From positions 124,001-188,000 of IMG/VR virus record IMGVR_UViG_3300009108_000751: a stretch of DNA of 64,000 bases. The stretch is one strand, 5' to 3'. The stretch is from a virus. The notes beneath the pieces are model-generated. The model saw nothing but the letters and a program-made list of their open reading frames with translations, was not told the DNA's origin and did no database searches. This document shows positions 1 through 64,000 of this stretch, piece by piece (position 1 is the first letter of the stretch; every line of letters begins with the position of its first letter). The position numbers and the translations under genes were made by a program.

Positions 1-514
1 TAAGTTGAATGACAGCTTATCTGCAGGTCCTCGTTTCACAGGCACAGTTCGCGAATGGTACGAGACCCTGGTCGAGTCCGTTATCGATGTTGCTAACACC
101 ATCCACCGCAAGACACTCCGTGGTTCCGCGAACTTCGTGGTCACCTCTCCGGATGTCTGCACAATGTTCGAAGCTTCAGTGATGTATCGCCCAAGCCTCA
201 GCATTGACAGCGAAGGTCAGGTTTCCTCCCCATTCAGCCTCGGTGCTGAAAAGGTTGGTACCTTGAGCAACCGCTTTACGGTCTACAAGGACCCATACTT
301 CCCTCGCAACAAGATTCTTGTTGGTTATAAGGGTGGTAGCTACCTTGAGACAGGATACGTTTATGCTCCGTATGTTCCGCTGATCGTCACACCAACGATC
401 TTCGCGCCAGAAGACTTCACCCCTCGTAAGGGCGTGATGACTCGCTACGGCAAGAAGATGGTTCGCGCTGACTTCTACGGTACCGTTACGGTTGCTGACT
501 TGAACGTCATCTAA
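1..514 (+). CDS. gp23: Major capsid protein, gp23-like (C-terminal part only)
   Basis: The C-terminal 170 or so residues of the protein that builds the head shell. The reading frame is already open at base 2, so the true start lies upstream of the window; the TTG at 5 is not a credible start. The tail end has the pattern of T4-type gp23: an ANFVV/TSPDV segment, a VYKDPYFP stretch, ILVGYKG, a YVYAPYVPL segment and a closing KGVMTRYGKK. A strong terminator follows at 541-573. Neighbouring neck, sheath and tube genes support the call. The missing N-terminus means prohead protease processing cannot be judged. Confidence 0.9.
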   Translation, partial: KLNDSLSAGPRFTGTVREWYETLVESVIDVANTIHRKTLRGSANFVVTSPDVCTMFEASVMYRPSLSIDSEGQVSSPFSLGAEKVGTLSNRFTVYKDPYFPRNKILVGYKGGSYLETGYVYAPYVPLIVTPTIFAPEDFTPRKGVMTRYGKKMVRADFYGTVTVADLNVI

Positions 515-540
515 GCGACAATAGAAACTTCGGTTTCATG

Positions 541-573
541 AAGGGGAGTCCGAAAGGGCTCCCCTTTTTTTTG
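541..573 (+). terminator. Rho-independent terminator after the capsid gene
   Basis: An 11-base stem AAGGGGAGTCC pairs with GGGCTCCCCTT across a short GAAA-type loop and runs straight into eight T residues. It sits 27 bases after the capsid stop codon. Confidence 0.9.
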
Positions 574-606
574 TCTCTTTATTTCCTTAAGATTCCAGCA
601 CGGGAA

Positions 607-617
607 CATATCTAATA
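607..617 (+). promoter_or_regulatory. Candidate late promoter
   Basis: CATATCTAATA, a variant of the CATATTTA motif that precedes many virion genes in this window. The leader to the ATG at 693 is unusually long (about 75 bases). Confidence 0.45.
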
Positions 618-705
618 GTAGGCCCGTCACATTGCATAAGGGTGAACTCGCCACCGTGCCGGAATCATGCGAACAAAATAAAGGAGAAAATTATGCCAAA
701 GGTTA
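607..705 (+). repeat. 99-bp perfect direct repeat, copy 1 (promoter, leader, RBS, first codons)
   Basis: Bases 607-705 are identical to 1150-1248 (offset 543). The unit covers a CATATCTAATA promoter-like motif at 607-617, about 75 bases of leader, the AAAGGAG ribosome site, the ATG and the first four codons of the following gene. Identity stops abruptly after those codons. Confidence 0.95.
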
Positions 706-1061
706 TTATTTCTGATGATAAAGGTCTGAACCAAACCGCAGGTTCGGGGCTGGAGTCTAGGAGCGCTCACTATAGTAGCTACGGGACTACTACAGCTTTA
801 GCAACAGGTTCTTTCCCGCTTCTTCCTGCGGGAATAGTAAACACTGTTGACAGCACTAACAACGCACATGGTGTTAGATTGCCCAACGCTGCAGGAGCAG
901 GTCAGATCATGATCGTTAGAAATGTAGACAGTGCTCAGGACTGCGTTATTAGAAATCAAGCTGAGACAGGTGCCATCCTTGTCACGCTCGGCGAAGGTAA
1001 GACTGCTCTTTTCGTAAGTACAGCTTCTGGAAATAACTGGTCTGGAAGTCAGCTCGACTAA
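693..1061 (+). CDS. Small virion-type protein with MPKV/SDxKGL N-terminus
   Basis: A 122-residue protein of unknown function. A longer open frame begins at GTG 642, but the AAAGGAG at 680-686 and the exact end of the duplicated leader make ATG 693 the start. The N-terminus reads MPKVxxSDxKGLxQxxGxG, shared with the next gene; the rest diverges and is Gly, Ala, Thr and Ser rich, consistent with a beta-structured coat component. Its place between the major capsid gene and the neck genes, and its own promoter and terminator, suggest a capsid decoration or head-fibre protein made in quantity. That role is inference. Confidence 0.7.
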   Translation: MPKVIISDDKGLNQTAGSGLESRSAHYSSYGTTTALATGSFPLLPAGIVNTVDSTNNAHGVRLPNAAGAGQIMIVRNVDSAQDCVIRNQAETGAILVTLGEGKTALFVSTASGNNWSGSQLD

Positions 1062-1090
1062 AAGAAAACTCAAAAGTGTTATTGCAATCA

Positions 1091-1115
1091 AGGTGCTCAA
1101 TCGAGCACCTTTTTT
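1091..1115 (+). terminator. Rho-independent terminator
   Basis: Perfect 8-bp stem AGGTGCTC / GAGCACCT with a 4-base loop, followed by a T run. It isolates the gene at 693 from the next one. Confidence 0.88.
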
Positions 1116-1149
1116 GTTTGAATATTTTCTTCTTTTTTAAGATCTTCCC

Positions 1150-1160
1150 CATATCTAATA
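1150..1160 (+). promoter_or_regulatory. Candidate late promoter (second copy)
   Basis: Same CATATCTAATA motif as at 607, within the duplicated leader, ahead of the ATG at 1236. Confidence 0.45.
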
Positions 1161-1248
1161 GTAGGCCCGTCACATTGCATAAGGGTGAACTCGCCACCGT
1201 GCCGGAATCATGCGAACAAAATAAAGGAGAAAATTATGCCAAAGGTTA
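1150..1248 (+). repeat. 99-bp perfect direct repeat, copy 2
   Basis: Identical to 607-705, again ending just inside the coding region of the downstream gene. It carries a CATATCTAATA motif at 1150-1160 as its promoter-like element. Confidence 0.95.
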
Positions 1249-1682
1249 CGTATTCAGATTCGAAGGGGCTCGTCCAGACGTCAGGTGCTGGGATGGCTCT
1301 AACCGGCTTCATGCATGGTCAAAAATGCCCACAGAAGTCGGTAACAAGCACAGACACGCTTACTGTTGAAGACAGTGGCAAGTTAATTACCCTGACGGGA
1401 TCAGCATTTACTTTGTCGCTGCCCAGTGTCTCAGCGGCAAAAGGATGCCACTATACGATCGTTGCTGGTCAAGCTGCGAATTATGTCCTTTCTGAGCTCG
1501 TCGGAACTGACGACAACGTTTTGACGATGGTAAGCGTAAATGCGTCTGCTACTGAAAGAGATCACGCTTTTACCACAGCTACTCTGAGTGGCGGAGCTAT
1601 CGGAGACAGGTTTTACGCCGTCTCTAACGGAACTTGGTGGGTCATCACGGCCTTCGCCAATGCTGCCGTAGCCGCCGCATAA
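1236..1682 (+). CDS. Small virion-type protein, partial paralogue of the gene at 693
   Basis: A 148-residue protein of unknown function. The GTG at 1185 opens a longer frame, but the RBS AAAGGAG and the repeat structure support ATG 1236. Residues 1-20 repeat the MPKVxxSDxKGLxQxxGxG pattern of the preceding gene. After that the sequence is different: a Thr/Val/Ser-rich body with a DTLTVEDSGKLITL segment and an Ala-rich C-terminus. It has its own promoter-like motif and a strong terminator. By position it is probably a capsid-surface or head-fibre protein, with the shared N-terminus as a possible capsid-binding peptide. That is inference. Confidence 0.7.
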   Translation: MPKVTYSDSKGLVQTSGAGMALTGFMHGQKCPQKSVTSTDTLTVEDSGKLITLTGSAFTLSLPSVSAAKGCHYTIVAGQAANYVLSELVGTDDNVLTMVSVNASATERDHAFTTATLSGGAIGDRFYAVSNGTWWVITAFANAAVAAA

Positions 1683-1691
1683 TATAGTGGT

Positions 1692-1716
1692 TGACAGCTA
1701 AGACTTAGTACTGTCA
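1692..1716. other. Nested inverted repeat
   Basis: TGACAG (1692-1697) and CTGTCA (1711-1716) flank an inner CTAAG-A-CTTAG palindrome, giving a near-continuous dyad. It lies between the stop codon at 1682 and the terminator at 1729. It could be a protein-binding site or an RNA stem. Confidence 0.5.
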
Positions 1717-1728
1717 CACTAGAAGAGA

Positions 1729-1760
1729 AAGGCGCCCCCAAGTGGGGCGCCTTTTTTTTT
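1729..1760 (+). terminator. Rho-independent terminator
   Basis: Ten-base stem AAGGCGCCCC / GGGGCGCCTT with a 5-base loop, followed by a run of T. Confidence 0.9.
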
Positions 1761-1796
1761 GTTCGTTTTTTCGTCTAGACCTAAGTCTCGTGACTT

Positions 1797-1806
1797 CATA
1801 CTTATA
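1797..1806 (+). promoter_or_regulatory. Candidate late promoter
   Basis: CATACTTATA, 34 bases ahead of the GTG start at 1831 and just downstream of a terminator. Confidence 0.4.
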
Positions 1807-1830
1807 CTGTGAGAGTTTCTGGAGAGCCTT

Positions 1831-3003
1831 GTGGCAACATTCGCTAATACAACTAACCCAACACCATTCGGTGCTTTTGATAGTGACTCAGAGTTTCAAT
1901 CTGAAGCAGACAAGATGGTTACTTTTGTTAAGAGGAAGCTCGGAGATGACATTCTGTCTGTCGAGTTGACCAAAAAGCAGATCTGGGCTTGTTTCGAAGA
2001 ATCTTTCTTCCAGTACGGGCAGATTGTTAATGAATACCAAGCTAGGTCACAATTATCGACTTTTTTAGGGACTTCAACTGGAAGCATGTCGGGATCTGAG
2101 CAAAAGTTCCCGCATGAGACACTGCAGTTCTTAGAGAGGATGGCAGAGCCCTATGCCTTTGAAGCAGGTGTAGGAGGCTCGTACGACTCAGTCTCAGGAT
2201 CGATTCAGCTAATCAAAGGCCAGCAAGATTATGACATTTACGATAAGCTACAAGATGATTCTGGAAATTTGTTGTATTCTTCGTCTCTCAATACCTACAG
2301 TTCCAAAATGAAGATTCAAGAAGTTTTCCACTTCAATCCCCAAGCAGCATATCGATTCTTCGATACAACCTCAGCTATCAATTACCTTAATAATGAATTT
2401 TCTTTTGAGTCTTTCACCCCGGAAACTATCTTTTATGTTCTCCCTGTTTTTGAAGATATCTTGAGGGCAGGGCAAATGGATGTTTCCCACCGTGTACGAA
2501 GATCTAATTATTCTTTTAAGGTGATCGGAACCAAGATAAGAATCTACCCAACGCCTTCAGGAGATCAGACTAATCGAAAACTATGGATAAGAGTGGCATT
2601 TGCACCTGACCCCCTTAACCCCTCTTACGGGGATGATACAATATACGGTGTATCCAATTTATCCAATGTTCCCTTTGGAGATCTTACTTATTCTAACGTA
2701 AATTCAATAGGTCGTCAATGGGTAAGGCAGTATGCACTTTCTCTTTCTACAGAGCTTCTGGGCCTGGTAAGATCTAAGTTCAAATCTTTACCAATACCAA
2801 ATGCAGATATCCAGCTTGATGGAGATAATCTGATATCACAGGGAAGAGAAGATAAGAAAGAGCTGGTTACAAAGCTCCGTGAGATGCTTGATTCTCTGAC
2901 GTATGATAAGATTATTGAGATGAACGCTATCAAGGCCGAGAATATACAGAAACAACTTAGAACCATTCCGATACCTAACGGTAATGCAATTACAATGGGT
3001 TAG
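1831..3003 (+). CDS. Neck/head-completion protein, possibly gp13-like
   Basis: A 390-residue structural protein starting at GTG 1831 with a GGAGAG ribosome site. Visible features are an N-terminal helical region (residues 20-60), a GSIQLIKGQQDYDIY segment near residue 125, a KIQEVFHFNPQAAYRFF segment, and a TKIRIYPTPSGD strand-turn segment. The C-terminus is helical and ends in a short Pro-rich piece. The order capsid, this gene, a gp14-like gene, a gp15-like gene, then sheath matches the T4 neck module, so a gp13-type role at the head-tail joint is likely. The family call rests mostly on gene order. Confidence 0.55.
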   Translation: MATFANTTNPTPFGAFDSDSEFQSEADKMVTFVKRKLGDDILSVELTKKQIWACFEESFFQYGQIVNEYQARSQLSTFLGTSTGSMSGSEQKFPHETLQFLERMAEPYAFEAGVGGSYDSVSGSIQLIKGQQDYDIYDKLQDDSGNLLYSSSLNTYSSKMKIQEVFHFNPQAAYRFFDTTSAINYLNNEFSFESFTPETIFYVLPVFEDILRAGQMDVSHRVRRSNYSFKVIGTKIRIYPTPSGDQTNRKLWIRVAFAPDPLNPSYGDDTIYGVSNLSNVPFGDLTYSNVNSIGRQWVRQYALSLSTELLGLVRSKFKSLPIPNADIQLDGDNLISQGREDKKELVTKLREMLDSLTYDKIIEMNAIKAENIQKQLRTIPIPNGNAITMG

Positions 3004-3013
3004 GGAGAGATAG

Positions 3014-3676
3014 TTGGGACGCCTTTTTATAACGCCAAGAGAGATTGATCTTGTAAATGATCTAACCAAAGAGATCATCAAGGATGTAGTCGGTCAAAAG
3101 ATTTACTACTACTCTATATCTGCAGCCAAAACCAAGATCAGCACGCTTTATGATGAAGCACCAGAAAAGATTTTTGAGACCCCCTTGGAGTTGGACTGCT
3201 TAGTAGATTACCAAGAACCAACTTTCAAAACTGACAAGTACGGACCAGAAAAGACCCAAAATATTGAGGTGTTTATCCAGTCTAGAGATTTACTGGATAA
3301 GGAAATTAATATTCTCGTAGGAGACTTTTTCACTTACGGGACAGTCATATTTGAAATAACGTCAGTGACGACAACAAGAAATCTTTTTGGTCAGATTGAG
3401 CACAGTGACGGAATTAAGCTTATTGGCAAGCAAAGCCGCAAGCAGGTTTTCTTCACTAAGGTGCTTGGACCAACAGATGAGGAATACTCAGATCCTGATG
3501 CTGTGCAAGATACATTTGTCCAGCAACGTGGGTTTAAAGATAATGAGCTTGGGCCTACGGGTGATGTTCGATCATTGAGAGAAAAAGGTGTCCTTGCTGA
3601 TCCTATCACAGGTCCTAAGCAGGTCTCTGAAAAGGGTGACCCGCAGGATGTGGGATCTGCTTTCTATGACGAGTAA
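3014..3676 (+). CDS. Neck protein, possibly gp14-like
   Basis: A 220-residue protein starting at TTG 3014 behind an AGGGAGAGA ribosome site, 10 bases after the previous stop. Residues 20-45 have an IIKDVVGQKIYYYSIS segment. The middle part has a QNIEVFIQSRDLLDKEINILVGDF pattern followed by strands up to about residue 140, as in phage head-tail connector proteins that form a strand-rich barrel. The C-terminal 70 residues are polar and look disordered. Position between the gp13-like and gp15-like genes supports a head-completion role. Confidence 0.55.
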   Translation: MGRLFITPREIDLVNDLTKEIIKDVVGQKIYYYSISAAKTKISTLYDEAPEKIFETPLELDCLVDYQEPTFKTDKYGPEKTQNIEVFIQSRDLLDKEINILVGDFFTYGTVIFEITSVTTTRNLFGQIEHSDGIKLIGKQSRKQVFFTKVLGPTDEEYSDPDAVQDTFVQQRGFKDNELGPTGDVRSLREKGVLADPITGPKQVSEKGDPQDVGSAFYDE

Positions 3677-3681
3677 ATAAA

Positions 3682-4893
3682 ATGACTGTAAGACAATCAA
3701 TTACGAATCCATCTCTCAATCCTGCGAATAAGCAGGATAGAATTAATTCTGGGCTAGAGGGACAAAACATTCCTGATGATTTTTATCTTCCTCCGTGCGG
3801 CCTAGAGGATATCGATCGAGCGCTCTTTGATCTCTTTGACAAAGAAATACAGTTTGCTATTACACAAAATAATGAAACTAGAAAAGTACCAGTAGTCTTC
3901 GCGACGGGAGAAAGATTCGCTCTTATTAAGCGGAATGAGCCAATCAGAGATGAAAACGAGGCTCTGATTTTACCCCTCATATCCATACGCAGAACTGGCA
4001 TCGACCAGGCTGCAGGCTTTGAAAGGCTTGCAGACACGGGTGACCTGGTTATTAAAAGAAGATTAAGCAAAAGAGATCCCATTTATCAAAACCTAGTAAA
4101 TCCAAAAAATATTAGAAACCAAGATAATGTGAGATCCGAGGAGCATAATGCAAATGCTACCAATCCTATCTCCGCTAAGCCGGGCACTGTTAATTCTCGA
4201 CGCCTCCCTGTAAAAACAGCCTCAGGAGGGCCAGTTCTTTCTAATTCTCTTGATTCTCATCACATCTATGAGATCATTACCATACCTTTTCCTCATTTCA
4301 TTAACGTGAGTTACGAGGTGACATTCTGGACATCTTACACTCTACATATGAATAACATGATTGAGAAGCTCGTGGGATCTTACACGGGCAACAGAAATCA
4401 ATTTAAGATAACTTCCGATAAGGGGTACTGGTTCGTAGCGTACCCAGACAATACAGTCACAAATCAAGATAACTTTGATGACTTCACCAACGATGAAAGA
4501 ATTGTAAGGTATAGCTTTAACATGCAGGTACCAGCTTACATCGTCGCATCAGAAAACTCAGGCGATATGCGACCATTCAGGAAGTTTGTATCTGCTCCTG
4601 ATCTCGCATTCGAGGTATTCACAGCAAATGCGCCAATCGTCCAACATCCTCCTGGATTACCCGATCCTACGGGCGATATCGATCAATTTATTTTAAGCGA
4701 TGTCAACAATATAAACTCTGCCGGAGATATCGTTGAGAATGATCGATTATCGTACTTAAAAGCCCAGGCTAGAATAAGAAATCCTTTCACTGACGAGGAT
4801 GAAATTGAGTATTTAAAAGTGCTCACTCAGAACCAAAGACAGGGCGAGACAGTTGTCAGCGCCCGGATAGTTACCAAGATCGAAGATCTGTAA
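3682..4893 (+). CDS. gp15: Tail terminator / sheath-stabilising protein, gp15-like
   Basis: A 403-residue protein that should cap the tail tube and join it to the neck. Residues 40-105 (DIDRALFDLFDKEIQFAI, then VPVVFATGERFALIKR and LILPLISIRRT) and residues 195-225 (HIYEIITIPFPHFINVSYEVTFWT) match the layout of T4 gp15, including the strand that in T4 reads KMIYELSIFTRY. It is about 130 residues longer than T4 gp15, with an insert at 110-190 and a C-terminal extension. It directly precedes the sheath genes. Confidence 0.7.
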   Translation: MTVRQSITNPSLNPANKQDRINSGLEGQNIPDDFYLPPCGLEDIDRALFDLFDKEIQFAITQNNETRKVPVVFATGERFALIKRNEPIRDENEALILPLISIRRTGIDQAAGFERLADTGDLVIKRRLSKRDPIYQNLVNPKNIRNQDNVRSEEHNANATNPISAKPGTVNSRRLPVKTASGGPVLSNSLDSHHIYEIITIPFPHFINVSYEVTFWTSYTLHMNNMIEKLVGSYTGNRNQFKITSDKGYWFVAYPDNTVTNQDNFDDFTNDERIVRYSFNMQVPAYIVASENSGDMRPFRKFVSAPDLAFEVFTANAPIVQHPPGLPDPTGDIDQFILSDVNNINSAGDIVENDRLSYLKAQARIRNPFTDEDEIEYLKVLTQNQRQGETVVSARIVTKIEDL

Positions 4894-4915
4894 GGTGATA
4901 TTTGGCAGAAAGAAG

Positions 4916-4925
4916 CATATTTATA
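4916..4925 (+). promoter_or_regulatory. Candidate late promoter for the first sheath gene
   Basis: CATATTTATA, 35 bases ahead of the ATG at 4960; one of the best copies of the late-type motif. Confidence 0.55.
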
Positions 4926-4959
4926 GGCGTGCATAAGAGTCCTGTAGGAGACTGAACAT

Positions 4960-7900
4960 ATGGCTGAACAGACTTTTAGATCTCCCGGATTCTTTGAGCA
5001 AGAGGTTGACTTAACACAGAGAGTTCAATCACCAACGGGAACTCCGGCAGGAGTAGTTGGTACTGCTCAGAGAGGTCCGGCATTTGTTCCTGTGACCGTC
5101 GGGTCTTTTGTAGATTTCCAGACTAAGTTTGGTAATCTTGATTCCAAAAGATTCGGCCCGTACGCAGTTAACGAATTTCTCAAGAATAGAGATGCTGTTA
5201 CGTACGTGCGCGTTCTCGGCGCCGGCGCAAATGATGAGACAGAAGAAATTAATACTACCCGTGTGCAAGGAAGCGTGAAAAATGCAGGCTTCAAGATCAC
5301 ACCAATTACAACAGATAAAAGGCTCGGTCTTTCTACGACACATATCCTTGCTGCTAAACACCACATTTCTGCATCAGAACAATATGGATTCCCAATTTTC
5401 ACACATAACGATTCATATAATTCATCTGCAGATGCCAATCTGGTAAGAGCAGTTATCTTCACTACAACAGACTCCAGAGTTGGTGTGTTGAGTGCATCTT
5501 TCGATGGCACCGACATGAGCGCTGCTTTTTGTAAGTCAGGCGGAGATGCTCTTGCAACGATCGGAACGTCAGGAGACTTAAAAGACAAGTTCAAGTTGTT
5601 TATCTCCTCATCTGATACTTCATTTGCAACAACCGACGGTCAACCGGGCATGAGGATTCTTACTGCTTCTCTTGATCCGAGGAACAAGAATTACATTAGA
5701 AATATTCTAAATACAGATCCTGCTCAATTCTCAACTCAAAAGCATCTTCTTTATGCTGCATTTGATGTTGAATACTGCCTGGCATCAATTTCTTCTGATG
5801 CTAATTCGGTAGGAATGCTTTCAGGATCAGCCGTGGTCTCTAATGACAATGCGGCAGGTGAAAGCTTCTTGACGGCGTTTGGTAGATACGACACCAGATA
5901 CAACACGCCAAAAACAACAGATTTTATCTCCCAGCCTTTCGGCACAACAGAGTATCCTCTCTTTAGTTTTGAAACTATTGACGACGGTGCCTTTGCTGCA
6001 GGCAAATATAAGATTTCTATAGCAAACATTCGCGGGTCCCTTGACGAGAATAATCCGTACGGAACCTTCACAGTCCAGGTCCGAGCTTACAGTGACAATG
6101 ACAAGTCGAAGGAAGTCTTGGAAGAATACCCACAATGCGATCTTAATCCTAATTCCGAGAAGTTTATAGGGAGAATGATCGGGGATAAAAAAGCATTCTT
6201 TAACTTTGATGCTGAGCTTGAATCAGAGAGAAAAGTAACTGTATCGGGCAAATACCCTAATATGTCAAACGTCGTTCGAGTCGTACTCAGCGACGATGTT
6301 GTCAACGGAAATGTCCCAGCAGAAGCCTTACCTTTTGGTTTCAAGGGAATCCCAGCCCTTAAGACGAATGATAAGCTTGATGACTTTACCTCGCAGGCTG
6401 AAGTCGGATATCGCCTTGGAGGAAGAATTGGCAACGCTGCAACAGCCCTTCTCCAGGCATCGATTCTGCCGCCTGTCCCTTACACGTTTAAGTCGACAAA
6501 CGGAGCAGTTAAAGACGGATCCGTTTTCTTCGTCGGCCAACAGGGAACCCAAGAAACAGTAGACAATAGAATCTACTGGGGTGCTAAAACAACTATGCTT
6601 GCAGCAGACAAGAGCGTCCAAAGTTCAGGTATTACGAACTCTGCCCTTAAGTCAAATGCAGGAACTTCTGTGAACCTAGGTTTAAAAGATCAAGCCAAGT
6701 TCCTCGGCATTTCGAAAATGGATGTGTTGCTGACAGGATCCCAGATCATTCCTGCCAAGGCAGGCGATCGCAAGACATTCAATAACAATAAGTTTACCCT
6801 CGCCCGCGTCGCACTTTCCCGACAGGCAGGACTTTCCGATACAGGGGCTTACACAGATACTGAGATCACAGGAACTATCGGTTCCAACATGCTTGAAGCA
6901 GCATACATTCGTGATGCCTATGTTGATCCCACCACTTACACAGTTTCTGACGGAACAAGGCTTAACAGAATTACATTCGCAACCCTGCTAAACCAGACGT
7001 CTTCTGTAACGTTTAATAAGTTCACGGATTACATGAAGTTTACTAACGTTTTCCACGGCGGATTCGATGGCCTTAACATCTTAGATAAGAACGCTACCAG
7101 AATGAACGATAAGTCGATTTCCCTTGATACGGGTGGTGGCGCTAATTCATCATTTACGTCTCCTGGCATGGCATCGAATATGGCAGGAGCAGGCAAAGAT
7201 AACAATGCCGTTCGATCTTATAGAGCTGCCATCGACGTAATGACAGATAGGTTTGCTTCTAATATTAATATTCTGTCTATTCCAGGCGTGAGAGAAACAT
7301 TTGTAACAGATCATGCAATAGACAAGGTCAAGGATTTTGGGCAAGCCCTCTACTTGATGGATATACCTGAATATGATAGCGACGGAAACAGGCTGTACGA
7401 TGATTCAACAAATCGCCCAAGCGTTTCCAAGACCATCGCGAATTTCGAGGCACGTACTATTGATAGCAATACAACGGCAACGTATTTTCCAGGTGTGATT
7501 ATCACGGATGATAGCAACGGATCAAGCGTTAATGTTCCTCCCTCTATAGCAGCCTTAGCTGCTCTAGGATTTAATGATCGGGTAAGCTTCCCGTGGTTCG
7601 CACCTGCAGGATTCAATCGAGGATCACTTGATTTTGTCCAGAATGTGGATGTTCGACTCTCTGCGGGAGACAGGGATTCGCTTTATGATGCACGAATTAA
7701 TCCTATTGCTACTTTCCCACAGCAAGGATTCGTGATCTTTGGGCAAAAAACCCTGCAGATGGCAAAATCTGCGCTGGATAGAGTTAACGTAAGAAGAATG
7801 CTTCTTGAGGTTAAACGAATAGTTTCGCAAGTGGCAAATGGATTTGTTTTTGAACAGAACACTCCTGCACTAAGAGCTAAATTTATTGCTGATGTATCAC

Positions 7901-8091
7901 CTTTGCTTGCAGTAGTTCAGGCACAGAGTGGGATTGAGCAATTCAAAGTTGTAATGGATGACTCTAACAACACCGCTGACGATATTGAGTCTAATAGGCT
8001 GAATGGACGCATTGTGATTGTCCCGACAAGAAGTATTGAGTTTATATCAATTGACTTCGTCATAACAAATGCCGGCGTAAGCTTTGAGTAG
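4960..8091 (+). CDS. gp18: Contractile tail sheath protein, copy 1
   Basis: A 1043-residue subunit of the contractile sheath around the tail tube. The N-terminus (RSPGFFEQEVD, then TGTPAGVVGTAQRGPAFVPVTVGSF and VTYVRVLGAG) and the C-terminus (FPWFAPAGF, then RVNVRRMLLEVKR, and PTRSIEFISIDFVITNAG) are the conserved faces of gp18-type sheath proteins. T4 gp18 has 659 residues, so about 380 extra residues sit in the middle, probably as surface domains. A second sheath gene follows 36 bases later with the same architecture. Confidence 0.93.
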   Translation: MAEQTFRSPGFFEQEVDLTQRVQSPTGTPAGVVGTAQRGPAFVPVTVGSFVDFQTKFGNLDSKRFGPYAVNEFLKNRDAVTYVRVLGAGANDETEEINTTRVQGSVKNAGFKITPITTDKRLGLSTTHILAAKHHISASEQYGFPIFTHNDSYNSSADANLVRAVIFTTTDSRVGVLSASFDGTDMSAAFCKSGGDALATIGTSGDLKDKFKLFISSSDTSFATTDGQPGMRILTASLDPRNKNYIRNILNTDPAQFSTQKHLLYAAFDVEYCLASISSDANSVGMLSGSAVVSNDNAAGESFLTAFGRYDTRYNTPKTTDFISQPFGTTEYPLFSFETIDDGAFAAGKYKISIANIRGSLDENNPYGTFTVQVRAYSDNDKSKEVLEEYPQCDLNPNSEKFIGRMIGDKKAFFNFDAELESERKVTVSGKYPNMSNVVRVVLSDDVVNGNVPAEALPFGFKGIPALKTNDKLDDFTSQAEVGYRLGGRIGNAATALLQASILPPVPYTFKSTNGAVKDGSVFFVGQQGTQETVDNRIYWGAKTTMLAADKSVQSSGITNSALKSNAGTSVNLGLKDQAKFLGISKMDVLLTGSQIIPAKAGDRKTFNNNKFTLARVALSRQAGLSDTGAYTDTEITGTIGSNMLEAAYIRDAYVDPTTYTVSDGTRLNRITFATLLNQTSSVTFNKFTDYMKFTNVFHGGFDGLNILDKNATRMNDKSISLDTGGGANSSFTSPGMASNMAGAGKDNNAVRSYRAAIDVMTDRFASNINILSIPGVRETFVTDHAIDKVKDFGQALYLMDIPEYDSDGNRLYDDSTNRPSVSKTIANFEARTIDSNTTATYFPGVIITDDSNGSSVNVPPSIAALAALGFNDRVSFPWFAPAGFNRGSLDFVQNVDVRLSAGDRDSLYDARINPIATFPQQGFVIFGQKTLQMAKSALDRVNVRRMLLEVKRIVSQVANGFVFEQNTPALRAKFIADVSPLLAVVQAQSGIEQFKVVMDDSNNTADDIESNRLNGRIVIVPTRSIEFISIDFVITNAGVSFE

Positions 8092-8127
8092 AGCATAGTT
8101 AGAAATGATGATTTGGAGATTTAGATA

Positions 8128-11100
8128 ATGGCCGAACGTACTTTTAAAAGCCCAGGCGTAAGAGCTTTTGAGATCGATAGGTCTGGGCCTACCCCAACCG
8201 GTCCAACGGGCGTTCCAGCAGGCGTAATAGGCACTGCTAAAGAAGGCCCAGCTTTCGTACCGATCACAGTTGCCGACTTCTCCGAATTTGAATCTAAGTT
8301 TGGATTTGTAGGCGGCGATGAGTTCGGACCTATCGCTGCACAAGAATGGCTCAGAAATGCTGGGTCCCTTTCTTATGTGCGAGTACTTGGAGCCGGCAAC
8401 GCGAAGAAAAGGTCTTCAAGCGATGGAACGGTTACGAACGCAGGATTTATCGTAGGCCAGAGATTACCTTTGGATTCTGGGCTTTTAGGAGACAATCCAG
8501 AAGCAAACACCGGCGGAGAAGGAGAAGGAAGAACTTACTTCCTCGGATGCTACATGTCGCAATCCGCAGGATCAACAATCTTCTCCGATGCCGGAATAGG
8601 ATCTGCTCAAAATCTTGGTACCACAGTCGCAGCTTCAGTCCTTCGTGGTGTGCTAATGGCAGCATCAGGTGTCAACCTAAGGCTTTCATGCTCAAATGGT
8701 ACGATGGGCCAGGGAAACACACCAACATCAACAATGACATCATCAATGTCAGGCCAGGGCAACCCATCCGCTGGTTTCTTAACGGGTACAATTAACTTTT
8801 CTAACGGGTCCCCTAAGTTTACCATGCTTTTGCCTGGCCACAAAGGAAAAGATTATCCTCGAGTTCTTACAGCATCTTTAAATCCTGATGACAAAGATTA
8901 CTTTGCAAACATCTTCAATAAAGATCCCCAACAAGTTCAGAAGCACGGCTACGTTCTTTACTCGCATTATGATGTATATCCAGAATATGCCGTCGTGACA
9001 GGTTCGGGAATCTTGGCAACAGGATCAAGCGTTGTGAACGGCGCAGTGTCAGGCTTATACTCAGGAAGCTCTGATGCTGTTTTCCTCCTTACAGGAACTC
9101 AAGGGAGAAACAACGGATCTGCCGCGGCGCCAAACTTCGAAGGATTCCGTGAGAGATTCCAGGCCGCTAAGACGCCATTCATTATCTCACAAGAATTTGG
9201 TGGAACCGCCAAGGATCTCTTCCGAGTGCATCTCTTAAGCGATGGTGTCATGAAGGGCAAATCTTCAGACTCAGTGGGTGCGAACACTAAATACAAGGTT
9301 TCTATTGAGAACGTAGGTAAATCTTCAGATGAACTTAACAAGTTCGGTACGTTCGATCTTGTCTTAAGAGACTTTTACGACAACGATGAGAATACATTCG
9401 TTTATGAGGCCTTCCGCGGCCTTAACCTTGATCCTGCATCGACCAATTACATCGGACGTCGAATTGGCGATACCGACATGTTCTACGATTTTGATCAGGC
9501 ACAGGGATCCCAAAAGCTTGTGATTGACGGAAAGTATGCTAACGTTTCTTCGCGCATAAGAGTTGAAATAGCATCTGATGTTGACAACGGTGAAATCGAT
9601 CCTGAATCTCTGCCCCTAGGGTTTAGAGGTCTAGATCACCTTGTAACCTCTGGATCAAATGTTCTTAGCGCACCTCCAAACGCAAACTTCAGCCTACAGA
9701 GAGACCCAAGCATGACGCTCAAATCAGTTGTGCAACCTCCTGTACCGCTTAGAGAGAACATCGCGATGGGTCTCGCGCCTAAGAAGGTGCCTAATAAGTC
9801 GCTTTACTGGGGCGTCCAATTCACGAAGAAAACCCTCTTAAATGAGCCCAACAAGAGCAGCGTTATTGATCCAAGCATAGTCAGCTTTACGAAATTCTTC
9901 ACTGATCACGCCGTATCTGACTTCAATGTATTGACAGGTTCTAATGCAGGTCAGGCTGATGAAAGCGGCGCAATTCTAGATTGTGATAGGTTTAATAACA
10001 ACAAGTTTACTTTAGAAAACCTGCAGGTCGGTACGGGATCTGATGGTCTTGCATTAACCACGGACGCAGCTCTTGTTAACAGCTGGTCATACGCACGCGA
10101 TGGAAACATCACTACGAATGCTGATGCCAAGACCCGAAGGTTTGAGGTAAACGATACAACAAGCCCGGCGGTTCGAAGGCTCTCTAAGTTTACGATGCCA
10201 TTCCAGGGTGGATTTGATGGATTTAACATCTTTAATAAAAACACCGCCTTGATGAACAACAACGCCGTTAAAGGTGAGATGGATGATTCTAACAGAGGTG
10301 GAATCAACGGCCCGACAGTTGCAGCCTTTAAGAAGGCTCTGGAAGTCATGGGTGAGAAGGCTGATGTTGAGATACAGCTCTTGGCTGTTCCTGGCATTAG
10401 AGAGGCTACCGTCACAAATGATGCTATAACGACTGTAGAGGACAGATTTGATGCACTCTACATCATGGATATCGGCGAGCGTGATAACGTAAACGCAGTG
10501 GTTACTTCCTCTGTGCAAAATGTCAATGTTTCAAATACCGTAGCATCATTCAACGACAGAGCCTTGGATTCATCCTTTGCTGCAGCATATTTCCCAGATG
10601 TTAATATGAACATCCAGGTGAAGACACTGAATCAATCAACGAAGACTGTAGTAGCAAATTCTGCAACAGTTCGGGTTCCGCCGTCAGTTGCAGTTTTAGG
10701 TGCTTTCTCGTTCAACGATGCAGTGGCGTTCCCGTGGTTCGCTCCTGCTGGATTTGCCCGAGGATCTATGAACGCTCTATCTACTGCAGTAAGCCTAAAT
10801 CAAACCAATATGGACGATTTGTACGATAAGGATATCAACCCTATCGTTTCGTTCCCTAATAGTTCTGGCCCGGTAGTTTACGGACAGAAAACTCTGCAAT
10901 CTGCAGCGTCTGCTCTTGACAGAGTCAACGTAAGAAGGCTCTTGATCGACGTAAGGCGCTCAGTTAAGCAAGTTGCACAGCAACTTATCTTCGAGCCTAA
11001 TAGAGAATCAACCCTTCAAAGATTCACTGCTTTGGTAACTCCAATCTTGAAGAGAGTTCAGGAAAACCAAGGTGTTGATCGATTTAGAGTTGTTATTGAT

Positions 11101-11232
11101 TCTAGCACAACTACGCAGGCAGACATTGAAAACAATACAGTTCGAGGGAAGATCTTCTTGCAGCCTACACGAACAGCAGAATTCATCTCGCTTGATTTCG
11201 TGGTAACAAATTCAGGAGTTGATGGACTTTAA
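8128..11232 (+). CDS. gp18: Contractile tail sheath protein, copy 2
   Basis: A 1034-residue paralogue of the preceding gene. Start (KSPGVRAFEID, VPAGVIGTAKEGPAFVPITVADF, SYVRVLGAG) and end (FPWFAPAGFARGSM, RVNVRRLLIDVRR, PTRTAEFISLDFVVTNSG) align well with copy 1, and central blocks such as NLDPxSxxYIGRxIGD also match. The large central insertions differ most. ATG 8128 has only a weak GGAG-like site (GGAGA) upstream. Two intact sheath genes in tandem is unusual; the virion may mix both, or one may form a specialised part of the sheath. Confidence 0.93.
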   Translation: MAERTFKSPGVRAFEIDRSGPTPTGPTGVPAGVIGTAKEGPAFVPITVADFSEFESKFGFVGGDEFGPIAAQEWLRNAGSLSYVRVLGAGNAKKRSSSDGTVTNAGFIVGQRLPLDSGLLGDNPEANTGGEGEGRTYFLGCYMSQSAGSTIFSDAGIGSAQNLGTTVAASVLRGVLMAASGVNLRLSCSNGTMGQGNTPTSTMTSSMSGQGNPSAGFLTGTINFSNGSPKFTMLLPGHKGKDYPRVLTASLNPDDKDYFANIFNKDPQQVQKHGYVLYSHYDVYPEYAVVTGSGILATGSSVVNGAVSGLYSGSSDAVFLLTGTQGRNNGSAAAPNFEGFRERFQAAKTPFIISQEFGGTAKDLFRVHLLSDGVMKGKSSDSVGANTKYKVSIENVGKSSDELNKFGTFDLVLRDFYDNDENTFVYEAFRGLNLDPASTNYIGRRIGDTDMFYDFDQAQGSQKLVIDGKYANVSSRIRVEIASDVDNGEIDPESLPLGFRGLDHLVTSGSNVLSAPPNANFSLQRDPSMTLKSVVQPPVPLRENIAMGLAPKKVPNKSLYWGVQFTKKTLLNEPNKSSVIDPSIVSFTKFFTDHAVSDFNVLTGSNAGQADESGAILDCDRFNNNKFTLENLQVGTGSDGLALTTDAALVNSWSYARDGNITTNADAKTRRFEVNDTTSPAVRRLSKFTMPFQGGFDGFNIFNKNTALMNNNAVKGEMDDSNRGGINGPTVAAFKKALEVMGEKADVEIQLLAVPGIREATVTNDAITTVEDRFDALYIMDIGERDNVNAVVTSSVQNVNVSNTVASFNDRALDSSFAAAYFPDVNMNIQVKTLNQSTKTVVANSATVRVPPSVAVLGAFSFNDAVAFPWFAPAGFARGSMNALSTAVSLNQTNMDDLYDKDINPIVSFPNSSGPVVYGQKTLQSAASALDRVNVRRLLIDVRRSVKQVAQQLIFEPNRESTLQRFTALVTPILKRVQENQGVDRFRVVIDSSTTTQADIENNTVRGKIFLQPTRTAEFISLDFVVTNSGVDGL

Positions 11233-11251
11233 GGGACGTTTTTGTTCGATG

Positions 11252-11263
11252 CATATATTTATA
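11252..11263 (+). promoter_or_regulatory. Candidate late promoter for the tube gene
   Basis: CATATATTTATA, about 24 bases ahead of ATG 11287. Confidence 0.5.
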
Positions 11264-11286
11264 ACGTGTCACCCTAGGAGATTGTA

Positions 11287-11775
11287 ATGGCTGAGACCCT
11301 TTCTGTTGCTGAGATGCTTCCAAATAAATTTGAACCTAAGCGCCAGTTTAGGTGGGTATTTGCAATTGAAGGCATTGATGCCTTCTTGATGAAGTCAGCC
11401 GCAAGACCTACAATTTCCACTGAGTCTGTAACGCTTCCTTTTATTAATCACACTCGCTATCTTGCTGGTCGAACAACATTCGGCGACATGTCCGTGACGC
11501 TTTACGATCCAATCGCACCTTCCGGTGCGCAGCAGGTCATGGAGTGGATTAGAACTCATTTTGAATCTGTTTCTGGCCGAGCAGGCTACGCAGATTTTTA
11601 CAAGCGTGATTGCCAGATCAAGATGCTTGACCCAATTGGAACAGTTGTTGAGCTTTGGGACGTCAAAGGCGCGTTTATCACAAACGCTGAGTATGGATCT
11701 TTGAGCTATGACACTAACGATGCCGCAGAGATTTCCATGACTCTTCGCTTTGACAACTGCGTGCTTCAATACTGA
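11287..11775 (+). CDS. gp19: Tail tube protein, gp19-like
   Basis: A 162-residue subunit of the inner tail tube, almost exactly the T4 gp19 length (163). Typical features are the N-terminal FRWVFAIEGIDAFLMKSA strand-helix, PTISTESVTLPFIN, a GDMSVTLYDPIAPSGAQQVMEW segment and a C-terminal SYDTNDAAEISMTLRFDNC strand. Preceded by a good CCTAGGAG ribosome site and its own promoter-like motif, as expected for an abundant protein. Confidence 0.93.
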   Translation: MAETLSVAEMLPNKFEPKRQFRWVFAIEGIDAFLMKSAARPTISTESVTLPFINHTRYLAGRTTFGDMSVTLYDPIAPSGAQQVMEWIRTHFESVSGRAGYADFYKRDCQIKMLDPIGTVVELWDVKGAFITNAEYGSLSYDTNDAAEISMTLRFDNCVLQY

Positions 11776-11823
11776 TACTATCACCCTAAGATAAAGCTCT
11801 TTTAGTTCTGGTCATGCTATTTA

Positions 11824-11840
11824 ACAGATAATCTATCTGT
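11824..11840. other. Short inverted repeat upstream of the gp26-like gene
   Basis: ACAGATA (11824-11830) and TATCTGT (11834-11840) form a perfect 7-bp dyad with a 3-base centre, 27 bases before ATG 11868. It could be an operator or a leader hairpin. Confidence 0.4.
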
Positions 11841-11867
11841 AATACAATTCCTATACGAGGAGCTTTC

Positions 11868-12707
11868 ATGTCTAGAAATGACGTATTTAGCGCTGCAAGC
11901 GCATCAGACCCCAGAGTGGCGGAAACATTAGAGCAGGCACAGCAGGATCTTGGATTCGATATCCCGATCGAGACTGTCCCTTTGCCTTCGCTAGGCAAGG
12001 CATATCCTCCGGATCACCCGCTGCATCTTAAAAACTCAGTTGACATTCGAGCGATGACAGCGAGAGAAGAAGATATCTTAACATCCAGAGCCTTTATTAA
12101 AAATGGTACTGTAATTACTAATCTGATTCGATCTTGCTTAACAGATAAGTCAATAGATCCGAGAACGCTCCTGTCAGGTGATCGAAACGCAATTCTTGTT
12201 GCCATTAGGATTACTGGCTACGGCGCAGATTATCATACTAATGTTACTTGCCCTGTATGCGGAACAGCTCAAGTGCATTCTTGCGCTCTGTCCGACTTGC
12301 CAATCAGGTCGCTTGAGTCAGACCCAGTTACTCCCGGGAGAAATGAGTTTGAAGTTGTCCTCCCGGTGTCAGGTAAGAAAGTGACCCTATCTTTCCCGAC
12401 AGGCTTGGACGAGGAAGAAGCACTAACTATCTCGGAGAGAAAACGAAAACAGGGGATCGTAGTAGATAATCTCGTTACAGAGAGGCTCTTTAGAGCTATT
12501 ACTTCCATCCAGGGTAATACAGACAAGTCTTACATCAGCAAGTTTATCCGCAACATGCCCGCTAGGGATTCCTTAGAAATCAGGAGGTTCCTAGAGAAAA
12601 GCGAGCCTACCGTTAACATGGTGACACTCTTCGCATGCGAAGCTTGTGAGCTGCAGGAGGAAATGCCCCTACCCATGGGGGCAAACTTTTTTTGGCCTGA
12701 AACCTGA
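11868..12707 (+). CDS. Baseplate hub / tail assembly protein, gp26-like (T4_baseplate family)
   Basis: A 279-residue protein of the gp26/gp51 type. The hallmark LPSLGKAYPPDHPL, an MTAREEDILTSRAFIKNGT segment, and a DRNAILVAIRITGYGADYHTNVTCPVCG segment (residues about 105-133) are all present. CPVCG with a later CEAC pair could bind zinc. The gene sits directly before the tape-measure gene, where many phages have a tail assembly chaperone. Its last codons cross a T7 run (12687-12693), and a second frame continues to 12957 with no start of its own; see the frameshift extension entry. Confidence 0.75.
   Translation: MSRNDVFSAASASDPRVAETLEQAQQDLGFDIPIETVPLPSLGKAYPPDHPLHLKNSVDIRAMTAREEDILTSRAFIKNGTVITNLIRSCLTDKSIDPRTLLSGDRNAILVAIRITGYGADYHTNVTCPVCGTAQVHSCALSDLPIRSLESDPVTPGRNEFEVVLPVSGKKVTLSFPTGLDEEEALTISERKRKQGIVVDNLVTERLFRAITSIQGNTDKSYISKFIRNMPARDSLEIRRFLEKSEPTVNMVTLFACEACELQEEMPLPMGANFFWPET
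12655..12693 (+). promoter_or_regulatory. Candidate programmed frameshift site
   Basis: Within the end of the gp26-like gene: an internal AGGAGG at 12655-12660, a small GCCCC/GGGGC hairpin at 12665-12682, and a run of seven T (12687-12693) read as TTT TTT TGG. A +1 or -2 slip on TTT re-pairs perfectly and continues in the frame of 12694-12957. Confidence 0.55.
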
Positions 12708-12957
12708 GGATCGTGAGCTTTTCTTAGAACAGGCATTTTTGCTTATGTACTATGGGGGCTTCACGTATTCTGAGGCATATAAGATTCCTACTCGTTACCG
12801 CGTTTGGTTCATAGATAGAATCAATAAAGAGTTTAAAAAAGCCGCAGGGACGGGAAATGAGTCATCCCGTGCATCACACAATAATGATCCAGGAAGCAGA
12901 GCTATGAGGGGTATGTCGCGACAAACAGGCCCGTCTAGGACAAGAAGATTCACTTAG
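12694..12957 (+). CDS. Frameshift extension of the gp26-like protein (tail assembly chaperone, G/GT style)
   Basis: An 87-residue open frame in +1 (equivalently -2) relative to the upstream gene. It contains a clear protein-like segment (PEDRELFLEQAFLLMYYGG, then YSEAYKIPTRYRVWFIDRI) and a basic, disordered end. There is no ATG in frame before residue 18 and only a GTG at 12646 without a ribosome site, inside the upstream gene. I therefore read it as the T part of a fused chaperone made by frameshifting at 12687-12693, as in the G/GT genes of lambda-like and Mu-like phages. The alternative is a separately initiated small protein. Confidence 0.6.
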   Translation, partial: GLKPEDRELFLEQAFLLMYYGGFTYSEAYKIPTRYRVWFIDRINKEFKKAAGTGNESSRASHNNDPGSRAMRGMSRQTGPSRTRRFT

Positions 12958-12959
12958 CG

Positions 12960-12969
12960 CATATTTAAT
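12960..12969 (+). promoter_or_regulatory. Candidate late promoter for the tape-measure gene
   Basis: CATATTTAAT, overlapping the end of the chaperone frame and 21 bases ahead of ATG 12990. Confidence 0.5.
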
Positions 12970-12989
12970 CTTGACTCCCGAGAACCTCT

Positions 12990-15152
12990 ATGGCCACCAA
13001 AGAACAAATAGAATTACAAAAGCAGCTCATCAGACTGGCTGAAGAATATGAGACTATTCTGCAGCGCATCCAAAGCGGAGAGATAAAAGGCAGAGTAGAA
13101 ATAGAGGATGCTTACAAGCGTTTTTCTAAGCTCCAGAGAAAGGCGCAAGATGAGAGCAAGACTGATTACTCAAAGTTTCTCAAAGAAAATCCCAGGGTAA
13201 GAGACTCCTTTAACGAACTCAGCAAAGCGCAACAAAAAGCAACCGCGACATCGGATTCCTTGGGCAGAGGAATGAAAGGCCTAATGACCCAATTCGGCCC
13301 GGCAGGTCTTGGCATGGTCCTGGGCGGATCTGCTCTAGGGCTCACAAAACTCACTGGTGTTCTTAGAAAGGTCTCCGAGGGCTTTGACGGACTGTCCAAG
13401 CCTATCTTGATGTCTCGTGAGGCGATCACAAACGAGTTCGGGCAAGCTATAAACGACCAGGGTGAGTTGATGACTAACTTCGCCGGCGACGCCGCGAGGT
13501 CTCAAGAAAACCTTATGAATGAGCTTGCAAAGACCCCGCGGGGCCTTGCAGCAGCTGACCCTTACATGCGCAGCTTCTCTCAGAACTTTGCCAAAGCCCA
13601 GCAAGAACTTGTGCAACGGACCGCGAAGATGCGCCATGCCGTTGGCACTGAGATGGAGTTTTTGCAAGCCGCCTTTCGGTCTGACGCTAGCGTCAAGCAG
13701 ATAGATGAACTGCGATTAGCTTTGGGTATGCAGGAAGAAGACCTGGCCTCAGTTGCAGCGCAGGCGCAGATAGGCGGAACTACTCTAGTCAGGCAAATGG
13801 CAGTCTCTGCAGAAGCAACTGACAAGATGAGTAAAAGGTATGGTGTGAATTTTGGGCTTGTCAGAAAAGCTACAAACGCTCTTCGAAAAGACTTCGGCAC
13901 TTTCGGTACTTTTAGCGAGCAGCAGCTGGCAAAAGTTGCAGCCCAAGCAGTTAAGCTAGGCGTCTCTCTTGACGGCATCAAGAAGCTGACGATTCACGAT
14001 AGCTTTGATACTGCAGCAGAGAAAGCCGCGATGCTCGGCCAGTCCTTCGGTATGAATATCGACGCTTTTGACCTCTTTATGGAAGAAGATCCCGCTGAGC
14101 GCCTTCGAATGATCCAAGAGGCTGCTGAGCAAGCCGGGGTCGATGTCGCAAACATGTCACGTGTCGAGATGAAACACCTAGCTGATCTTACCGGCATGGA
14201 CGTCAAGGATACCATGAAAGCCCTGAGCGATTCCGGCCAGAACCTTCGAAGCCAGCTGGGTGTTGCAGAAGAAGGCAAGGTTGCGGCAGAAGATCGAGTG
14301 GCACAAAATAATCGAATGATAAGTGTCCAGGCTCGTTTAGCTGATATTATGGAGAAGGTTGCGCCTAATATCGCAACAATAGGTACTGATACCGGCGCAG
14401 ACATTGCCAAGGGCCAGCTTGAACTACTTGCTGCCCAAGGAAATACTTTCCAGAAAATGGGCAATGCACAAATCAACGCCGCGGCAGCCCTTACTAAAGC
14501 ATCCGGAAAATTAATTACTTTAAATCCTCTCATTCAAGAGCTGGCGAAAAATATGGGTGATTTCGCGTCTCGAAAGCTTGTGGGAGAGGGAACCAAGGCG
14601 ATCACCGGCGGCCTCGCCGCAACGGATGACATGCTCAAAAAGGTCCAGGCCCAGCGGGAAGCCGGCGGAGGTCTTAGGGACGAAGCGTTCTTGAAGTCCC
14701 TGGGAGATAAGAAGCAACAGGCCTTTGCCCTCCAGATCATTAAGGTGTTTGACACAATAGGGAACCAGGCCATCCAGACTGCAAAAAAAGCTGCAGATGC
14801 AATGTCTGCGAAAAAACCCCTTGCAGGTACAGCGGAAAACCCGAGTCACGTCACCCTACCTACACCACTTCCCGTAAAGATAGAACCCGGAACTATCCAA
14901 CAACCTCAGGCTGCAGCACGTCAAACTGCCACCGCGAATGTTCCAGTAACCGCAGACGGAGGAAAATTAAAGGCAGGAACACCCCAAGTTTCAAGCCCCA
15001 TACCTATTGACTTAACTGTGAATCTCCTCGCCAGTAATGACGTGCTTGCTACAGCCACTGCAAATGGAACCCCTGATGGGCAAGCTGCTCCCATAGGAAC
15101 CCAACTAAACAACGGTAACCGTGCTGCGAAGGCGGTGGGCGTTAGCGCTTGA
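12990..15152 (+). CDS. Tail tape-measure protein
   Basis: A 720-residue, largely helical protein that should set tail length and be packed in the tube. Residues 1-80 are a charged coiled-coil-like region, residues about 95-125 a Gly/Ala/Leu-rich hydrophobic segment, then long Ala, Lys and Gln-rich helices to about 600, and a Pro/Ala/Thr-rich C-terminus. No enzymatic domain is visible. Its place after the chaperone gene and before baseplate genes is the standard one. At the usual 1.5 angstrom per residue it would measure a tail of roughly 100 nm. Confidence 0.78.
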   Translation: MATKEQIELQKQLIRLAEEYETILQRIQSGEIKGRVEIEDAYKRFSKLQRKAQDESKTDYSKFLKENPRVRDSFNELSKAQQKATATSDSLGRGMKGLMTQFGPAGLGMVLGGSALGLTKLTGVLRKVSEGFDGLSKPILMSREAITNEFGQAINDQGELMTNFAGDAARSQENLMNELAKTPRGLAAADPYMRSFSQNFAKAQQELVQRTAKMRHAVGTEMEFLQAAFRSDASVKQIDELRLALGMQEEDLASVAAQAQIGGTTLVRQMAVSAEATDKMSKRYGVNFGLVRKATNALRKDFGTFGTFSEQQLAKVAAQAVKLGVSLDGIKKLTIHDSFDTAAEKAAMLGQSFGMNIDAFDLFMEEDPAERLRMIQEAAEQAGVDVANMSRVEMKHLADLTGMDVKDTMKALSDSGQNLRSQLGVAEEGKVAAEDRVAQNNRMISVQARLADIMEKVAPNIATIGTDTGADIAKGQLELLAAQGNTFQKMGNAQINAAAALTKASGKLITLNPLIQELAKNMGDFASRKLVGEGTKAITGGLAATDDMLKKVQAQREAGGGLRDEAFLKSLGDKKQQAFALQIIKVFDTIGNQAIQTAKKAADAMSAKKPLAGTAENPSHVTLPTPLPVKIEPGTIQQPQAAARQTATANVPVTADGGKLKAGTPQVSSPIPIDLTVNLLASNDVLATATANGTPDGQAAPIGTQLNNGNRAAKAVGVSA

Positions 15153-15165
15153 TAGGGAGTAGAAG

Positions 15166-15387
15166 TTGTCCAAGAAGATACCTATAAAGGCGCAGCAGTG
15201 GAGTCCTGCTCACGATGAGATCATGAACTCTCCAGAGATTACGAGAATCTTACGAGAACTACCTGAAGAGAGCAGGGCTCAAGTTGAGAAGCACCTTCGA
15301 GATTATGTATCTGTCCTCGGCGGCGTGATCACGACTATGAGCAACTTCAAAACCGCGGCCCAGCAGCAGGAGGACAAAGATGGCTGA
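15166..15387 (+). CDS. Small protein between tape measure and baseplate genes
   Basis: A 73-residue protein of unknown function starting at TTG 15166 behind GGGAG. It is polar, mostly helical (SPEITRILRELPEESRAQVEKHLRDYV) and ends in a Gln/Asp-rich tail. It overlaps the next gene by 8 bases, so it is translated in the same operon and probably acts in tail assembly. Confidence 0.65.
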   Translation: MSKKIPIKAQQWSPAHDEIMNSPEITRILRELPEESRAQVEKHLRDYVSVLGGVITTMSNFKTAAQQQEDKDG

Positions 15388-18300
15388 TGATACAAAAAAG
15401 GTCCTTATACCCAAGGATAGAAATGGTGATGACCAGCTGGGTAATGACTTCACAGCTGCCAATGCCAACTATGCCGCGCTGCCGGGCTTTGGGAACGCAG
15501 GCCAAGATGATCTGCCACTAGAATCTCCCCAGCCTCTAGACAACGTACAGCAGGTAAGCTTAGGTTCTGCAAGGCAAAAGGTTTTAGATGACACCAGAAT
15601 TAATCCTCGTCAACCTGGCGTAACTGATACGCTTGATTCGACATCACAGTTTCTACCAGATGAGCTTGCGCACTCCACAGTGGACAGACCGAGCACGCTT
15701 ACGTTGGGCAGCATGTTCAACAAGGGCTTGCCTGGAATTAGGAAGTCACCCGCTGTCCCACGAGCCGGCGATGCACTAAGAGATATCAGCACTGATTCGC
15801 AGTCTTTGGATCCGCAAAACGCGCCACAGGGTCGAACAGTGGCCGGAACTCCGGGGCCCGCATACGGCAACCCCGATGAACAATCCGGCGCCGGCCCAGT
15901 TGTGCAGCGCACAGTATCAGCAGTGCTCACTAGAAATCGCTTTGCTGGCATGCACAAAAGAGTTTATGCTCCGGCCAACTCAAACCCCGATGATCAAGTC
16001 GTTGGCTCTTTTCAATCTCAGGTAGGAGCTTACGATTCTGAGGCTCCCACGAATGAGCCGACTCAAGCAGGATATGCCTTCACCCTTGAGGATCTTAAGG
16101 GCACAGCCGCTCAATTAATCAGTCAAGCTGCAGGGTTTTCTACCCAGAGCAGAGAGACAAATCAAGATCAGCGATATGCTAGTGAAGGTGTCGCAGTCTC
16201 TTCTGTTCGCCCTAGGAATCTCCAGGAGGGCGATATTACCAATGATGCCTTCATCAAGTCTAAAGCATCCACGGGAGAGTTTGATGAGCCCAATGACGGA
16301 GAGCCAATAGAAACTTTCGGACAGCTTAACACCCCAGATTCACCTTACGCTGGAATGAATCCAGTCCAGATGAAAAGTCTTGCAGATGCTATTATTGCTG
16401 CGACAGTGCTGGCTTTGGATACGGGTGCAGAGAGATCTTTTATAGATCTGCTCACTTCTAATGCAAGTCAAGGATCTGCCCCGGGTAGCCGACCCTACAC
16501 TAAGGGCAAGTTCATCGAGAATAATACATGGGGCAAACCCGCTCTTAGGTCTGACTTAGGGTTCGCACACACTTCTTTCCCTTATGACAAGGCAATTGAT
16601 GCGGGTAAGTCTTTAGTCTTTGGAATTGAGGACACTGCGATAGCTACGTCTGACATTGGTGAAAGAGCTAATCTTACTGGAAACGCCCGGGCGACCAGGG
16701 GTAATATAGCTAATAATCCCGGATTTTATGTTGTTTTCTGCAGGGCGGTCTTAAGAGACTCGCAGAATCTTCGGCAGAAGTTTGCAGAATTAGGATCCAT
16801 AGCCTCGGGCGCCTCGCAGGAATCATTAGTCGCATCAGCAACGCTAGTTGAATCTTTTAGATCTTCAAAACTAGTTGCTTGCATGAACGTCTTGGCGATG
16901 ACGGGAGATTCTATTTTATCCCGGGCCCAAAGCCCATACAAAGTTGACCAAATAAAGTCCTCAGGGGACCCAGCGTTCTCTGCATTTGGTAGACCCTTAG
17001 AAGTGGGCAAAATACATTACAGGCCTTCTTCTCACGCTATGAAAAGCAGAGATAGCGAAATTGAACCAGGTGTAAGCCCAGCTTCTATGCGTCTTGCCTG
17101 GAGGAATGCTTCTGTCCCCAGCATGTACTTGCTACCTGCAGAGATCGAGTATGGGAGTGTCCAGAACGCCCTTTCTACTCTTAGTAATGATTCACCAGCA
17201 GGTGCACACATCAGCATGGAGGGTATTACGAAAGCTGAGTCTAACGGCCGCCTGCCACAAGAGTTTGTCGAAAATCACGAGCGAACCCTCGACGCTGAAT
17301 ACGTTCCCTTCTATTTTCACGACCTTCGCACAGGAGAGATAATAGCTTTTCACGCTTTCTTAGACAACCTAAGCGATAGTTTCTCAGCACGCTATAACGG
17401 TCAAAAAGCAATTGGTAGAGCAGAGGAAGTCCAGATTTATGACTCAACTTCAAGAGATATCGGATTTTCTTTCTACGTTGCTGCAACATCCCGTGAAGAT
17501 TTTAATGAGATGTGGTTTAAGATCAATAAGCTCGTAACGATGCTCTACCCACAATACACGCAGGGAAGAGGTACAGGAGATCAATCTTTCCAGCCAAAGA
17601 GAAATCCCATTGATTTCCTGGCAGGGCTTTCCGGTGAAAACTTCATTATGCCGTTCTCGCAAGTCCAATCGGCATCTCCAATGATCCGCCTCCGGATTGG
17701 CGATGTTGTGAAAACTAACTTTTCTAAGTTTAACCTGTCTCGCCTGTTTGGGCTAGGGACTGAGCAGTTTTCTCCTGTCCCGGGTGCTTCGATAGCAAAC
17801 GCAGCTACTCTGAATATCATGCGACTTCTTTTCCAAGGATTGGGACTTTTGCACAATAATCGAGGCTCTTCAGCTGGGGCTCAAGCCGGATCAAGCGCAG
17901 TTCTTTCATCACCAGCAACTTCAATTAACTTCTTAGAGATAATGAGGCTTCTTCGGCAAAGAGCACGCCAAAAACCTGAGGGTGTAGGTACGTTCTGGAG
18001 CAGAAGAAGCGGACTTAAAATAGGGGATGTAGTGAGAATTAGCTTTCCAAGCGTGAGGACTCTTAATAGAGTTGACGGTTCCGGAAAGCTGTTTATTCCT
18101 TTTAAAGATGTGTATGCTAAGATTGTAACTGATCCCGTCAATAAAGATGGCGAGCTTTCGATTGATCCGAACGGAGATGTCTTCTACAAGGTGCAAGTTG
18201 CATCTTCAGCAGACATGGCCCGACTTGGAATTTATGACGTCGGTGGCGACGCGACGTACTTGATGAATCATCATGATGCATCGCTGATACCCATGGGCCT

Positions 18301-18793
18301 ATTCAAGGAGTTCGCGGCTGTTAATGTCGTGAGAATTGTAGCAGGCACCGGTGCTTACCTCGCAGGCGCTTTCTCAAGCCAGCTCTTTCTCTCTAACTTT
18401 AATAATGCAGTTGCTAGATCGTTCGATCAATCCAGCGGCAAGGGTCTTCCTGGATTTATCACACAGATGTCATTTGACTGGATTGGGAACGATGTAACGT
18501 GGGAAGTTGATCAAGGAGCAAGAGCGCCCAAGCTCGCAAAGATAACGTGCCGATTTAAACCTGTTCACGACATTGCTCCTGGTATTGATCACTTGGGCTA
18601 TAACAGAGCACCAGTATACCCAGTAGGCGATGTGATGAACGATATCGTCGGAACCTCAGGTGATATACTAGATTCCCAGCTAGCTCAAGCAGCTGGTGAT
18701 GCTATCGCGCATGGGACGTCAGTCGGGGTTAACGGAGCCACTGATGGCTTAACCAAGGATATCTTGGGAATGAAGCTCGGAGATGAGTCATGA
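15380..18793 (+). CDS. Large baseplate or tail structural protein
   Basis: An 1137-residue protein. The N-terminal 230 residues are Pro, Asp and Gln-rich and look disordered. The body has an FYFHDLRTGEIIAFHAFLDNL segment (about residues 645-665), followed by an IGFSFYVAATSREDFNEMWFKINKL segment, strand-rich and typical of phage baseplate proteins. Later segments KIGDVVRISFPSVRTLNRVDGSGKLFIPF and FITQMSFDWIGNDVTWEVDQG look like hub or wedge beta domains. It overlaps the LysM-like gene by 4 bases. The exact T4 counterpart is not clear to me. Confidence 0.6.
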   Translation: MADDTKKVLIPKDRNGDDQLGNDFTAANANYAALPGFGNAGQDDLPLESPQPLDNVQQVSLGSARQKVLDDTRINPRQPGVTDTLDSTSQFLPDELAHSTVDRPSTLTLGSMFNKGLPGIRKSPAVPRAGDALRDISTDSQSLDPQNAPQGRTVAGTPGPAYGNPDEQSGAGPVVQRTVSAVLTRNRFAGMHKRVYAPANSNPDDQVVGSFQSQVGAYDSEAPTNEPTQAGYAFTLEDLKGTAAQLISQAAGFSTQSRETNQDQRYASEGVAVSSVRPRNLQEGDITNDAFIKSKASTGEFDEPNDGEPIETFGQLNTPDSPYAGMNPVQMKSLADAIIAATVLALDTGAERSFIDLLTSNASQGSAPGSRPYTKGKFIENNTWGKPALRSDLGFAHTSFPYDKAIDAGKSLVFGIEDTAIATSDIGERANLTGNARATRGNIANNPGFYVVFCRAVLRDSQNLRQKFAELGSIASGASQESLVASATLVESFRSSKLVACMNVLAMTGDSILSRAQSPYKVDQIKSSGDPAFSAFGRPLEVGKIHYRPSSHAMKSRDSEIEPGVSPASMRLAWRNASVPSMYLLPAEIEYGSVQNALSTLSNDSPAGAHISMEGITKAESNGRLPQEFVENHERTLDAEYVPFYFHDLRTGEIIAFHAFLDNLSDSFSARYNGQKAIGRAEEVQIYDSTSRDIGFSFYVAATSREDFNEMWFKINKLVTMLYPQYTQGRGTGDQSFQPKRNPIDFLAGLSGENFIMPFSQVQSASPMIRLRIGDVVKTNFSKFNLSRLFGLGTEQFSPVPGASIANAATLNIMRLLFQGLGLLHNNRGSSAGAQAGSSAVLSSPATSINFLEIMRLLRQRARQKPEGVGTFWSRRSGLKIGDVVRISFPSVRTLNRVDGSGKLFIPFKDVYAKIVTDPVNKDGELSIDPNGDVFYKVQVASSADMARLGIYDVGGDATYLMNHHDASLIPMGLFKEFAAVNVVRIVAGTGAYLAGAFSSQLFLSNFNNAVARSFDQSSGKGLPGFITQMSFDWIGNDVTWEVDQGARAPKLAKITCRFKPVHDIAPGIDHLGYNRAPVYPVGDVMNDIVGTSGDILDSQLAQAAGDAIAHGTSVGVNGATDGLTKDILGMKLGDES

Positions 18794-19086
18794 CAATTTC
18801 TCGATACTCTAGAGACGATATCATTAGCAGGGGAAAAGCTTACGGTTCTGCAGAGGGTGTCATGAGAATACGCGAAGCAGTTCGCCAGAACCGTCTTGCA
18901 GTGTCAGAAACTGTTCTTGAGCAAGCTTCGAGGCTGGATGTCATGGCCGGCCAAAAATATGGAGATGCCTCTCTGTGGTGGGTCATCGCAGCAGCCAGTA
19001 ATATAGGCTGGGGCTTGCAAGTTCCTGCGGGAACAAGAGTCTTAATCCCTAGCAGTATTGAGCAAATTGCGGAAATCGTGGAATGA
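18790..19086 (+). CDS. LysM-like baseplate protein (gp53/tail-X type)
   Basis: A 98-residue protein. Residues 45-95 read RLDVMAGQKYGDASLWWVIAAA, then a QVPAGTRVLIPS segment. This is the pattern of LysM-like phage proteins such as T4 gp53 and tail protein X, where a short LysM fold joins hub or wedge parts. ATGA overlap with the gene before and overlap with the gene after show tight co-translation in the baseplate operon. Confidence 0.75.
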   Translation: MTISRYSRDDIISRGKAYGSAEGVMRIREAVRQNRLAVSETVLEQASRLDVMAGQKYGDASLWWVIAAASNIGWGLQVPAGTRVLIPSSIEQIAEIVE

Positions 19087-21956
19087 GCCGACTCAAAAAC
19101 AGAAGGCTCCGAGTTGCTGCCAACGAAATTCGTAAAGGATCCGGTATAGGCGGAATGTCCCGTGCCCTCGGAGGGAAACTTAGCCCCGTCTCCCAGTATC
19201 AAGAGGATTTAAACCAGAACATTCTTCGGCTATCAAGAGAGATCTTAGAGAATCTTGATGGAGCCCTCTTGGGGAAAGACATAAAGGTCAAGGCAGACAA
19301 GTTGTTTTCCGCCCCGGGCCAGGCCGAAGCCATAAAAAAAGGAGAGCAAAGAGCGTTTACTGCAGATAATCCCTTTAAGAGTAACTTTAATCTTTACAAT
19401 GAGAATAAGGATGACTCTAGCGGAGAAGTCGCTAGCAATTTCCAATGCTCTGATTTTGCTCCAAAAATTAGTGTGAATGTAAAGGAGCTTGGAAGCACGG
19501 GAAAAGAGAGCGAACCTGAGTATACAGTCACAGGCCTGTCATCCCAGGCAATAAAACCTCAGGATGCCCGACTCAGCGTTTTAACTGCTAAGCATTTCGA
19601 GTTTTGTCCTACGAATGCCCTGACTTCTGAAATAGAAGTTTTTGCCAATGCGATTCCAACACATGAGCTGTCGAGATGTGTGCCCTATCTGGATGTAACT
19701 TTCTTTACTGCTGCTCCCCCTACGAAGGATAAAAAACCGTTCTCCCTCAGCTTAGCCAAGGCTCTCGTAGGGGATAGCGACGTCTCAAATGAGTCAGGTA
19801 CCAAGCAGCTGGCACAGTCTTATAAGGGGCCACAGGGTGAGGAGATGACCCAGTTCGGAATGGAGCTTTTCACTCTTCCTCAAACTGTTACTCCGCTCAA
19901 CAGGAAAGGTCGTACAGTTCCTATACTTGACCCATTCCGCCCTCTAATGTCAATTACAAGTTTTGATGTTTCAGTTGTACCTGCTGCAGGCTTAATGGAG
20001 AAAAAGAAGGCAAAGCTTTCTATTACACTTCACGACAGATCTCGTCTGCATGAAGTAGCAGAATTCGTTAGACCTCAAAACTATGCGGGATTAGAGCTAC
20101 TGATTGAGTACGGGTGGTCTCACCCAGATTCTAGTGGCCGCAACGCTTACGGTGAGTTTCTTAACGCGATGAGAAAGAAAGAGAAATACAGGCTTTATAA
20201 CTCATCCTTCTCCCTGCAGAATAACGGTGAGGTTAGCATAACTCTTGAGCTGATAGCATTAGGTGTAATTCACACAGAGGATACTTCTATTCTCAATAAT
20301 AACACGATGAAACCTATTGGACAAGCTGTTGGTAATATCCGCGCCAAAGTTCAAGCTCAATTAAAGAAGCTGGCCAAGGGTAAAGTAAGAAAAGATATCA
20401 AGCCCCTGATATCTCTCGATGAAGGTCTTCTTAGCAATGCGACTGTATACACTGAGGACAACCCTATTTTTGATAAACCCTTTAGTAAAAAATCTATAGG
20501 TAAAATTGCAGGTGCCACCAGCGATGACGTTGATGCCCTTGTTAAAAATCTAGAAAGCCTTAAACAATCCAGGAATCAGTTTAATACGCAGAAGAAAGTC
20601 TTAATTGAAGGTATTAAAACAACTTTGTTTAACGAAACTGACGATCCGTTTTATCCAGAGAAACCAGATAAATTTGGCGGCGCAATTCGCCGAACAAAGG
20701 CGGCCAAGGGAGATGAGGGAAGCAGGCCTGAATACATTACTCTTGGAAAGCTTTTCTCTTTCTTTGTAGGGCGTCCCCTTGCTTCCACTAATAACTTCTC
20801 AGAAGTCCAGTTGTTTTTCTACGCATTTAGCACAGAAAGTGGATTTCAAGGAGAAGCTGTTAAAGATAATCCTCTATCGAACTACACGATCGACCAGTTT
20901 CTTATAAAGAAAGAAGATGTAGTTCAGGTATTAGATAGAATGATGCAGAACTTAGGTACTGCAGAGATCCCGATAGAAACCTTTATGAACTACATCATAA
21001 AGACATTTGTCGTGTATCCTTTTGCACCACTCACTAAGCCCGACATGGTCGACGACGAAGTAGTGCAGGCAACTCTCGTAAAAAATGGACAGAGAAGCAA
21101 CATCAGTGCTGACGCTAAAGATCCAATCCGAGAAAAGTATAAAGCAGCTACGGAAGGATTTAGGCCCCCAAAGATCCAGGTTATGTTCGACGCTATGCCT
21201 CTTGATCCTACCAGTTCTCCCTCTAGATCAGCGGCAAATGAAGCCACAGTTTTGAGGGTGCACATATTTGACAATCACACAGGGCGACATGCCACAATTG
21301 TTAATGGACTCAAAGCTGGAAGTGATACTTTAGATCTTTTAAAGCAAGCAAACAAAGCGCACTCAAGTGCGCTAAGATCAGGAGAAGCTGCAAAATCCGA
21401 TCCCGCACAAGCTAAAAATAAATTCATGAGAGATCTGGAAGCTGCAGGCGTAAAGCTAAAGGCGATCAAGACTGGAGGCGTCCTCGATGGGTATATGTTG
21501 GATACCAGCTTTGAAAAACTTAAGAAAGTTATAAAGCGCGGTTTCCCTTCTTTGACCTACGGGGCTGATGGCTCTGTGATCACGTCGGCGCGCTTTAGCT
21601 CCTTGCAGAGTAGCGGGTACAAAAACACGATGATGAAAAGAGCAGGAAGAAACACTGAGATGACAGCTAGGGGTACACAGCCAAATGGCCTACCCCTTCA
21701 AATTCAACCTGCAGACGCTAGCATCTCCATGCTAGGGTGCCCAATAATCAGATATGCGCAACACTTTTTCGTGGATTTTGGAACAGGGACTTCAATGGAC
21801 GACCTCTACTTCGTAAAGACCATAAATCACAAGATCTCCCCTGGAACATTTACAACTTCTTTAACTCTAGCGAACAGAGACGGCGATGCAGCATTCCAGA
21901 GCATGTTCAACCTTCTTAACAAGTCAATCGAGATGATCAAGGGGGCAGGTGGCTGA
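19083..21956 (+). CDS. Large baseplate hub-like protein
   Basis: A 957-residue protein. A central block (about residues 285-395) reads SFDVSVVPAAGLMEKKKAKLS, LHDRSRLHEVAEFVRPQNYAG and LELLIEYGWSHPDS, and the last 75 residues contain a DDLYFVKTINHKISPGTFTTSLTLANR segment. The second pattern is characteristic of hub proteins of the gp27/gpD kind, in which a tail-tube-like fold carries the spike. Lys-rich linkers lie between. No lysozyme or peptidase motif is visible. Confidence 0.6.
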   Translation: MSRLKNRRLRVAANEIRKGSGIGGMSRALGGKLSPVSQYQEDLNQNILRLSREILENLDGALLGKDIKVKADKLFSAPGQAEAIKKGEQRAFTADNPFKSNFNLYNENKDDSSGEVASNFQCSDFAPKISVNVKELGSTGKESEPEYTVTGLSSQAIKPQDARLSVLTAKHFEFCPTNALTSEIEVFANAIPTHELSRCVPYLDVTFFTAAPPTKDKKPFSLSLAKALVGDSDVSNESGTKQLAQSYKGPQGEEMTQFGMELFTLPQTVTPLNRKGRTVPILDPFRPLMSITSFDVSVVPAAGLMEKKKAKLSITLHDRSRLHEVAEFVRPQNYAGLELLIEYGWSHPDSSGRNAYGEFLNAMRKKEKYRLYNSSFSLQNNGEVSITLELIALGVIHTEDTSILNNNTMKPIGQAVGNIRAKVQAQLKKLAKGKVRKDIKPLISLDEGLLSNATVYTEDNPIFDKPFSKKSIGKIAGATSDDVDALVKNLESLKQSRNQFNTQKKVLIEGIKTTLFNETDDPFYPEKPDKFGGAIRRTKAAKGDEGSRPEYITLGKLFSFFVGRPLASTNNFSEVQLFFYAFSTESGFQGEAVKDNPLSNYTIDQFLIKKEDVVQVLDRMMQNLGTAEIPIETFMNYIIKTFVVYPFAPLTKPDMVDDEVVQATLVKNGQRSNISADAKDPIREKYKAATEGFRPPKIQVMFDAMPLDPTSSPSRSAANEATVLRVHIFDNHTGRHATIVNGLKAGSDTLDLLKQANKAHSSALRSGEAAKSDPAQAKNKFMRDLEAAGVKLKAIKTGGVLDGYMLDTSFEKLKKVIKRGFPSLTYGADGSVITSARFSSLQSSGYKNTMMKRAGRNTEMTARGTQPNGLPLQIQPADASISMLGCPIIRYAQHFFVDFGTGTSMDDLYFVKTINHKISPGTFTTSLTLANRDGDAAFQSMFNLLNKSIEMIKGAGG

Positions 21957-21986
21957 GTTATTGAAACTGCATCCGGCCTAGTAAGA

Positions 21987-22015
21987 GTGTAAATCTTGAG
22001 CTGAGTCCATATAAT
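21987..22015 (+). promoter_or_regulatory. Sigma70-like promoter with GTGTAAATC box (polA)
   Basis: GTGTAAATC (21987-21995), 14 bases, then TATAAT (22010-22015). The GTG start at 22021 lies where transcription would begin, so the mRNA may be leaderless. Confidence 0.7.
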
Positions 22016-22020
22016 AGCGT

Positions 22021-23211
22021 GTGAAAGTTTGCATCAACCAGAGTATCCTAGGATCCGAACAGCACCTAGTAACTGATTTTAAGTCAGGTGCATCTTGGGT
22101 TAATGAGCCACCCGAAGATGCACTTACGGTGGGATTCAGTGACAGCGAAGAGCTTCAAGTAATATCACGCCTTTCAGGAATCTCAATACCCCGCCACCCC
22201 GACCCTAAGTTTGCAGGCCCTTTTAAGACATTTGGAATTAAAAATATACTCTGGTCGCAAGCTTTGCCTAGGAGTGTGTACAAGAAGTACTTTCAGAATA
22301 TCCAGGATGCTATCAGATTGAACGCGGACTCTGATCAATACGATTACTTTAAAGAGAGGGTTTCAAGGCAACAGAAGCTAATCTCGTCATTGCAGCCTGC
22401 CCACATCGATGAAAAGATCTTTGCTCGAAGGTACGGAGATCCTGCTACTGTTAATAAGTCGGTCTTGACTTCCTTCATGCCTATGAAGGGTGTGACTAAG
22501 AAAGTAGGCTACAATCTTACCGGCACCAACACAGGACGACTCACGATATCAGAAGGCCCCCAGATTCTTACGCTTAAGGCGGAGATGAGGGATATCTTGA
22601 CCTCTCGCTATGAAGGGGGAAAGATCATGCAGTTCGATTACGTAAGCCTGGAGCCTCGCGTTGCACTCATCCTCTCCGGCCAGGATCCTATCAAAGATAT
22701 CTACACTGACCTCTGCGACAAAGTTCTGGACAGCCAGCACGGTCGACAAACTGCAAAGTTGCTGACCATTGCCACGCTGTATGGCATGGGTGTTCGCCGG
22801 GTCAAAGAGTTGATCGGGGTGAGCAAGCACACAGCGCTGGATGTTCTCAAGAATCTGGAGATCTTCTTCGGGGTGGGTGAGGTAAAAGCTCACTTGGAGG
22901 AAGAAGCAAAGTCTGGTTTTATCAAGAATCACTTTGGTAGAAACATCCGAGTTCGCAATAATGCGTCACACGTGCTCTACAACAACTATATACAATCCTC
23001 AGCGATGGATGCAGCACTCGAAGGCTTTTATCAGATTGTGCAAGGTGTAGAGAAGGAAGGCCACAAGTGTGTTCCGCTCTTTCTTTTGCATGATGCGATT
23101 ATTTTTGACTGCCACCCTGAGTGCTTTGACAAGCTTGAGGATATAATGGCACCAGGGCAACAAATACCTGCTTTTAAATCGCGGCTCTACATGGGCGCGG
23201 AGGAACTATAA
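22021..23211 (+). CDS. polA: Family A DNA polymerase, polymerase domain only
   Basis: A 396-residue enzyme with the palm/fingers part of Pol I and no 3'-5' or 5'-3' exonuclease domain. Visible motifs: TNTGRLT (169-175), motif A FDYVSLEPR with Asp206 and Glu211, motif B RQTAKLLTIATLYGM (242-256), the QSSAMDAALEGF helix, and motif C LLHDA with His357-Asp358. Motif C is HDA instead of HDE, and motif A has YVSLEP for YSQIEL. Metal-binding aspartates are present, so it should be active. No ribosome site precedes GTG 22021. A separate 5' nuclease is encoded at 27004; no proofreading partner is seen in the window. Confidence 0.88.
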   Translation: MKVCINQSILGSEQHLVTDFKSGASWVNEPPEDALTVGFSDSEELQVISRLSGISIPRHPDPKFAGPFKTFGIKNILWSQALPRSVYKKYFQNIQDAIRLNADSDQYDYFKERVSRQQKLISSLQPAHIDEKIFARRYGDPATVNKSVLTSFMPMKGVTKKVGYNLTGTNTGRLTISEGPQILTLKAEMRDILTSRYEGGKIMQFDYVSLEPRVALILSGQDPIKDIYTDLCDKVLDSQHGRQTAKLLTIATLYGMGVRRVKELIGVSKHTALDVLKNLEIFFGVGEVKAHLEEEAKSGFIKNHFGRNIRVRNNASHVLYNNYIQSSAMDAALEGFYQIVQGVEKEGHKCVPLFLLHDAIIFDCHPECFDKLEDIMAPGQQIPAFKSRLYMGAEEL

Positions 23212-23813
23212 TGGATTTAGATATCGAAAAGATGCAAGCTGATTATGAGAAGTTTAAAGCTCTCACTGGAAAGACAGGCAAGCGGGCTAAACAGCTTAAT
23301 GCACTGATCGATAAGCTTGGAGAACGCCTTGTGATGGCTCCCTCTTCAGAGCGCAACGAGTATTTTAACTCTTTCCCTGGGGGTCTGCTAGATCATGCAC
23401 TTAAGATCCTGGAGGCTAGCTACAAGGTTGCTAAGGGATGTGGCATCGAGGTGTCCAACGAGTCTGTGATCTTGTGTTCTTTGTTTTGTCTGATTGGGAA
23501 GGTAGGGGATGATAATCAAGATCTTTATCTACCCCAAGACAACAAGTGGCGAAAGGACAACCTTGGTGAGAACTACAAGTTCAATGATAAACTTCGCCAC
23601 ATGCGAACCACACACCGAAGCCTCTACTTGCTTCAAAAGTTTGGTGTTGGGTTAAACTACGATGAGTGGATGGCTATTCTGCTTGCTGATGGTTTGACAG
23701 ACGACACGCGCCTTTACTCTATGAGAGAGCCCTCACTAGCGCTCGTAATTTCCTCGGCAAACAAGCTTGTTCAGGCACGTTCTCGAGAAGATAGTATTCC
23801 AGTTCCGTTTTAA
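23211..23813 (+). CDS. HD-hydrolase-like protein lacking the HD pair
   Basis: A 200-residue protein whose ATG overlaps the polA stop. A PGGLLDHALKILEAS segment (about residues 55-70) resembles the first His motif of YhaM-type HD hydrolases, but the place where the HD pair should follow reads LFCLIGKVGDD, so both metal ligands are missing. A later HMRTTHRSLYLL helix and an ALVISSANKLV helix fit the all-helical HD fold. It is probably a catalytically dead or altered relative acting with the polymerase. Confidence 0.5.
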   Translation: MDLDIEKMQADYEKFKALTGKTGKRAKQLNALIDKLGERLVMAPSSERNEYFNSFPGGLLDHALKILEASYKVAKGCGIEVSNESVILCSLFCLIGKVGDDNQDLYLPQDNKWRKDNLGENYKFNDKLRHMRTTHRSLYLLQKFGVGLNYDEWMAILLADGLTDDTRLYSMREPSLALVISSANKLVQARSREDSIPVPF

Positions 23814-23829
23814 GTCAATACTTATCTAC

Positions 23830-24495
23830 ATGGCTAAAGTAGTAAAGAGATTTAGACCGAAATACGTGAAGCGTCTGAGAGACCGCCCGTCAGGCATAGG
23901 ACAGACGGGTGCTAGCGCAACTTCAGATCGTCAAAATCCACCAGACATTCATCGTCTAGGTTGGGCCCCAAGGCCCTTTCCAAGATCGGGAATGACAGGC
24001 GAGCCTAATAGTTCGATTATGGGCAGAATGGGATCTGGCACACTCTCAGCATACACTGATACTGATCGAGAAGAGTTTGAAGATCAGTCTGGCATGCCTG
24101 GAAAAGGCGGGAACTATAAGAGTGATATGACAAGACAGTATATTAGCAAACTAAAGGCGCGCCCAGTAATTGGATTACCTGTAGGCCCTATCGGAGAATC
24201 AGAGCTTCGCGAAGTAATACGAGGAATGATAGCCGATCTCAACGAAGACCCCATGGGAAGAGAAGCTTTCAATTATGAGATGCTTAGAAGCCAAGAAGAA
24301 GACGACGAAGAAGAGGACGACGAAGATGATCTTGATGAGTTCTCTGGGGCAGGTGCAGTCGCGGGATTTACACTACCTTTAGGCGCTTCCAATCACCCGT
24401 CTACCCTGAAATCTCGAGGAGATTTTACTGCCAAAATGTACGGCGGAGAGCGTGTGAGAACTATTAAATTACAGCGAATGAAATTGACTGATTAA
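23830..24495 (+). CDS. Uncharacterised protein with basic N-terminus and acidic tract
   Basis: A 221-residue protein of unknown function. The open frame reaches back to 23767, but ATG 23830 after the upstream stop gives a typical basic N-terminus (VVKRFRPKYVKRLRDR). Residues about 150-180 hold an almost unbroken Glu/Asp run followed by a Gly/Ala-rich stretch. No ribosome site is visible; a CAATACTTAT motif at 23816-23825, like the late promoters, sits 4 bases before the ATG. Charge pattern suggests a nucleic-acid or virion-associated protein, but this is a guess. Confidence 0.55.
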   Translation: MAKVVKRFRPKYVKRLRDRPSGIGQTGASATSDRQNPPDIHRLGWAPRPFPRSGMTGEPNSSIMGRMGSGTLSAYTDTDREEFEDQSGMPGKGGNYKSDMTRQYISKLKARPVIGLPVGPIGESELREVIRGMIADLNEDPMGREAFNYEMLRSQEEDDEEEDDEDDLDEFSGAGAVAGFTLPLGASNHPSTLKSRGDFTAKMYGGERVRTIKLQRMKLTD

Positions 24496-24498
24496 TCA

Positions 24499-24527
24499 TT
24501 GAACATCCTTGCATGCTAGGTTAGAAT
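24499..24527 (+). promoter_or_regulatory. Sigma70-like promoter (gp32)
   Basis: TTGAACATC (24499-24507), 14 bases, TAGAAT (24522-24527), giving a 17-base spacer between TTGAAC and the -10 box. ATG 24560 follows with an AAGGAG site. Confidence 0.65.
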
Positions 24528-24559
24528 ACACCTGACCATCAAGCTACAAGGAGAAAAAG

Positions 24560-25366
24560 ATGGCTATTGATTTTGATGCGATTCGTCGCAAGGTTGCTCA
24601 ACTTTCTGGCAACGGACGTCGAGGCTCTGCCTTTTGGCGCCCAGAAGAGGGTGAGCACACCGTTCGGATTGTGCCCTTCACCGATAACGACGGGCAACCT
24701 TTTAAAGAGCGTTGGTTCTACTACAATGTAGGTGAGAACCGCGGCATTCTGGCACCGAAGCAGTTCGGCAAGCCCGATCCCATTCAGGAGCTGATCAACA
24801 AGCTTCGTGATGAAGGCTCGCCCGAGTCGGCTGAGCTCTGCAAGCGCCTCTATCCCAAGATGCGTGCATACGCTCCGGTTGTTGTCCGCGGCGAAGAAGA
24901 CAAGGGCACCCAGCTCTGGTCGTTCGGCAAGATGGTCTACCAGGACATCCTCAACATTATGCTTGACCCCGACTACGGTGATATCACGGATCCTCTAGAA
25001 GGTCGTGACATCAAGGTGACCCTGTCCAAGCAGCCTGGTCAAAACTGGGCCAAGACGTCAGTCATGCCTCGAGGTAAAGCAACTAAGCTTTCCGGTGACG
25101 ACGACAAGATTAAAACGTGGACTTCTACCATTCCTAACTTGGATGAGATCTATTCTCTTGAGTCGTATGAAGAGATTGAAAAGAAAGTCAATGACTGGCT
25201 TAACGGCTCTTCAGCGGCAGACGACGACGGCATGACCGGCGGGTCCTCCACCAAGACTACAACTACAAGTGCTCCCACTACTGAAAGCACTACCAAAACC
25301 ACCACTGAGTCGAAGTCATACACTTCACTCGATGACGCGTTCGCTGATCTACTCGGCGACGACTAG
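24560..25366 (+). CDS. gp32: Single-stranded DNA-binding protein, gp32-like
   Basis: A 268-residue protein that coats single-stranded DNA in replication and recombination. The core (FWRPEEGEHTVRIVPF, FKERWFYYNVGENRGILAPKQFG, DPIQELINKLRDEG) follows gp32. The C-terminus has a Thr/Ser-rich linker and the acidic tail LDDAFADLLGDD used to recruit partners. The zinc site of T4 gp32 (His and three Cys) is not present: only one Cys remains at the equivalent CKRLYPK segment. Strong AAGGAG site; UvsX follows 8 bases later. Confidence 0.87.
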   Translation: MAIDFDAIRRKVAQLSGNGRRGSAFWRPEEGEHTVRIVPFTDNDGQPFKERWFYYNVGENRGILAPKQFGKPDPIQELINKLRDEGSPESAELCKRLYPKMRAYAPVVVRGEEDKGTQLWSFGKMVYQDILNIMLDPDYGDITDPLEGRDIKVTLSKQPGQNWAKTSVMPRGKATKLSGDDDKIKTWTSTIPNLDEIYSLESYEEIEKKVNDWLNGSSAADDDGMTGGSSTKTTTTSAPTTESTTKTTTESKSYTSLDDAFADLLGDD

Positions 25367-25374
25367 GAGAAGAG

Positions 25375-26562
25375 ATGGCAAAGAAAGCCGCAGGAAGAAA
25401 GTCAAAAGGTTCTGACGACTTCACAGCGGATCTCATCAAGTCACTGAATAAAGATCACGGAAGCAGAATTGCTTACAATCTCAGTGTTGATGAGTCGCCA
25501 ACTCACGTGAAGGCTTGGGTGTCGACAGGCATCCGACAGCTGGATTACATTGTTGCTAATCGTAAGGGAGGCGGACTTCCTTGTGGCAGGATCGTAGAAA
25601 TCTTCGGCCCTCCTTCGATCGGTAAATCACATATCGCCCTACAAATCGCCCGCAATACGCAGGCGATGGGCGGTGTTGTGGTTTATATCGACACAGAAAA
25701 CGGCACCTCAGTGGAAAACCTGGGGCTGCTAGGTATCGATGTTTCCAAGCGTTTCGTCTTCATTGAAACTGCTTGCACTGAAGAAGTATTTGCTGTTGCT
25801 GAGTCCACAATCGCCAAGGCAAGGGGCTTAAATAAAAAAGTTCCTATCACCATTGTGTGGGATTCAGTCGCTGCATCTTCTCCCAAAGCGGAGCTTGTAG
25901 GTGACTATGATAAGGACTCCATAGGTCTGCAAGCTCGCGCCATCTCGAAGGGTATGCGCAAGATCACACAGGTGATTGGAAACACGAACACGCTCTTTAT
26001 CGCTTTGAACCAGACGAGAACGAAGATCGGTGTAATGTATGGAGATCCTACAACTACACCGGGTGGTATGGCACTTCCTTTTCACTCGTCTGTACGAATT
26101 AAGCTCGGTGCCGGCTCCCCTATCAAAAACAAAGACGGCGATGTTGTCGGTATTAACGTGTCAGCAAAATCTATCAAGAACAAGGTAGCGCCACCGTTCA
26201 GGACTTGCCAGTTTGAGATCCACTTCGGCGTGGGTGTCAAAGAGCATGAGCAAGTCACCGATTTACTGCGATCTTCTGAAGATGTAACTGTAGATGGAAA
26301 GACATACTCAGTTGAAGGTTCAGGTGCCTGGAAGACGCTGGCGGTCTCTGATGAAAAGACCGGAGAAGTCTTAGTAGAGAAGAAGTTCACCAAGAGCGGC
26401 ATGGAAGATCTACTTAAGAGCCCTGAATATAGCCCACATATTGAGTTGATGCTGGAACACATCTTGGTAAAGAAGTTTCAGGGCAATCCTGACTTTGATA
26501 CCGACTCTTACGAGGAAGTTCGAGCAGTTGCAATGGATTTGGCGGAGAATGATCTAAGTTGA
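25375..26562 (+). CDS. uvsX: RecA/UvsX recombinase
   Basis: A 395-residue strand-exchange ATPase. Walker A is GPPSIGKS (residues 78-85) and Walker B ends in ITIVWDSVAA. The NQTRTKIGVMYGDP, TTPGGMALPFHSS region is the L2/DNA-binding part and is closer to bacterial RecA than to T4 UvsX. It lies between gp32 and dUTPase, and its TGA overlaps the TTG start of dUTPase. Confidence 0.92.
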   Translation: MAKKAAGRKSKGSDDFTADLIKSLNKDHGSRIAYNLSVDESPTHVKAWVSTGIRQLDYIVANRKGGGLPCGRIVEIFGPPSIGKSHIALQIARNTQAMGGVVVYIDTENGTSVENLGLLGIDVSKRFVFIETACTEEVFAVAESTIAKARGLNKKVPITIVWDSVAASSPKAELVGDYDKDSIGLQARAISKGMRKITQVIGNTNTLFIALNQTRTKIGVMYGDPTTTPGGMALPFHSSVRIKLGAGSPIKNKDGDVVGINVSAKSIKNKVAPPFRTCQFEIHFGVGVKEHEQVTDLLRSSEDVTVDGKTYSVEGSGAWKTLAVSDEKTGEVLVEKKFTKSGMEDLLKSPEYSPHIELMLEHILVKKFQGNPDFDTDSYEEVRAVAMDLAENDLS

Positions 26563-27023
26563 GCCTATACATCAAAGTAAAAAAGACACATCCGGACGCA
26601 GTAATCCCGCGCCAAAAAGTTGGTGATGTGGGGTGGGACCTTACCGCAGTCGAAGATGGAACCATTCAGCCTGGAAAAGTTGCAGTAGCACCCACAGGCT
26701 TGATGTTAGCTGAGAATCCTTTTGCTAACGATATTCACAACCAGATCTTGCTTAAGATCGAGGGTCGAAGCGGCCTAGCTAGCAAGCACTGTGTTTTCCC
26801 AGTAGGAGGCATAATCGACCCCAGCTACCGCGGAGAGATGGGTGTGATGCTCTACAATGGTGGAGATACTCCTTACGAGTTCAAGAAGGGTGACAGAGTT
26901 GCTCAGATTGTCGTTTATGAGGTCCATGCAAAAACTATGAGCAATAAAACATGCTTCATGGAAGCAGACACTGTACGCACATCTGAGCGAGGTAGTAAAG
27001 GTTTTGGCTCCTCTGGAAGATAG
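26559..27023 (+). CDS. dut: dUTP diphosphatase (trimeric dUTPase)
   Basis: A 154-residue enzyme converting dUTP to dUMP, keeping uracil out of DNA and feeding ThyX. All five motifs are visible: GDVGWDLTA, EGRSGLA, GGIIDPSYRGEMGVMLYNGG, KGDRVAQIVV and RGSKGFGSSGR. TTG start overlapping the uvsX stop; C-terminal codons overlap the next gene. Confidence 0.93.
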   Translation: MSLYIKVKKTHPDAVIPRQKVGDVGWDLTAVEDGTIQPGKVAVAPTGLMLAENPFANDIHNQILLKIEGRSGLASKHCVFPVGGIIDPSYRGEMGVMLYNGGDTPYEFKKGDRVAQIVVYEVHAKTMSNKTCFMEADTVRTSERGSKGFGSSGR

Positions 27024-27960
27024 ACCTGTCCTCATCTTCGACGCGATGAACCTGTTTCTACGTGTCTATTCGGCAAACCCGTCGATTAGCAAGCACGGTC
27101 ATCACGTCGGAGGTGTGGTCGGTTTCTTAAAGTCGATGCGCAACATCATAGATCGCTTTAGCCCTAGGCAGATCTATGTTGTGTGGGAAGGCGGAGGTTC
27201 TTCTAGGAGAAGATCCATCTACCCGGAATATAAGAAGGGTAAAAAGCCAGCTCGAATGAACAAGTTTTATGAGCAGGACATTCCCGACACTCAGCAGAAT
27301 CGAAATAAGCAGATTGCTAGCTTAATTAGCATGATGAAAAAGATGCCCATCTGCCAGCTCTACGTCGGTGACTGTGAGGGCGACGACGTCATTGGTTATC
27401 TCTGCAAGTATAAATTACGTGATCTGCCCAAGGTGATAGTGTCCTCAGATCAGGATTATTACCAGCTCTTAAATGATAATACAAGAATCTTTCGCCTGGG
27501 GCGCAAAGAGATCGTAACTCGCGATCACATTCCTGATCTTTTAGGTGTGAGCGCTAATAACTACTGTGTTGCTAAAGCGGCAGTCGGTGACAGCTCCGAC
27601 AACATCGCCGGGATCAAAGGTGCCGGCTACAAGACAATGGCTAAAAGATTTTCTTTCCTTGCTGACGATGAAGAAGCTGACATACAAAAAATATTTGAGT
27701 ATGCTTCTGCACACGCAGAGGGAAAAATTAAAATCTACCGAGAGATAGCGGACAACTTTGACATCTTGGAACGTAACTGGCGCCTGACATATTTAGATTC
27801 GCGAAATTTAGCGGCGGGCCAAGTGAATCAAATCGAACAAATCGTAGATACATTTGAACCAAAGAGGAATAAGATCGGGATGATGAGAGATCTGATTGCT
27901 GAAGGCATCCAAAACTTTGACGTCGAATCGCTTTTCCTTAGCTTTACTTACCTAGATTAA
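27004..27960 (+). CDS. 5'-3' exonuclease / flap endonuclease (RNase H type)
   Basis: A 318-residue PIN-like/FEN nuclease that should remove RNA primers and flaps, like T4 RNase H. Features: FDAMNLFLRVY at the N-terminus, VVWEGGGSSRRRSIYPEYKKG, DCEGDDVIGYL, SSDQDYYQLL, and the helix-hairpin-helix segment GDSSDNIAGIKGAGYKT. These keep the acidic metal ligands. It starts at TTG 27004 with AAAGG upstream and overlaps dut by 20 bases. It supplies the nuclease missing from the family A polymerase at 22021. Confidence 0.9.
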   Translation: MAPLEDRPVLIFDAMNLFLRVYSANPSISKHGHHVGGVVGFLKSMRNIIDRFSPRQIYVVWEGGGSSRRRSIYPEYKKGKKPARMNKFYEQDIPDTQQNRNKQIASLISMMKKMPICQLYVGDCEGDDVIGYLCKYKLRDLPKVIVSSDQDYYQLLNDNTRIFRLGRKEIVTRDHIPDLLGVSANNYCVAKAAVGDSSDNIAGIKGAGYKTMAKRFSFLADDEEADIQKIFEYASAHAEGKIKIYREIADNFDILERNWRLTYLDSRNLAAGQVNQIEQIVDTFEPKRNKIGMMRDLIAEGIQNFDVESLFLSFTYLD

Positions 27961-27970
27961 GAGGTTCTAC

Positions 27971-29395
27971 GTGACACAAGAGTCCGGCATATCATTCGCG
28001 TCTTATGGAAAAGACTTCCAAGAAAAAATCGTTCAAGGACTCCTTACAGACAGCATGTGGGCAGAACAAATGGCTGAGGTTATCGACACTCAGTTCTTTG
28101 ACCTGAAGTATCTCAGGTTCCTGGCAGATCGATACTTCACTTACCACCAGAAATACAAGGATTTTCCAACTCTTCCGCTTCTTGTCTCTATCATTCGTGA
28201 CGACCTGAAGACGGGTAATGATACAATCCTCCGCGACCAGATCGTTGAGTATCTCCAGCGCATCCGCCACAATCCCAACATGGGAGATTTGGAATATGTC
28301 AAGGATAAAGCACTCGACTTCTGTCGCAAGCAAGCTTTCCGAGGCGCCCTGGAAGAAGCTGTTGATCTTATTCAGGTTGACAAGTTCGACTCGGTGATGG
28401 ATCTGATGAGAAACGCCCTGTCAGTTGGTACCACACCCTCCGTTGGCCACGATTTCTTTGAAGATATGGAAGCTCGCTTCGTTCGAGTTAGTCGATCACC
28501 CATTCCAACGGGCATTGACAAGATTGATGCAAAAGATATCCTCAACGGTGGTCTAGGCAAAGGCGAGATCGGTGTCATCACAGCACCTACAGGAGTTGGC
28601 AAGTCACACATGCTGGTAAATCTTGGATGCTCAGCTTTAAAAGCAGGATTTAACGTAATACACTATACCTTTGAGCTTACCGAGACAGGTACAGGCCTTC
28701 GTTACGATTCCAATCTTTGCCAGATCCCTAGCAACGAAGTTCAGGATCGCAAGGATGAAGTTATCGAATACTACAAGGAAAAAGGTGATCAGCTCGGAAA
28801 ACTGATGATCAAGGAGTATCCTACGGGAACTGCTACCGTACAAACCCTCAGAGCGCATATAGAAAAATTAAGCTTAAAAGGATTTATTCCGCAAGTGCTG
28901 ATTATCGATTACGCAGACATTATGAGATCATCCCGACAGTATGATTCAATGAGGCATGAGCTAAAGAAGGTGTATGAGGATCTCCGAAATTTAGCAATGG
29001 AAAAGAACATGCCCATCTGGACAGCGTCCCAATCTAATAGAGACTCAGCTAACTCTGATATCGTGGGATTGGAAAACATGTCAGAATCTTACGGAAAAGC
29101 ACAAGTTGCCGATGTTGTGATCTCCATATCTCGGAAGCCCGCAGAGAAATCCGAGGGTTTCGGGCGCCTGTATATTGCTAAGAACCGAGCAGGTCGGGAC
29201 GGAATCGTGTTTCCTGTAAAACTCAATACAGCAATGAGCAGGTTCAGCATACTAGAAAATTCAGAAGAAATGTCCTTTATGGACGCAAAGAAAAAGAATG
29301 AAGGTGACCTGAAACATCTCTTGCAACAAAAGTGGAAACAAGTAAGCAAAGTTGAAGTAAAAGATAATAAGGTAAAGGAAGAAGGTAAGACGTAG
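27971..29395 (+). CDS. gp41: Replicative DNA helicase, DnaB/gp41-like
   Basis: A 474-residue hexameric helicase. N-terminal domain to about residue 165; RecA-like core with Walker A APTGVGKS (205-212), Walker B PQVLIIDYADI and the SQSNRDSANS sensor region. GTG start with AGAGG upstream, 10 bases after the nuclease gene. The C-terminus is Lys-rich. No primase is seen in the window. Confidence 0.9.
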   Translation: MTQESGISFASYGKDFQEKIVQGLLTDSMWAEQMAEVIDTQFFDLKYLRFLADRYFTYHQKYKDFPTLPLLVSIIRDDLKTGNDTILRDQIVEYLQRIRHNPNMGDLEYVKDKALDFCRKQAFRGALEEAVDLIQVDKFDSVMDLMRNALSVGTTPSVGHDFFEDMEARFVRVSRSPIPTGIDKIDAKDILNGGLGKGEIGVITAPTGVGKSHMLVNLGCSALKAGFNVIHYTFELTETGTGLRYDSNLCQIPSNEVQDRKDEVIEYYKEKGDQLGKLMIKEYPTGTATVQTLRAHIEKLSLKGFIPQVLIIDYADIMRSSRQYDSMRHELKKVYEDLRNLAMEKNMPIWTASQSNRDSANSDIVGLENMSESYGKAQVADVVISISRKPAEKSEGFGRLYIAKNRAGRDGIVFPVKLNTAMSRFSILENSEEMSFMDAKKKNEGDLKHLLQQKWKQVSKVEVKDNKVKEEGKT

Positions 29396-29398
29396 AAG

Positions 29399-31867
29399 AT
29401 GGCAACCTATGATGACGTTTTCTCGGAGAGTTTAGAATATTTTGATGGCGACGAGCTGGCAGCCTCAGTATTCGCCACCAAGTACGCATTGCAAGATACC
29501 GAAGGTAATTTCCTAGAATCAAACCCTGATCAGATGCACCGCAGGCTCGCACGTGAGTTCGCTCGCGTTGAGGCTAAGTATGATAATCCCATGACTGAAG
29601 AGGAGGTTTACAACCTTCTAAAGGGCTTTAAGTATGTAGTCCCACAAGGATCACCAATGTCAGGTATTGGCAACTCTCACCAGATCCAGTCTCTATCTAA
29701 CTGCTTTGTAGTCGATAACCCACAAGATTCGTACGGGGGCATTCTTAAGACTGATCAAGAGCAAGTTCAGATTATGAAACGACGCGGAGGCGTAGGGTTC
29801 GATATCTCTACCATCCGTCCGCAGGGGCTGAGAACATCTAATGCTGCTAAGACAACTGACGGCATCGGTGTTTTTATGGAGCGCTTTTCTAACTCCTGTC
29901 GTGAGGTGGCGCAAGGCGGTCGCAGAGGTGCACTCATGCTCACCATCTCAGTTCATCACCCTGATATTGAGACATTCATCAACATCAAGCGCGATCTGTC
30001 CAAAGTGACAGGGGCTAATATTTCAATTCGACTGACTGATGAGTTTATGCAAGCTGTCGAGAACGACGCTGATTACGAGTTGCGCTTCCCGGTAGAACCC
30101 GAAGAAGAAAGAGTTGTAACTCAGCAAGCTTCTGCATCTAATATTTGGGATCAGATCATCGAGTCAGCACACGGGTCAGCAGAGCCAGGTTTGCTCTTCT
30201 GGGATAATGTTCTCAATTATACACCTGCGCAGATCTACAAGGACCAGGGATTTCACACCATTAGCACCAATCCGTGCAGTGAGATCACGCTGTCAGCTTA
30301 CGATAGCTGCAGACTTCTTCTCCTCAACCTGACTTCTTTTGTTGAAAATCCCTTCCAGGATAGCGCTCGTTTCGATTACGAGCTTTTTAGCGAATGCACC
30401 CAGAAGGCACAAAGATTAATGGACGATCTTATTGATCTTGAGATTGAGTGCGTTGATCGAATTATTAAAAAGATCAAGAAAGATCCGGAGTCAAAGGATG
30501 CAAAGCGTGTTGAGCTTGAACTCTGGCAGAAGATCCGCAAGGCAGCCCTCGACGGCCGCCGAACCGGCCTCGGTGTGACAGGCTTGGGTGATACCCTCGC
30601 GATGCTCAATCTCAACTACGGTTCTCCCGATAGCATTCAAGAGACAGAGGACATCTACCGCACGCTTTCCATCGCTGCTTACAAGAGCTCATGTCAGCTT
30701 GCAGCTGAACGAGGTGCCTTCCCTGTCTACAGCTACGAGCAAGAGGAGGGGCACCCCTTTATGGAGCGCCTCTTTAAAGCCTACCCACAGTTACGACATT
30801 TACACCGAGAGCACGGAAGGCGTAACATTGCCTTAACCACCACTGCTCCGTGCGGAAGCGTTTCTACGTTAACGCAGACAACGTCAGGTATCGAACCTGC
30901 ATTCATGCTCAAGTACACGAGGCGCAAGAAGATCAATCCGAATGATCCTGATGCTCAAGTTGATTTCGTGGACGATCTCGGTGATAAGTGGCAGGAGTTT
31001 GATGTCTATCACCACAACTTCAAGAAGTGGATGGACGTCACTGGTAAAGCTGAGATCAATGATAGCCCATACGCAGGATCGACCGCCAACGAGATCGTAT
31101 GGGAGTCAGCAGTAGATATCCAGGCTGCAGCACAGCTCTGGGTGTGCCATGCGATCAGCAAGACGATCAATCTACCCGGGGATGTTTCTGTTGACGATGT
31201 TAAGAAAGTGTATTGGCGTGGGTGGAAGAAGGGCCTGAAGGGAGTCACAGTATATCGCGACGGTTCCCGCTCAGGTGTATTAGTATCTGATGATGCTGCA
31301 GCAAAAAACCAAGACGGTTTTTATGAGACTCCTGCCCCAAAACGCCCAGAAACTTTGACATGTGAGATTCATCACGCCTCTATCAGGGGTGAGAAATGGA
31401 CCATTGTCATGGGATTGATGGACGGAAAGCCATACGAGATCTTTGGGGGAATGGCTAACAAGATTGAGATTCCTCGATACTATAAGAAGGGAACACTCAC
31501 TAAGCGCCCACGAAAGACAAAGAACTCTATTTATGATCTTCGTTTCGGTCATGAAGGAGATGAGTTTTGCATCAAGGACGTGGTTGAAGTATTTGATAAT
31601 CCAAACTACTCAGCATTCACTCGAACTATCTCACTGGCTTTGCGCCACGGAGCTCCTGTTTCCTTTATGGTCGAGCAGCTCCAGAAAGACAAAGAAGCAG
31701 ATATGTTCTCTTTTTCTCGAGTCATCGCTCGAGTTCTCAAGAACTACATCAAAGATGGAACTAAAGCCTCTGAAAAGACGTGCGAAAATTGTGGAGCTGA
31801 AGGGACATTAATCTATCAAGAAGGTTGTGTTACTTGCCTAAGCTGCGGCACTGGCAAGTGCGGTTAA
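29399..31867 (+). CDS. nrdJ: Class II (adenosylcobalamin-dependent) ribonucleotide reductase
   Basis: An 822-residue single-subunit reductase making deoxynucleotides without oxygen dependence. Residues 95-105 (QSLSNCF, Cys102), NPCSEI (291-296), and TTAPCGSVSTLTQTTSGIEP further on are the active-site segments. The C-terminus carries CENCG and CVTCLSCGTGKC, the Cys-rich tail typical of NrdJ enzymes that bind metal and relay electrons. No small subunit or nrdD-type activase is nearby, supporting class II. The host must supply B12. Confidence 0.9.
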   Translation: MATYDDVFSESLEYFDGDELAASVFATKYALQDTEGNFLESNPDQMHRRLAREFARVEAKYDNPMTEEEVYNLLKGFKYVVPQGSPMSGIGNSHQIQSLSNCFVVDNPQDSYGGILKTDQEQVQIMKRRGGVGFDISTIRPQGLRTSNAAKTTDGIGVFMERFSNSCREVAQGGRRGALMLTISVHHPDIETFINIKRDLSKVTGANISIRLTDEFMQAVENDADYELRFPVEPEEERVVTQQASASNIWDQIIESAHGSAEPGLLFWDNVLNYTPAQIYKDQGFHTISTNPCSEITLSAYDSCRLLLLNLTSFVENPFQDSARFDYELFSECTQKAQRLMDDLIDLEIECVDRIIKKIKKDPESKDAKRVELELWQKIRKAALDGRRTGLGVTGLGDTLAMLNLNYGSPDSIQETEDIYRTLSIAAYKSSCQLAAERGAFPVYSYEQEEGHPFMERLFKAYPQLRHLHREHGRRNIALTTTAPCGSVSTLTQTTSGIEPAFMLKYTRRKKINPNDPDAQVDFVDDLGDKWQEFDVYHHNFKKWMDVTGKAEINDSPYAGSTANEIVWESAVDIQAAAQLWVCHAISKTINLPGDVSVDDVKKVYWRGWKKGLKGVTVYRDGSRSGVLVSDDAAAKNQDGFYETPAPKRPETLTCEIHHASIRGEKWTIVMGLMDGKPYEIFGGMANKIEIPRYYKKGTLTKRPRKTKNSIYDLRFGHEGDEFCIKDVVEVFDNPNYSAFTRTISLALRHGAPVSFMVEQLQKDKEADMFSFSRVIARVLKNYIKDGTKASEKTCENCGAEGTLIYQEGCVTCLSCGTGKCG

Positions 31868-31887
31868 TTTAATTAAAAGAGGTAAAA

Positions 31888-32490
31888 TTGAAGAAGCAGG
31901 TTAAAGTTGATGGACGAATTAGCGAAGTAAAGCTAATGAACAATCCTATTGTGGTTCGGGTTAATAAATTTAATGAAGATGGTGCTAAGAAGTTCACGCA
32001 GGATATGGCGTCAGCTCATAACTCTGGTCAAAGCATCATTCCTATCGTGATCGACTCCTACGGAGGTCAAGTTTACTCTTTGATGTCAATGATCTCAGAC
32101 ATCAAGTGTGCAGACTTACCTGTTGCTACCATAGTGGAAGGTAAGGCTATGTCTTGCGGAGCTGTTCTTTTCACGTTTGGAGAAGACGGTCATCGATACA
32201 TGGCACCTGATGCTACGGTGATGATTCACGACGTGAGCAGCGGCGGTTTTGGCAAAGTGGAGGAACTTAAAGCTGATGCAGCCGAAGCCGATCGATTAGA
32301 CCAAAAGATCTTCTCGATGATGTCACAAAACTGCGGTAAGAAAGACGACTACTTCAAGAAGATCGTCCATAAGAAAGGTCACGCCGACTGGTTCCTGGAT
32401 GCTGATGAGTGCAAGAAACATAACATCTGCAATCACATTCGTGTTCCGTCATTTACGGTTAGCATCGACGTGAATATGGAACTTGACTAG
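31888..32490 (+). CDS. clpP: ClpP-like serine protease
   Basis: A 200-residue protease of the ClpP fold. IDSYGG (55-60) forms the oxyanion strand, the nucleophile is Ser89 in GKAMSCGA, His114 is in VMIHDVSSGG and Asp167 in HADWFL, a complete triad. The length fits free ClpP, with no ATPase partner nearby. It starts at TTG 31888 after AAAGAGG. Roles could be host or phage protein turnover, or hijacking host Clp ATPases. A prohead protease role is less likely, being far from the capsid genes. Confidence 0.85.
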   Translation: MKKQVKVDGRISEVKLMNNPIVVRVNKFNEDGAKKFTQDMASAHNSGQSIIPIVIDSYGGQVYSLMSMISDIKCADLPVATIVEGKAMSCGAVLFTFGEDGHRYMAPDATVMIHDVSSGGFGKVEELKADAAEADRLDQKIFSMMSQNCGKKDDYFKKIVHKKGHADWFLDADECKKHNICNHIRVPSFTVSIDVNMELD

Positions 32491-33112
32491 CAAGCGACTA
32501 GTACTCATTGGATTTTTTCTTTTGGGGTGCGAACCAGAAGAGCACGTAGTTGATTATCCGGATCACGGCGCTCACCCCATCAAGGTTACGAGCATAGAAG
32601 AAGGTATCCAGGCTTTCTCTCTAGACGATGACTTTGTGCTAGGAAAGCTATCAGACAATCAGCTTGTTAACGTTGTCACGATTATGGATGTTGCTAAAAA
32701 GCAAAAATTTGATGAGTTTACGCTGCTGGCTATTGCATTCCGAGAATCATCTTTCAAGACGGGACTAATATCCAGACAGGGAGATGTAGGAGTCTTCCAG
32801 ATCAACGGTCGCTGGTGGTGGAAGAAACTAGGATACACAAGTCGGGCAGACTTTACTGCAAAAAACCAAGACGTAGCTACCAGCGCAAGAAACGCGATCA
32901 TTATTATAAAAAAATTTAAGAGATTCAAGACCTGTCGAGGAGATAAGGTTTTTGCCTGCTATAACGGCGGGCCAGGATGGCAACTCTCCAAGAACGTTGA
33001 AAAGATCAAAGCTTACCAGAAACGTGTTATTCGTGCCCGATACTTAATTTCGCGCCACATGAAGCGTTGGAAGCAGGAGATCAAAGGTGAGCGATCCCAA
33101 CCATCCCCGTAA
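32483..33112 (+). CDS. Lipoprotein lytic transglycosylase
   Basis: A 209-residue predicted lipoprotein with an SLT/lysozyme-like domain. The TTG start gives a short signal ending in LLGC (lipobox Cys16). The catalytic segment is AIAFRESSFKTG (Glu at about residue 87), followed by GDVGVFQINGRWWWKK and ACYNGGPGW, the standard transglycosylase motifs. Lipid anchoring suggests action on peptidoglycan from the envelope, during lysis or as a cell-wall remodeller. Overlaps genes on both sides. Confidence 0.82.
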   Translation: MTSKRLVLIGFFLLGCEPEEHVVDYPDHGAHPIKVTSIEEGIQAFSLDDDFVLGKLSDNQLVNVVTIMDVAKKQKFDEFTLLAIAFRESSFKTGLISRQGDVGVFQINGRWWWKKLGYTSRADFTAKNQDVATSARNAIIIIKKFKRFKTCRGDKVFACYNGGPGWQLSKNVEKIKAYQKRVIRARYLISRHMKRWKQEIKGERSQPSP

Positions 33113-33374
33113 GTTCGGTGGGGGAAAGTTTCGTATCCACCATGTTGTGGATGACTGGGATCTTGGGTTCTATGATGGAAGCGCAGTCAAGCTCATTCTC
33201 GAGGCAAAATTTGGCGAGCAAGAGATACAAGATATAGAAAAAGCGATAGAGTATCTTAGGCACCAAATTAGGTCGAGGGGTGAAGAGATTGAACGAGCAA
33301 ATGAGGAACAGACTGCGACTTGGCGCCCTGGCTGTGGTAATTACATCGTTAGTGATACCGAATCCGACGATTGA
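33087..33374 (+). CDS. DUF3310-like (SaV-type) small protein
   Basis: A 95-residue protein from GTG 33087. NHPRKFGGGKFRIHHVVDDWDLGF, then GSAVKLILEAKF and DIEKAIEYLRHQI follow the DUF3310 pattern found in many phages, sometimes labelled nucleotide kinase-related. Biochemical function is unproven. It overlaps the lipoprotein gene before it and a small membrane ORF after it. Confidence 0.65.
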   Translation: MSDPNHPRKFGGGKFRIHHVVDDWDLGFYDGSAVKLILEAKFGEQEIQDIEKAIEYLRHQIRSRGEEIERANEEQTATWRPGCGNYIVSDTESDD

Positions 33375-33444
33375 CGCCCTCTCTCGCATAGCCCTTATCG
33401 GACTTTTTGCCGACTGGGCATATCAGCTATATAAACGTTCATAA
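33289..33444 (+). CDS. Small membrane protein overlapping the DUF3310 gene
   Basis: A 51-residue open frame starting at TTG 33289 with a clear GAGGGG site 8 bases upstream. It has two hydrophobic segments: GALAVVITSLVIP and ALSRIALIGLFADWAYQLY. It lies inside and past the end of the DUF3310 gene in another frame. Next to a lytic transglycosylase it could be a holin- or spanin-like lysis protein. No family is recognised. Confidence 0.5.
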   Translation: MNEQMRNRLRLGALAVVITSLVIPNPTIDALSRIALIGLFADWAYQLYKRS

Positions 33445-33457
33445 AACTTAGTATAAT
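33429..33457 (+). promoter_or_regulatory. Sigma70-like promoter
   Basis: ATATAAACG (33429-33437), 14 bases, TATAAT (33452-33457). ATG 33477 follows with a TGGAG site. Confidence 0.6.
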
Positions 33458-33476
33458 ACGTCATTGGAGCTTTGAA

Positions 33477-33713
33477 ATGGCAAAGAAGATTTATCGTCTT
33501 GATGATGAAGTGGTCGCAGAAGTGGCCCGTTCCCTACAGCGCGCCCTGCTTACAGGCACTGACATTGTTGATCACATTCGCGCTATTGAACTTAACGTTG
33601 CTCGAGGGTCAAACATGATCGTATTAAGCCCAGAGTATCTTGAAAGAACCCAGACAAATGACCAACGCATGGTCGACGAAGCTGAAGAATTATCTTTCGA
33701 GGGTGAAAAATAA
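33477..33713 (+). CDS. Small uncharacterised phage protein
   Basis: A 78-residue acidic protein of unknown function. It begins KKIYRLDDEVVAEVARSLQRALLTGTDIVDHIRAIEL, a helical segment, and has LSPEYLERTQ in the second half. It has its own promoter and precedes a dUTPase-like gene, so it may be expressed early. Confidence 0.65.
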   Translation: MAKKIYRLDDEVVAEVARSLQRALLTGTDIVDHIRAIELNVARGSNMIVLSPEYLERTQTNDQRMVDEAEELSFEGEK

Positions 33714-33714
33714 A

Positions 33715-34083
33715 TTGGATCGTCTTGAGCAGATATTCTGGCTGCAAGAATCATTTATGAAGGTGCTCTCCGACAACAAGGAGAAGCTTCCAGAATGGCC
33801 TGTGGATCCTTCTGACAAGAAAGCCCAGCAGTTTATAAGGGATATTATCCATCGAGGCACAGAGGAGGCTTTCGAAGCTCTCCTCCACCTTAAGAACTGG
33901 AAGCCTCATAAGCACACCGAGGTCAAAGAGTTTGACAGAGATGCTTTTCTCGAGGAAATGGTAGATGATTTCACCTATAAGCTCGAAGCTCTTATTCTAA
34001 TGGGGTTTACACCCGAAGACTTCTTTAAGTCATTCTGCTTGAAAAACGGCAAGAATGTTAATCGTGTAAGAGGTGATTATTAA
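33715..34083 (+). CDS. All-alpha NTP pyrophosphohydrolase, dUTPase_2-like
   Basis: A 122-residue protein starting at TTG 33715 (a longer frame from 33640 overlaps the previous gene and is unlikely). RLEQIFWLQESFMKVL, then GTEEAFEALLHLKNWKPHK, EEMVDDFTYKLEALILMGFTPEDF and KNGKNVNRVRGDY follow the helical dUTPase/MazG-like fold, with the EExxE-like and ExxD-like metal-binding pairs. It likely hydrolyses dUTP or a related nucleotide, overlapping in role with the trimeric dUTPase at 26559. Confidence 0.72.
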   Translation: MDRLEQIFWLQESFMKVLSDNKEKLPEWPVDPSDKKAQQFIRDIIHRGTEEAFEALLHLKNWKPHKHTEVKEFDRDAFLEEMVDDFTYKLEALILMGFTPEDFFKSFCLKNGKNVNRVRGDY

Positions 34084-34092
34084 GTCTTAAGT

Positions 34093-34101
34093 GATATTTA
34101 G
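34093..34101 (+). promoter_or_regulatory. Candidate late promoter for the fibre genes
   Basis: GATATTTAG, 17 bases before ATG 34119, opening the two-gene fibre operon. Confidence 0.4.
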
Positions 34102-34118
34102 TATTGCGAGAGACTATA

Positions 34119-35426
34119 ATGCCCCTTACTCGAATCCGAACAGACGATCTACTGTCAGGTTCTGTAGCTAACGGAACTTTAAATGCGACTGCGATCACCG
34201 GACAAGCTGCTGCAACGTCAGCAGATGACGCTGACTTAGTCCTAATATACGACAACGGCGCTTCTGCTCTTAAAAAGATGACGCGTGCTAATTTTACCGC
34301 AGGCCTCTCAACCACGCTTTCCGGTGCATATGACGCAGGCAGATTTATCACTGCTTCTAATGGCGCCGTTGATATTCAAGTTTCAAGTAATACAAACGCT
34401 CCAACTGAACTGCTCAGGCTTGTAGTATCAGGTAATGTAAGCGGCACCGACTCCGGGCCAAGATTATCTTTCCATGTACCGTACTCAGACACCGCTTACA
34501 TAGGTGCAGCGATTGACGGAATTAAAAGTCAGACGTCAGAGAATAACTCTACAACTGAGTTCCAGTTCTCCACGTCAGATAATAATCAAACCCTTTCGCA
34601 TAACGTAACAATAAATACAAACGGCCTAGCAGTCGCAGGCACCTCGGCCACAGTTCCCACCCTCGGCAGCGAACCTCATGCATTTTATGTCGCGACCACC
34701 GGTGACGGTAGTGCGCTGACTGTTAAAAATAGCAATGGTTACGTAGGCATAGGTGAGACAAGCCCAGATTATAATCTTCACATATCTTCTACAGGAGATG
34801 CGGCGATCTTTATCGAAGCAGACACTGACAATTCAGGCGAGGCGGATAATCCCTTTATAAAGCTTTCGCAAGACAACACAGCAGTGCAATCTATCATAGG
34901 TCTTTGCGGCGCTACTGACAAGGATCCTGAGAATAACACTTACACAGGTGTTGTTAATAACAACATGCTGATAGGAACCACGACAAACTACGGTTTACAG
35001 ATTGGCACCAACGATAACGTAAGGATAACAGTTGAGAACGATGGTGACATTAAGCTAGTATCAACTAAAGACGACACAACATCTTCCTCTGCTAACTTGT
35101 TTATAAATTCAAGCACGGGATTCCTTGCAAGGTCAACCTCGGACAGGCGTCAAAAGAAAGATATAACTGCTATTTCAAGTTCTCTTGATGATCTCTGTAG
35201 GCTTTCTCCTAGGCATTTTTACGACGTCAATGACGAAAACAACGAAGTTAGAATTGCGGGCTTTGTTGCTGATGAAGTTCAACCTGTTTTCCCCGAGCTT
35301 GTACCTGAGAGAGAGCTACCAGAGGAGATCTACAGGTCAGTAGCTTACGATCGACTTGGTGCATATATAGTTAGCGCGATTAAAGAGATAAAGCAGCGAT
35401 TAGAAGCTTTAGAAGGCGGGAGTTAA
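34119..35426 (+). CDS. Fibre protein with C-terminal S74 (endosialidase-type) chaperone domain
   Basis: A 435-residue protein from ATG 34119 with GAGAGA upstream. The middle is Ser, Thr, Asn and Gly-rich, with NGYVGIGETSPDYNLHIS, a repeat type of phage fibres. The last 100 residues are an intramolecular chaperone: SDRRQKKDI from Ser341, then LSPRHFYDVN, IAGFVADEVQ, ERELPEEIYRSVAYDRLGAYIVSAIKEIKQRLEALE. The Ser and nearby Lys form the self-cleaving dyad, so the domain should trimerise the fibre and be cut off. Probably a tail or head fibre. Confidence 0.85.
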   Translation: MPLTRIRTDDLLSGSVANGTLNATAITGQAAATSADDADLVLIYDNGASALKKMTRANFTAGLSTTLSGAYDAGRFITASNGAVDIQVSSNTNAPTELLRLVVSGNVSGTDSGPRLSFHVPYSDTAYIGAAIDGIKSQTSENNSTTEFQFSTSDNNQTLSHNVTINTNGLAVAGTSATVPTLGSEPHAFYVATTGDGSALTVKNSNGYVGIGETSPDYNLHISSTGDAAIFIEADTDNSGEADNPFIKLSQDNTAVQSIIGLCGATDKDPENNTYTGVVNNNMLIGTTTNYGLQIGTNDNVRITVENDGDIKLVSTKDDTTSSSANLFINSSTGFLARSTSDRRQKKDITAISSSLDDLCRLSPRHFYDVNDENNEVRIAGFVADEVQPVFPELVPERELPEEIYRSVAYDRLGAYIVSAIKEIKQRLEALEGGS

Positions 35427-35428
35427 TA

Positions 35429-37777
35429 ATGGGCACAACAGGAATACGCGGAACACAGATTAAAGACGAGACGGTGAAGTCCATCGACATAGCGTCGGGA
35501 TCCATCAAGAAGGGCGAAGTCAGCTCGCAAGTGATATCAAGCCAGGCGACCATAGACTCGGTTGACACTTCCAACGACATGCTCCTTATTTACGATGCTA
35601 ACAATGATGCACTTAAGAAAGTGGCACCTACCAACCTAGGCGTAGGCGGATCCGGATCTCCTGGTGGGTCTGATACTCAAGTTCAATACAATAATGGCGG
35701 CTCCTTTGGCGGTGCCACACAGCTTATATACGATGATTCAAACCATCGGTTAGGCATAGGATCAACTAGTGCTCCCGACTACACACTAGATGTAGCCGGA
35801 AACATTGGAGTAGATCAATACATCTATCACAATGGAGATGGCAACACGCTCATCAATTTTACTGATGATAAAATAATCCTCAAGGCTGGCGGCAAAGCCA
35901 TGATTACTATGGAGGAAAAAGGTTCTGCACCCCACGAAATTACGCTTAACGATGGAGGCAACAATATTGACTTTGTTGTCAAGGGTAACGGCTCCAATGC
36001 AGGAAACCCCGCATTTAAGGTGGACGCTTCTAACAATAGGGTGGGGATTAACGGGGTGGGCGACCCCAGCGTGGAGTTGGACGTCAGTGGCGATGTTAAC
36101 TTTGATGGTGCTGCCGTGTTCAACGAATCAAGCGCAGACAAAGATTTTCGTGTAGAGAGCAATGGCAATGCTAACATGCTTTTCGTCAACGGCGGCACCG
36201 ATCGGGTTGGTATCGGAACTGATACACCTCTAACTACATTGCATATAAGTGGAGCCGCGGCAACCGATTCTTGCATTACTATTCAAGGTCAGGCCGACGC
36301 CGGCATACGTCTTGCAGCGGATAAAGCCAACGGTGATGAAGGCAACAACCCCTATATCGACTGGTATCAAGACGGTCAAAACCCGACAAGTAGAAACAAT
36401 AGAGTGGCAGTGATTGCTATGGAAGGTGACGCCGGCACCGCCTTTACAGGATCCTTGGCGAACTCTCTTTTCGTCGACACTTTCTGCCCTAATTCACAGC
36501 AGTCAAATGTAAGAAGATTCCAGATCGCCACTGATTGCTCCTCCTCATCGGACGGTGCAAACCACAGCGCTAGATTAACCATTGAGGGAGGCCACGGTTA
36601 TGTCGGGCTTCACACGAATGCTGCAACATCTCCTCTCCACGTCTACTCAAATGAAAGTGGAAACTTCGCCGCACTGATCGACAATGATAACGGTTCATCT
36701 GGGCACGGCTTAAAAGTTACAAGCGACGGCACAGGCACCGGAACTAACCTTCTCGATGTTGAGGCAGCTTCAACTACGGTATTCCGAGTTAGAGGCGACG
36801 GTCGCGTTGGTATCGGCAAGGTATCATCGCTGCCGGCAGCTGTTCTCACGGTTTCCAGCAGTAATACAGACGGCGATATCGCTGTAGCACACAAGATACA
36901 ACACATTGGTGACTCGGATACCTACATTGAGTTTGCTGACGATGAAATTGCACTGGCCGCCGGCGGCAGAACATTCATAAAAATAGAAGAAGCCAGCACA
37001 GATAAATTGATAATAAATAACGGCGGTTTAGACATTGATTTAAAAGTAAGTGGTGAAAATCTAGCCAATCTTATTCGAACCGACGCCGCGAATGATCGGG
37101 TTGGCATAGGAACAAGCAGTCCGGACGGTATCCTTCACATCGATAACGGAACCTCCAACACCGAGGTCATCATCGAGAAAGACGCAGGCACTTCAGGTAG
37201 CATCGTGTTCCACAACGCTGGAACCCGAGAAGCAGACATCGCCTTCTCTACCAACGAGGACATTGAGATCACCAACTGGGTGGCCGACAAGGACATCACG
37301 CTTAATATTGTCTCCGGAAGTACAGAAGCAGCAGCACTTACAATAGATGCTAGCACAGGTGCACTCATCGCTAATAAGCAGTTCGCTCGAGGAGTTGCTT
37401 CGCTCAATCTGGGCAGCGGCACAACTTCAACTATAGATCCCTCAGTGGAAGGTGCTGGAACTATTCTAGTAACCTGTTCTTCGATCACTGTTCCCACCAG
37501 TGAGCCAAACGAAAGCCAACACATTTGCTCCATTCCTGACGGCAAGATCGCCGGCCAAATATTGACCGTCTGCCTCATCACAGATTGCCTAGATGGTTCA
37601 ACCGGTCTCGATAGCATGGGCGCATTAATTTTTGGAATGGACACTCCCATACCGTCGTCCAGGGCACTCACGACCATGGGCTCAGCGCTGGGTGGCACAC
37701 CGCAAGGTGCCAGCTTTACCTTATTGTGGACTGGGAGCGGATGGATGGTATTGTCCACGTTCGGCGGCATATCCTGA
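35429..37777 (+). CDS. Large fibre-like structural protein
   Basis: A 782-residue, Gly, Asn, Ser and Asp-rich protein. It repeats the VGIGTxxPxxxLHI pattern at least three times, along with LDVAG and GNxAFKVDASNNRVGI strands, as in trimeric phage fibres. The N-terminus (GTTGIRGTQIKDETVKSIDIASGSI) resembles fibre base segments. It lacks an S74 domain. Start ATG is 3 bases after the previous gene, with GGCGGGAG as ribosome site. Likely binds the host, or is a fibre shaft. Confidence 0.8.
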   Translation: MGTTGIRGTQIKDETVKSIDIASGSIKKGEVSSQVISSQATIDSVDTSNDMLLIYDANNDALKKVAPTNLGVGGSGSPGGSDTQVQYNNGGSFGGATQLIYDDSNHRLGIGSTSAPDYTLDVAGNIGVDQYIYHNGDGNTLINFTDDKIILKAGGKAMITMEEKGSAPHEITLNDGGNNIDFVVKGNGSNAGNPAFKVDASNNRVGINGVGDPSVELDVSGDVNFDGAAVFNESSADKDFRVESNGNANMLFVNGGTDRVGIGTDTPLTTLHISGAAATDSCITIQGQADAGIRLAADKANGDEGNNPYIDWYQDGQNPTSRNNRVAVIAMEGDAGTAFTGSLANSLFVDTFCPNSQQSNVRRFQIATDCSSSSDGANHSARLTIEGGHGYVGLHTNAATSPLHVYSNESGNFAALIDNDNGSSGHGLKVTSDGTGTGTNLLDVEAASTTVFRVRGDGRVGIGKVSSLPAAVLTVSSSNTDGDIAVAHKIQHIGDSDTYIEFADDEIALAAGGRTFIKIEEASTDKLIINNGGLDIDLKVSGENLANLIRTDAANDRVGIGTSSPDGILHIDNGTSNTEVIIEKDAGTSGSIVFHNAGTREADIAFSTNEDIEITNWVADKDITLNIVSGSTEAAALTIDASTGALIANKQFARGVASLNLGSGTTSTIDPSVEGAGTILVTCSSITVPTSEPNESQHICSIPDGKIAGQILTVCLITDCLDGSTGLDSMGALIFGMDTPIPSSRALTTMGSALGGTPQGASFTLLWTGSGWMVLSTFGGIS

Positions 37778-37787
37778 TCTTCCTGGC

Positions 37788-37816
37788 TTGAACAATATGA
37801 AAATAGTGCATACAAT
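37788..37816 (+). promoter_or_regulatory. Sigma70-like promoter
   Basis: TTGAACAAT (37788-37796), 14 bases, TACAAT (37811-37816). ATG 37823 lies 7 bases on, near the expected transcription start, so the mRNA may be leaderless. Confidence 0.6.
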
Positions 37817-37822
37817 GCTTAT

Positions 37823-38779
37823 ATGAAAACGCTACCACAGTTGTTCCAGATCCAGGACCAGTTCTCAGAACTATTCCAAAAGAAGGATGACCTTTCCTTG
37901 GAGGAGAGGGAGCGGCTAACACAGGAGTTCTCTCTAGCACTCCACAGTGAGGTGTCAGCCCTGATCAGTGAGATCAACTTTAAGAACCATCATCAGGATC
38001 GTAAGCAGGTGGTGGAGAACAGCATCCTTTTCGAGGGCGTTGATGTCTTCCGATATCTCTTAGCTATCTTAAATCTCTGGGGCTTCAGTGCAGAGGATTT
38101 CTCGCAGGCTTTCGACGACAAGGAGAACTACCTCCAGGTCAAGTATGTCAAGAACGCGCAGAAGTGGCAAGGCCAACCGGTCATCCTCGTGGATGCCGAC
38201 GATGTGATTGTGGAGTTCCGGAAGGGCTACAGTGAGTATCTTAATGCTATGGAAGGCATCGATGTTGACGTCAACTCCAAAGAATATTATTTCACCAACG
38301 GCATTCCAAAGGACCGCTACAATCCTGAGCAACTATTCCAGGATTTCATCGATCAGCGACGCCTCAGAGATTTAGAGCCTATCACGCCCACAATTCAAGC
38401 AATCAACGACTTGTACGACCAGGGCTATTGGATCCAGATTCTTACAGCTAGACCTGACTGGAACAAAACATGCCAGTATGACACTTATACTTGGCTTGAA
38501 AATAGCGGCCTAAAATTCCACAAAATTGACTTTTCGCCTGAGAAGATGATTTGGGCTGCAAATAGTGAGTATTACGATTCTGAGTCGATTGTGTGCGCTA
38601 TTGATGATAGTTCCAAGCACACTATGGAATATGCTAAGCATGGGATCAAAGTGGCATCGCCAGTCACGCCTTATAACGAGGAGTTGCGAGGGGTAGAGAA
38701 CGTCATTATGTTCGAGACAAAGCAAGAACTTGCTGATATCATTAAACAGTTCTCACTCCGGCGCATATTTAGCGTATGA
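37823..38779 (+). CDS. Fusion of dUTPase_2-like and HAD nucleotidase domains
   Basis: A 318-residue two-domain protein. Residues 1-115 match an all-alpha dUTPase-like fold: HSEVSALISEINF (41-53) and EGVDVFRYLLAILNLWGFSAEDF (71-93) keep the metal-binding acidic pairs in part. Residues 117-315 are a HAD phosphatase like 5'(3')-deoxyribonucleotidases: VDADDVIVEF with Asp124 and Asp126, a GYWIQILTARPDW segment and a CAIDDSSKH segment. It could take dUTP or dNTP to dNMP and then to nucleoside. No ribosome site precedes the ATG. Confidence 0.72.
   Translation: MKTLPQLFQIQDQFSELFQKKDDLSLEERERLTQEFSLALHSEVSALISEINFKNHHQDRKQVVENSILFEGVDVFRYLLAILNLWGFSAEDFSQAFDDKENYLQVKYVKNAQKWQGQPVILVDADDVIVEFRKGYSEYLNAMEGIDVDVNSKEYYFTNGIPKDRYNPEQLFQDFIDQRRLRDLEPITPTIQAINDLYDQGYWIQILTARPDWNKTCQYDTYTWLENSGLKFHKIDFSPEKMIWAANSEYYDSESIVCAIDDSSKHTMEYAKHGIKVASPVTPYNEELRGVENVIMFETKQELADIIKQFSLRRIFSV
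38764..38772 (+). promoter_or_regulatory. Possible late promoter inside the previous gene's end
   Basis: CATATTTAG, only 3 bases before the ATG at 38776. Either a leaderless late promoter or chance. Confidence 0.3.
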
Positions 38780-39447
38780 TGCGTATTACAGTTGGACAAT
38801 TACGAACCCTTATAAAGGAAGCAATGCAGGAGCTGAATCCTGATCTTGACCCAGATTGCAAGAGCTTTGCAGTATTTGATTTCGATGAGACGCTGGCACT
38901 GACGGATTCGAAAATTTTGATAACAGATGACCAGGGAAAAAAGATCCGATCTCTTACCCCCGCGCAGTATGCTCTTTATGTTCCCGAGCCGGGAGAGAAC
39001 TTTGACTTTAGTGAATTTGAAATTGTCAAAGACGGTAAACCAACTGCTTTGATGGATGTTCTGCGAGATGTGGCTGCCTGCGGAACCACCGCCGCGGCCA
39101 TTTTAACAGCTCGAGGCCCTAAATCACAAGACCCTATTAGAGAGTTTCTTGCAGACATGGGGGTAAAATTGCAGATAATCGACACTGTAAACACCTCAGA
39201 TCCCCAAGCCAAAGCCCGGAAGATAAAAGGCTACGTTAGATCTTATAGCCCACAAGTCTTGCACTTTTTTGAGGATTCACCTAAGAATCTCGCTGCAGTA
39301 AAGAAGATGGCAGAGTCTGATCGTGAATTTGAGAACGTAGATGTGATTTTGCATAAGATGGTGGATGGCAACAAGGTAGACGTCGAGCACGTCGTGTATA
39401 AAGGATTAAGCGCAATCGCAGCTCCTGAAGATTCAAAACACATTTGA
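38776..39447 (+). CDS. HAD phosphatase with LRxLI-type N-terminal tag
   Basis: A 223-residue protein. Residues 1-20 (MRITVGQLRTLIKEAMQEL) resemble the N-termini of genes at 55423, 56110 and 62438 and contain an I-K-E tripeptide like a prohead protease site. From residue 30 it is a HAD phosphatase: FAVFDFDETLAL with Asp35, Asp37 and Thr39, AAILTARGPKSQDP, and HFFEDSPKNLAAV. It shares its type with polynucleotide or nucleotide phosphatases. The tag suggests it may be packaged in the virion. ATGA overlap with the gene before. Confidence 0.72.
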   Translation: MMRITVGQLRTLIKEAMQELNPDLDPDCKSFAVFDFDETLALTDSKILITDDQGKKIRSLTPAQYALYVPEPGENFDFSEFEIVKDGKPTALMDVLRDVAACGTTAAAILTARGPKSQDPIREFLADMGVKLQIIDTVNTSDPQAKARKIKGYVRSYSPQVLHFFEDSPKNLAAVKKMAESDREFENVDVILHKMVDGNKVDVEHVVYKGLSAIAAPEDSKHI

Positions 39448-39472
39448 ACAACTAGCTTACTCAACATATAAT
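39444..39472 (+). promoter_or_regulatory. Sigma70-like promoter (thyX)
   Basis: TTGAACAAC (39444-39452), 14 bases, TATAAT (39467-39472), overlapping the previous stop codon. TTG 39502 follows with a strong AAGGAGG. Confidence 0.65.
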
Positions 39473-39501
39473 AACTTATAACTTCACACAAGGAGGCAGT
39501 T

Positions 39502-40485
39502 TTGCCACAGAACCTTAGTCTTGAGCCCGTTACCCTTCCTATGCCCCTTCGCTTCGGCGAGGAACCACAGACCGAGTTTGTCAATGATCTTGACGCACTG
39601 CGTGTTGAGCTTGTCGATAGTCCAACAGCTGAGCAGATGCGTCATGTGGCATATCGCTACGTGAAGGCAACGTGGGCCGACGCGCCCGAAGATACTGATC
39701 CGATGAATGCAACTCAAAAAGAGTTGTCAGAAACTCTTGAGGACGTGATGCAGTTTCGAGCACTCCCAGCCGGAATGGAGGCTATGAGCTTTACATTCTT
39801 AATCGGCGGGATCGATCTGCAGACCGTCACTCACCTAATCCGTCACCGTGCCGGCACCTTTGCAGCACAATGCACCGGTGATCGCTGGCAGTCGCATAGC
39901 CGAGTACTGGCACCTGCTGCTGTTCAAAACAGCCCGGAAATCTATGGCCGCTGGAAGGACCACATTGAAGCAGGCAAGAAGCTTTACGCAGATATGATCG
40001 ATACTAGGCAGATCAGCATTATGGACGCACGGACCATTCTGCCCCGTGCTATCGAAACCTTCTACTACGCGCGTTTCAACCTGAAAGATCTGATCGGTTT
40101 CATCCGCCAGCGATGTGACAAGCAGATCCAGCCCGCAGCAGACAACCTGATGGCTGCCAAGATGGCTCTGGAAGTTTGCAAGGTTATTCCTGAGGCTGCA
40201 GCCTGCATCGGTACTCGGACCCTTACTGCGCCTGCCATGCACTACGTTCGCAACATGCGCACTGGCACCGGAACCAACCTCTACTGGCCTGATGCCGACA
40301 CCGATGCACACATTGAGTATCACCCCAACGACACCATCTATCAAGCTGAGCGTGATGATGTTAATGGCACCAACCCTCCGCCTGATGAGGCAGGTGAGAA
40401 TAGTAAGTTTCGGCAGCACTGGAATGCGCTTCTCGCACAGATCAGTGACATCGAGATGGAATACAAGGATAAAATGGGTCGCTAA
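39502..40485 (+). CDS. thyX: Flavin-dependent thymidylate synthase ThyX
   Basis: A 327-residue enzyme making dTMP from dUMP with FAD. HLIRHRAGTFAAQCTGDRW (112-129) is the ThyX signature; the Ser of RHRx7S is Cys124 here. ARTILPRAIETFYYARFNLKDLIGFIRQRC is the second conserved block. The protein is longer than most ThyX (about 220-250 residues). It starts at TTG 39502 with an AAGGAGG site. Supplied with dUMP by the dUTPases and dCMP deaminase in this window. Confidence 0.87.
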   Translation: MPQNLSLEPVTLPMPLRFGEEPQTEFVNDLDALRVELVDSPTAEQMRHVAYRYVKATWADAPEDTDPMNATQKELSETLEDVMQFRALPAGMEAMSFTFLIGGIDLQTVTHLIRHRAGTFAAQCTGDRWQSHSRVLAPAAVQNSPEIYGRWKDHIEAGKKLYADMIDTRQISIMDARTILPRAIETFYYARFNLKDLIGFIRQRCDKQIQPAADNLMAAKMALEVCKVIPEAAACIGTRTLTAPAMHYVRNMRTGTGTNLYWPDADTDAHIEYHPNDTIYQAERDDVNGTNPPPDEAGENSKFRQHWNALLAQISDIEMEYKDKMGR

Positions 40486-40486
40486 C

Positions 40487-40759
40487 TTGCCTTTCTCTAA
40501 TCCAAACACAGCACGAAGGCGCCGGGCCATTTACCGGTGCTTTCACTTAGGTCTCACTTACTTTTCGATTAATGAGGCTCTTAATAATCAGGACGAAAAA
40601 CCCTTGTCGATCGAAGATTATAAAGTTTGGAAATCTCTGCTTTACCCAATCTCAGCGGGAGATACCCTTATGAAGAAAGCTATTATCGAAGAGGGTAAAT
40701 CCCTGTCTTGGGTTGCGAAACAGATAAATAAGAGGCGACAAACCCAGACGCTATCATGA
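40487..40759 (+). CDS. Small basic protein
   Basis: A 90-residue protein of unknown function. The open frame extends back to 40292 inside thyX, but TTG 40487, right after the thyX stop, is the sensible start. NTARRRRAIYRCFHLGLTYF opens it and a SLSWVAKQINKRRQ segment near the end looks like the recognition part of a helix-turn-helix. Overlaps the Smr gene by 4 bases. Confidence 0.55.
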   Translation: MPFSNPNTARRRRAIYRCFHLGLTYFSINEALNNQDEKPLSIEDYKVWKSLLYPISAGDTLMKKAIIEEGKSLSWVAKQINKRRQTQTLS

Positions 40760-40965
40760 AAGAGCTAGATTTGCACGGTCTCACTCACGATCGAATAAGG
40801 GATATCGTCACAAGTTGGGTTCACAGCAACCCTCCTCCTTGCAAGATTATCACAGGAAATAGTGCTGCTATGGAGAAGCTGGTTCGAGAAGCTCTTGACA
40901 AGCACTATCGCTGTGAGTATGAAAGCTATCACAATCTAGGAGCACTCATTGTCACAAGAAGATGA
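40756..40965 (+). CDS. Stand-alone Smr domain protein
   Basis: A 69-residue protein that is only a Smr (small MutS-related) domain: LDLHGLTHDRIRDIV at the start, KIITGNSAAMEKLVREAL in the middle (the TGNS glycine loop), GALIVTRR at the end. Smr domains nick DNA or cleave RNA in ribosome rescue. A free Smr domain in a phage could act in RNA or recombination-intermediate cleavage. Confidence 0.78.
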   Translation: MKELDLHGLTHDRIRDIVTSWVHSNPPPCKIITGNSAAMEKLVREALDKHYRCEYESYHNLGALIVTRR

Positions 40966-41173
40966 AGAAAAAGTAGTCGAATTACCCGAAGAGTTTGCGG
41001 GCCTCGACCTGTACACAAAATCAGAATATGAAGCTGGAAGAGCGCTAATCATGGGGCTTATCCATTCCCTTCAAATTGAACAATCTAAAGCTCAGCTGTA
41101 TTTTATGCTCATACCACTAGCGTTTTCAGTCGGATTACTGCTAGGTTACTACATTTCATTTATTAACCTTTGA
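40949..41173 (+). CDS. Small membrane protein with C-terminal helix
   Basis: A 74-residue protein starting at TTG 40949. The first 45 residues are acidic and soluble. Residues about 50-72 (YFMLIPLAFSVGLLLGYYI) form one transmembrane segment at the C-terminus, so it is probably a tail-anchored inner membrane protein. Function unknown. Confidence 0.65.
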   Translation: MSQEDEEKVVELPEEFAGLDLYTKSEYEAGRALIMGLIHSLQIEQSKAQLYFMLIPLAFSVGLLLGYYISFINL

Positions 41174-41186
41174 GAGGATATCACAA

Positions 41187-41624
41187 ATGAAGGTTTATAT
41201 CGCATCCCCGTTCTTTAACCCCAAGCAAGTTGAGCAAGTTGAGTTTCTTAAAGAAGCCCTCACTGCAGCAGGTCATGAATACTTTAGCCCAAAGGATTTC
41301 TTTGTGCTCAAGCCTAATGCTACGCAAGAGGATCGCACACGTATCTTTGATGTGAACTGCGAGAAGATCCAGTGGGCTGACTTTGTCCTGTGCAACACGG
41401 AAGCCAAGGATCTTGGCACTATTTGGGAGGCAGGTTATGCTTACGGCATCGAAAAGCCGGTCGTCTTCTTTGCTGAGGGCTTGCCCGATGGTAAGTTTAA
41501 CGTGATGCTTAGTGAAGCCGGCAAGTCAGTCAACACCACGCGTGAGCAGATGCAAGACTACCTTAGTCGTGTTTCCGACGCAGGGGAGCTCATCTTCGAA
41601 CAATATTCAGGATTTACTCAGTAG
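41187..41624 (+). CDS. Nucleoside 2-deoxyribosyltransferase-like protein
   Basis: A 145-residue protein of the deoxyribosyltransferase fold. KVYIASPFFNPKQ at the N-terminus, WADFVLCNTEAKDLGTIWEAGYAYG (about 70-94, with the catalytic-type Glu in the WEAG segment) and a FNVMLSEA segment near 115-125 are the key blocks. It would swap bases on deoxynucleosides for salvage, or hydrolyse nucleotides. Overlaps the next small ORF at its stop. Confidence 0.75.
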   Translation: MKVYIASPFFNPKQVEQVEFLKEALTAAGHEYFSPKDFFVLKPNATQEDRTRIFDVNCEKIQWADFVLCNTEAKDLGTIWEAGYAYGIEKPVVFFAEGLPDGKFNVMLSEAGKSVNTTREQMQDYLSRVSDAGELIFEQYSGFTQ

Positions 41625-41758
41625 TGAGAAAGACCCTACTGTTACTCTTTGCTTTTGGTTTAATGGCATCGTGTGTTCATAAGCCTAGGGTTACTATCCA
41701 AGGGTGGCGTCTAGTGCTTGATTGCGACCCCCAGGAACCTGCTTGCGAAGAGTTTTAA
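41624..41758 (+). CDS. Small lipoprotein
   Basis: A 44-residue open frame from GTG 41624, overlapping the previous stop by one base. RKTLLLLFAFGLMASC is a clean lipoprotein signal with the lipobox LMASC and Cys17; the mature part is only 28 residues and has two more Cys. It may be an outer-membrane spanin-like or immunity lipoprotein. No family recognised. It precedes two outer membrane type genes. Confidence 0.6.
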   Translation: MRKTLLLLFAFGLMASCVHKPRVTIQGWRLVLDCDPQEPACEEF

Positions 41759-41778
41759 GATTTAACAGGAGAAATAAA

Positions 41779-42336
41779 ATGAAATTCTTAAAAAATACAA
41801 TCACACACCTTGCACTAGCTTTTATGATTTTAGCTGGTGCTCCATCAACAGCAATGGCCGATGACCATGCTGTTGATATCACCGGAGACAGCGCGGACTG
41901 GAAAAAGCGTTCAGGCCTTCGGTTTGGGTATAACTACCTTAGTAACGGAGATAAACCCACTAATGGTGAAGAGGCAAAGCTTCGTAGCCCGCATATGTTT
42001 GCCATAGGCTATGAGCTTCAACAGACTATGTCAGGCGGCGACTGGTTAGACATCTTGTTTATCCAGAACGTTACCATTAGCGGCCTAGAGCAGAGTGTCA
42101 TTGCACCTTCTGCAAATGTTTTGGTGGGCTTTGAGATTAATGACACGCTTCAGCTAGCTGTAGGTGGCAACCTCTCGGTCTATGACCCATCTCCGGACGG
42201 AAACTATATCCACCTTGTAACTGCTTTGGGCTTTACAGCTGCCGCAGGAAAGCTGAGTGTTCCACTTCATCTTGTGTATGTTCCTGACGTTAACGGGTTC
42301 TGGCGGTTTGCGATCACCACCGGCGTGAACTGGTAG
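41779..42336 (+). CDS. Secreted outer-membrane beta-barrel-like protein, 1
   Basis: A 185-residue protein. ATG 41779 with AGGAG is preferred over the frame from 41722. MKFLKNTITHLALAFMILAGAPSTAMA is a typical Sec signal with an AMA cleavage site. The mature part alternates polar and hydrophobic residues in short strands, with RFGYNYLS, LVGFEINDTLQLAVGGNLSVYD and a C-terminus FWRFAITTGVNW, ending in Trp as outer-membrane barrels do. Role unknown: changed host surface, exclusion or lysis are possible. Confidence 0.65.
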   Translation: MKFLKNTITHLALAFMILAGAPSTAMADDHAVDITGDSADWKKRSGLRFGYNYLSNGDKPTNGEEAKLRSPHMFAIGYELQQTMSGGDWLDILFIQNVTISGLEQSVIAPSANVLVGFEINDTLQLAVGGNLSVYDPSPDGNYIHLVTALGFTAAAGKLSVPLHLVYVPDVNGFWRFAITTGVNW

Positions 42337-42346
42337 GAGAAGAACG

Positions 42347-42874
42347 ATGAGATATCTGTTAATTTTTAGTTTATTGCTACCTGCAGCTGCCCAAGCGGAT
42401 GAGCAACGGATCGGTTTCGTTGCTGGCTCTACACACGGCGTAGGCTTAGGATACAGTAGGCAGCATAAGGACGGAACGGGCTGGCAAGTCTCAGCTCTTC
42501 CGATTGTTGAGGATGACTTTGATGCCACCGTTTTTCTCGGGGGAACCTACTTCAAGACTCTAAACTCCACAAGCTGGGGTCGTGCATACTGGTCATTAGG
42601 AATGGCTGCTTTTTACAATCGGAATACTGACGAGCAGTTTGAGTGGGTTTGCGACGCTAATGATGAGAACTGTCGCGACGTAAGTCAGGGATCACGCTTG
42701 GATGAAGGCCTTATGCTTTCCTTTGGTCCGGGCGTAGGCTTGGAACGACGCTGGAAGCAGTTCGCTGTGTCTCTAGAGCTTCCCCTTGCAGTCCAGATCG
42801 GCTATGTCGAGCACAAGGTCCAGTTCTTGGGTATGCACCCAATTCCGAACTTCTCTCTAATGTATTTCTGGTAG
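42347..42874 (+). CDS. Secreted outer-membrane beta-barrel-like protein, 2
   Basis: A 175-residue protein with a Sec signal (MRYLLIFSLLLPAAAQADE). The mature sequence shows amphipathic strands: VGLGYSRQH, ATVFLGGTYF, YWSLGMAAFYN, SFGPGVGLERR, PLAVQIGYVEHKV and an end in NFSLMYFW, an aromatic C-terminus. Two Cys (in WVCDANDENCRD) may form a loop disulphide. Adjacent and similar in design to the gene before, so probably the same function. Supports a Gram-negative host. Confidence 0.65.
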   Translation: MRYLLIFSLLLPAAAQADEQRIGFVAGSTHGVGLGYSRQHKDGTGWQVSALPIVEDDFDATVFLGGTYFKTLNSTSWGRAYWSLGMAAFYNRNTDEQFEWVCDANDENCRDVSQGSRLDEGLMLSFGPGVGLERRWKQFAVSLELPLAVQIGYVEHKVQFLGMHPIPNFSLMYFW

Positions 42875-42888
42875 GAGATTGCAGGTAG

Positions 42889-43215
42889 ATGCGCTTCGAG
42901 CTTATCACTGAAGAAAACCTTGACGACTATACCGACAACGGTGAGTTTCCTAACTTTGTTCATTATCCCATGAAGAAACTAAGAGAAGATTTCTATGATG
43001 TTAAGAAGAAAGATACACTCATCTTCTGGGGCGCCGAAGGTCACAATATAAAATCGAAGAATGTCACGTTAAAATCCATCGGAAAGTTTGACGGGACGCT
43101 AGAAGAAGCATTAGATGTCTTGAAATCTTCTTTGCCGCCAAGCCAGGTGATGCTTGTTCATACTGAGCACGGTGAGATATACAGAGCAATTGTTCCTCGA
43201 AGGAGAATGAGATGA
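42889..43215 (+). CDS. Uncharacterised protein
   Basis: A 108-residue protein, charged and probably soluble, beginning RFELITEENLDDYTDNGEFPNFVHY, ending in a basic RRRMR. No family recognised. It overlaps the epimerase gene by 4 bases. Confidence 0.6.
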   Translation: MRFELITEENLDDYTDNGEFPNFVHYPMKKLREDFYDVKKKDTLIFWGAEGHNIKSKNVTLKSIGKFDGTLEEALDVLKSSLPPSQVMLVHTEHGEIYRAIVPRRRMR

Positions 43216-44180
43216 AATTTGTTATTACAGGTGAAGCCGGTTTTATCGGGCGCAACCTCCCTCTAGCATTTGAGAAGCACGGTCACACGTTTGTTTCACT
43301 ACTTAATCATTCAGCTTTTGTTTGTCTCCCTACAGGTGAGCCCTGTGTGCATCGCAACTCAGAAGATCGCTGGTTCTCTGTCCTGGAAGAGAATGATATC
43401 GACCTGGTGATCCACAATGCAGCCTTGGTAGGCACGGATGTGGTGGCACTAAACCCAAACGAAGCATCCCTAACTAACGTCTCAGGCACACACATCATCT
43501 GTCGTGCAGCAGAACGAGCTGGAGCTGCCGTCTCCTATATGGGCACCACAGTGATCTACAATACTGCGCTTTACCAGCGCATTAAGATCCATGAACGATC
43601 TGAGCATCTACCTAAGACGCTTTACGGCTCTCAAAAGCTTGCGTCAGAATACATCGTTCAGAGTGCATGCACCCGCTGGAATGTTGTTCGCCCGCTCTTC
43701 GCTTACGGCGGCGTGGGTGACATGAACTCTCTGATTGCCAAAACCCTCTACGCTTCTCGTGATGGTCGTGATAGCATCAATATGTTCCTGGATCCGATGA
43801 AGGTGAAAGATTACATGCACGTTACCGACTACTGCGATGCCGTTGCCCTATCCTGCCACCTGCAGATGTGGGGTAGCGACTACAATGTCGCAGCTGAGAA
43901 CCCTTATAACACTCGTGAGATCGTGGAGATGATGTCCGAGGTCTCGGGCCGCGACCTAGAAGAGGTGATCAAATGGCACCCGCACACCGACTACCTCGGA
44001 AACCATCGCCTTCTTTCCAAGAAGTTTAGAGATGCCACGGGATGGGAGCCGAAATACACACTCCTCCAAGGCATTCAGGAATCCTGGGAGTCAATCTTGG
44101 AAGATAGAAGCGGCTACAATCCCCTCGTGTACCTGGATGAAGCAGATAAGCGCGGATTAGATCTCACGCAGTTCTACTAG
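43212..44180 (+). CDS. NAD-dependent epimerase/dehydratase (sugar nucleotide)
   Basis: A 322-residue extended SDR enzyme. FVITGEAGFIGRN gives the GxxGxxG NAD-binding loop; HNAALVGTDVV, SYMGTTVIY and the catalytic LYGSQK (Tyr-x-x-x-Lys) follow. It resembles enzymes that modify nucleotide sugars for surface polysaccharides. With the second epimerase at 54446 it suggests the phage alters host glycans or its own. Substrate cannot be read. Confidence 0.82.
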   Translation: MKFVITGEAGFIGRNLPLAFEKHGHTFVSLLNHSAFVCLPTGEPCVHRNSEDRWFSVLEENDIDLVIHNAALVGTDVVALNPNEASLTNVSGTHIICRAAERAGAAVSYMGTTVIYNTALYQRIKIHERSEHLPKTLYGSQKLASEYIVQSACTRWNVVRPLFAYGGVGDMNSLIAKTLYASRDGRDSINMFLDPMKVKDYMHVTDYCDAVALSCHLQMWGSDYNVAAENPYNTREIVEMMSEVSGRDLEEVIKWHPHTDYLGNHRLLSKKFRDATGWEPKYTLLQGIQESWESILEDRSGYNPLVYLDEADKRGLDLTQFY

Positions 44181-44183
44181 GCT

Positions 44184-44212
44184 GTGTAAATCTCTTACTT
44201 ATAGAATATAAT
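44184..44212 (+). promoter_or_regulatory. Sigma70-like promoter with GTGTAAATC box (helicase)
   Basis: GTGTAAATC (44184-44192), 14 bases, TATAAT (44207-44212). AAGGAG and the TTG at 44234 follow. Confidence 0.7.
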
Positions 44213-44233
44213 AGGGCGCAAGGAGAACCTCAC

Positions 44234-45859
44234 TTGTCACTTCAAGACGCCTTTCCATTTGACGAACCACGTCAGGCACAGATCGATGCCATCGCTTTCA
44301 CTATTAATACTTTCTTAAAAAGTGATAAACGCTTCTGTATCATCGAGGCAGGAACCGGCGTAGGTAAGTCTGCTATCGGTGTCACCATCGGACGAGTTCT
44401 TAACTCTAAGTACGAGCAGTTTACCGACCAGGATCCTGTCAAAGGTACATACTTTGTCACCACGCAGAAGATCTTGCAAGACCAGTACGTCAAGGATTTC
44501 GGTGGCTACGGTAAGAAGATGAAATCTATCGCTTCCTCTGCTAACTACCCATGTAGATATCATAAGGGCAATAGCTGCGGTGAGTCAAAGCAACTCCTCA
44601 GAACAGCCGAGAGATCTAGTAAGTTCTTCAAAGTTTGCACGATGAACTGCAACTACAATCAGGCGAAGGACGAGTTTATTAACTCGCCCGAGTCAGTGGT
44701 CAACTTTCCCTACCTGCTCACCGAGGCAACCTACAGCGGCAAGCTTAAACCGCGTCACTTGCTGGTGCTAGACGAGGCACACAATATCGAGTCACAGCTT
44801 AGTCGCTTCATCGAGGTGTCAGTTTCGGAGTGGTTCTCTAAAAAGACACTCAAAGCAGGTTGGACGAAGGCAGAAACTCAGTTTCAAGCACATAAGTGGA
44901 TCAGCGAAGTTTACTACACCAAAGTTTGCGACCGACTCAAGCACATCGAAAAGATGATGAGCAAATACGGCGGGCTAAAAGACAAGCTAGATGAGATGAT
45001 GGGTTTCGCCAAGCAGTTGGACATGTTGCGCTCTCATGTTGATCGGCTCCGCATGTTTCTCAAGCACTACGACAAGGAAAACTGGATCGTGGAGTTCGAG
45101 AACTACAAAGGTCGAGGCAAACGCCGCATTACCTTCAAACCTGTGGATGTGTCCAAATTTGGGCAGGATTACCTTTTTAGGCTAGGGACCAAGGTTTTAA
45201 TGATGTCGGCGACGATCCTTGACAGAGAAGCATTCTGTCAATCTCTGGGTATCTCTGCGGGTGATGTGGAGTTTCTTTCTCTGCCTTCACCCTTTCCGAC
45301 GGAAAATCGACCTATCATCGAACTACCGGTGGGGCCAATGAATGCCAAAGAGATCGACAACACCCTGCCCAAGATGGCGAAGGTCGTGGAGGAGTTATTG
45401 GAAGCACATCCCGACGAGAAAGGGATTGTCCACTGCCACACGTTCAAGATTGCCAACTACCTAAAAGACAACATCAATTCCAAGCGCCTGCTCATTCACG
45501 AGACATCAAATCGGGAGGAGATGCTGCAAAAGCACATGCAGTCAAACAAACCAACGGTTCTGCTTAGTCCGTCAATGTCAGAGGGTGTGGATCTACGTGA
45601 TGACTGCTCACGCTTCCAGATTATCTGCAAGATCCCGTATCCCTACTTGGGTGACAAGGTGGTGAAGAAGCGCATGAACAAGTGGCCCGGCTGGTATCCC
45701 CTCCAAACCGCGAAATCCATCGTCCAGGCAGTAGGGCGCAGTATCCGGTCTGTAGACGATCACGCAGTGACTTACATTTTAGATGGCCAGTGGCGTAGCT
45801 TTTACGGAAGGAACAAGAAGTTCTTTCCTGATGATTTTCAAAAATGCATTAAGAGGTGA
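44234..45859 (+). CDS. Rad3/DinG-type DNA helicase with Fe-S cysteines
   Basis: A 541-residue SF2 helicase. Walker A AGTGVGKS (39-46), a four-Cys group Cys107, Cys115, Cys135 and Cys139 that fits a 4Fe-4S site, DEAH box at about 178, the ATILDREAF motif and a C-terminal QAVGRSIRSVDDH motif VI. This is the XPD/DinG architecture, used for unwinding 5' flaps or R-loops and for repair. It starts at TTG 44234 with a GGAG site and a clear promoter. Confidence 0.88.
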   Translation: MSLQDAFPFDEPRQAQIDAIAFTINTFLKSDKRFCIIEAGTGVGKSAIGVTIGRVLNSKYEQFTDQDPVKGTYFVTTQKILQDQYVKDFGGYGKKMKSIASSANYPCRYHKGNSCGESKQLLRTAERSSKFFKVCTMNCNYNQAKDEFINSPESVVNFPYLLTEATYSGKLKPRHLLVLDEAHNIESQLSRFIEVSVSEWFSKKTLKAGWTKAETQFQAHKWISEVYYTKVCDRLKHIEKMMSKYGGLKDKLDEMMGFAKQLDMLRSHVDRLRMFLKHYDKENWIVEFENYKGRGKRRITFKPVDVSKFGQDYLFRLGTKVLMMSATILDREAFCQSLGISAGDVEFLSLPSPFPTENRPIIELPVGPMNAKEIDNTLPKMAKVVEELLEAHPDEKGIVHCHTFKIANYLKDNINSKRLLIHETSNREEMLQKHMQSNKPTVLLSPSMSEGVDLRDDCSRFQIICKIPYPYLGDKVVKKRMNKWPGWYPLQTAKSIVQAVGRSIRSVDDHAVTYILDGQWRSFYGRNKKFFPDDFQKCIKR

Positions 45860-45861
45860 TC

Positions 45862-46623
45862 ATGAGCGAAGACGAAGAAAATAAGCTTGGTAAAGTCATT
45901 GAGTTTCCTTATCATAAGCTTAGGAAAAACTCTGCACCTACCGAAGAAAAATATGTCAATGCGCTTGACCGTTTTGACCCGTCAGAGATGGAAGATGCCA
46001 CGCTGGTAGCTACTTTGCAATCTTGCCCGCTCTATGTGATCGGAGACGTGTTTGATCCTCGCTGGTGGGCTCGACGCGTCGCCTGGATGATGAGGCTTGG
46101 AATGTCAACTAATCATCCTGTTGTTGGAGACGTTTTTCCAGAGATCAAGCACTGCACTTTAATCGAATACAGTTTTCCCAAGCTCGATTTATGCTGGTTC
46201 GACCAAGATACGATGCTCTCTGCAATTAAGATTGTGACAGATAAGTCGATCAAGCAGAATGACATCGATGTTGCAGAGAGATCCTTAGATCGAAAAGGCC
46301 ACAATCCCAAGAAGTATCTACTAAGTTTCTTTGAGCCTAACCCAAAGATTAACACGTCAGATTGGGAAGTTATTCCTATGGCGGATTTCTCATATACGCT
46401 CCACGACATGGCAGATGCCTTAGGTGAAAACCTTGATATGGCTCGGAGCTTAGATGATTGCGGTTCGTGGATGCTTCTGCTGGACGAGTTTACTACACGT
46501 TACCTGTCATATTACAACAGAAACGATGCCAACAACACAGCCATGATGCGCTACTTCGCACAGCAGTTAGGCCTAGACAAGATACTGGATAAAGTGGCCA
46601 AACAGGGCACTGGATTATTTTAA
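45862..46623 (+). CDS. Uncharacterised protein downstream of the helicase
   Basis: A 253-residue protein starting at ATG 45862 with AAGAGG. Helical and acidic, with WWARRVAWMMRLGM and CGSWMLLLDEFTTRYL segments. No motif is recognised. It follows the helicase directly and may work with it. Confidence 0.6.
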   Translation: MSEDEENKLGKVIEFPYHKLRKNSAPTEEKYVNALDRFDPSEMEDATLVATLQSCPLYVIGDVFDPRWWARRVAWMMRLGMSTNHPVVGDVFPEIKHCTLIEYSFPKLDLCWFDQDTMLSAIKIVTDKSIKQNDIDVAERSLDRKGHNPKKYLLSFFEPNPKINTSDWEVIPMADFSYTLHDMADALGENLDMARSLDDCGSWMLLLDEFTTRYLSYYNRNDANNTAMMRYFAQQLGLDKILDKVAKQGTGLF

Positions 46624-46625
46624 AG

Positions 46626-46634
46626 CATATTTAG
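46626..46634 (+). promoter_or_regulatory. Candidate late promoter
   Basis: CATATTTAG, 15 bases before ATG 46650 and just after the previous stop. Confidence 0.5.
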
Positions 46635-46649
46635 AAACAGGAGAAAATA

Positions 46650-47783
46650 ATGGGCGGTGCAGCTGGACATATGGCACATCCTTTCGATCTTCCCGCAGTT
46701 CGAAATGGAAAAGACCTGATCAAGTTCTTTGACGACGCGTCAGAATACCTTGCCAATAATGAGTCGAGCGTAAAGATCGACGGCGTCAATGTAAGCTTTA
46801 AGCTCGTCGACGGGCCGAACGGCAAAGAGTTCGCGATGGATCGTGGAAGCTTAAGCCCGCTGGATATCGGTGGCATCACTCGAGCGAAACTTGACCAACG
46901 CTTTCCAGAGGGTCACGGTATGATCGCGGCAGGAAACGAGATGCTCGATCTGCTTAACACTGCACTCCCGGACATTCAATCAGAGCTTGAAGAGCTCGGA
47001 ATGTACGACGATCCGACAATGTTCCTAAACACGGAGTATGTTTCAGGCAAGACCAATGTGACAGATTACGACCAGAAGTTTCTGGCCATTCACGGTCTCA
47101 ACCAGTTCTACGAGAAGATATCACGCATCAAGAGTAAAGCGCGTCGACCAGGCGCTCCACGACCGGAAGGGGTAAAAGCTCCTAGTGCGGAAGTAGCATA
47201 TGACAAATCCGTCATGAAGCGTCTTATTGACAAGCTTGGAGCTGCAGCCAAGAAGCAAGGCTTCGAGGTTTACGGTGATGTCCCGGCTGCTCTCAAAGGA
47301 GATGCTCAGACTGCTGATTTCTCCGGCACTCTCTCGTCGCCGTTTGAGGTGGTGAGGTCCGAGGGCGAAGCGGAAACTAAACCCTTGTCCCAATGGCTTC
47401 AGGCAGCAAACCACCCGGGAGTTGAAAAGATAACTTTAGGTAGCGGCAAGAAGGTGAATGCTCTCAGCAAAGAGGTCTATATGTCCATTATCGATGGAGT
47501 GCCCGTTGATGAGCTTGTCCCAGACTCAGGCCAACAGCAGACTGCCATTGACGCAGCAGTCATCTACCATGCTACTCGAATGCTAGGAAACGATATCCTT
47601 GATGTGCTTACCTCACCAATGGGCGATGTTCGCGCTCACGAAGGTGTGGTTCTCCGAGACGAGCGCTTTGGTTCACGCCCAGTAAAGATCACGGGTGATT
47701 TTATCGTAGGTGGCTTGGAATCTGCGTTCCAGAAGAACGAAAGCCTTCTCAGGAACTACGTTAAAGCTATTCTTAAATCTTAA
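46650..47783 (+). CDS. Ligase-like nucleotidyltransferase
   Basis: A 377-residue protein with the marks of the covalent nucleotidyltransferase (DNA/RNA ligase) fold. VKIDGVN gives motif I with Lys42; ITRAKLDQRF, then FLNTEYVSGKTNVTDY, look like the next motifs; EGVVLRDERFGSRPVKITGDF near 325-345 gives motifs IV and V. The N-terminus GGAAGHMAHPFDL is striking and may be a conserved family start. Preceded by a late-type promoter, unlike replication genes. Its 3' end overlaps the opposite-strand gene by 4 bases. Confidence 0.65.
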   Translation: MGGAAGHMAHPFDLPAVRNGKDLIKFFDDASEYLANNESSVKIDGVNVSFKLVDGPNGKEFAMDRGSLSPLDIGGITRAKLDQRFPEGHGMIAAGNEMLDLLNTALPDIQSELEELGMYDDPTMFLNTEYVSGKTNVTDYDQKFLAIHGLNQFYEKISRIKSKARRPGAPRPEGVKAPSAEVAYDKSVMKRLIDKLGAAAKKQGFEVYGDVPAALKGDAQTADFSGTLSSPFEVVRSEGEAETKPLSQWLQAANHPGVEKITLGSGKKVNALSKEVYMSIIDGVPVDELVPDSGQQQTAIDAAVIYHATRMLGNDILDVLTSPMGDVRAHEGVVLRDERFGSRPVKITGDFIVGGLESAFQKNESLLRNYVKAILKS

Positions 47784-48451
47784 TCGATCGCGGTTCGGAT
47801 GAACGCGCGCAACAGGCTTTCCTGTAAAGCTTTCCCAGATAGGATGTCAAAGATCGCCTGCTTTGAAGCATCACTCAGCTGGAAGGGAAGCATGTCTTTA
47901 AATGCCTCTTCATTCCCGTCAACCAGGTGGCGCCGCATATCGGTGCCGCTTACTGGGACAGTTTCATTGCGATCAAGGGCGACTTTGTCCAGCTTCTCAA
48001 GTACGAAATCTTGATCCAAATACCTCAGCAACTGTTCTTCGCTGTAGTTGTTTTCGATATCAACTGGGTCCGAGTAGATAGTAAAGTGATCTTCAGAGTT
48101 TTGCTCAGAGGAATTCTGTAGAAGCTCATACGCTTTGCGAATAGGCGCGCCCCCGGTGCCTAGAAGATGAAGCGTGACGTTGCTAGGTAGTATTTTGCCT
48201 AGATGATCCTCCCAGACTTTTCGCATGTCATCTCCGTAGATCGGGTGCACCCCGGGCTTCGGTACTTCGATTTTTCTTGCGCCCTGCTTGACCGTCCGCG
48301 TGTCGCTTGGATCTTTAATCTTTCTAACGCCCCTGCTAGACAGAGAGACGAAGAGCTCCACTTTGTCGTTTTCCTTTGCAGCCTTTTCGACCATAGCATG
48401 ATGCCCGGCGTGATAAGGCTTAAAACTACCTGCGACTATTCCGACTTTCAT
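47780..48451 (-). CDS. Nucleotidylyltransferase (HxGH family), the only minus-strand gene
   Basis: A 223-residue cytidylyl/adenylyltransferase-like protein. MKVGIVAGSFKPYHAGHHAMVEKA has the HxGH-type motif near residue 14-17, and VPVSGTDMRRHL near 165-176 is the second active-site motif (SGTxxR). Like NMN adenylyltransferases, it would make NAD or a nucleotide-activated compound. The gene is convergent with the ligase-like gene, ends overlapping by 4 bases. CTCCAG at 48459-48464 is the ribosome site on the minus strand, with late-like and sigma70-like promoter motifs upstream. Confidence 0.78.
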   Translation of the reverse strand: MKVGIVAGSFKPYHAGHHAMVEKAAKENDKVELFVSLSSRGVRKIKDPSDTRTVKQGARKIEVPKPGVHPIYGDDMRKVWEDHLGKILPSNVTLHLLGTGGAPIRKAYELLQNSSEQNSEDHFTIYSDPVDIENNYSEEQLLRYLDQDFVLEKLDKVALDRNETVPVSGTDMRRHLVDGNEEAFKDMLPFQLSDASKQAIFDILSGKALQESLLRAFIRTAID

Positions 48452-48468
48452 AATGAAACTCCAGGCAT

Positions 48469-48477
48469 AAATATTGA
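48469..48477 (-). promoter_or_regulatory. Candidate late promoter (minus strand)
   Basis: On the minus strand the sequence reads CAATATTTAT, a late-type motif about 18 bases before the ATG at 48451. Confidence 0.35.
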
Positions 48478-48486
48478 ATCGAATTT

Positions 48487-48514
48487 ATTATAACACACGT
48501 ATGTAGATTTACAC
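48487..48514 (-). promoter_or_regulatory. Sigma70-like promoter with GTGTAAATC box (minus strand)
   Basis: On the minus strand GTGTAAATC (48506-48514), 13 bases, then TATAAT (48487-48492). It points into the only minus-strand gene. Confidence 0.6.
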
Positions 48515-48535
48515 GGTCCGGGGTAGTATTAATAC

Positions 48536-48772
48536 ATGTCTAAAAAGAGAAGATTTAAACCGGGTGACATGGTCCAGGTTTTGTCTGGGGATGATCATGA
48601 AAAATACAAGAAAGACGATGTAGGCTTAGTGCTCCCCGGGAAAATGGCGTGGCCCTTGTCAAGGGCACACTCAAACGGAAAAAGAACCCTTATGTATTCA
48701 GTCTTAATATTCGGAACTAAGCACTGGATAGATGGAAAAGCACTTCGATTGATTGAGAAGGTAAATGGATAG
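48536..48772 (+). CDS. Small SH3-like protein
   Basis: A 78-residue basic protein. FKPGDMVQVLSGDDHEKYKKDDVGLVLPG resembles the start of small SH3-barrel or KOW-like domains. The end is KHWIDGKALRLIEKV. Function unknown, perhaps a nucleic-acid or protein adaptor. It overlaps the next gene, another SH3-like protein. Confidence 0.55.
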   Translation: MSKKRRFKPGDMVQVLSGDDHEKYKKDDVGLVLPGKMAWPLSRAHSNGKRTLMYSVLIFGTKHWIDGKALRLIEKVNG

Positions 48773-48956
48773 AGATCTCACTTATCTAAGAGAAGGAGAT
48801 CTAGTCTGTATTCCCATGCAGGAACCGCCCGTCGTAGGATTCGTTGCCAGAACTCCACCCCCAACTGCCACTTTTGTCCGGATCCTTGTTGACGGGAAGC
48901 TTGACTGGTGGCACATAACCGACTGCGATATTATAAGTTGTGTAAATCCAGAATAG
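48765..48956 (+). CDS. Small SH3-like protein
   Basis: A 63-residue protein: LREGDLVCIPMQEPPVVGFVART, then FVRILVDGKLDWWHITDCDI, a strand pattern like a minimal SH3-type fold. It is followed by a promoter and DNA polymerase III. Confidence 0.55.
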   Translation: MDRDLTYLREGDLVCIPMQEPPVVGFVARTPPPTATFVRILVDGKLDWWHITDCDIISCVNPE

Positions 48957-48968
48957 GTGTTTTATAAT
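48940..48968 (+). promoter_or_regulatory. Sigma70-like promoter with GTGTAAATC box (dnaE)
   Basis: GTGTAAATC (48940-48948), 14 bases, TATAAT (48963-48968). GTG 48989 follows with CCGGAG. Confidence 0.72.
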
Positions 48969-48988
48969 CTTAGCACCGGAGATAAAAA

Positions 48989-51900
48989 GTGTCATTTGAC
49001 GATTTCAAGAAACCTAATCGATTCGTAGGCATGCACGGCCACGATGGTTATTCCACTTACGATGGCCTAGGATACCCAGCAGATCACCTGGACTTTGTCT
49101 TGGAGAACGGCATGGATGCCCTCTCTATTACCAACCACGGTAACTGCAACTCCCTCCCTTTCCTCTGGAAGCACGGCGAGAAACTACGCAAGCAAGGTCG
49201 AAATGTTAGAACCATCTCAGGATGTGAGTTCTATTTTGTTCCATCGCTTAAGGAGTGGGAGAAGCAGTATCAAAACCATCGAGATCGAGTAAAGGCGGAA
49301 CGGGATGCTAAAAAGCAAGAAGCCCTATCTAAGATCGATGTCAATAAAGATGCCGAGGATGATGAGGCTCAGGGGGGCCACGTTATTGAGGATGAGGAAG
49401 CCAGCAAGACTTACGACCCCGACGCCTTGGATTGGAAGCGCCGGTATCACTTAGTTGTCACAGCGCGGAACTTGACCGGCCTGCAAAACCTCTTCAGGTT
49501 AATCAAGCGCTCGTACAAGGAAGGGTTTTATCGGTTTCCACGCATTGACTTTGAAATGTTGAAGGAGCACGGGGAAGGGCTCCAGGTGTCGTCTGCCTGT
49601 CTGGCAGGCATCGCCACTGGAACCGTCTTTAAGGGGCAGGCTCACAAGAAAGATTTTGAGGAGATCATGCGGGATCTCGGTAATCTCACAGATCGCTTTC
49701 ATGATGCGCTAAGTCCGGATCGTTTCTTCTGGGAGATCCAGTTCAACTCCTTGGACGCACAACACACCACAAATCACTACCTGCTAGAGATGGCCAAACG
49801 CCACAACCTTCCTCTCATCGCCACCGCAGACAGTCACTATCCACGACCGGACCTGTGGGAAGCCCGGGAGCTCTACAAGAAGCTCGGCTGGATGCGTGAT
49901 AAGCCCACCCCTCTCCCCACCTTCGACGAGCTCAAGTGTGAGCTTTATCCCAAGAACGCGGAACAGATGTGGGAGGAGTACGGAAGGCATTACACTCAGC
50001 ACGACTTCTACAATGGCACCGAAGACATGGTCCGGCAAGCAATCGAGCGTACACATGACCTGACCTGGAACGAGTTCGAGGACGTCTGGATCGACAGCAA
50101 AGCCAAGCTGCCTAACTACGCCAATCCCCAGCGTTCACACGCGTGCTATCCCGAGCCGCCTGAGGACACCCCGTTCCAGCAGCTAGCTAAGCTGGTCAAG
50201 GCGGCGATGATCCGCGAGGGCCTAGGTGACAAGCCCGAGTACGTCGCGCGTGTCAAGGAGGAGATGGACGACATCAAGTTCCTGGGCTTCGAGAACTACT
50301 TCCTGACCATGTATGACGTGTTCCATCTCGCAGAGAAGAAGACGCTGTTCGGGCCGGCCCGTGGTTCGGGTGGTGGCTCGCTGGTCAACTACCTGCTGGG
50401 CATCACGCAGATCGACCCCCTCCCGTTTGGCCTGCTGTGGTCGCGCTTCCTGGGCCGCCACCGCACGTCCTGGCCTGACATCGACTCTGACGCGGGAGAC
50501 CGCGACGCGCTGATCGATGCAGCTCGAGTCCTCTTTGGAGAGGATGCGGTCATTCCCGTGTCCAACTTCAACACGCTGAAACTCAAGTCCATCGTTAAGG
50601 ATGTGGCCAAGTTCTACCAGATCGACTTCGCCGAAGTGAACCGGATCACTGGTCCCCTCCAGGGTGAGGTGGAACCCTTCGCCCGAGATGCCAACACCGA
50701 GAAGTCCGTCTTTGTGCTCAAGCACGACGACTGTATGAAGTACTCCGATAACTACCGGACCTTTATGGAGAAGTATCCGCACGTGGAGAAGCACGTGAGC
50801 ACGTTGTTTATGGAACAACGAGCCATCGGCCGACATGCTGGGGGCGTCCTCATCGCTGATGAGAATGAGTTAGCCGAGACCATGCCCCTGATCGGTGTGC
50901 GTGGTGAGCTCCAGACCCCCTGGACCGAGGGTATGAACTTCCGGAACCTGGAAGACAACGGTTTCATCAAGTTCGACTTCCTCGGCCTAACCCTAATGAA
51001 GGATGTGGAGAACTGCATCAAGCGCGTCCTGCGGACGCCTGACAATCCTCAGCCTAGCTTTGCGCAGATTAAAGAGTATTTTGACGAGCATCTTAACTGC
51101 CGATATGTCAAGCAGGATGACCCTAAGGTGTGGGAGCACTCCTATCACCATCAGAATTTCGCCCCGGGCCTCTTTCAGTTTACGGCTCAGGGAGCTCGCA
51201 ACTTCTGTCAGCAGGCTAAACCCGATAACATTGAGGAACTAGCGGCCATTACTGCTATCTATCGCCCGGGCCCACTCAAGGCTAATGTCCACATCAAGTA
51301 CGTGGAAGCCAAGAACGACCGGGACAACATTGTCTACGACCACCCCGTGATCGAGCGCGTCCTCGGCCCCACCTGCGGTTTCATCACCTTTCAGGAGCAG
51401 TTCATGACCCTGGCAGTCGAGCTCGCAGGGTTTACTCCCGGTGAGTCTGACAAGATGCGTAAGACGCTGGTGAAGAAGTCCTTAGACACCATCGGTAAGA
51501 AGGGTTCCGAACGTGACCAGCTGCGTAAGCAATTCGTGGAAGGTGCTCAACGCCTCCATGACCTAGATCCCAAGATCACTCACGCGCTTTTCGATAAGAT
51601 CGAGTTCTTCTCCCTTTATGGTTTCAATAAGTCGCACGCCGTGGCTTACGCCATCGATAGCTACTACGCCGCCTGGCTCTACACCTACCATCCCAAGGAG
51701 TGGATCGCTACTGTGCTCCAGTCAGAGAACAACTCCCCTAACGGTCTGGCTAAGACCATCCGGGAGGTCAAGGTCCTGGGTTACAAGTTTGCACCATCGG
51801 ATATCAACTACTCCGGTGAGGAGTGGGATTATAATCCTGAGCGAAAAGCCTTTGTACCTCCCCTGTCTTCTATTAAAGGTGTTGGTGGTAAAGCGATGGA

Positions 51901-52879
51901 GGAGATCATCGAGCATCGTCCTTTCCGCAATCTACGCGAGCTCTTCTTTAATGAGGAGGGTAAGTGGCGTCACTCCAAGGTAAATAAGACCTGCTTCGGT
52001 GCGCTCTGTCAGATTGAGGCTTTCACCTCGCTGCAGGAGTTCCAAGACGGTGACCTTGACAACCATCGCCAGCTCTACCACTTGATCGTTGATAACTACG
52101 AGCAGATCCGAAAGTCGGATGAAGGTAAGAAGAAGTGGTTGGATAAGCTAGAAGCCATCGGTGACAAGAACCGCGAGGAGGTCGATAAGATCATCTCCGT
52201 CTACACCAAGACCAAGATGCCTGAGATGGAGGAAGCCGCTCGATCTCTCGTCCTTGATGCTAATGTGATGGACTGGACTTACATCGATCACTTAGTAGAT
52301 TCCCTCAAGACTATCGAGCACCCTAAACCTCGACGACAGCTCCAGATCGATCGCTGCTTCGAACGGATTGCAAAGAACGGCGATCGTCGTGAAAAGATCC
52401 TTGAGCGCATCGATGCTTTCTTCGATCTAGACGAGGCAATGGGTTCTGTTGCGCACATTGAAGACTGGTCGCGTGATGAGAAGATTCGTCTCTACCAGGA
52501 GATCACGTCTGCTATCAATAATGCGTTGGTCTTTCCTGCCGAGGTGATGAAGCGAATCACCAAGACTGATATGCCCTCTGTCTGTGAGATCCCTGGCGGG
52601 GAGAAGGCTGTTGCTTGGGGTTGCGCCGCCGAGATCCAGAAGAAGACCACCAAGAAGGGTAAAGAGTTCTATCGCCTTCGAATGATCGATGACCAGAACA
52701 GATCTTGCTGGCTTCGAGTATGGGGTAAGTTCTTCGAGTGGGGTGAGGAGCGCGGACAAAAGCTCTACTACGAACCACCCGATTTCTCCTACTGGTTGAT
52801 GGAGGTGGATGTAGATCCTAACTGGGGCGCTTCCACCGCAGCCTTTAAGATGCGCAGGATCCCCCTAGCCGATGATTAA
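48989..52879 (+). CDS. dnaE: DNA polymerase III alpha subunit (family C)
   Basis: A 1296-residue replicative polymerase of bacterial type, close to full-length DnaE (about 1160). The N-terminal PHP domain begins GMHGHDGYSTYDGLG. The catalytic Asp pair is in PDIDSD (Asp497, Asp499) and the third Asp in KFDFLG (Asp663). GPARGSGGGSLVNYLLGI is the nucleotide-binding loop; the C-terminus has an OB-like part with RLRMIDDQNRSCWLRVWG. Insertions at 85-135 are Lys/Asp-rich. G+C rises visibly in about 50.1-51.5 kb, with bacterial-looking codon use. Its 3' end overlaps the next gene. Confidence 0.93.
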   Translation: MSFDDFKKPNRFVGMHGHDGYSTYDGLGYPADHLDFVLENGMDALSITNHGNCNSLPFLWKHGEKLRKQGRNVRTISGCEFYFVPSLKEWEKQYQNHRDRVKAERDAKKQEALSKIDVNKDAEDDEAQGGHVIEDEEASKTYDPDALDWKRRYHLVVTARNLTGLQNLFRLIKRSYKEGFYRFPRIDFEMLKEHGEGLQVSSACLAGIATGTVFKGQAHKKDFEEIMRDLGNLTDRFHDALSPDRFFWEIQFNSLDAQHTTNHYLLEMAKRHNLPLIATADSHYPRPDLWEARELYKKLGWMRDKPTPLPTFDELKCELYPKNAEQMWEEYGRHYTQHDFYNGTEDMVRQAIERTHDLTWNEFEDVWIDSKAKLPNYANPQRSHACYPEPPEDTPFQQLAKLVKAAMIREGLGDKPEYVARVKEEMDDIKFLGFENYFLTMYDVFHLAEKKTLFGPARGSGGGSLVNYLLGITQIDPLPFGLLWSRFLGRHRTSWPDIDSDAGDRDALIDAARVLFGEDAVIPVSNFNTLKLKSIVKDVAKFYQIDFAEVNRITGPLQGEVEPFARDANTEKSVFVLKHDDCMKYSDNYRTFMEKYPHVEKHVSTLFMEQRAIGRHAGGVLIADENELAETMPLIGVRGELQTPWTEGMNFRNLEDNGFIKFDFLGLTLMKDVENCIKRVLRTPDNPQPSFAQIKEYFDEHLNCRYVKQDDPKVWEHSYHHQNFAPGLFQFTAQGARNFCQQAKPDNIEELAAITAIYRPGPLKANVHIKYVEAKNDRDNIVYDHPVIERVLGPTCGFITFQEQFMTLAVELAGFTPGESDKMRKTLVKKSLDTIGKKGSERDQLRKQFVEGAQRLHDLDPKITHALFDKIEFFSLYGFNKSHAVAYAIDSYYAAWLYTYHPKEWIATVLQSENNSPNGLAKTIREVKVLGYKFAPSDINYSGEEWDYNPERKAFVPPLSSIKGVGGKAMEEIIEHRPFRNLRELFFNEEGKWRHSKVNKTCFGALCQIEAFTSLQEFQDGDLDNHRQLYHLIVDNYEQIRKSDEGKKKWLDKLEAIGDKNREEVDKIISVYTKTKMPEMEEAARSLVLDANVMDWTYIDHLVDSLKTIEHPKPRRQLQIDRCFERIAKNGDRREKILERIDAFFDLDEAMGSVAHIEDWSRDEKIRLYQEITSAINNALVFPAEVMKRITKTDMPSVCEIPGGEKAVAWGCAAEIQKKTTKKGKEFYRLRMIDDQNRSCWLRVWGKFFEWGEERGQKLYYEPPDFSYWLMEVDVDPNWGASTAAFKMRRIPLADD

Positions 52880-53075
52880 TCCGGGACAACTTGTCAGAAT
52901 CACAAAGACAGCTGTGCAGGACAGTCGCCATCTAAATAAGTTGGGTGTCTTGCTGAAGGATAATGGTGTGGACGATTGTGGCATTCCAGAAGTATATATT
53001 TTAGTCGATGGTGATAGAATATGGGTATACCCAGACGGATATGAGGTGATTGATGATCAAGTTTCCGATCTCTAA
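52872..53075 (+). CDS. Small SH3-like protein
   Basis: A 67-residue protein, ATG overlapping the dnaE stop. INPGQLVRITKTAV, a GVLLKDNG segment and a VYILVDGDRIWVYPDGYEVID segment give a strand-rich, SH3-like pattern similar in spirit to the two small genes before dnaE. It overlaps the next gene. Confidence 0.55.
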   Translation: MINPGQLVRITKTAVQDSRHLNKLGVLLKDNGVDDCGIPEVYILVDGDRIWVYPDGYEVIDDQVSDL

Positions 53076-53961
53076 GGTCGTTCTAGAGGGTTGCGACCTA
53101 AGTGGCAAGACCTCGCTCTATAACTCCATTCATAAGCGATCTGGATTCCGATGGAACATTGATGATAGGTCATCTTTGTCAATGTGCGTCTACGCTAATC
53201 AATATGATCGGGATGATTACTACCTTAGAAAGAACCTCACGATGGAGCTATCTAACCTGAACAATCACTTTGTTCTTCTCCATCCTGACCTGGACGTGAT
53301 TCATAACAGATATCTCGACCGAGGAGATGAGTTCCAGGATGTCGACTCTCTGATCGACCTGCACACAAGGTTCAGCAAGGAGTTTGAAAAGATCTGCATG
53401 TTACCTAACGTTCATGCCTTCACTTCAGGGACGCTGAAGGACCAGGCCGATCGATTGATGAGTAACTTCTCTGACTGGGAAGCAAGGACACCTGAACAGA
53501 TCGGTCGTTTGGCCTATGAGTTCGCCAAGTTCAGCCCGAACCGTGAGTGCACAACGATGCAGTTCCACTTCTACGATGACGGAACCTTTGAGGAGGTGAA
53601 TGACAATATTGAATTTACTCCTGGCGAGGAAGTGTACTACGCTCGAATCAGAGGCAAACTGATCGGAAAGATAGAAGATGAGCTTCGCGGCCGAAACCCT
53701 TATAAGCGCAAGGAGACAGACCAGTCACGAAGGTTTGTGTTCTCCGGAGAGGAATGCATCTCCTTCATCCAGGTTCTCGTTCGGGATGGTTTGATGGATG
53801 TCCACGCTGTATTTCGAAGTTCTGATACAGAGCGCAAGACAGCCACCGACATTCAGCTAATCCATTACCTAGGCAGAGAGGCCTTTAGGTTGCTCAGATT
53901 GAACCCAGATGAATATAAAGTTCGCTTCCGGTTTAACATAAACAGTGCTCACGTACTTTAA
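53053..53961 (+). CDS. P-loop kinase fused to a thymidylate synthase-like domain
   Basis: A 302-residue protein; ATG 53053 with GAGG is preferred. Residues 1-150 are a P-loop domain: VVLEGCDLSGKTSLYNSI (GxxxxGKT) and a DRGDEFQDVDSLIDLHTRF lid, like thymidylate kinases. The C-terminal half (about 160-302) ends in LMDVHAVFRSSDTERKTATDIQLIHYL and RFRFNINSAHVL, the RSxD and C-terminal His/Tyr-like pattern of thymidylate synthases and dUMP/dCMP hydroxymethylases, but lacks the catalytic Cys part. It may be a nucleotide-modifying or base-hypermodification factor. Confidence 0.6.
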   Translation: MIKFPISKVVLEGCDLSGKTSLYNSIHKRSGFRWNIDDRSSLSMCVYANQYDRDDYYLRKNLTMELSNLNNHFVLLHPDLDVIHNRYLDRGDEFQDVDSLIDLHTRFSKEFEKICMLPNVHAFTSGTLKDQADRLMSNFSDWEARTPEQIGRLAYEFAKFSPNRECTTMQFHFYDDGTFEEVNDNIEFTPGEEVYYARIRGKLIGKIEDELRGRNPYKRKETDQSRRFVFSGEECISFIQVLVRDGLMDVHAVFRSSDTERKTATDIQLIHYLGREAFRLLRLNPDEYKVRFRFNINSAHVL

Positions 53962-53963
53962 TC

Positions 53964-53992
53964 TTAAACAAATCAAAATTTTTATCTAGAAT
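53964..53992 (+). promoter_or_regulatory. Sigma70-like promoter
   Basis: TTAAACAAA (53964-53972), 14 bases, TAGAAT (53987-53992), before the lipoprotein gene at 54038. Confidence 0.5.
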
Positions 53993-54037
53993 ACCTTATC
54001 ATTAACTTACGTTCAAGGCACAGAAAGGAAAATAATA

Positions 54038-54382
54038 ATGCGCCTAGCACTAGTAACAATGTTCGCAATCGGTCTGATGGGTTGTCCCGACGACAAGGCA
54101 GCCACCACGGCTGCTGCAACCACCACAACCGGTACCGCCACAATGGCAACTGGTAATGAAGGTACGACTAATACGGAGACCACTGAGGGAACCGAAACGA
54201 ATACCGAAAATACCAACAACACTGGTAGCACCACCAATACAGAAGGTGCTGCTACTGAGACCAATGCAGCCGCGGCCAACGAAGCTGCTGCAGCAGCACC
54301 AACCACGGCAACGGAGGAAACTCCTGCCGCAACGAACACCAACACCGATGAGACGAAAACTACTAACAATAGTAACGACTAA
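54038..54382 (+). CDS. Thr/Ala/Asn-rich lipoprotein
   Basis: A 114-residue predicted lipoprotein. RLALVTMFAIGLMGC is a lipoprotein signal with lipobox LMGC and Cys16. Almost all the mature part is Thr, Ala, Asn and Glu (TTAAATTTTG, NTENTNNTGS and similar), low complexity and likely extended on the cell surface. Such chains can be glycosylated or mask receptors. Its own promoter and terminator isolate it, so it may be expressed early and strongly. Confidence 0.75.
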   Translation: MRLALVTMFAIGLMGCPDDKAATTAAATTTTGTATMATGNEGTTNTETTEGTETNTENTNNTGSTTNTEGAATETNAAAANEAAAAAPTTATEETPAATNTNTDETKTTNNSND

Positions 54383-54404
54383 TCAAATCGATTTTGGTAA
54401 TCGT

Positions 54405-54432
54405 GAAGGGGGCCTCTGTGCCCCCTTCTTTA
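54405..54432 (+). terminator. Rho-independent terminator
   Basis: Nine-base stem GAAGGGGGC / GCCCCCTTC with a 6-base loop, followed by a T-rich run. It ends the lipoprotein transcript. Confidence 0.85.
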
Positions 54433-54445
54433 TTTGGAGACAAAA

Positions 54446-55375
54446 ATGACAAGACATGCGCTGGTGACGGGAGCCGCTGGGTTTATAGGATCTAATCTTT
54501 GCCGCAAGCTTTTGCAAGAAGGCTGGAAGGTTACAGGAGTAGACGATCTGAGCAGCGGCCATCTTGAGCTTGTCCAGGGATTAAAAGGGCTGACATTGGT
54601 CGTAAATGACTTCGCTTCTGAACCCATTGTAGAAGCTGTGGAGTCAGGAGACTTTGACGTAGTATTTCACGTCGCCGCAGTGCCACGCGTAAGCTATTCA
54701 GTCGAAAATCCATCAGATACAACTCTTAATAACGTGGCTAAGACAGTAAAGTTAATGGAGTCTTGCAGGGGAAAGATCGATAGGTTTGTATTCTCTTCGT
54801 CTTCGTCAGTCTACGGGGGCGCCGAAGTAATGCCCACACCTATAGATCAGCCTCGAGATCCAAAGTCTCCTTATGCTTGGCAGAAGTCTTCTGTAGAAGA
54901 TCTGCTTAGAATGTTTGGTAATCTATACGATTTCGACTCCGTGTGCCTGCGCTACTTTAATGTGTTTGGACCTAATCAATACGGTGACTCACCCTACTCC
55001 ACAGCCATCTCCGCATGGTGTCACGCTGTAAAAGAAGGATTACCTCTTCGAAAAGACGGCACAGGTGAACAGAGTCGTGATATGTGCTATGTTGACAATG
55101 TTGTAGATGTTAATATACGAGCAGCCAACCACGAAGGTGCACTTAAAGGTGAGGCTTTCAACGTCGCATGCGGTGATCGAACTAGCAACAATGAGATCTT
55201 GGCTGCTTTCGAGTCCCGATTTGGAGATATCGACGTAAAGCAGGCTCCATTTCGACCCGGAGATGTCATGCACACTCAGGCAGATATTTCCGAGACAGAA
55301 AGAGTATTTGGTTACAAGCCCCTTGTAAGATTTTGGGACGGTCTTGAAAAGACGTTTGACTGGTGGGGAATATAG
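54446..55375 (+). CDS. NAD-dependent UDP-sugar epimerase, GalE-like
   Basis: A 309-residue extended SDR starting at ATG 54446 (GGAGA upstream; the frame opens at 54434). ALVTGAAGFIGSNL gives GxxGxxG, FHVAAVPRVSYSVENP, SSSSSVYGG and YAWQKSS the catalytic Tyr-x-x-x-Lys, and RYFNVFGPNQ is the standard GalE-type block. It should epimerise a UDP-hexose. The second such enzyme in the window (see 43212). Confidence 0.86.
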   Translation: MTRHALVTGAAGFIGSNLCRKLLQEGWKVTGVDDLSSGHLELVQGLKGLTLVVNDFASEPIVEAVESGDFDVVFHVAAVPRVSYSVENPSDTTLNNVAKTVKLMESCRGKIDRFVFSSSSSVYGGAEVMPTPIDQPRDPKSPYAWQKSSVEDLLRMFGNLYDFDSVCLRYFNVFGPNQYGDSPYSTAISAWCHAVKEGLPLRKDGTGEQSRDMCYVDNVVDVNIRAANHEGALKGEAFNVACGDRTSNNEILAAFESRFGDIDVKQAPFRPGDVMHTQADISETERVFGYKPLVRFWDGLEKTFDWWGI

Positions 55376-55386
55376 CAGTAGACCAT

Positions 55387-55396
55387 CATATTTATT
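55387..55396 (+). promoter_or_regulatory. Candidate late promoter
   Basis: CATATTTATT, 26 bases before ATG 55423. Confidence 0.55.
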
Positions 55397-55410
55397 CCTG
55401 ATAGTGCACC

Positions 55411-55462
55411 CGGAGTGTTTTTATGAATCTCACTGAAAATGATTTACGCCTTCTGGTTCGCA
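55411..55462 (+). repeat. 52-bp near-repeat of RBS and tag codons, copy 1
   Basis: Matches 56098-56149 with three mismatches. The unit covers CGGAGTG, the spacer, the ATG and the first tag codons of two otherwise unrelated genes. Confidence 0.9.
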
Positions 55463-56049
55463 GTATTCTACGGGAAGAATCAGCAAAACCTGGCCCGTCC
55501 AGCGTGAACAAAGCAGATTTTTATCAGAAGCTCCCTGTGGAGAAGCAAGATGATCTGCAAAAAGCTGTCGATAAGTTTGCTAAAGCACAAGTCCCCACGC
55601 TTGTCAATGTCGCAAAAAACATGTCAGGAAAGTCAGGTAAAAAAAGCTCAGAAGTACTCGCATCTTTTCTAAAAAATCCTACGCTTAAAATTCCTCCAAT
55701 GAAGCTAGGAAGAAATTTAAAACTAGGTGGTGAGTTTGGAGCTGGTAATAATTCAAAAGTAAAAGCTGTCGTTGAAAAGGGAAAGCTCAAAGGGTTTACG
55801 TTCTCAGGCGAGCTTGGCCCAGGCTTGGAAATTAAAAATGTTTTCGTACAGACCCCTACGATCTCTCTCAGCAAAGAAGCGACAGCCGAGCTAGACATGG
55901 GTCTAACGCAGGACATGGCTAGCGCAAAAGCAGGCCTAAACTATAAGATTCCAGGCGGATCTATAACAGGTGCAGCAGCAGGAAATATAGCTCTCGATTC
56001 ATCCAAGTCCGATTATGAATTCTCTATTGGCTTAAGCAAGAAGTTCTAA
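55423..56049 (+). CDS. Tagged, strand-rich protein
   Basis: A 208-residue protein. Residues 1-19 (MNLTENDLRLLVRSILREE) are the tag shared with the next gene, with an L-R-E tripeptide. Next comes a Lys/Ala-rich helical part, then from about residue 95 a Gly, Ser and Ala-rich run of short amphipathic strands ending in a Phe, like a small barrel or fibre-type fold. There is no signal peptide. The tag and late promoter suggest a packaged virion protein. No family is recognised. Confidence 0.6.
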   Translation: MNLTENDLRLLVRSILREESAKPGPSSVNKADFYQKLPVEKQDDLQKAVDKFAKAQVPTLVNVAKNMSGKSGKKSSEVLASFLKNPTLKIPPMKLGRNLKLGGEFGAGNNSKVKAVVEKGKLKGFTFSGELGPGLEIKNVFVQTPTISLSKEATAELDMGLTQDMASAKAGLNYKIPGGSITGAAAGNIALDSSKSDYEFSIGLSKKF

Positions 56050-56076
56050 AATGAGAAAATCTACAGGAATTTGTTG

Positions 56077-56086
56077 CATATCTATT
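56077..56086 (+). promoter_or_regulatory. Candidate late promoter
   Basis: CATATCTATT, overlapping an ATCTATT-AA-AATAGAT dyad, 23 bases before ATG 56110. Confidence 0.45.
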
Positions 56087-56097
56087 AAAATAGATCA

Positions 56098-56149
56098 CGG
56101 AGTGTTTTTATGAAGCTCACTGAAAACGATTTACGCCTTCTGATTCGCA
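56098..56149 (+). repeat. 52-bp near-repeat of RBS and tag codons, copy 2
   Basis: Matches 55411-55462 with three mismatches, offset 687. Confidence 0.9.
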
Positions 56150-57516
56150 ACATCCTGCGCGAGCAGGACGAAGAAGAAGTTGAAGAAGAAACCGAAGAAG
56201 AGGCTGAGGCCGAAGAAGCGGTCGTTGAACCCGAAGTCAAAGAACCCGAGGTTGATCCTGAGCTCCAGTCCCTAGCAAAGGAATATGAAGACGCAAGTTC
56301 ATTTAAAGCGAAAGCTGAGGCTATAGCTAATATCTTGCGTCGCCCTGAGTTCTTTGGAACTGATATCGTAGGGCCCACCAAAGGGAAGCAGGTAAAAGGC
56401 AAGAATTCCATGCGGTTCGGAGTAGGTGCAGGTGCAAAAGACAAGCATGATTTTAAAGACATCGCTGATAAGATCTATGCTGTCTTGGCTCCAGAAAAAG
56501 TAAATCCAGTTCGCGTGTTCGGTCCCGATACTGGCCCCAATGAGAGCGGAACTTACACATCTTATGTTCTTCCTGACCTGGACAACCTAATGTTCACGTT
56601 CGGAGGAGCAGGTGAGACATCTGGACAACGCAAAGGTGGCTACGAATATGAGATGAACGTGATCTTCCCGAACCTGAAGGATGCAGGTTTAGAAGCAGAG
56701 CTTGGCGCAGATAATACAATCTCAGATGTTTACGTTGTGACTAAGGATGGCAAGCTTGGTATTGAGGTAAAACTCCCTGACGCACAGCTCGGTGAACCCA
56801 CACTCAAGTATAATATTAAAGATAAATCTTTCTTCCCGTCAGTTGAGAAGGGCATTAACGTAGATGTAGCTAATCTGATCAATGCTGACGACACAAGCAC
56901 AGACGCTTATAACCGAATGGTGATTATTCGTGATAAGGTCAACACACAAAGATCAGCTGACGGAGAAGATTCTGAGCTTTCACCCTTCCAGGACATTATC
57001 GATAAGATCACTAGAGCCGAGTATGACCAGATTGTTAAGCCTGCCCTGCGCGCAGACACAGAAGCAGGAAGTGATATCAGCGGAGTGAAGATCGGTGAGT
57101 TTAAGATCGGTTCTGACCGCATGAGGGACTACTACCTTGGAAAGAAAGCAGGCCTAGTTCAAGTGAAGGGTAAGGGACTCTATCATTTGCATCCGGATTT
57201 TGAGATCAAGATTAAAGACGAGGATGGCAACGAGAAGAGAACCATCCTCTTCGACTTCAGTGATCAAGTCTCAGGCGGAGTCCAGTTTCGAAACATGAAG
57301 GGCAACCGATATGGCATCAGATCAGACACAAGAAGTGCTCCTCTTAAAAAGATCCGACAGTCCCCCATCGATCTTGACAGCGAAGCTGACAGAGAGGCAT
57401 TCGCAGCAGTTGTGCCTGACATGACCTTTCCAGATCCAAAATCTTTGATGGATGACAAATCCCTAGCAGAGTCAGTTCAAAACCGCTGGCAACTTTTGGC
57501 CGGCATAAAAGAATAA
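56110..57516 (+). CDS. Tagged PD-(D/E)XK nuclease-like protein
   Basis: A 468-residue protein. Residues 1-18 repeat the tag (MKLTENDLRLLIRNILRE). Residues 19-50 are almost all Glu/Asp. In the middle, SDVYVV (Asp206) is followed after 12 residues by GIEVKL (Glu219 and Lys221), a D-x(n)-E-x-K arrangement like the PD-(D/E)XK nuclease fold, with E-rich helices before it. The C-terminal part is strand-rich (KIGEFKIGSDRMRDYYLG, LHPDFEIKI). It could be a DNA nuclease carried in the virion. The nuclease call is a motif reading. Confidence 0.55.
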   Translation: MKLTENDLRLLIRNILREQDEEEVEEETEEEAEAEEAVVEPEVKEPEVDPELQSLAKEYEDASSFKAKAEAIANILRRPEFFGTDIVGPTKGKQVKGKNSMRFGVGAGAKDKHDFKDIADKIYAVLAPEKVNPVRVFGPDTGPNESGTYTSYVLPDLDNLMFTFGGAGETSGQRKGGYEYEMNVIFPNLKDAGLEAELGADNTISDVYVVTKDGKLGIEVKLPDAQLGEPTLKYNIKDKSFFPSVEKGINVDVANLINADDTSTDAYNRMVIIRDKVNTQRSADGEDSELSPFQDIIDKITRAEYDQIVKPALRADTEAGSDISGVKIGEFKIGSDRMRDYYLGKKAGLVQVKGKGLYHLHPDFEIKIKDEDGNEKRTILFDFSDQVSGGVQFRNMKGNRYGIRSDTRSAPLKKIRQSPIDLDSEADREAFAAVVPDMTFPDPKSLMDDKSLAESVQNRWQLLAGIKE

Positions 57517-57539
57517 ATTTCACCGCGTTGTGTTATAAT
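57511..57539 (+). promoter_or_regulatory. Sigma70-like promoter (guaB)
   Basis: GAATAAATT (57511-57519), 14 bases, TATAAT (57534-57539), overlapping the previous stop. GTG 57563 follows with CGGAGAG. Confidence 0.6.
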
Positions 57540-57562
57540 CCATAGTAAGCAACGGAGAGAGC

Positions 57563-58588
57563 GTGAAGATCCCTGAAACACTATCCTACGACGACGTGCT
57601 ACTGGTTCCGCAATACAGCGAAATCAGATCCCGCGAGGAGTGCGACACTTCCACAGTGCTCGGACCTGGTGTGGAGCTAAAGATACCGATCATCTCATCC
57701 TGCATGGACACTGTGACAGAGGCAGAGATGGCAGCGGTACTGGCTAGGATGGGTGGATTAGGCATCATTCACCGCTACAACACACCCAAAGATCAGGCTG
57801 AGCTCGTGAGGAGAGCAGTTGAGCATGCAGAGGGTGGCCCCGTTGCTGCAGCTATTGGAGTGACAGGTGACTATTTCAAACGCGCAAGCTTACTACTGGA
57901 TGCTGGAGCCTCTGCTCTTTGTGTCGATGTGGCACACGGCCACCATATCCTTGTGAAAGAGGTGCTGGAGGAGCTACGTGCAACTCACGGAGAAGAGCTC
58001 TGCATCATCGCAGGAAACGTGGCAACCAAGCAAGGCATTAATGACTTAGCAGATTGGGGAGCAAATGCCGTACGATGCAACATTGGTGGAGGCTCTATAT
58101 GCAGCACTCGAATCCAAACGGGACACGGTGTTCCGGGCTTTGAGACGATTTTACGATGCTACCAGACAGACCGGAACGTAGCGATCATTGCTGATGGCGG
58201 CATTCGAAACAGCGGCGATATCGTTAAGTCCATTGCTGCAGGATCTGACTGCGTGATGCTAGGCTCTCTTCTTTCTGGAACTGATGAGTCACCCGGTGAT
58301 TTCGTGTATGTTAACGGAGAAAAGCGCAAGGTCTATAGAGGCATGGCTAGCCAAGAAGCACAGTTCGACTGGCGAGGAAGAGCTAGCAGTCTAGAAGGTG
58401 TATCCGCCACTGTACCTTACAAAGGATCTGCCGATTTAATACTTAATAATCTGGTGCAAGGTTTGCGGAGCGGCATGTCTTATTCCGGGGCAAGAACTCT
58501 CAAGGAGTTGCAGCACCGCGCACAATTTATCAAGCAGACTTCTGCAGGAGAGACCGAAAGTGGAACGCATATTCTCTCTAATCGTTAA
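57563..58588 (+). CDS. guaB: IMP dehydrogenase / GMP reductase family enzyme
   Basis: A 341-residue TIM-barrel oxidoreductase on purine nucleotides. [10 protein letters not shown] at the start, [29 protein letters not shown] with the catalytic Cys180, and the [11 protein letters not shown] flap are all present. No CBS domains are seen. The length fits GMP reductase or a CBS-less IMPDH; the flap and ending are closer to IMPDH. It raises guanine nucleotides for phage DNA or RNA. GTG start. Confidence 0.87.
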
Positions 58589-59291
58589 AGTAATCTTGCA
58601 AGCACTGGGTTCAAGCATGAAGCCCACACCTGATCCGGAGCCTGAAGAACCCGTACAGGTAAAGGAAGAACTCACGCCTGAACCCGTCAAGGAGAAGAAA
58701 GTGACACATCAAAAGAAGTATTTGTGGCTGTTAGACAATGGACACGGAGAGACAACGCCCGGTAAGAGATCACCGAAGTTCGATGATGGAACGCGGATGT
58801 TTGAATACGAGTTCAATCGTGCTGTTGTGGCAAGGATTAAGAATCGACTTGATGAGATAGGTGTGGCTTACCTCGACCTTGTTCCAGGGGACAGCGACGT
58901 ATCTCTGAGTGACCGTGTGTCCCTAGCTAAATCTTGTGATGATCAAGGCCTTGAAAAGGTTTACATCTCAGTGCACGGCAATGCAGCAACTGATGATTGG
59001 TCATCTGCGAATGGCATCGAAACCTTCTGTTACCCAGGATCTACCACGGGTCATAGGCTTGGTGATGTGTTCCAGAAACACTTGATCGACCAGACGGGGT
59101 GGAGAGATAGAGGGGTAAAAGAAGCCAAGTTCTATGTGCTTCGAAAAACTACTATGCCAGCTATCTTAACTGAAAACGGATTCTTTAGCAATAAACAACA
59201 ATGTGAACAAATGCTCTCGGCAGAGTATAGAGATAAGATAGCCGAAGCACACGTTCAAGCTATCCTCGAAATAGAAAAGGACAGTATCTAA
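58560..59291 (+). CDS. N-acetylmuramoyl-L-alanine amidase (endolysin)
   Basis: A 243-residue cell wall amidase. Residues 4-20 ([16 protein letters not shown]) form an N-terminal membrane or signal-anchor segment, then a Pro/Glu/Lys-rich linker to 50. The Amidase_3 zinc site is visible: His62 in NGHG, Glu84, His139 in SVHGN and catalytic Glu205 in LTENGFFS. A signal-anchored endolysin would be exported without a holin and activated later. It overlaps guaB by 29 bases. Confidence 0.85.
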   Translation: MERIFSLIVKVILQALGSSMKPTPDPEPEEPVQVKEELTPEPVKEKKVTHQKKYLWLLDNGHGETTPGKRSPKFDDGTRMFEYEFNRAVVARIKNRLDEIGVAYLDLVPGDSDVSLSDRVSLAKSCDDQGLEKVYISVHGNAATDDWSSANGIETFCYPGSTTGHRLGDVFQKHLIDQTGWRDRGVKEAKFYVLRKTTMPAILTENGFFSNKQQCEQMLSAEYRDKIAEAHVQAILEIEKDSI

Positions 59292-59485
59292 TGATCGAGA
59301 TCGACAATGTAAACATCCTGCGGATCGCTATTGCCAAGTTTTTGGCAGGCTTTCCTGAGAAGACGATTAATCTTCACTCGCACGCAGCGATAAAGATCCT
59401 CTCCGGTGAACTTTCTGAGCATCTAAAATCTGAGTTCAGCTCCGATAGCGTCGAGCAGCTCCAGTTTGATTTTGACGGTGAGTAG
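59291..59485 (+). CDS. Small uncharacterised protein
   Basis: A 64-residue acidic protein, ATG overlapping the amidase stop. Residues 8-25 (NILRIAIAKFLAGF) form an amphipathic helix, and the end is QLQFDFDGE. No family recognised. Flanked by amidase and thymidine kinase in one operon. Confidence 0.6.
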   Translation: MIEIDNVNILRIAIAKFLAGFPEKTINLHSHAAIKILSGELSEHLKSEFSSDSVEQLQFDFDGE

Positions 59486-60058
59486 ATGCCCACACCGGAG
59501 TTTAAGATATACTGCGGTCCAATGTTTGGATCTAAAACAACACGCCTAATGGCTGCTGTTGACAGGTATCGATACCAGAATCGAAATGTTATAGCTTTCA
59601 AACCTAGGCTAGACGATCGATATGATGAATCAGATATTGTCACTCATAACGGGGGCAAGATCCCTGCAGTAACAGTTTTCGACGCGGAAGATATCTATAA
59701 ACATCTGGCCGAGTCCGACGAAGTCTATGACGTCGTTGCTGTGGATGAAGCCTTTCTCATCGAGGGTGTGTCCGATGTGCTCCGGTGGCTGTATAGCAAA
59801 GGAGTGACTATCGTGGTATCTACGCTAGATCTTTCTGCTGCTTGCAATCCTTTTGATGAAGTACAACAAATGATGCCTTGGGCAACCCATGTTGAGAAGT
59901 GCCCAGCCGTTTGTCCCGTCTGCAGTAAGGATGCCTACTACACTTACAAGAAGAATGATGACGGAATTGAGATCGCGATCGGGGGAGCCGAGCTTTATGA
60001 GCCTCGCTGCTTTGATCATCACCCTTTAATGAACCAGCGAGAAGCTCATGATTCCTAA
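59486..60058 (+). CDS. tdk: Thymidine kinase
   Basis: A 190-residue type II thymidine kinase: Walker A GPMFGSKT (11-18), AVDEAFLIEG, a lasso with CPAVCPVCSKDAYYTYK (zinc Cys pair) and IGGAELYEPRCFDHH. Makes dTMP from thymidine. It sits directly after a small gene and overlaps the DHH gene. Confidence 0.92.
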   Translation: MPTPEFKIYCGPMFGSKTTRLMAAVDRYRYQNRNVIAFKPRLDDRYDESDIVTHNGGKIPAVTVFDAEDIYKHLAESDEVYDVVAVDEAFLIEGVSDVLRWLYSKGVTIVVSTLDLSAACNPFDEVQQMMPWATHVEKCPAVCPVCSKDAYYTYKKNDDGIEIAIGGAELYEPRCFDHHPLMNQREAHDS

Positions 60059-60941
60059 TCCGCGCGACGTAGATCTCGTCATCTACCATAAAAATTGCAC
60101 TGATGGATTTGGTGCTGCATATTCAGCATGGAGACTTCTAGGCAATAGAGCCGAGTATCTTGCATGCTCTCACGGTGAAGATCCACCCAATGTTAAAGGC
60201 AAGAATGTTGCCATCTGCGACTTTTCATTTAAAAATGACGTCACAAAGAAGATGATCGAGGACGCTGACTCCCTGGTTATTCTTGACCACCACAAATCAG
60301 CAATGGTCGAGTTGCACGATATTCCTGACGCCATCTTCAATATGGAGAAATCAGGAGCTGTGATTACCTGGGAGTTTTTCCATCCGGGCAAGGACGTTCC
60401 AAAGTTTGTCCAGTATATTGAGGATAGAGATTTGTGGAAGTGGGAGCTTCCTTACTCACGTGAGTTCGCTGCAGCATTTGATATGGTCCAGTTTAACTTC
60501 GAAGATTTCGACAAATTCGTTGACGATTCTGTCTTTGACGATGCAGTGAAACGTGGATCTTACATTCTCGCTTATTCAAAGACTGTTGTGAAGAAGATTG
60601 CAGCAAAGGCTATCCCACGAAAACTTGCCGGACACGAAGCCCTCGTGGTCAATGCATCACATTGGATGTCTGAGGTTGGAAATGCGCTGTCTCCTCATTG
60701 TGATCTTGCGATGATCTGGTTTCACGATCACGAGGATAAGAAGATCAAGGTAAGCCTAAGAGCTTTCCACGACAACATCGACGCGTCAGAGATTGCCAAG
60801 AAGTACGGCGGCGGAGGTCACAAGTCAGCAGCAGGGTTTACTTGGGAAAAAGGTATCGAGGAGCTATTTGACAAGCCAAAACCGAAGCGCAAAAGATCTA
60901 CTAAAAAGACTGATTCTGCAAAATCAAAAGACAGCTCATGA
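60048..60941 (+). CDS. DHH-family phosphoesterase
   Basis: A 297-residue enzyme of the DHH/DHHA1 family (NrnA or c-di-AMP phosphodiesterase types). LVIYHKNCTDGFGAAYSAW, NVAICDFS, VILDHHKS and the C-terminal GGGGHKSAAGF (DHHA1 signature) are visible. It could degrade short oligonucleotides or a cyclic dinucleotide, and the second possibility would matter for host signalling or defence. The C-terminal tail is Lys-rich. Confidence 0.85.
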   Translation: MIPNPRDVDLVIYHKNCTDGFGAAYSAWRLLGNRAEYLACSHGEDPPNVKGKNVAICDFSFKNDVTKKMIEDADSLVILDHHKSAMVELHDIPDAIFNMEKSGAVITWEFFHPGKDVPKFVQYIEDRDLWKWELPYSREFAAAFDMVQFNFEDFDKFVDDSVFDDAVKRGSYILAYSKTVVKKIAAKAIPRKLAGHEALVVNASHWMSEVGNALSPHCDLAMIWFHDHEDKKIKVSLRAFHDNIDASEIAKKYGGGGHKSAAGFTWEKGIEELFDKPKPKRKRSTKKTDSAKSKDSS

Positions 60942-61420
60942 TCGACGTTGAATGCGGAAATTGTGGATGCAACACCACGCCAGCATGCCCTGAGCATGAA
61001 AAAGATGGTAGGCCTTCCTGGGACAAAGTTTGGATGCGTGTGGCGCATACTATTGCTGAGAGGTCTGTCGATCCTCGACACCAGGTGGGAACAATCATCG
61101 TGACGGAGGATAACACCCAGCTTCTTTCTCTAGGCTATAATGGCAACTACAAAGGTGGGCCAAACAAAGTAGAATCAGAGGTCCCTGGCCAATCTGGTCT
61201 CATTCACGCAGAGCAGAACGCATTAATAAAACTAGATTACAATAATCCCAAGAAAAAGAAGATGTATGTGACATTGTCACCTTGCAGTCACTGTGCTAAG
61301 ATGATAGTTAACGCAAACGTAAATGAAGTGATTTATGATGATCTATACAGAGATTCCACAGGAATAGAAATCATGAAGTCCGCAGGATTAACTGTTAGAA
61401 GATTTTCTCAGCCTAAGTAA
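60938..61420 (+). CDS. Deoxycytidylate deaminase
   Basis: A 160-residue dCMP deaminase. HAEQNAL (His90, Glu92) and SPCSHCAKM (Cys116, Cys119) form the zinc site. The N-terminus has an extra CGNCGC and CPEH group that may bind another zinc, as in T4 cd. It makes dUMP for ThyX. Confidence 0.92.
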   Translation: MIDVECGNCGCNTTPACPEHEKDGRPSWDKVWMRVAHTIAERSVDPRHQVGTIIVTEDNTQLLSLGYNGNYKGGPNKVESEVPGQSGLIHAEQNALIKLDYNNPKKKKMYVTLSPCSHCAKMIVNANVNEVIYDDLYRDSTGIEIMKSAGLTVRRFSQPK

Positions 61421-61435
61421 TAAGCTGAAAGAGTT

Positions 61436-61445
61436 CATATTTATT
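61436..61445 (+). promoter_or_regulatory. Candidate late promoter
   Basis: CATATTTATT, 18 bases before ATG 61464, opening a group of late-type genes. Confidence 0.55.
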
Positions 61446-61463
61446 ACAGCATGGGAGTGCTCT

Positions 61464-61748
61464 ATGTCTAATCCGCTTACTCACGAAAAAGTTTTGGCAA
61501 TCATCGCCGAGGAAAGACAAAAGATACAAGATGATCTTTGCAATAGCAAGAAGCACTCCCTAGGAAAGAAGGCAGATCTAATCAGCAAAGGATTACGAGT
61601 CTGCTGCAAGAAATCTAATAAGGATTACTACGTTGCCAAAAGGAAAAAAGTAGGCAAAAACATGATGTTCATACTGGTAGACCCAGAGGGAAATAGCCTA
61701 GATCCCATGCCAGCTGAACAACTTTTAAAAGGTTATAGGTTAGATTAA
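61464..61748 (+). CDS. Small basic protein with tag-like N-terminus
   Basis: A 94-residue protein. The start MSNPLTHEKVLAIIAEERQK carries an I-A-E tripeptide and is tag-like. The remainder is Lys-rich with two Cys (VCCKKSN). Function unknown; possibly a DNA-binding or internal virion protein. Confidence 0.55.
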   Translation: MSNPLTHEKVLAIIAEERQKIQDDLCNSKKHSLGKKADLISKGLRVCCKKSNKDYYVAKRKKVGKNMMFILVDPEGNSLDPMPAEQLLKGYRLD

Positions 61749-61749
61749 T

Positions 61750-62436
61750 ATGAAGAAGAAAGATGTGGCAAAAAATATCCGTGAATCTTTGGGTATGAGA
61801 AATACTGAGAGCCTCGATGAGGCGCTAGTAGTTCAAGCAAAGCCGTTTGCTATTCCAACAGAAGCCCTCTCAGGCGAAAACATTAGAAATCATTACAGCC
61901 TGTACGAGACTTACGCAAAAGATTTTAACAAAATAAGCGCAGAACTCGATGGTGCAGACAGATCTAATGCTTCATCAAATCACTCAGCGTTTAGAAGCTT
62001 GAAAATAGATGAAGTCTACAATTTAAATGCCACGTATTTGCACGAGCTTTACTTTGCTAACATCGGTGATTTGCAGAGCGAAATTACAATGGATACGCTT
62101 TCTTTCATGCGCCTTGAAAGAGACTTCGGTTCTTTTGACGCATGGCAAATGGATTTTCTTGCTTGCGCAAAGTCATCTCGCTGCGGCTGGGTTATCACTG
62201 GATTTAATGTTTTTACTCACACTTACATGAACTATGTTGTTGATCTTCATTCTCTTAACATGCCCGTTGGTGTCATTCCCGTAATTGTTCTGGATGTCTG
62301 GCAGCATGCTTACTACAAGGACTACTTAAAGGATGTATCTGCATATACAGTCAACATGATGAAGGAATTAAACTGGAACGTGATTGAGCAGAGGTTTGGG
62401 CGAACTGATAAGATCGCCCAGGTTATGAGAGGTTAA
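61750..62436 (+). CDS. Fe/Mn superoxide dismutase-like protein
   Basis: A 228-residue protein with the SOD fold. The four metal ligands look conserved: His48 in NHYSLYETY, His98 in YLHELYF, Asp182 in VLDVWQHAYY and His186 in the same block. SSRCGWVITGFN and the PVIVLDVWQHAYYKDY segment are the strongest matches; a Gln replaces the usual Glu in the W-E-H triad. The N-terminus (MKKKDVAKNIRES) has a tag-like I-R-E. It may protect virion or host from superoxide, or serve as a structural scaffold. Confidence 0.72.
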   Translation: MKKKDVAKNIRESLGMRNTESLDEALVVQAKPFAIPTEALSGENIRNHYSLYETYAKDFNKISAELDGADRSNASSNHSAFRSLKIDEVYNLNATYLHELYFANIGDLQSEITMDTLSFMRLERDFGSFDAWQMDFLACAKSSRCGWVITGFNVFTHTYMNYVVDLHSLNMPVGVIPVIVLDVWQHAYYKDYLKDVSAYTVNMMKELNWNVIEQRFGRTDKIAQVMRG

Positions 62437-62437
62437 G

Positions 62438-63064
62438 ATGAACGACAAAGATCTAAGAAAATTGATTGCAGAGGAATTTGCTGCAATAATATCAGAACAA
62501 GAAACTCAAGAAGTGCCTACAGGTGATGAACCTGATGTGCCTGCCCCAGATTCAGTAGATGTCCAGATTGATGAGCTTTTGCTGCAATATGAAAAGCTTT
62601 CTCTTCCTGACGAAGAAGAGGTTCTTGAAGAAGTTTTGACTACTACTTCTCTTCGGTTTATTTTAGAACAAGAAGAAGTTGATGTTGAAGTCGACGTCGA
62701 AGAAGAGGGCGAAGAAGAAGGCGACGATGAGGGTGGAGAAGAAGCTGAAGCTGAAGAGGAAGATGAAGAAGTAGAGGTTGAGGAAAAAATGCCTAAGCTT
62801 GACGTCATTACTTTTGCAACTAAAGTGGCACGCCTCGCAGAGATCCCTGAGAAGGTTTTAGATCTAAAAGACGCGATCATCAATCGCGCTATACATTATC
62901 TTCAGACAAATTACGATGAGAATGTCGCAAAAGAATTTGAGACTGCTCTAATGGACAAGTTTCAGCTGGCCGTGCCGGAAGAAGAAGTTGAAAAGCTTGT
63001 TGCTTCTGATTTACCCGCACCTCCAGCAGTTGGAGCAGGCCCAGGAGGCGGCGCCGGAGGCTGA
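62438..63064 (+). CDS. Acidic protein with tag-like N-terminus
   Basis: A 208-residue protein. It begins MNDKDLRKLIAEEFAAIISEQ, tag-like with I-A-E and I-S-E. Residues 70-115 hold a run of Glu, Asp, Val and Gly; SLRFILEQE near 71-79 repeats the tag pattern internally. The C-terminus is helical and ends in Gly/Ala-rich sequence. Highly acidic internal head proteins are known in T4-like phages. Function not assigned. Confidence 0.6.
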   Translation: MNDKDLRKLIAEEFAAIISEQETQEVPTGDEPDVPAPDSVDVQIDELLLQYEKLSLPDEEEVLEEVLTTTSLRFILEQEEVDVEVDVEEEGEEEGDDEGGEEAEAEEEDEEVEVEEKMPKLDVITFATKVARLAEIPEKVLDLKDAIINRAIHYLQTNYDENVAKEFETALMDKFQLAVPEEEVEKLVASDLPAPPAVGAGPGGGAGG

Positions 63065-63346
63065 GTGGCTAAGTACAAGGACTTTGATCGACGCAAGTCT
63101 ATCCATGTAAAGCTTTATACCGAGACTCATGCAGCATTCAGAGTTGAACTCATGAAAAAGAAGCTGTCTATGCAGGAAGTCTTTGAGGATTTTGCTCAAA
63201 GGGTTGTGTCTGGAGACGGTTTTGCCCATCGGGTCCTAGAGACAATTGAGAAAAGAAAGAGAAATCGGGAGATTGAAAAGCTTTCTGAGACAGACGTTGA
63301 ATCTCTTTTTGATGCAATAGAAGATAATCAAAGTTATGAGGGATGA
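63065..63346 (+). CDS. Ribbon-helix-helix-like small protein
   Basis: A 93-residue protein from GTG 63065. IHVKLYTETHAAFRVELMKKKLSMQEVFEDFAQRVV has the strand-helix-helix pattern of RHH DNA-binding proteins. The C-terminus is Lys/Glu-rich. Possibly a transcription regulator. Overlaps the next gene by 4 bases. Confidence 0.55.
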   Translation: MAKYKDFDRRKSIHVKLYTETHAAFRVELMKKKLSMQEVFEDFAQRVVSGDGFAHRVLETIEKRKRNREIEKLSETDVESLFDAIEDNQSYEG

Positions 63347-63570
63347 TGTTTAGAAACGCTAGGAAGATAAAAGATCTTGAAGCTGAAGTGAGAGACCTAA
63401 AGCTGCTTTGCACTCAACTAACCAACAACGCTATTTCTCTAATGAAAGAGCAGGCGATGCTTGCAGATGTTTTAAAAAAAGTACTTGAACATCAAAAAGT
63501 CATTGATAGGCTTATAAATACTAAATACACGATCACTACGGCGAACGACGATGATGACATCATCCACTAG
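63343..63570 (+). CDS. Small coiled-coil protein
   Basis: A 75-residue protein. Residues 5-55 are a heptad-like helix (KIKDLEAEVRDLKLLCTQL and on) ending in an acidic tail. Function unknown. Confidence 0.55.
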   Translation: MMFRNARKIKDLEAEVRDLKLLCTQLTNNAISLMKEQAMLADVLKKVLEHQKVIDRLINTKYTITTANDDDDIIH

Positions 63571-63578
63571 GGCGAAAA

Positions 63579-63767
63579 ATGGTACAATCACTTCTAGACT
63601 CAAAGCTTAAAAAATTCATCTCACGAAAGTTTCTTGTGTGGCTTTCTTCTACTTCCTTGCTAATGTATGGCAAAATCACCGGTGAACAGTGGGTTTACAT
63701 CTCAATGATTTATATTGGAACGCAGGCGGTCATCGACTCCTTCCTCCAGTGGAAAGGTAAATCCTAG
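63579..63767 (+). CDS. Small membrane protein, holin-like
   Basis: A 62-residue protein with two likely transmembrane segments: FLVWLSSTSLLMYG (about 18-31) and WVYISMIYIGTQAVIDSFL (about 38-56). Basic at the N-terminus, short polar tail. It precedes a one-helix membrane protein with a coiled coil, so the pair may be holin and spanin. Confidence 0.55.
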   Translation: MVQSLLDSKLKKFISRKFLVWLSSTSLLMYGKITGEQWVYISMIYIGTQAVIDSFLQWKGKS

Positions 63768-64000
63768 TGATTTTTCTCTCTAAGGCATGGGCGTGGATCA
63801 AAAAGTCCTGGAAGTTGGTTGTCGGTCTCATTGTAGGATTCCTCGCCGCATTTTTTGCGCTAAGGGAAGGTCCTGTCTCCGAGGGTTTCAGGGCACTCAT
63901 GAAGATACGCAAGGACGAAGAAGAGCTAGAAGAAAAGATTGAAGATGAACTTTCATCTCAATCTGAAAAAGAAAAGAGAATCGACGAGGAAACACAAAAG
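63767..64000 (+). CDS. Membrane-anchored coiled-coil protein (partial, i-spanin-like)
   Basis: GTG 63767 overlaps the previous stop by one base, and the frame runs 78 codons to the window end, so the gene is incomplete. Residues about 13-33 (WKLVVGLIVGFLAAFFALR) form a membrane helix, followed by a Glu/Lys-rich coiled coil (RKDEEELEEKIEDELSS). This matches inner-membrane spanin architecture, though it is not specific to it. Confidence 0.55.
   Translation, partial: MIFLSKAWAWIKKSWKLVVGLIVGFLAAFFALREGPVSEGFRALMKIRKDEEELEEKIEDELSSQSEKEKRIDEETQK

Follow-up and report, generated by a model that had tools for sequence, protein, structure and literature searches.

Which polymerase copies the genome of a T4-like phage that carries two unrelated DNA polymerases but no gp43? 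T4-like phages normally use gp43, i.e. a family B enzyme. The stretch of DNA analysed here, a window of 64,000 nucleotides (bases 124001–188000 of the 235,681-base virus record IMGVR_UViG_3300009108_000751; feature coordinates are given as window positions), encodes a small family A polymerase, which we term mini-PolA, together with a family C polymerase, DnaE. An initial annotation had reported this combination, with no family B enzyme seen, and this holds for the whole record, with exactly one match to PF00476, one to PF07733 and none to PF00136. It had left open which enzyme copies the genome, and comparative gene context now points to DnaE. We consider it fairly probable (about 0.65) that DnaE is the genome-copying polymerase, presumably proofreading with its own PHP domain and using the host clamp, and that mini-PolA serves as an accessory enzyme doing DNA polymerase I (Pol I)-type work together with a FEN nuclease.

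The T4-like character of the phage, also part of the initial annotation, is supported by T4-type head and packaging genes in the record (terminase, portal, prohead protease and major head protein), along with two tail sheath genes and a tail tube gene. With the T4 replisome the phage has in common a gp32-type single-strand DNA-binding protein (SSB), UvsX, a gp41-type DnaB helicase, a gp61-type primase and an SbcC/gp46-type protein, the latter two being encoded in the record outside of the window. In contrast to T4, gp43, the gp44/62 clamp loader and the gp45 clamp were not detected, and DnaE and mini-PolA are found instead. A gp43 homologue elsewhere in the genome, which the initial annotation had pointed out would turn both enzymes into accessory ones, was searched for throughout the 235.7-kb record without any match to PF00136, whereas T4 and RM378 as positive controls did match. 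RM378 was also considered as an earlier example of a family A polymerase that is split, but this was rejected: PF00476 does not match there, and the polymerase match obtained belongs to family B. The record is classed as linear and may be an incomplete fragment, which, together with the sensitivity of the searches, limits the negative results drawn from it, and a gp43 gene could lie beyond its ends, with both enzymes being accessory. This seems extremely improbable, however, as PF00136 is also absent from 33 related virus records (including records of 164, 176, 185 and 322 kb), and a T4-type clamp and clamp loader are likewise undetected in the record.

For these latter components, a search of the rest of the genome had been suggested as well. 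No match to a gp45/DnaN sliding clamp was obtained in the record, although PF02916 matched no control and a divergent clamp could escape single-sequence searches. Similarly, no gp44/62 clamp loader was detected in the record, where AAA matches were only FtsH- or ClpA-like, with the same proviso that a divergent loader could escape single-sequence searches; a match of T4 gp44 at record position 210290 was rejected as a clamp loader because it is FtsH-like. With neither a clamp nor a loader detected in the phage, it is probable that DnaE makes use of the beta clamp and clamp loader of its host.

Mini-PolA, whose gene starts with a GTG codon, matches the Pfam family DNA_pol_A (PF00476) with residues 163–376 (55.7 bits at a cut-off of 34.3, E 5e-15) and is assigned to phrog_17 in a PHROG search (E 9e-26). 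An AlphaFold2 model of the protein has a pLDDT of 91, and its top Foldseek matches in the PDB are Pol I large fragments (E ~3e-13). Catalytic residues, which had been claimed for both polymerases, are in place here: D206, E211, R242 and K246 correspond to D705, E710, R754 and K758 of E. coli Pol I, and Y254, Q325 and D358 to Y766, Q849 and D882. Mini-PolA thus has the family A fold and the catalytic residues in common with the Klenow part of bacterial Pol I, but differs from the full-length enzyme in having no 3'-5' exonuclease, a much reduced N-terminal half and no fused 5' nuclease. No exonuclease domain was matched in Pfam and PHROG searches, and the N-terminal 160 residues that precede the Pfam match are of insufficient length for an exonuclease plus a full thumb; nor do the 396 residues include a 5' nuclease domain, FEN being a separate gene of the same block. 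By its conserved residues and predicted fold, mini-PolA looks like an active polymerase without exonuclease.

Among 96 non-redundant mini-PolA sequences, the equivalents of D705, K758, Y766, Q849 and D882 are invariant in all 96, and the different groups are mutually only 10–28% identical. Two residue subtypes can be distinguished. The protein encoded in the window and its subtype retain the equivalents of E710, R754 and H881, i.e. canonical steric-gate and O-helix residues, whereas these are replaced by His, Tyr and Tyr, respectively, in the proteins of Flavobacterium phage immuto and in a group that we call Mel-type after Microcystis phage Mel-JY01. The Mel-type protein is modelled by AlphaFold2 with a pLDDT of 90 and again has Pol I large fragments as best matches. 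As its direct profile comparison with E. coli Pol I is weak (probability 1.7%), its assignment to Pol I rests on a bridging profile and the predicted fold. The altered steric gate could hint at mini-PolA having been repurposed as something other than a DNA polymerase, e.g. a primase or an RNA polymerase-like enzyme, and an RNA polymerase role has indeed been raised by Yutin et al. 2024 (PMC11348598), albeit for another family, divPolA2. With E710 and R754 kept in the window protein, the catalytic Asp pair invariant, DNA polymerase I as the best structural match and a gp61-type primase already present in the record, we regard such a repurposing as very unlikely.

The presence of two polymerases in one genome is in fact less unusual than the initial annotation had implied. 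Yutin et al. have described 'divPolA1', a small PolA found in 14 phages with genomes of 155–190 kb, including immuto, which occurs alongside a regular polymerase belonging to family A, B or C; the thumb of the small PolA is truncated and its exonuclease inactivated, and palm catalytic residues and downstream replication genes are conserved. For the 'regular' polymerase, the authors remark that its genomic context leaves its role less obvious (PMC11348598), which counts against DnaE as the replicase. The window protein shows the same features: it keeps D206, K246, Y254, Q325 and D358 and has lost the exonuclease; SSB, UvsX, FEN and DnaB genes follow in the window and in its relatives; and DnaE is the regular polymerase of the same genome. 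In addition, a profile built without immuto finds immuto gp001 with an E-value of 1e-13, and the two proteins share the same predicted fold class. Because of these features and this homology, we assign mini-PolA to the already described divPolA1, even though it is only about 14% identical to the immuto protein and differs from it in keeping E710, R754 and H881. What is new with respect to Yutin et al. is the breadth of the family, its occurrence in genomes as large as 322 and 484 kb, the regularity of gene order, the co-inheritance with DnaE, the two residue subtypes, the failure of Pfam to recognize the Mel-type and the lack of a detected clamp and clamp loader.

DnaE scores above the Pfam cut-off for each of the domains PHP, DNA_pol3_alpha, DNA_pol3_finger and HHH_6 and is assigned to phrog_405 (E 7e-215). 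Its catalytic Asp triad is intact (PDID and FDFLG motifs), and all nine PHP metal ligands are present, according to the nine-position definition of an intact PHP metal site in PMC3919608. Both the triad and the nine ligands are kept throughout the clade of related DnaE proteins (in the relative L035, the N-terminal part of the alignment is missing), whereas only a minority of the nine survives in the DnaE of E. coli. As no DnaQ-type exonuclease (PF00929) was found in the record and the PHP site is intact, this site probably supplies the proofreading activity of DnaE. Domain order and active site are those of phage DnaE replicases such as the phrog_405 proteins of Streptomyces phages and Moorella phage MTATph1, to which the window DnaE is 28–29% identical. 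MTATph1 has DnaE but no PolA match, and DnaE alone thus represents the simpler known arrangement. That DnaE is the genome replicase is also favoured by split inteins, which in relatives break the protein at its catalytic motifs, such that trans-splicing would be needed to obtain a working enzyme. On the other side of the balance, no canonical beta-clamp motif was recognized in DnaE, neither in the aligned region nor by a motif scan, and searches of the record with T4 gp30 and E. coli LigA (phmmer) yielded no ligase.

Table 1. Replication genes and neighbouring features in the window.
Feature	Position	Strand	Evidence
Mini-PolA, divPolA1 family, 396 aa; fingers/palm, reduced N-terminal half, no 3'-5' exonuclease	22021..23211	+	PF00476, phrog_17, AlphaFold2/Foldseek, residues
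HD-type metal-dependent phosphohydrolase-like protein	23211..23813	+	phrog_28876 E 4e-6; conserved position
242-aa conserved block protein	23767..24495	+	position conserved in several relatives
gp32-type single-strand DNA-binding protein	24560..25366	+	PF08804 E 1e-12; phrog_1192 E 1e-26
UvsX/RecA recombinase	25375..26562	+	PF00154 E 4e-57; phrog_97
dUTPase (in some members only)	26559..27023	+	PF00692 E 1e-22
FEN/5'-3' exonuclease, counterpart of the Pol I 5' nuclease, encoded separately	27004..27960	+	PF02739 E 2e-26; phrog_107
DnaB/gp41-type replicative helicase	27971..29395	+	phrog_19 E 4e-77; T4 gp41 phmmer E 4e-37
Ribonucleotide reductase large subunit NrdA	29399..31867	+	phrog_84 E 1e-108
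DNA helicase, UvsW-like	44234..45859	+	phrog_2488 E 2e-117
DnaE, family C DNA polymerase alpha subunit, intact PHP, 1296 aa; predicted replicase	48989..52879	+	PF07733, PF17657, PF02811, PF14579; phrog_405

Mini-PolA opens a block in which SSB, UvsX, FEN and DnaB follow in this order (table 1). In most members of the DnaE clade, the HD-type phosphohydrolase-like gene comes directly after mini-PolA; the 242-aa block protein has no match to a Pfam or PHROG family. DnaE is encoded about 26 kb away from mini-PolA, amid genes of nucleotide metabolism. That the core replication block holds mini-PolA and not DnaE counts against DnaE being the replicase, and it is a point in favour of the opposite assignment, in which mini-PolA would replicate the genome, a role that PolA has in T7- or SPO1-type phages, and DnaE would have a repair, translesion or late accessory function. 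Several other phages are indeed replicated by PolA alone. This assignment would, however, have to accommodate a polymerase without proofreading, with a reduced N-terminal half and with strong divergence between its groups, next to a full-length DnaE with an intact PHP domain.

A further difficulty comes from comparing genomes. The order mini-PolA, SSB, UvsX, FEN and DnaB recurs in the DnaE clade as well as in 109 further viral loci, the exceptions among the latter being loci cut off by the end of a contig and two whose UvsX or FEN call is unusual. The polymerase that accompanies this block varies. In immuto, with the block order conserved, the second polymerase is a PolA of 777 amino acids. 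In Mel-JY01, the block is found beside genes for PolB, the gp44/gp62 clamp loader and a clamp-like protein, and in the 484-kb sequence LR756508 beside PolB, gp44 and a clamp; LR756508 additionally has a short C-family gene. LR756508 was considered as a three-polymerase phage, which we rejected: its C-family gene product has 574 amino acids and no PHP domain and is therefore unlikely to function as a replicase on its own. With a T4-type replicase set present in both Mel-JY01 and LR756508, mini-PolA is most simply seen as accessory in these phages and, by extension, in the one studied here. A role of mini-PolA as the replicase is thus unlikely, as it persists where PolB, clamp and clamp loader are available. 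Rather, what seems to stay fixed is mini-PolA, as an accessory enzyme, whereas the replicase seems to be exchangeable. The same groups separate in trees of mini-PolA and of DnaB, but these trees settle neither the deep order of the groups nor the direction of replicase exchange.

With DnaE as the preferred candidate, a division of labour can be envisaged as follows. DnaE would copy the phage genome with PHP-based proofreading; it would be served by the beta clamp and clamp loader of the host, and the fork by the gp61-type primase and the DnaB helicase of the phage. Mini-PolA and FEN would be the two halves of bacterial Pol I, polymerase and 5' nuclease, encoded by separate genes, with mini-PolA filling the gaps after RNA primer removal, i.e. 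acting in Okazaki fragment maturation. It may also extend recombination intermediates generated by its operon partners UvsX and SSB. Taken further, this latter idea would have both enzymes copying DNA at different stages, DnaE at origin-dependent forks and mini-PolA in recombination-dependent synthesis from UvsX D-loops. Late in infection, T4-like phages depend on recombination-dependent replication, and UvsX and the gp32-type SSB are neighbours of mini-PolA in essentially every locus. Yet FEN and DnaB in the same block fit Okazaki processing equally well, and a polymerase without exonuclease and with a reduced thumb would be expected to be poorly processive, which makes such a two-stage scheme rather improbable.

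Within the DnaE clade, the pairing of mini-PolA with DnaE is inherited. In each of the 18 records with sufficient upstream sequence, mini-PolA is located 9–31 kb upstream of DnaE on the same strand, and the other 15 records, in which it is not seen, have at most 30.1 kb of upstream sequence. The four of these with the longest upstream stretches (22–30 kb) seemed to be without mini-PolA, but they end within the SSB–UvsX–FEN part, just short of its expected position; no counterexample was found among the DnaE-clade records examined. On a larger scale, we tentatively suggest, as a possibility somewhat short of an even chance, that a large and mostly uncultivated branch of T4-like phages maintains a fixed 'split Pol I' module, consisting of mini-PolA, SSB, UvsX, FEN and DnaB, and exchanges its replicases, i.e. 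DnaE, PolB with a clamp loader or a long PolA. The members with DnaE may have dropped their own clamp and clamp loader and use those of the host, which would amount to hybrid T4/bacterial replisomes.

An apparent oddity, i.e. two unrelated polymerases and no gp43, thereby becomes a rule that can be tested: the replicase changes, whereas the small polymerase is retained with its operon. These phages could serve as a natural experiment on interchangeable replisome parts and on a phage replicase plugging into a host clamp, as well as on the role of an exonuclease-free PolA beside UvsX and FEN. A family described with 14 members is also far more widespread, with at least 109 Mel-type stretches from one scan in addition to the DnaE-linked groups, i.e. 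more than 100 viral contigs overall, and many of its members, the Mel-type proteins, go undetected by Pfam. In Mel-JY01, mini-PolA is annotated as 'hypothetical'.

The DnaE gene of the phage (window 48989-52879) runs without interruption, and in its relatives L042, L047, L034, L037, L044, L029, L041 and L048 the gene is interrupted at catalytic motifs. The break points follow GPGRG, fall at PDID or lie close to residues 849-892, and a free-standing ORF of 250-336 aa separates the DnaE halves. Three such breaks occur within the single DnaE gene of L044. By their appearance, these breaks look like split inteins. UvsX is split in a similar manner at L138:14684-17358, where an ORF of 336 aa separates its two parts, and at L260:17275-19832. 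In a further relative, NrdA is one ORF of 1325 aa (L139:12728-16705), i.e. about 500 aa longer than the NrdA of other relatives, and this extra length suggests an in-frame intein.

In the 484-kb phage record LR756508 (L140, L147, L148), mini-PolA is present alongside an interrupted PolB, with a clamp and gp44; the C-family gene of this record encodes 574 aa and is without PHP.

The phage under study carries a second FEN, which is nearer to RM378 p012 than is the FEN of the mini-PolA block. Several host-like proteostasis genes are also present (table). On each side of its DnaE gene there is one nucleotide-sugar epimerase gene (window 43212-44180 and 54434-55375), and the two share a PHROG. Two unusually large tail sheath genes lie side by side at window 4960-8091 (1043 aa) and 8128-11232 (1034 aa).

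Second FEN and proteostasis genes of the phage; L109 and L110 are stretches of its record beyond the window
Feature	Position	Remark
Second FEN/5'-3' exonuclease	L109:11551-12369	record 199551-200369; outside window
ClpP-like protease	window 31888-32490	
ClpA-like ATPase	L109:8562-11168	
GroEL	L109:13938-15533	
FtsH-like protein	L110:2290-4125
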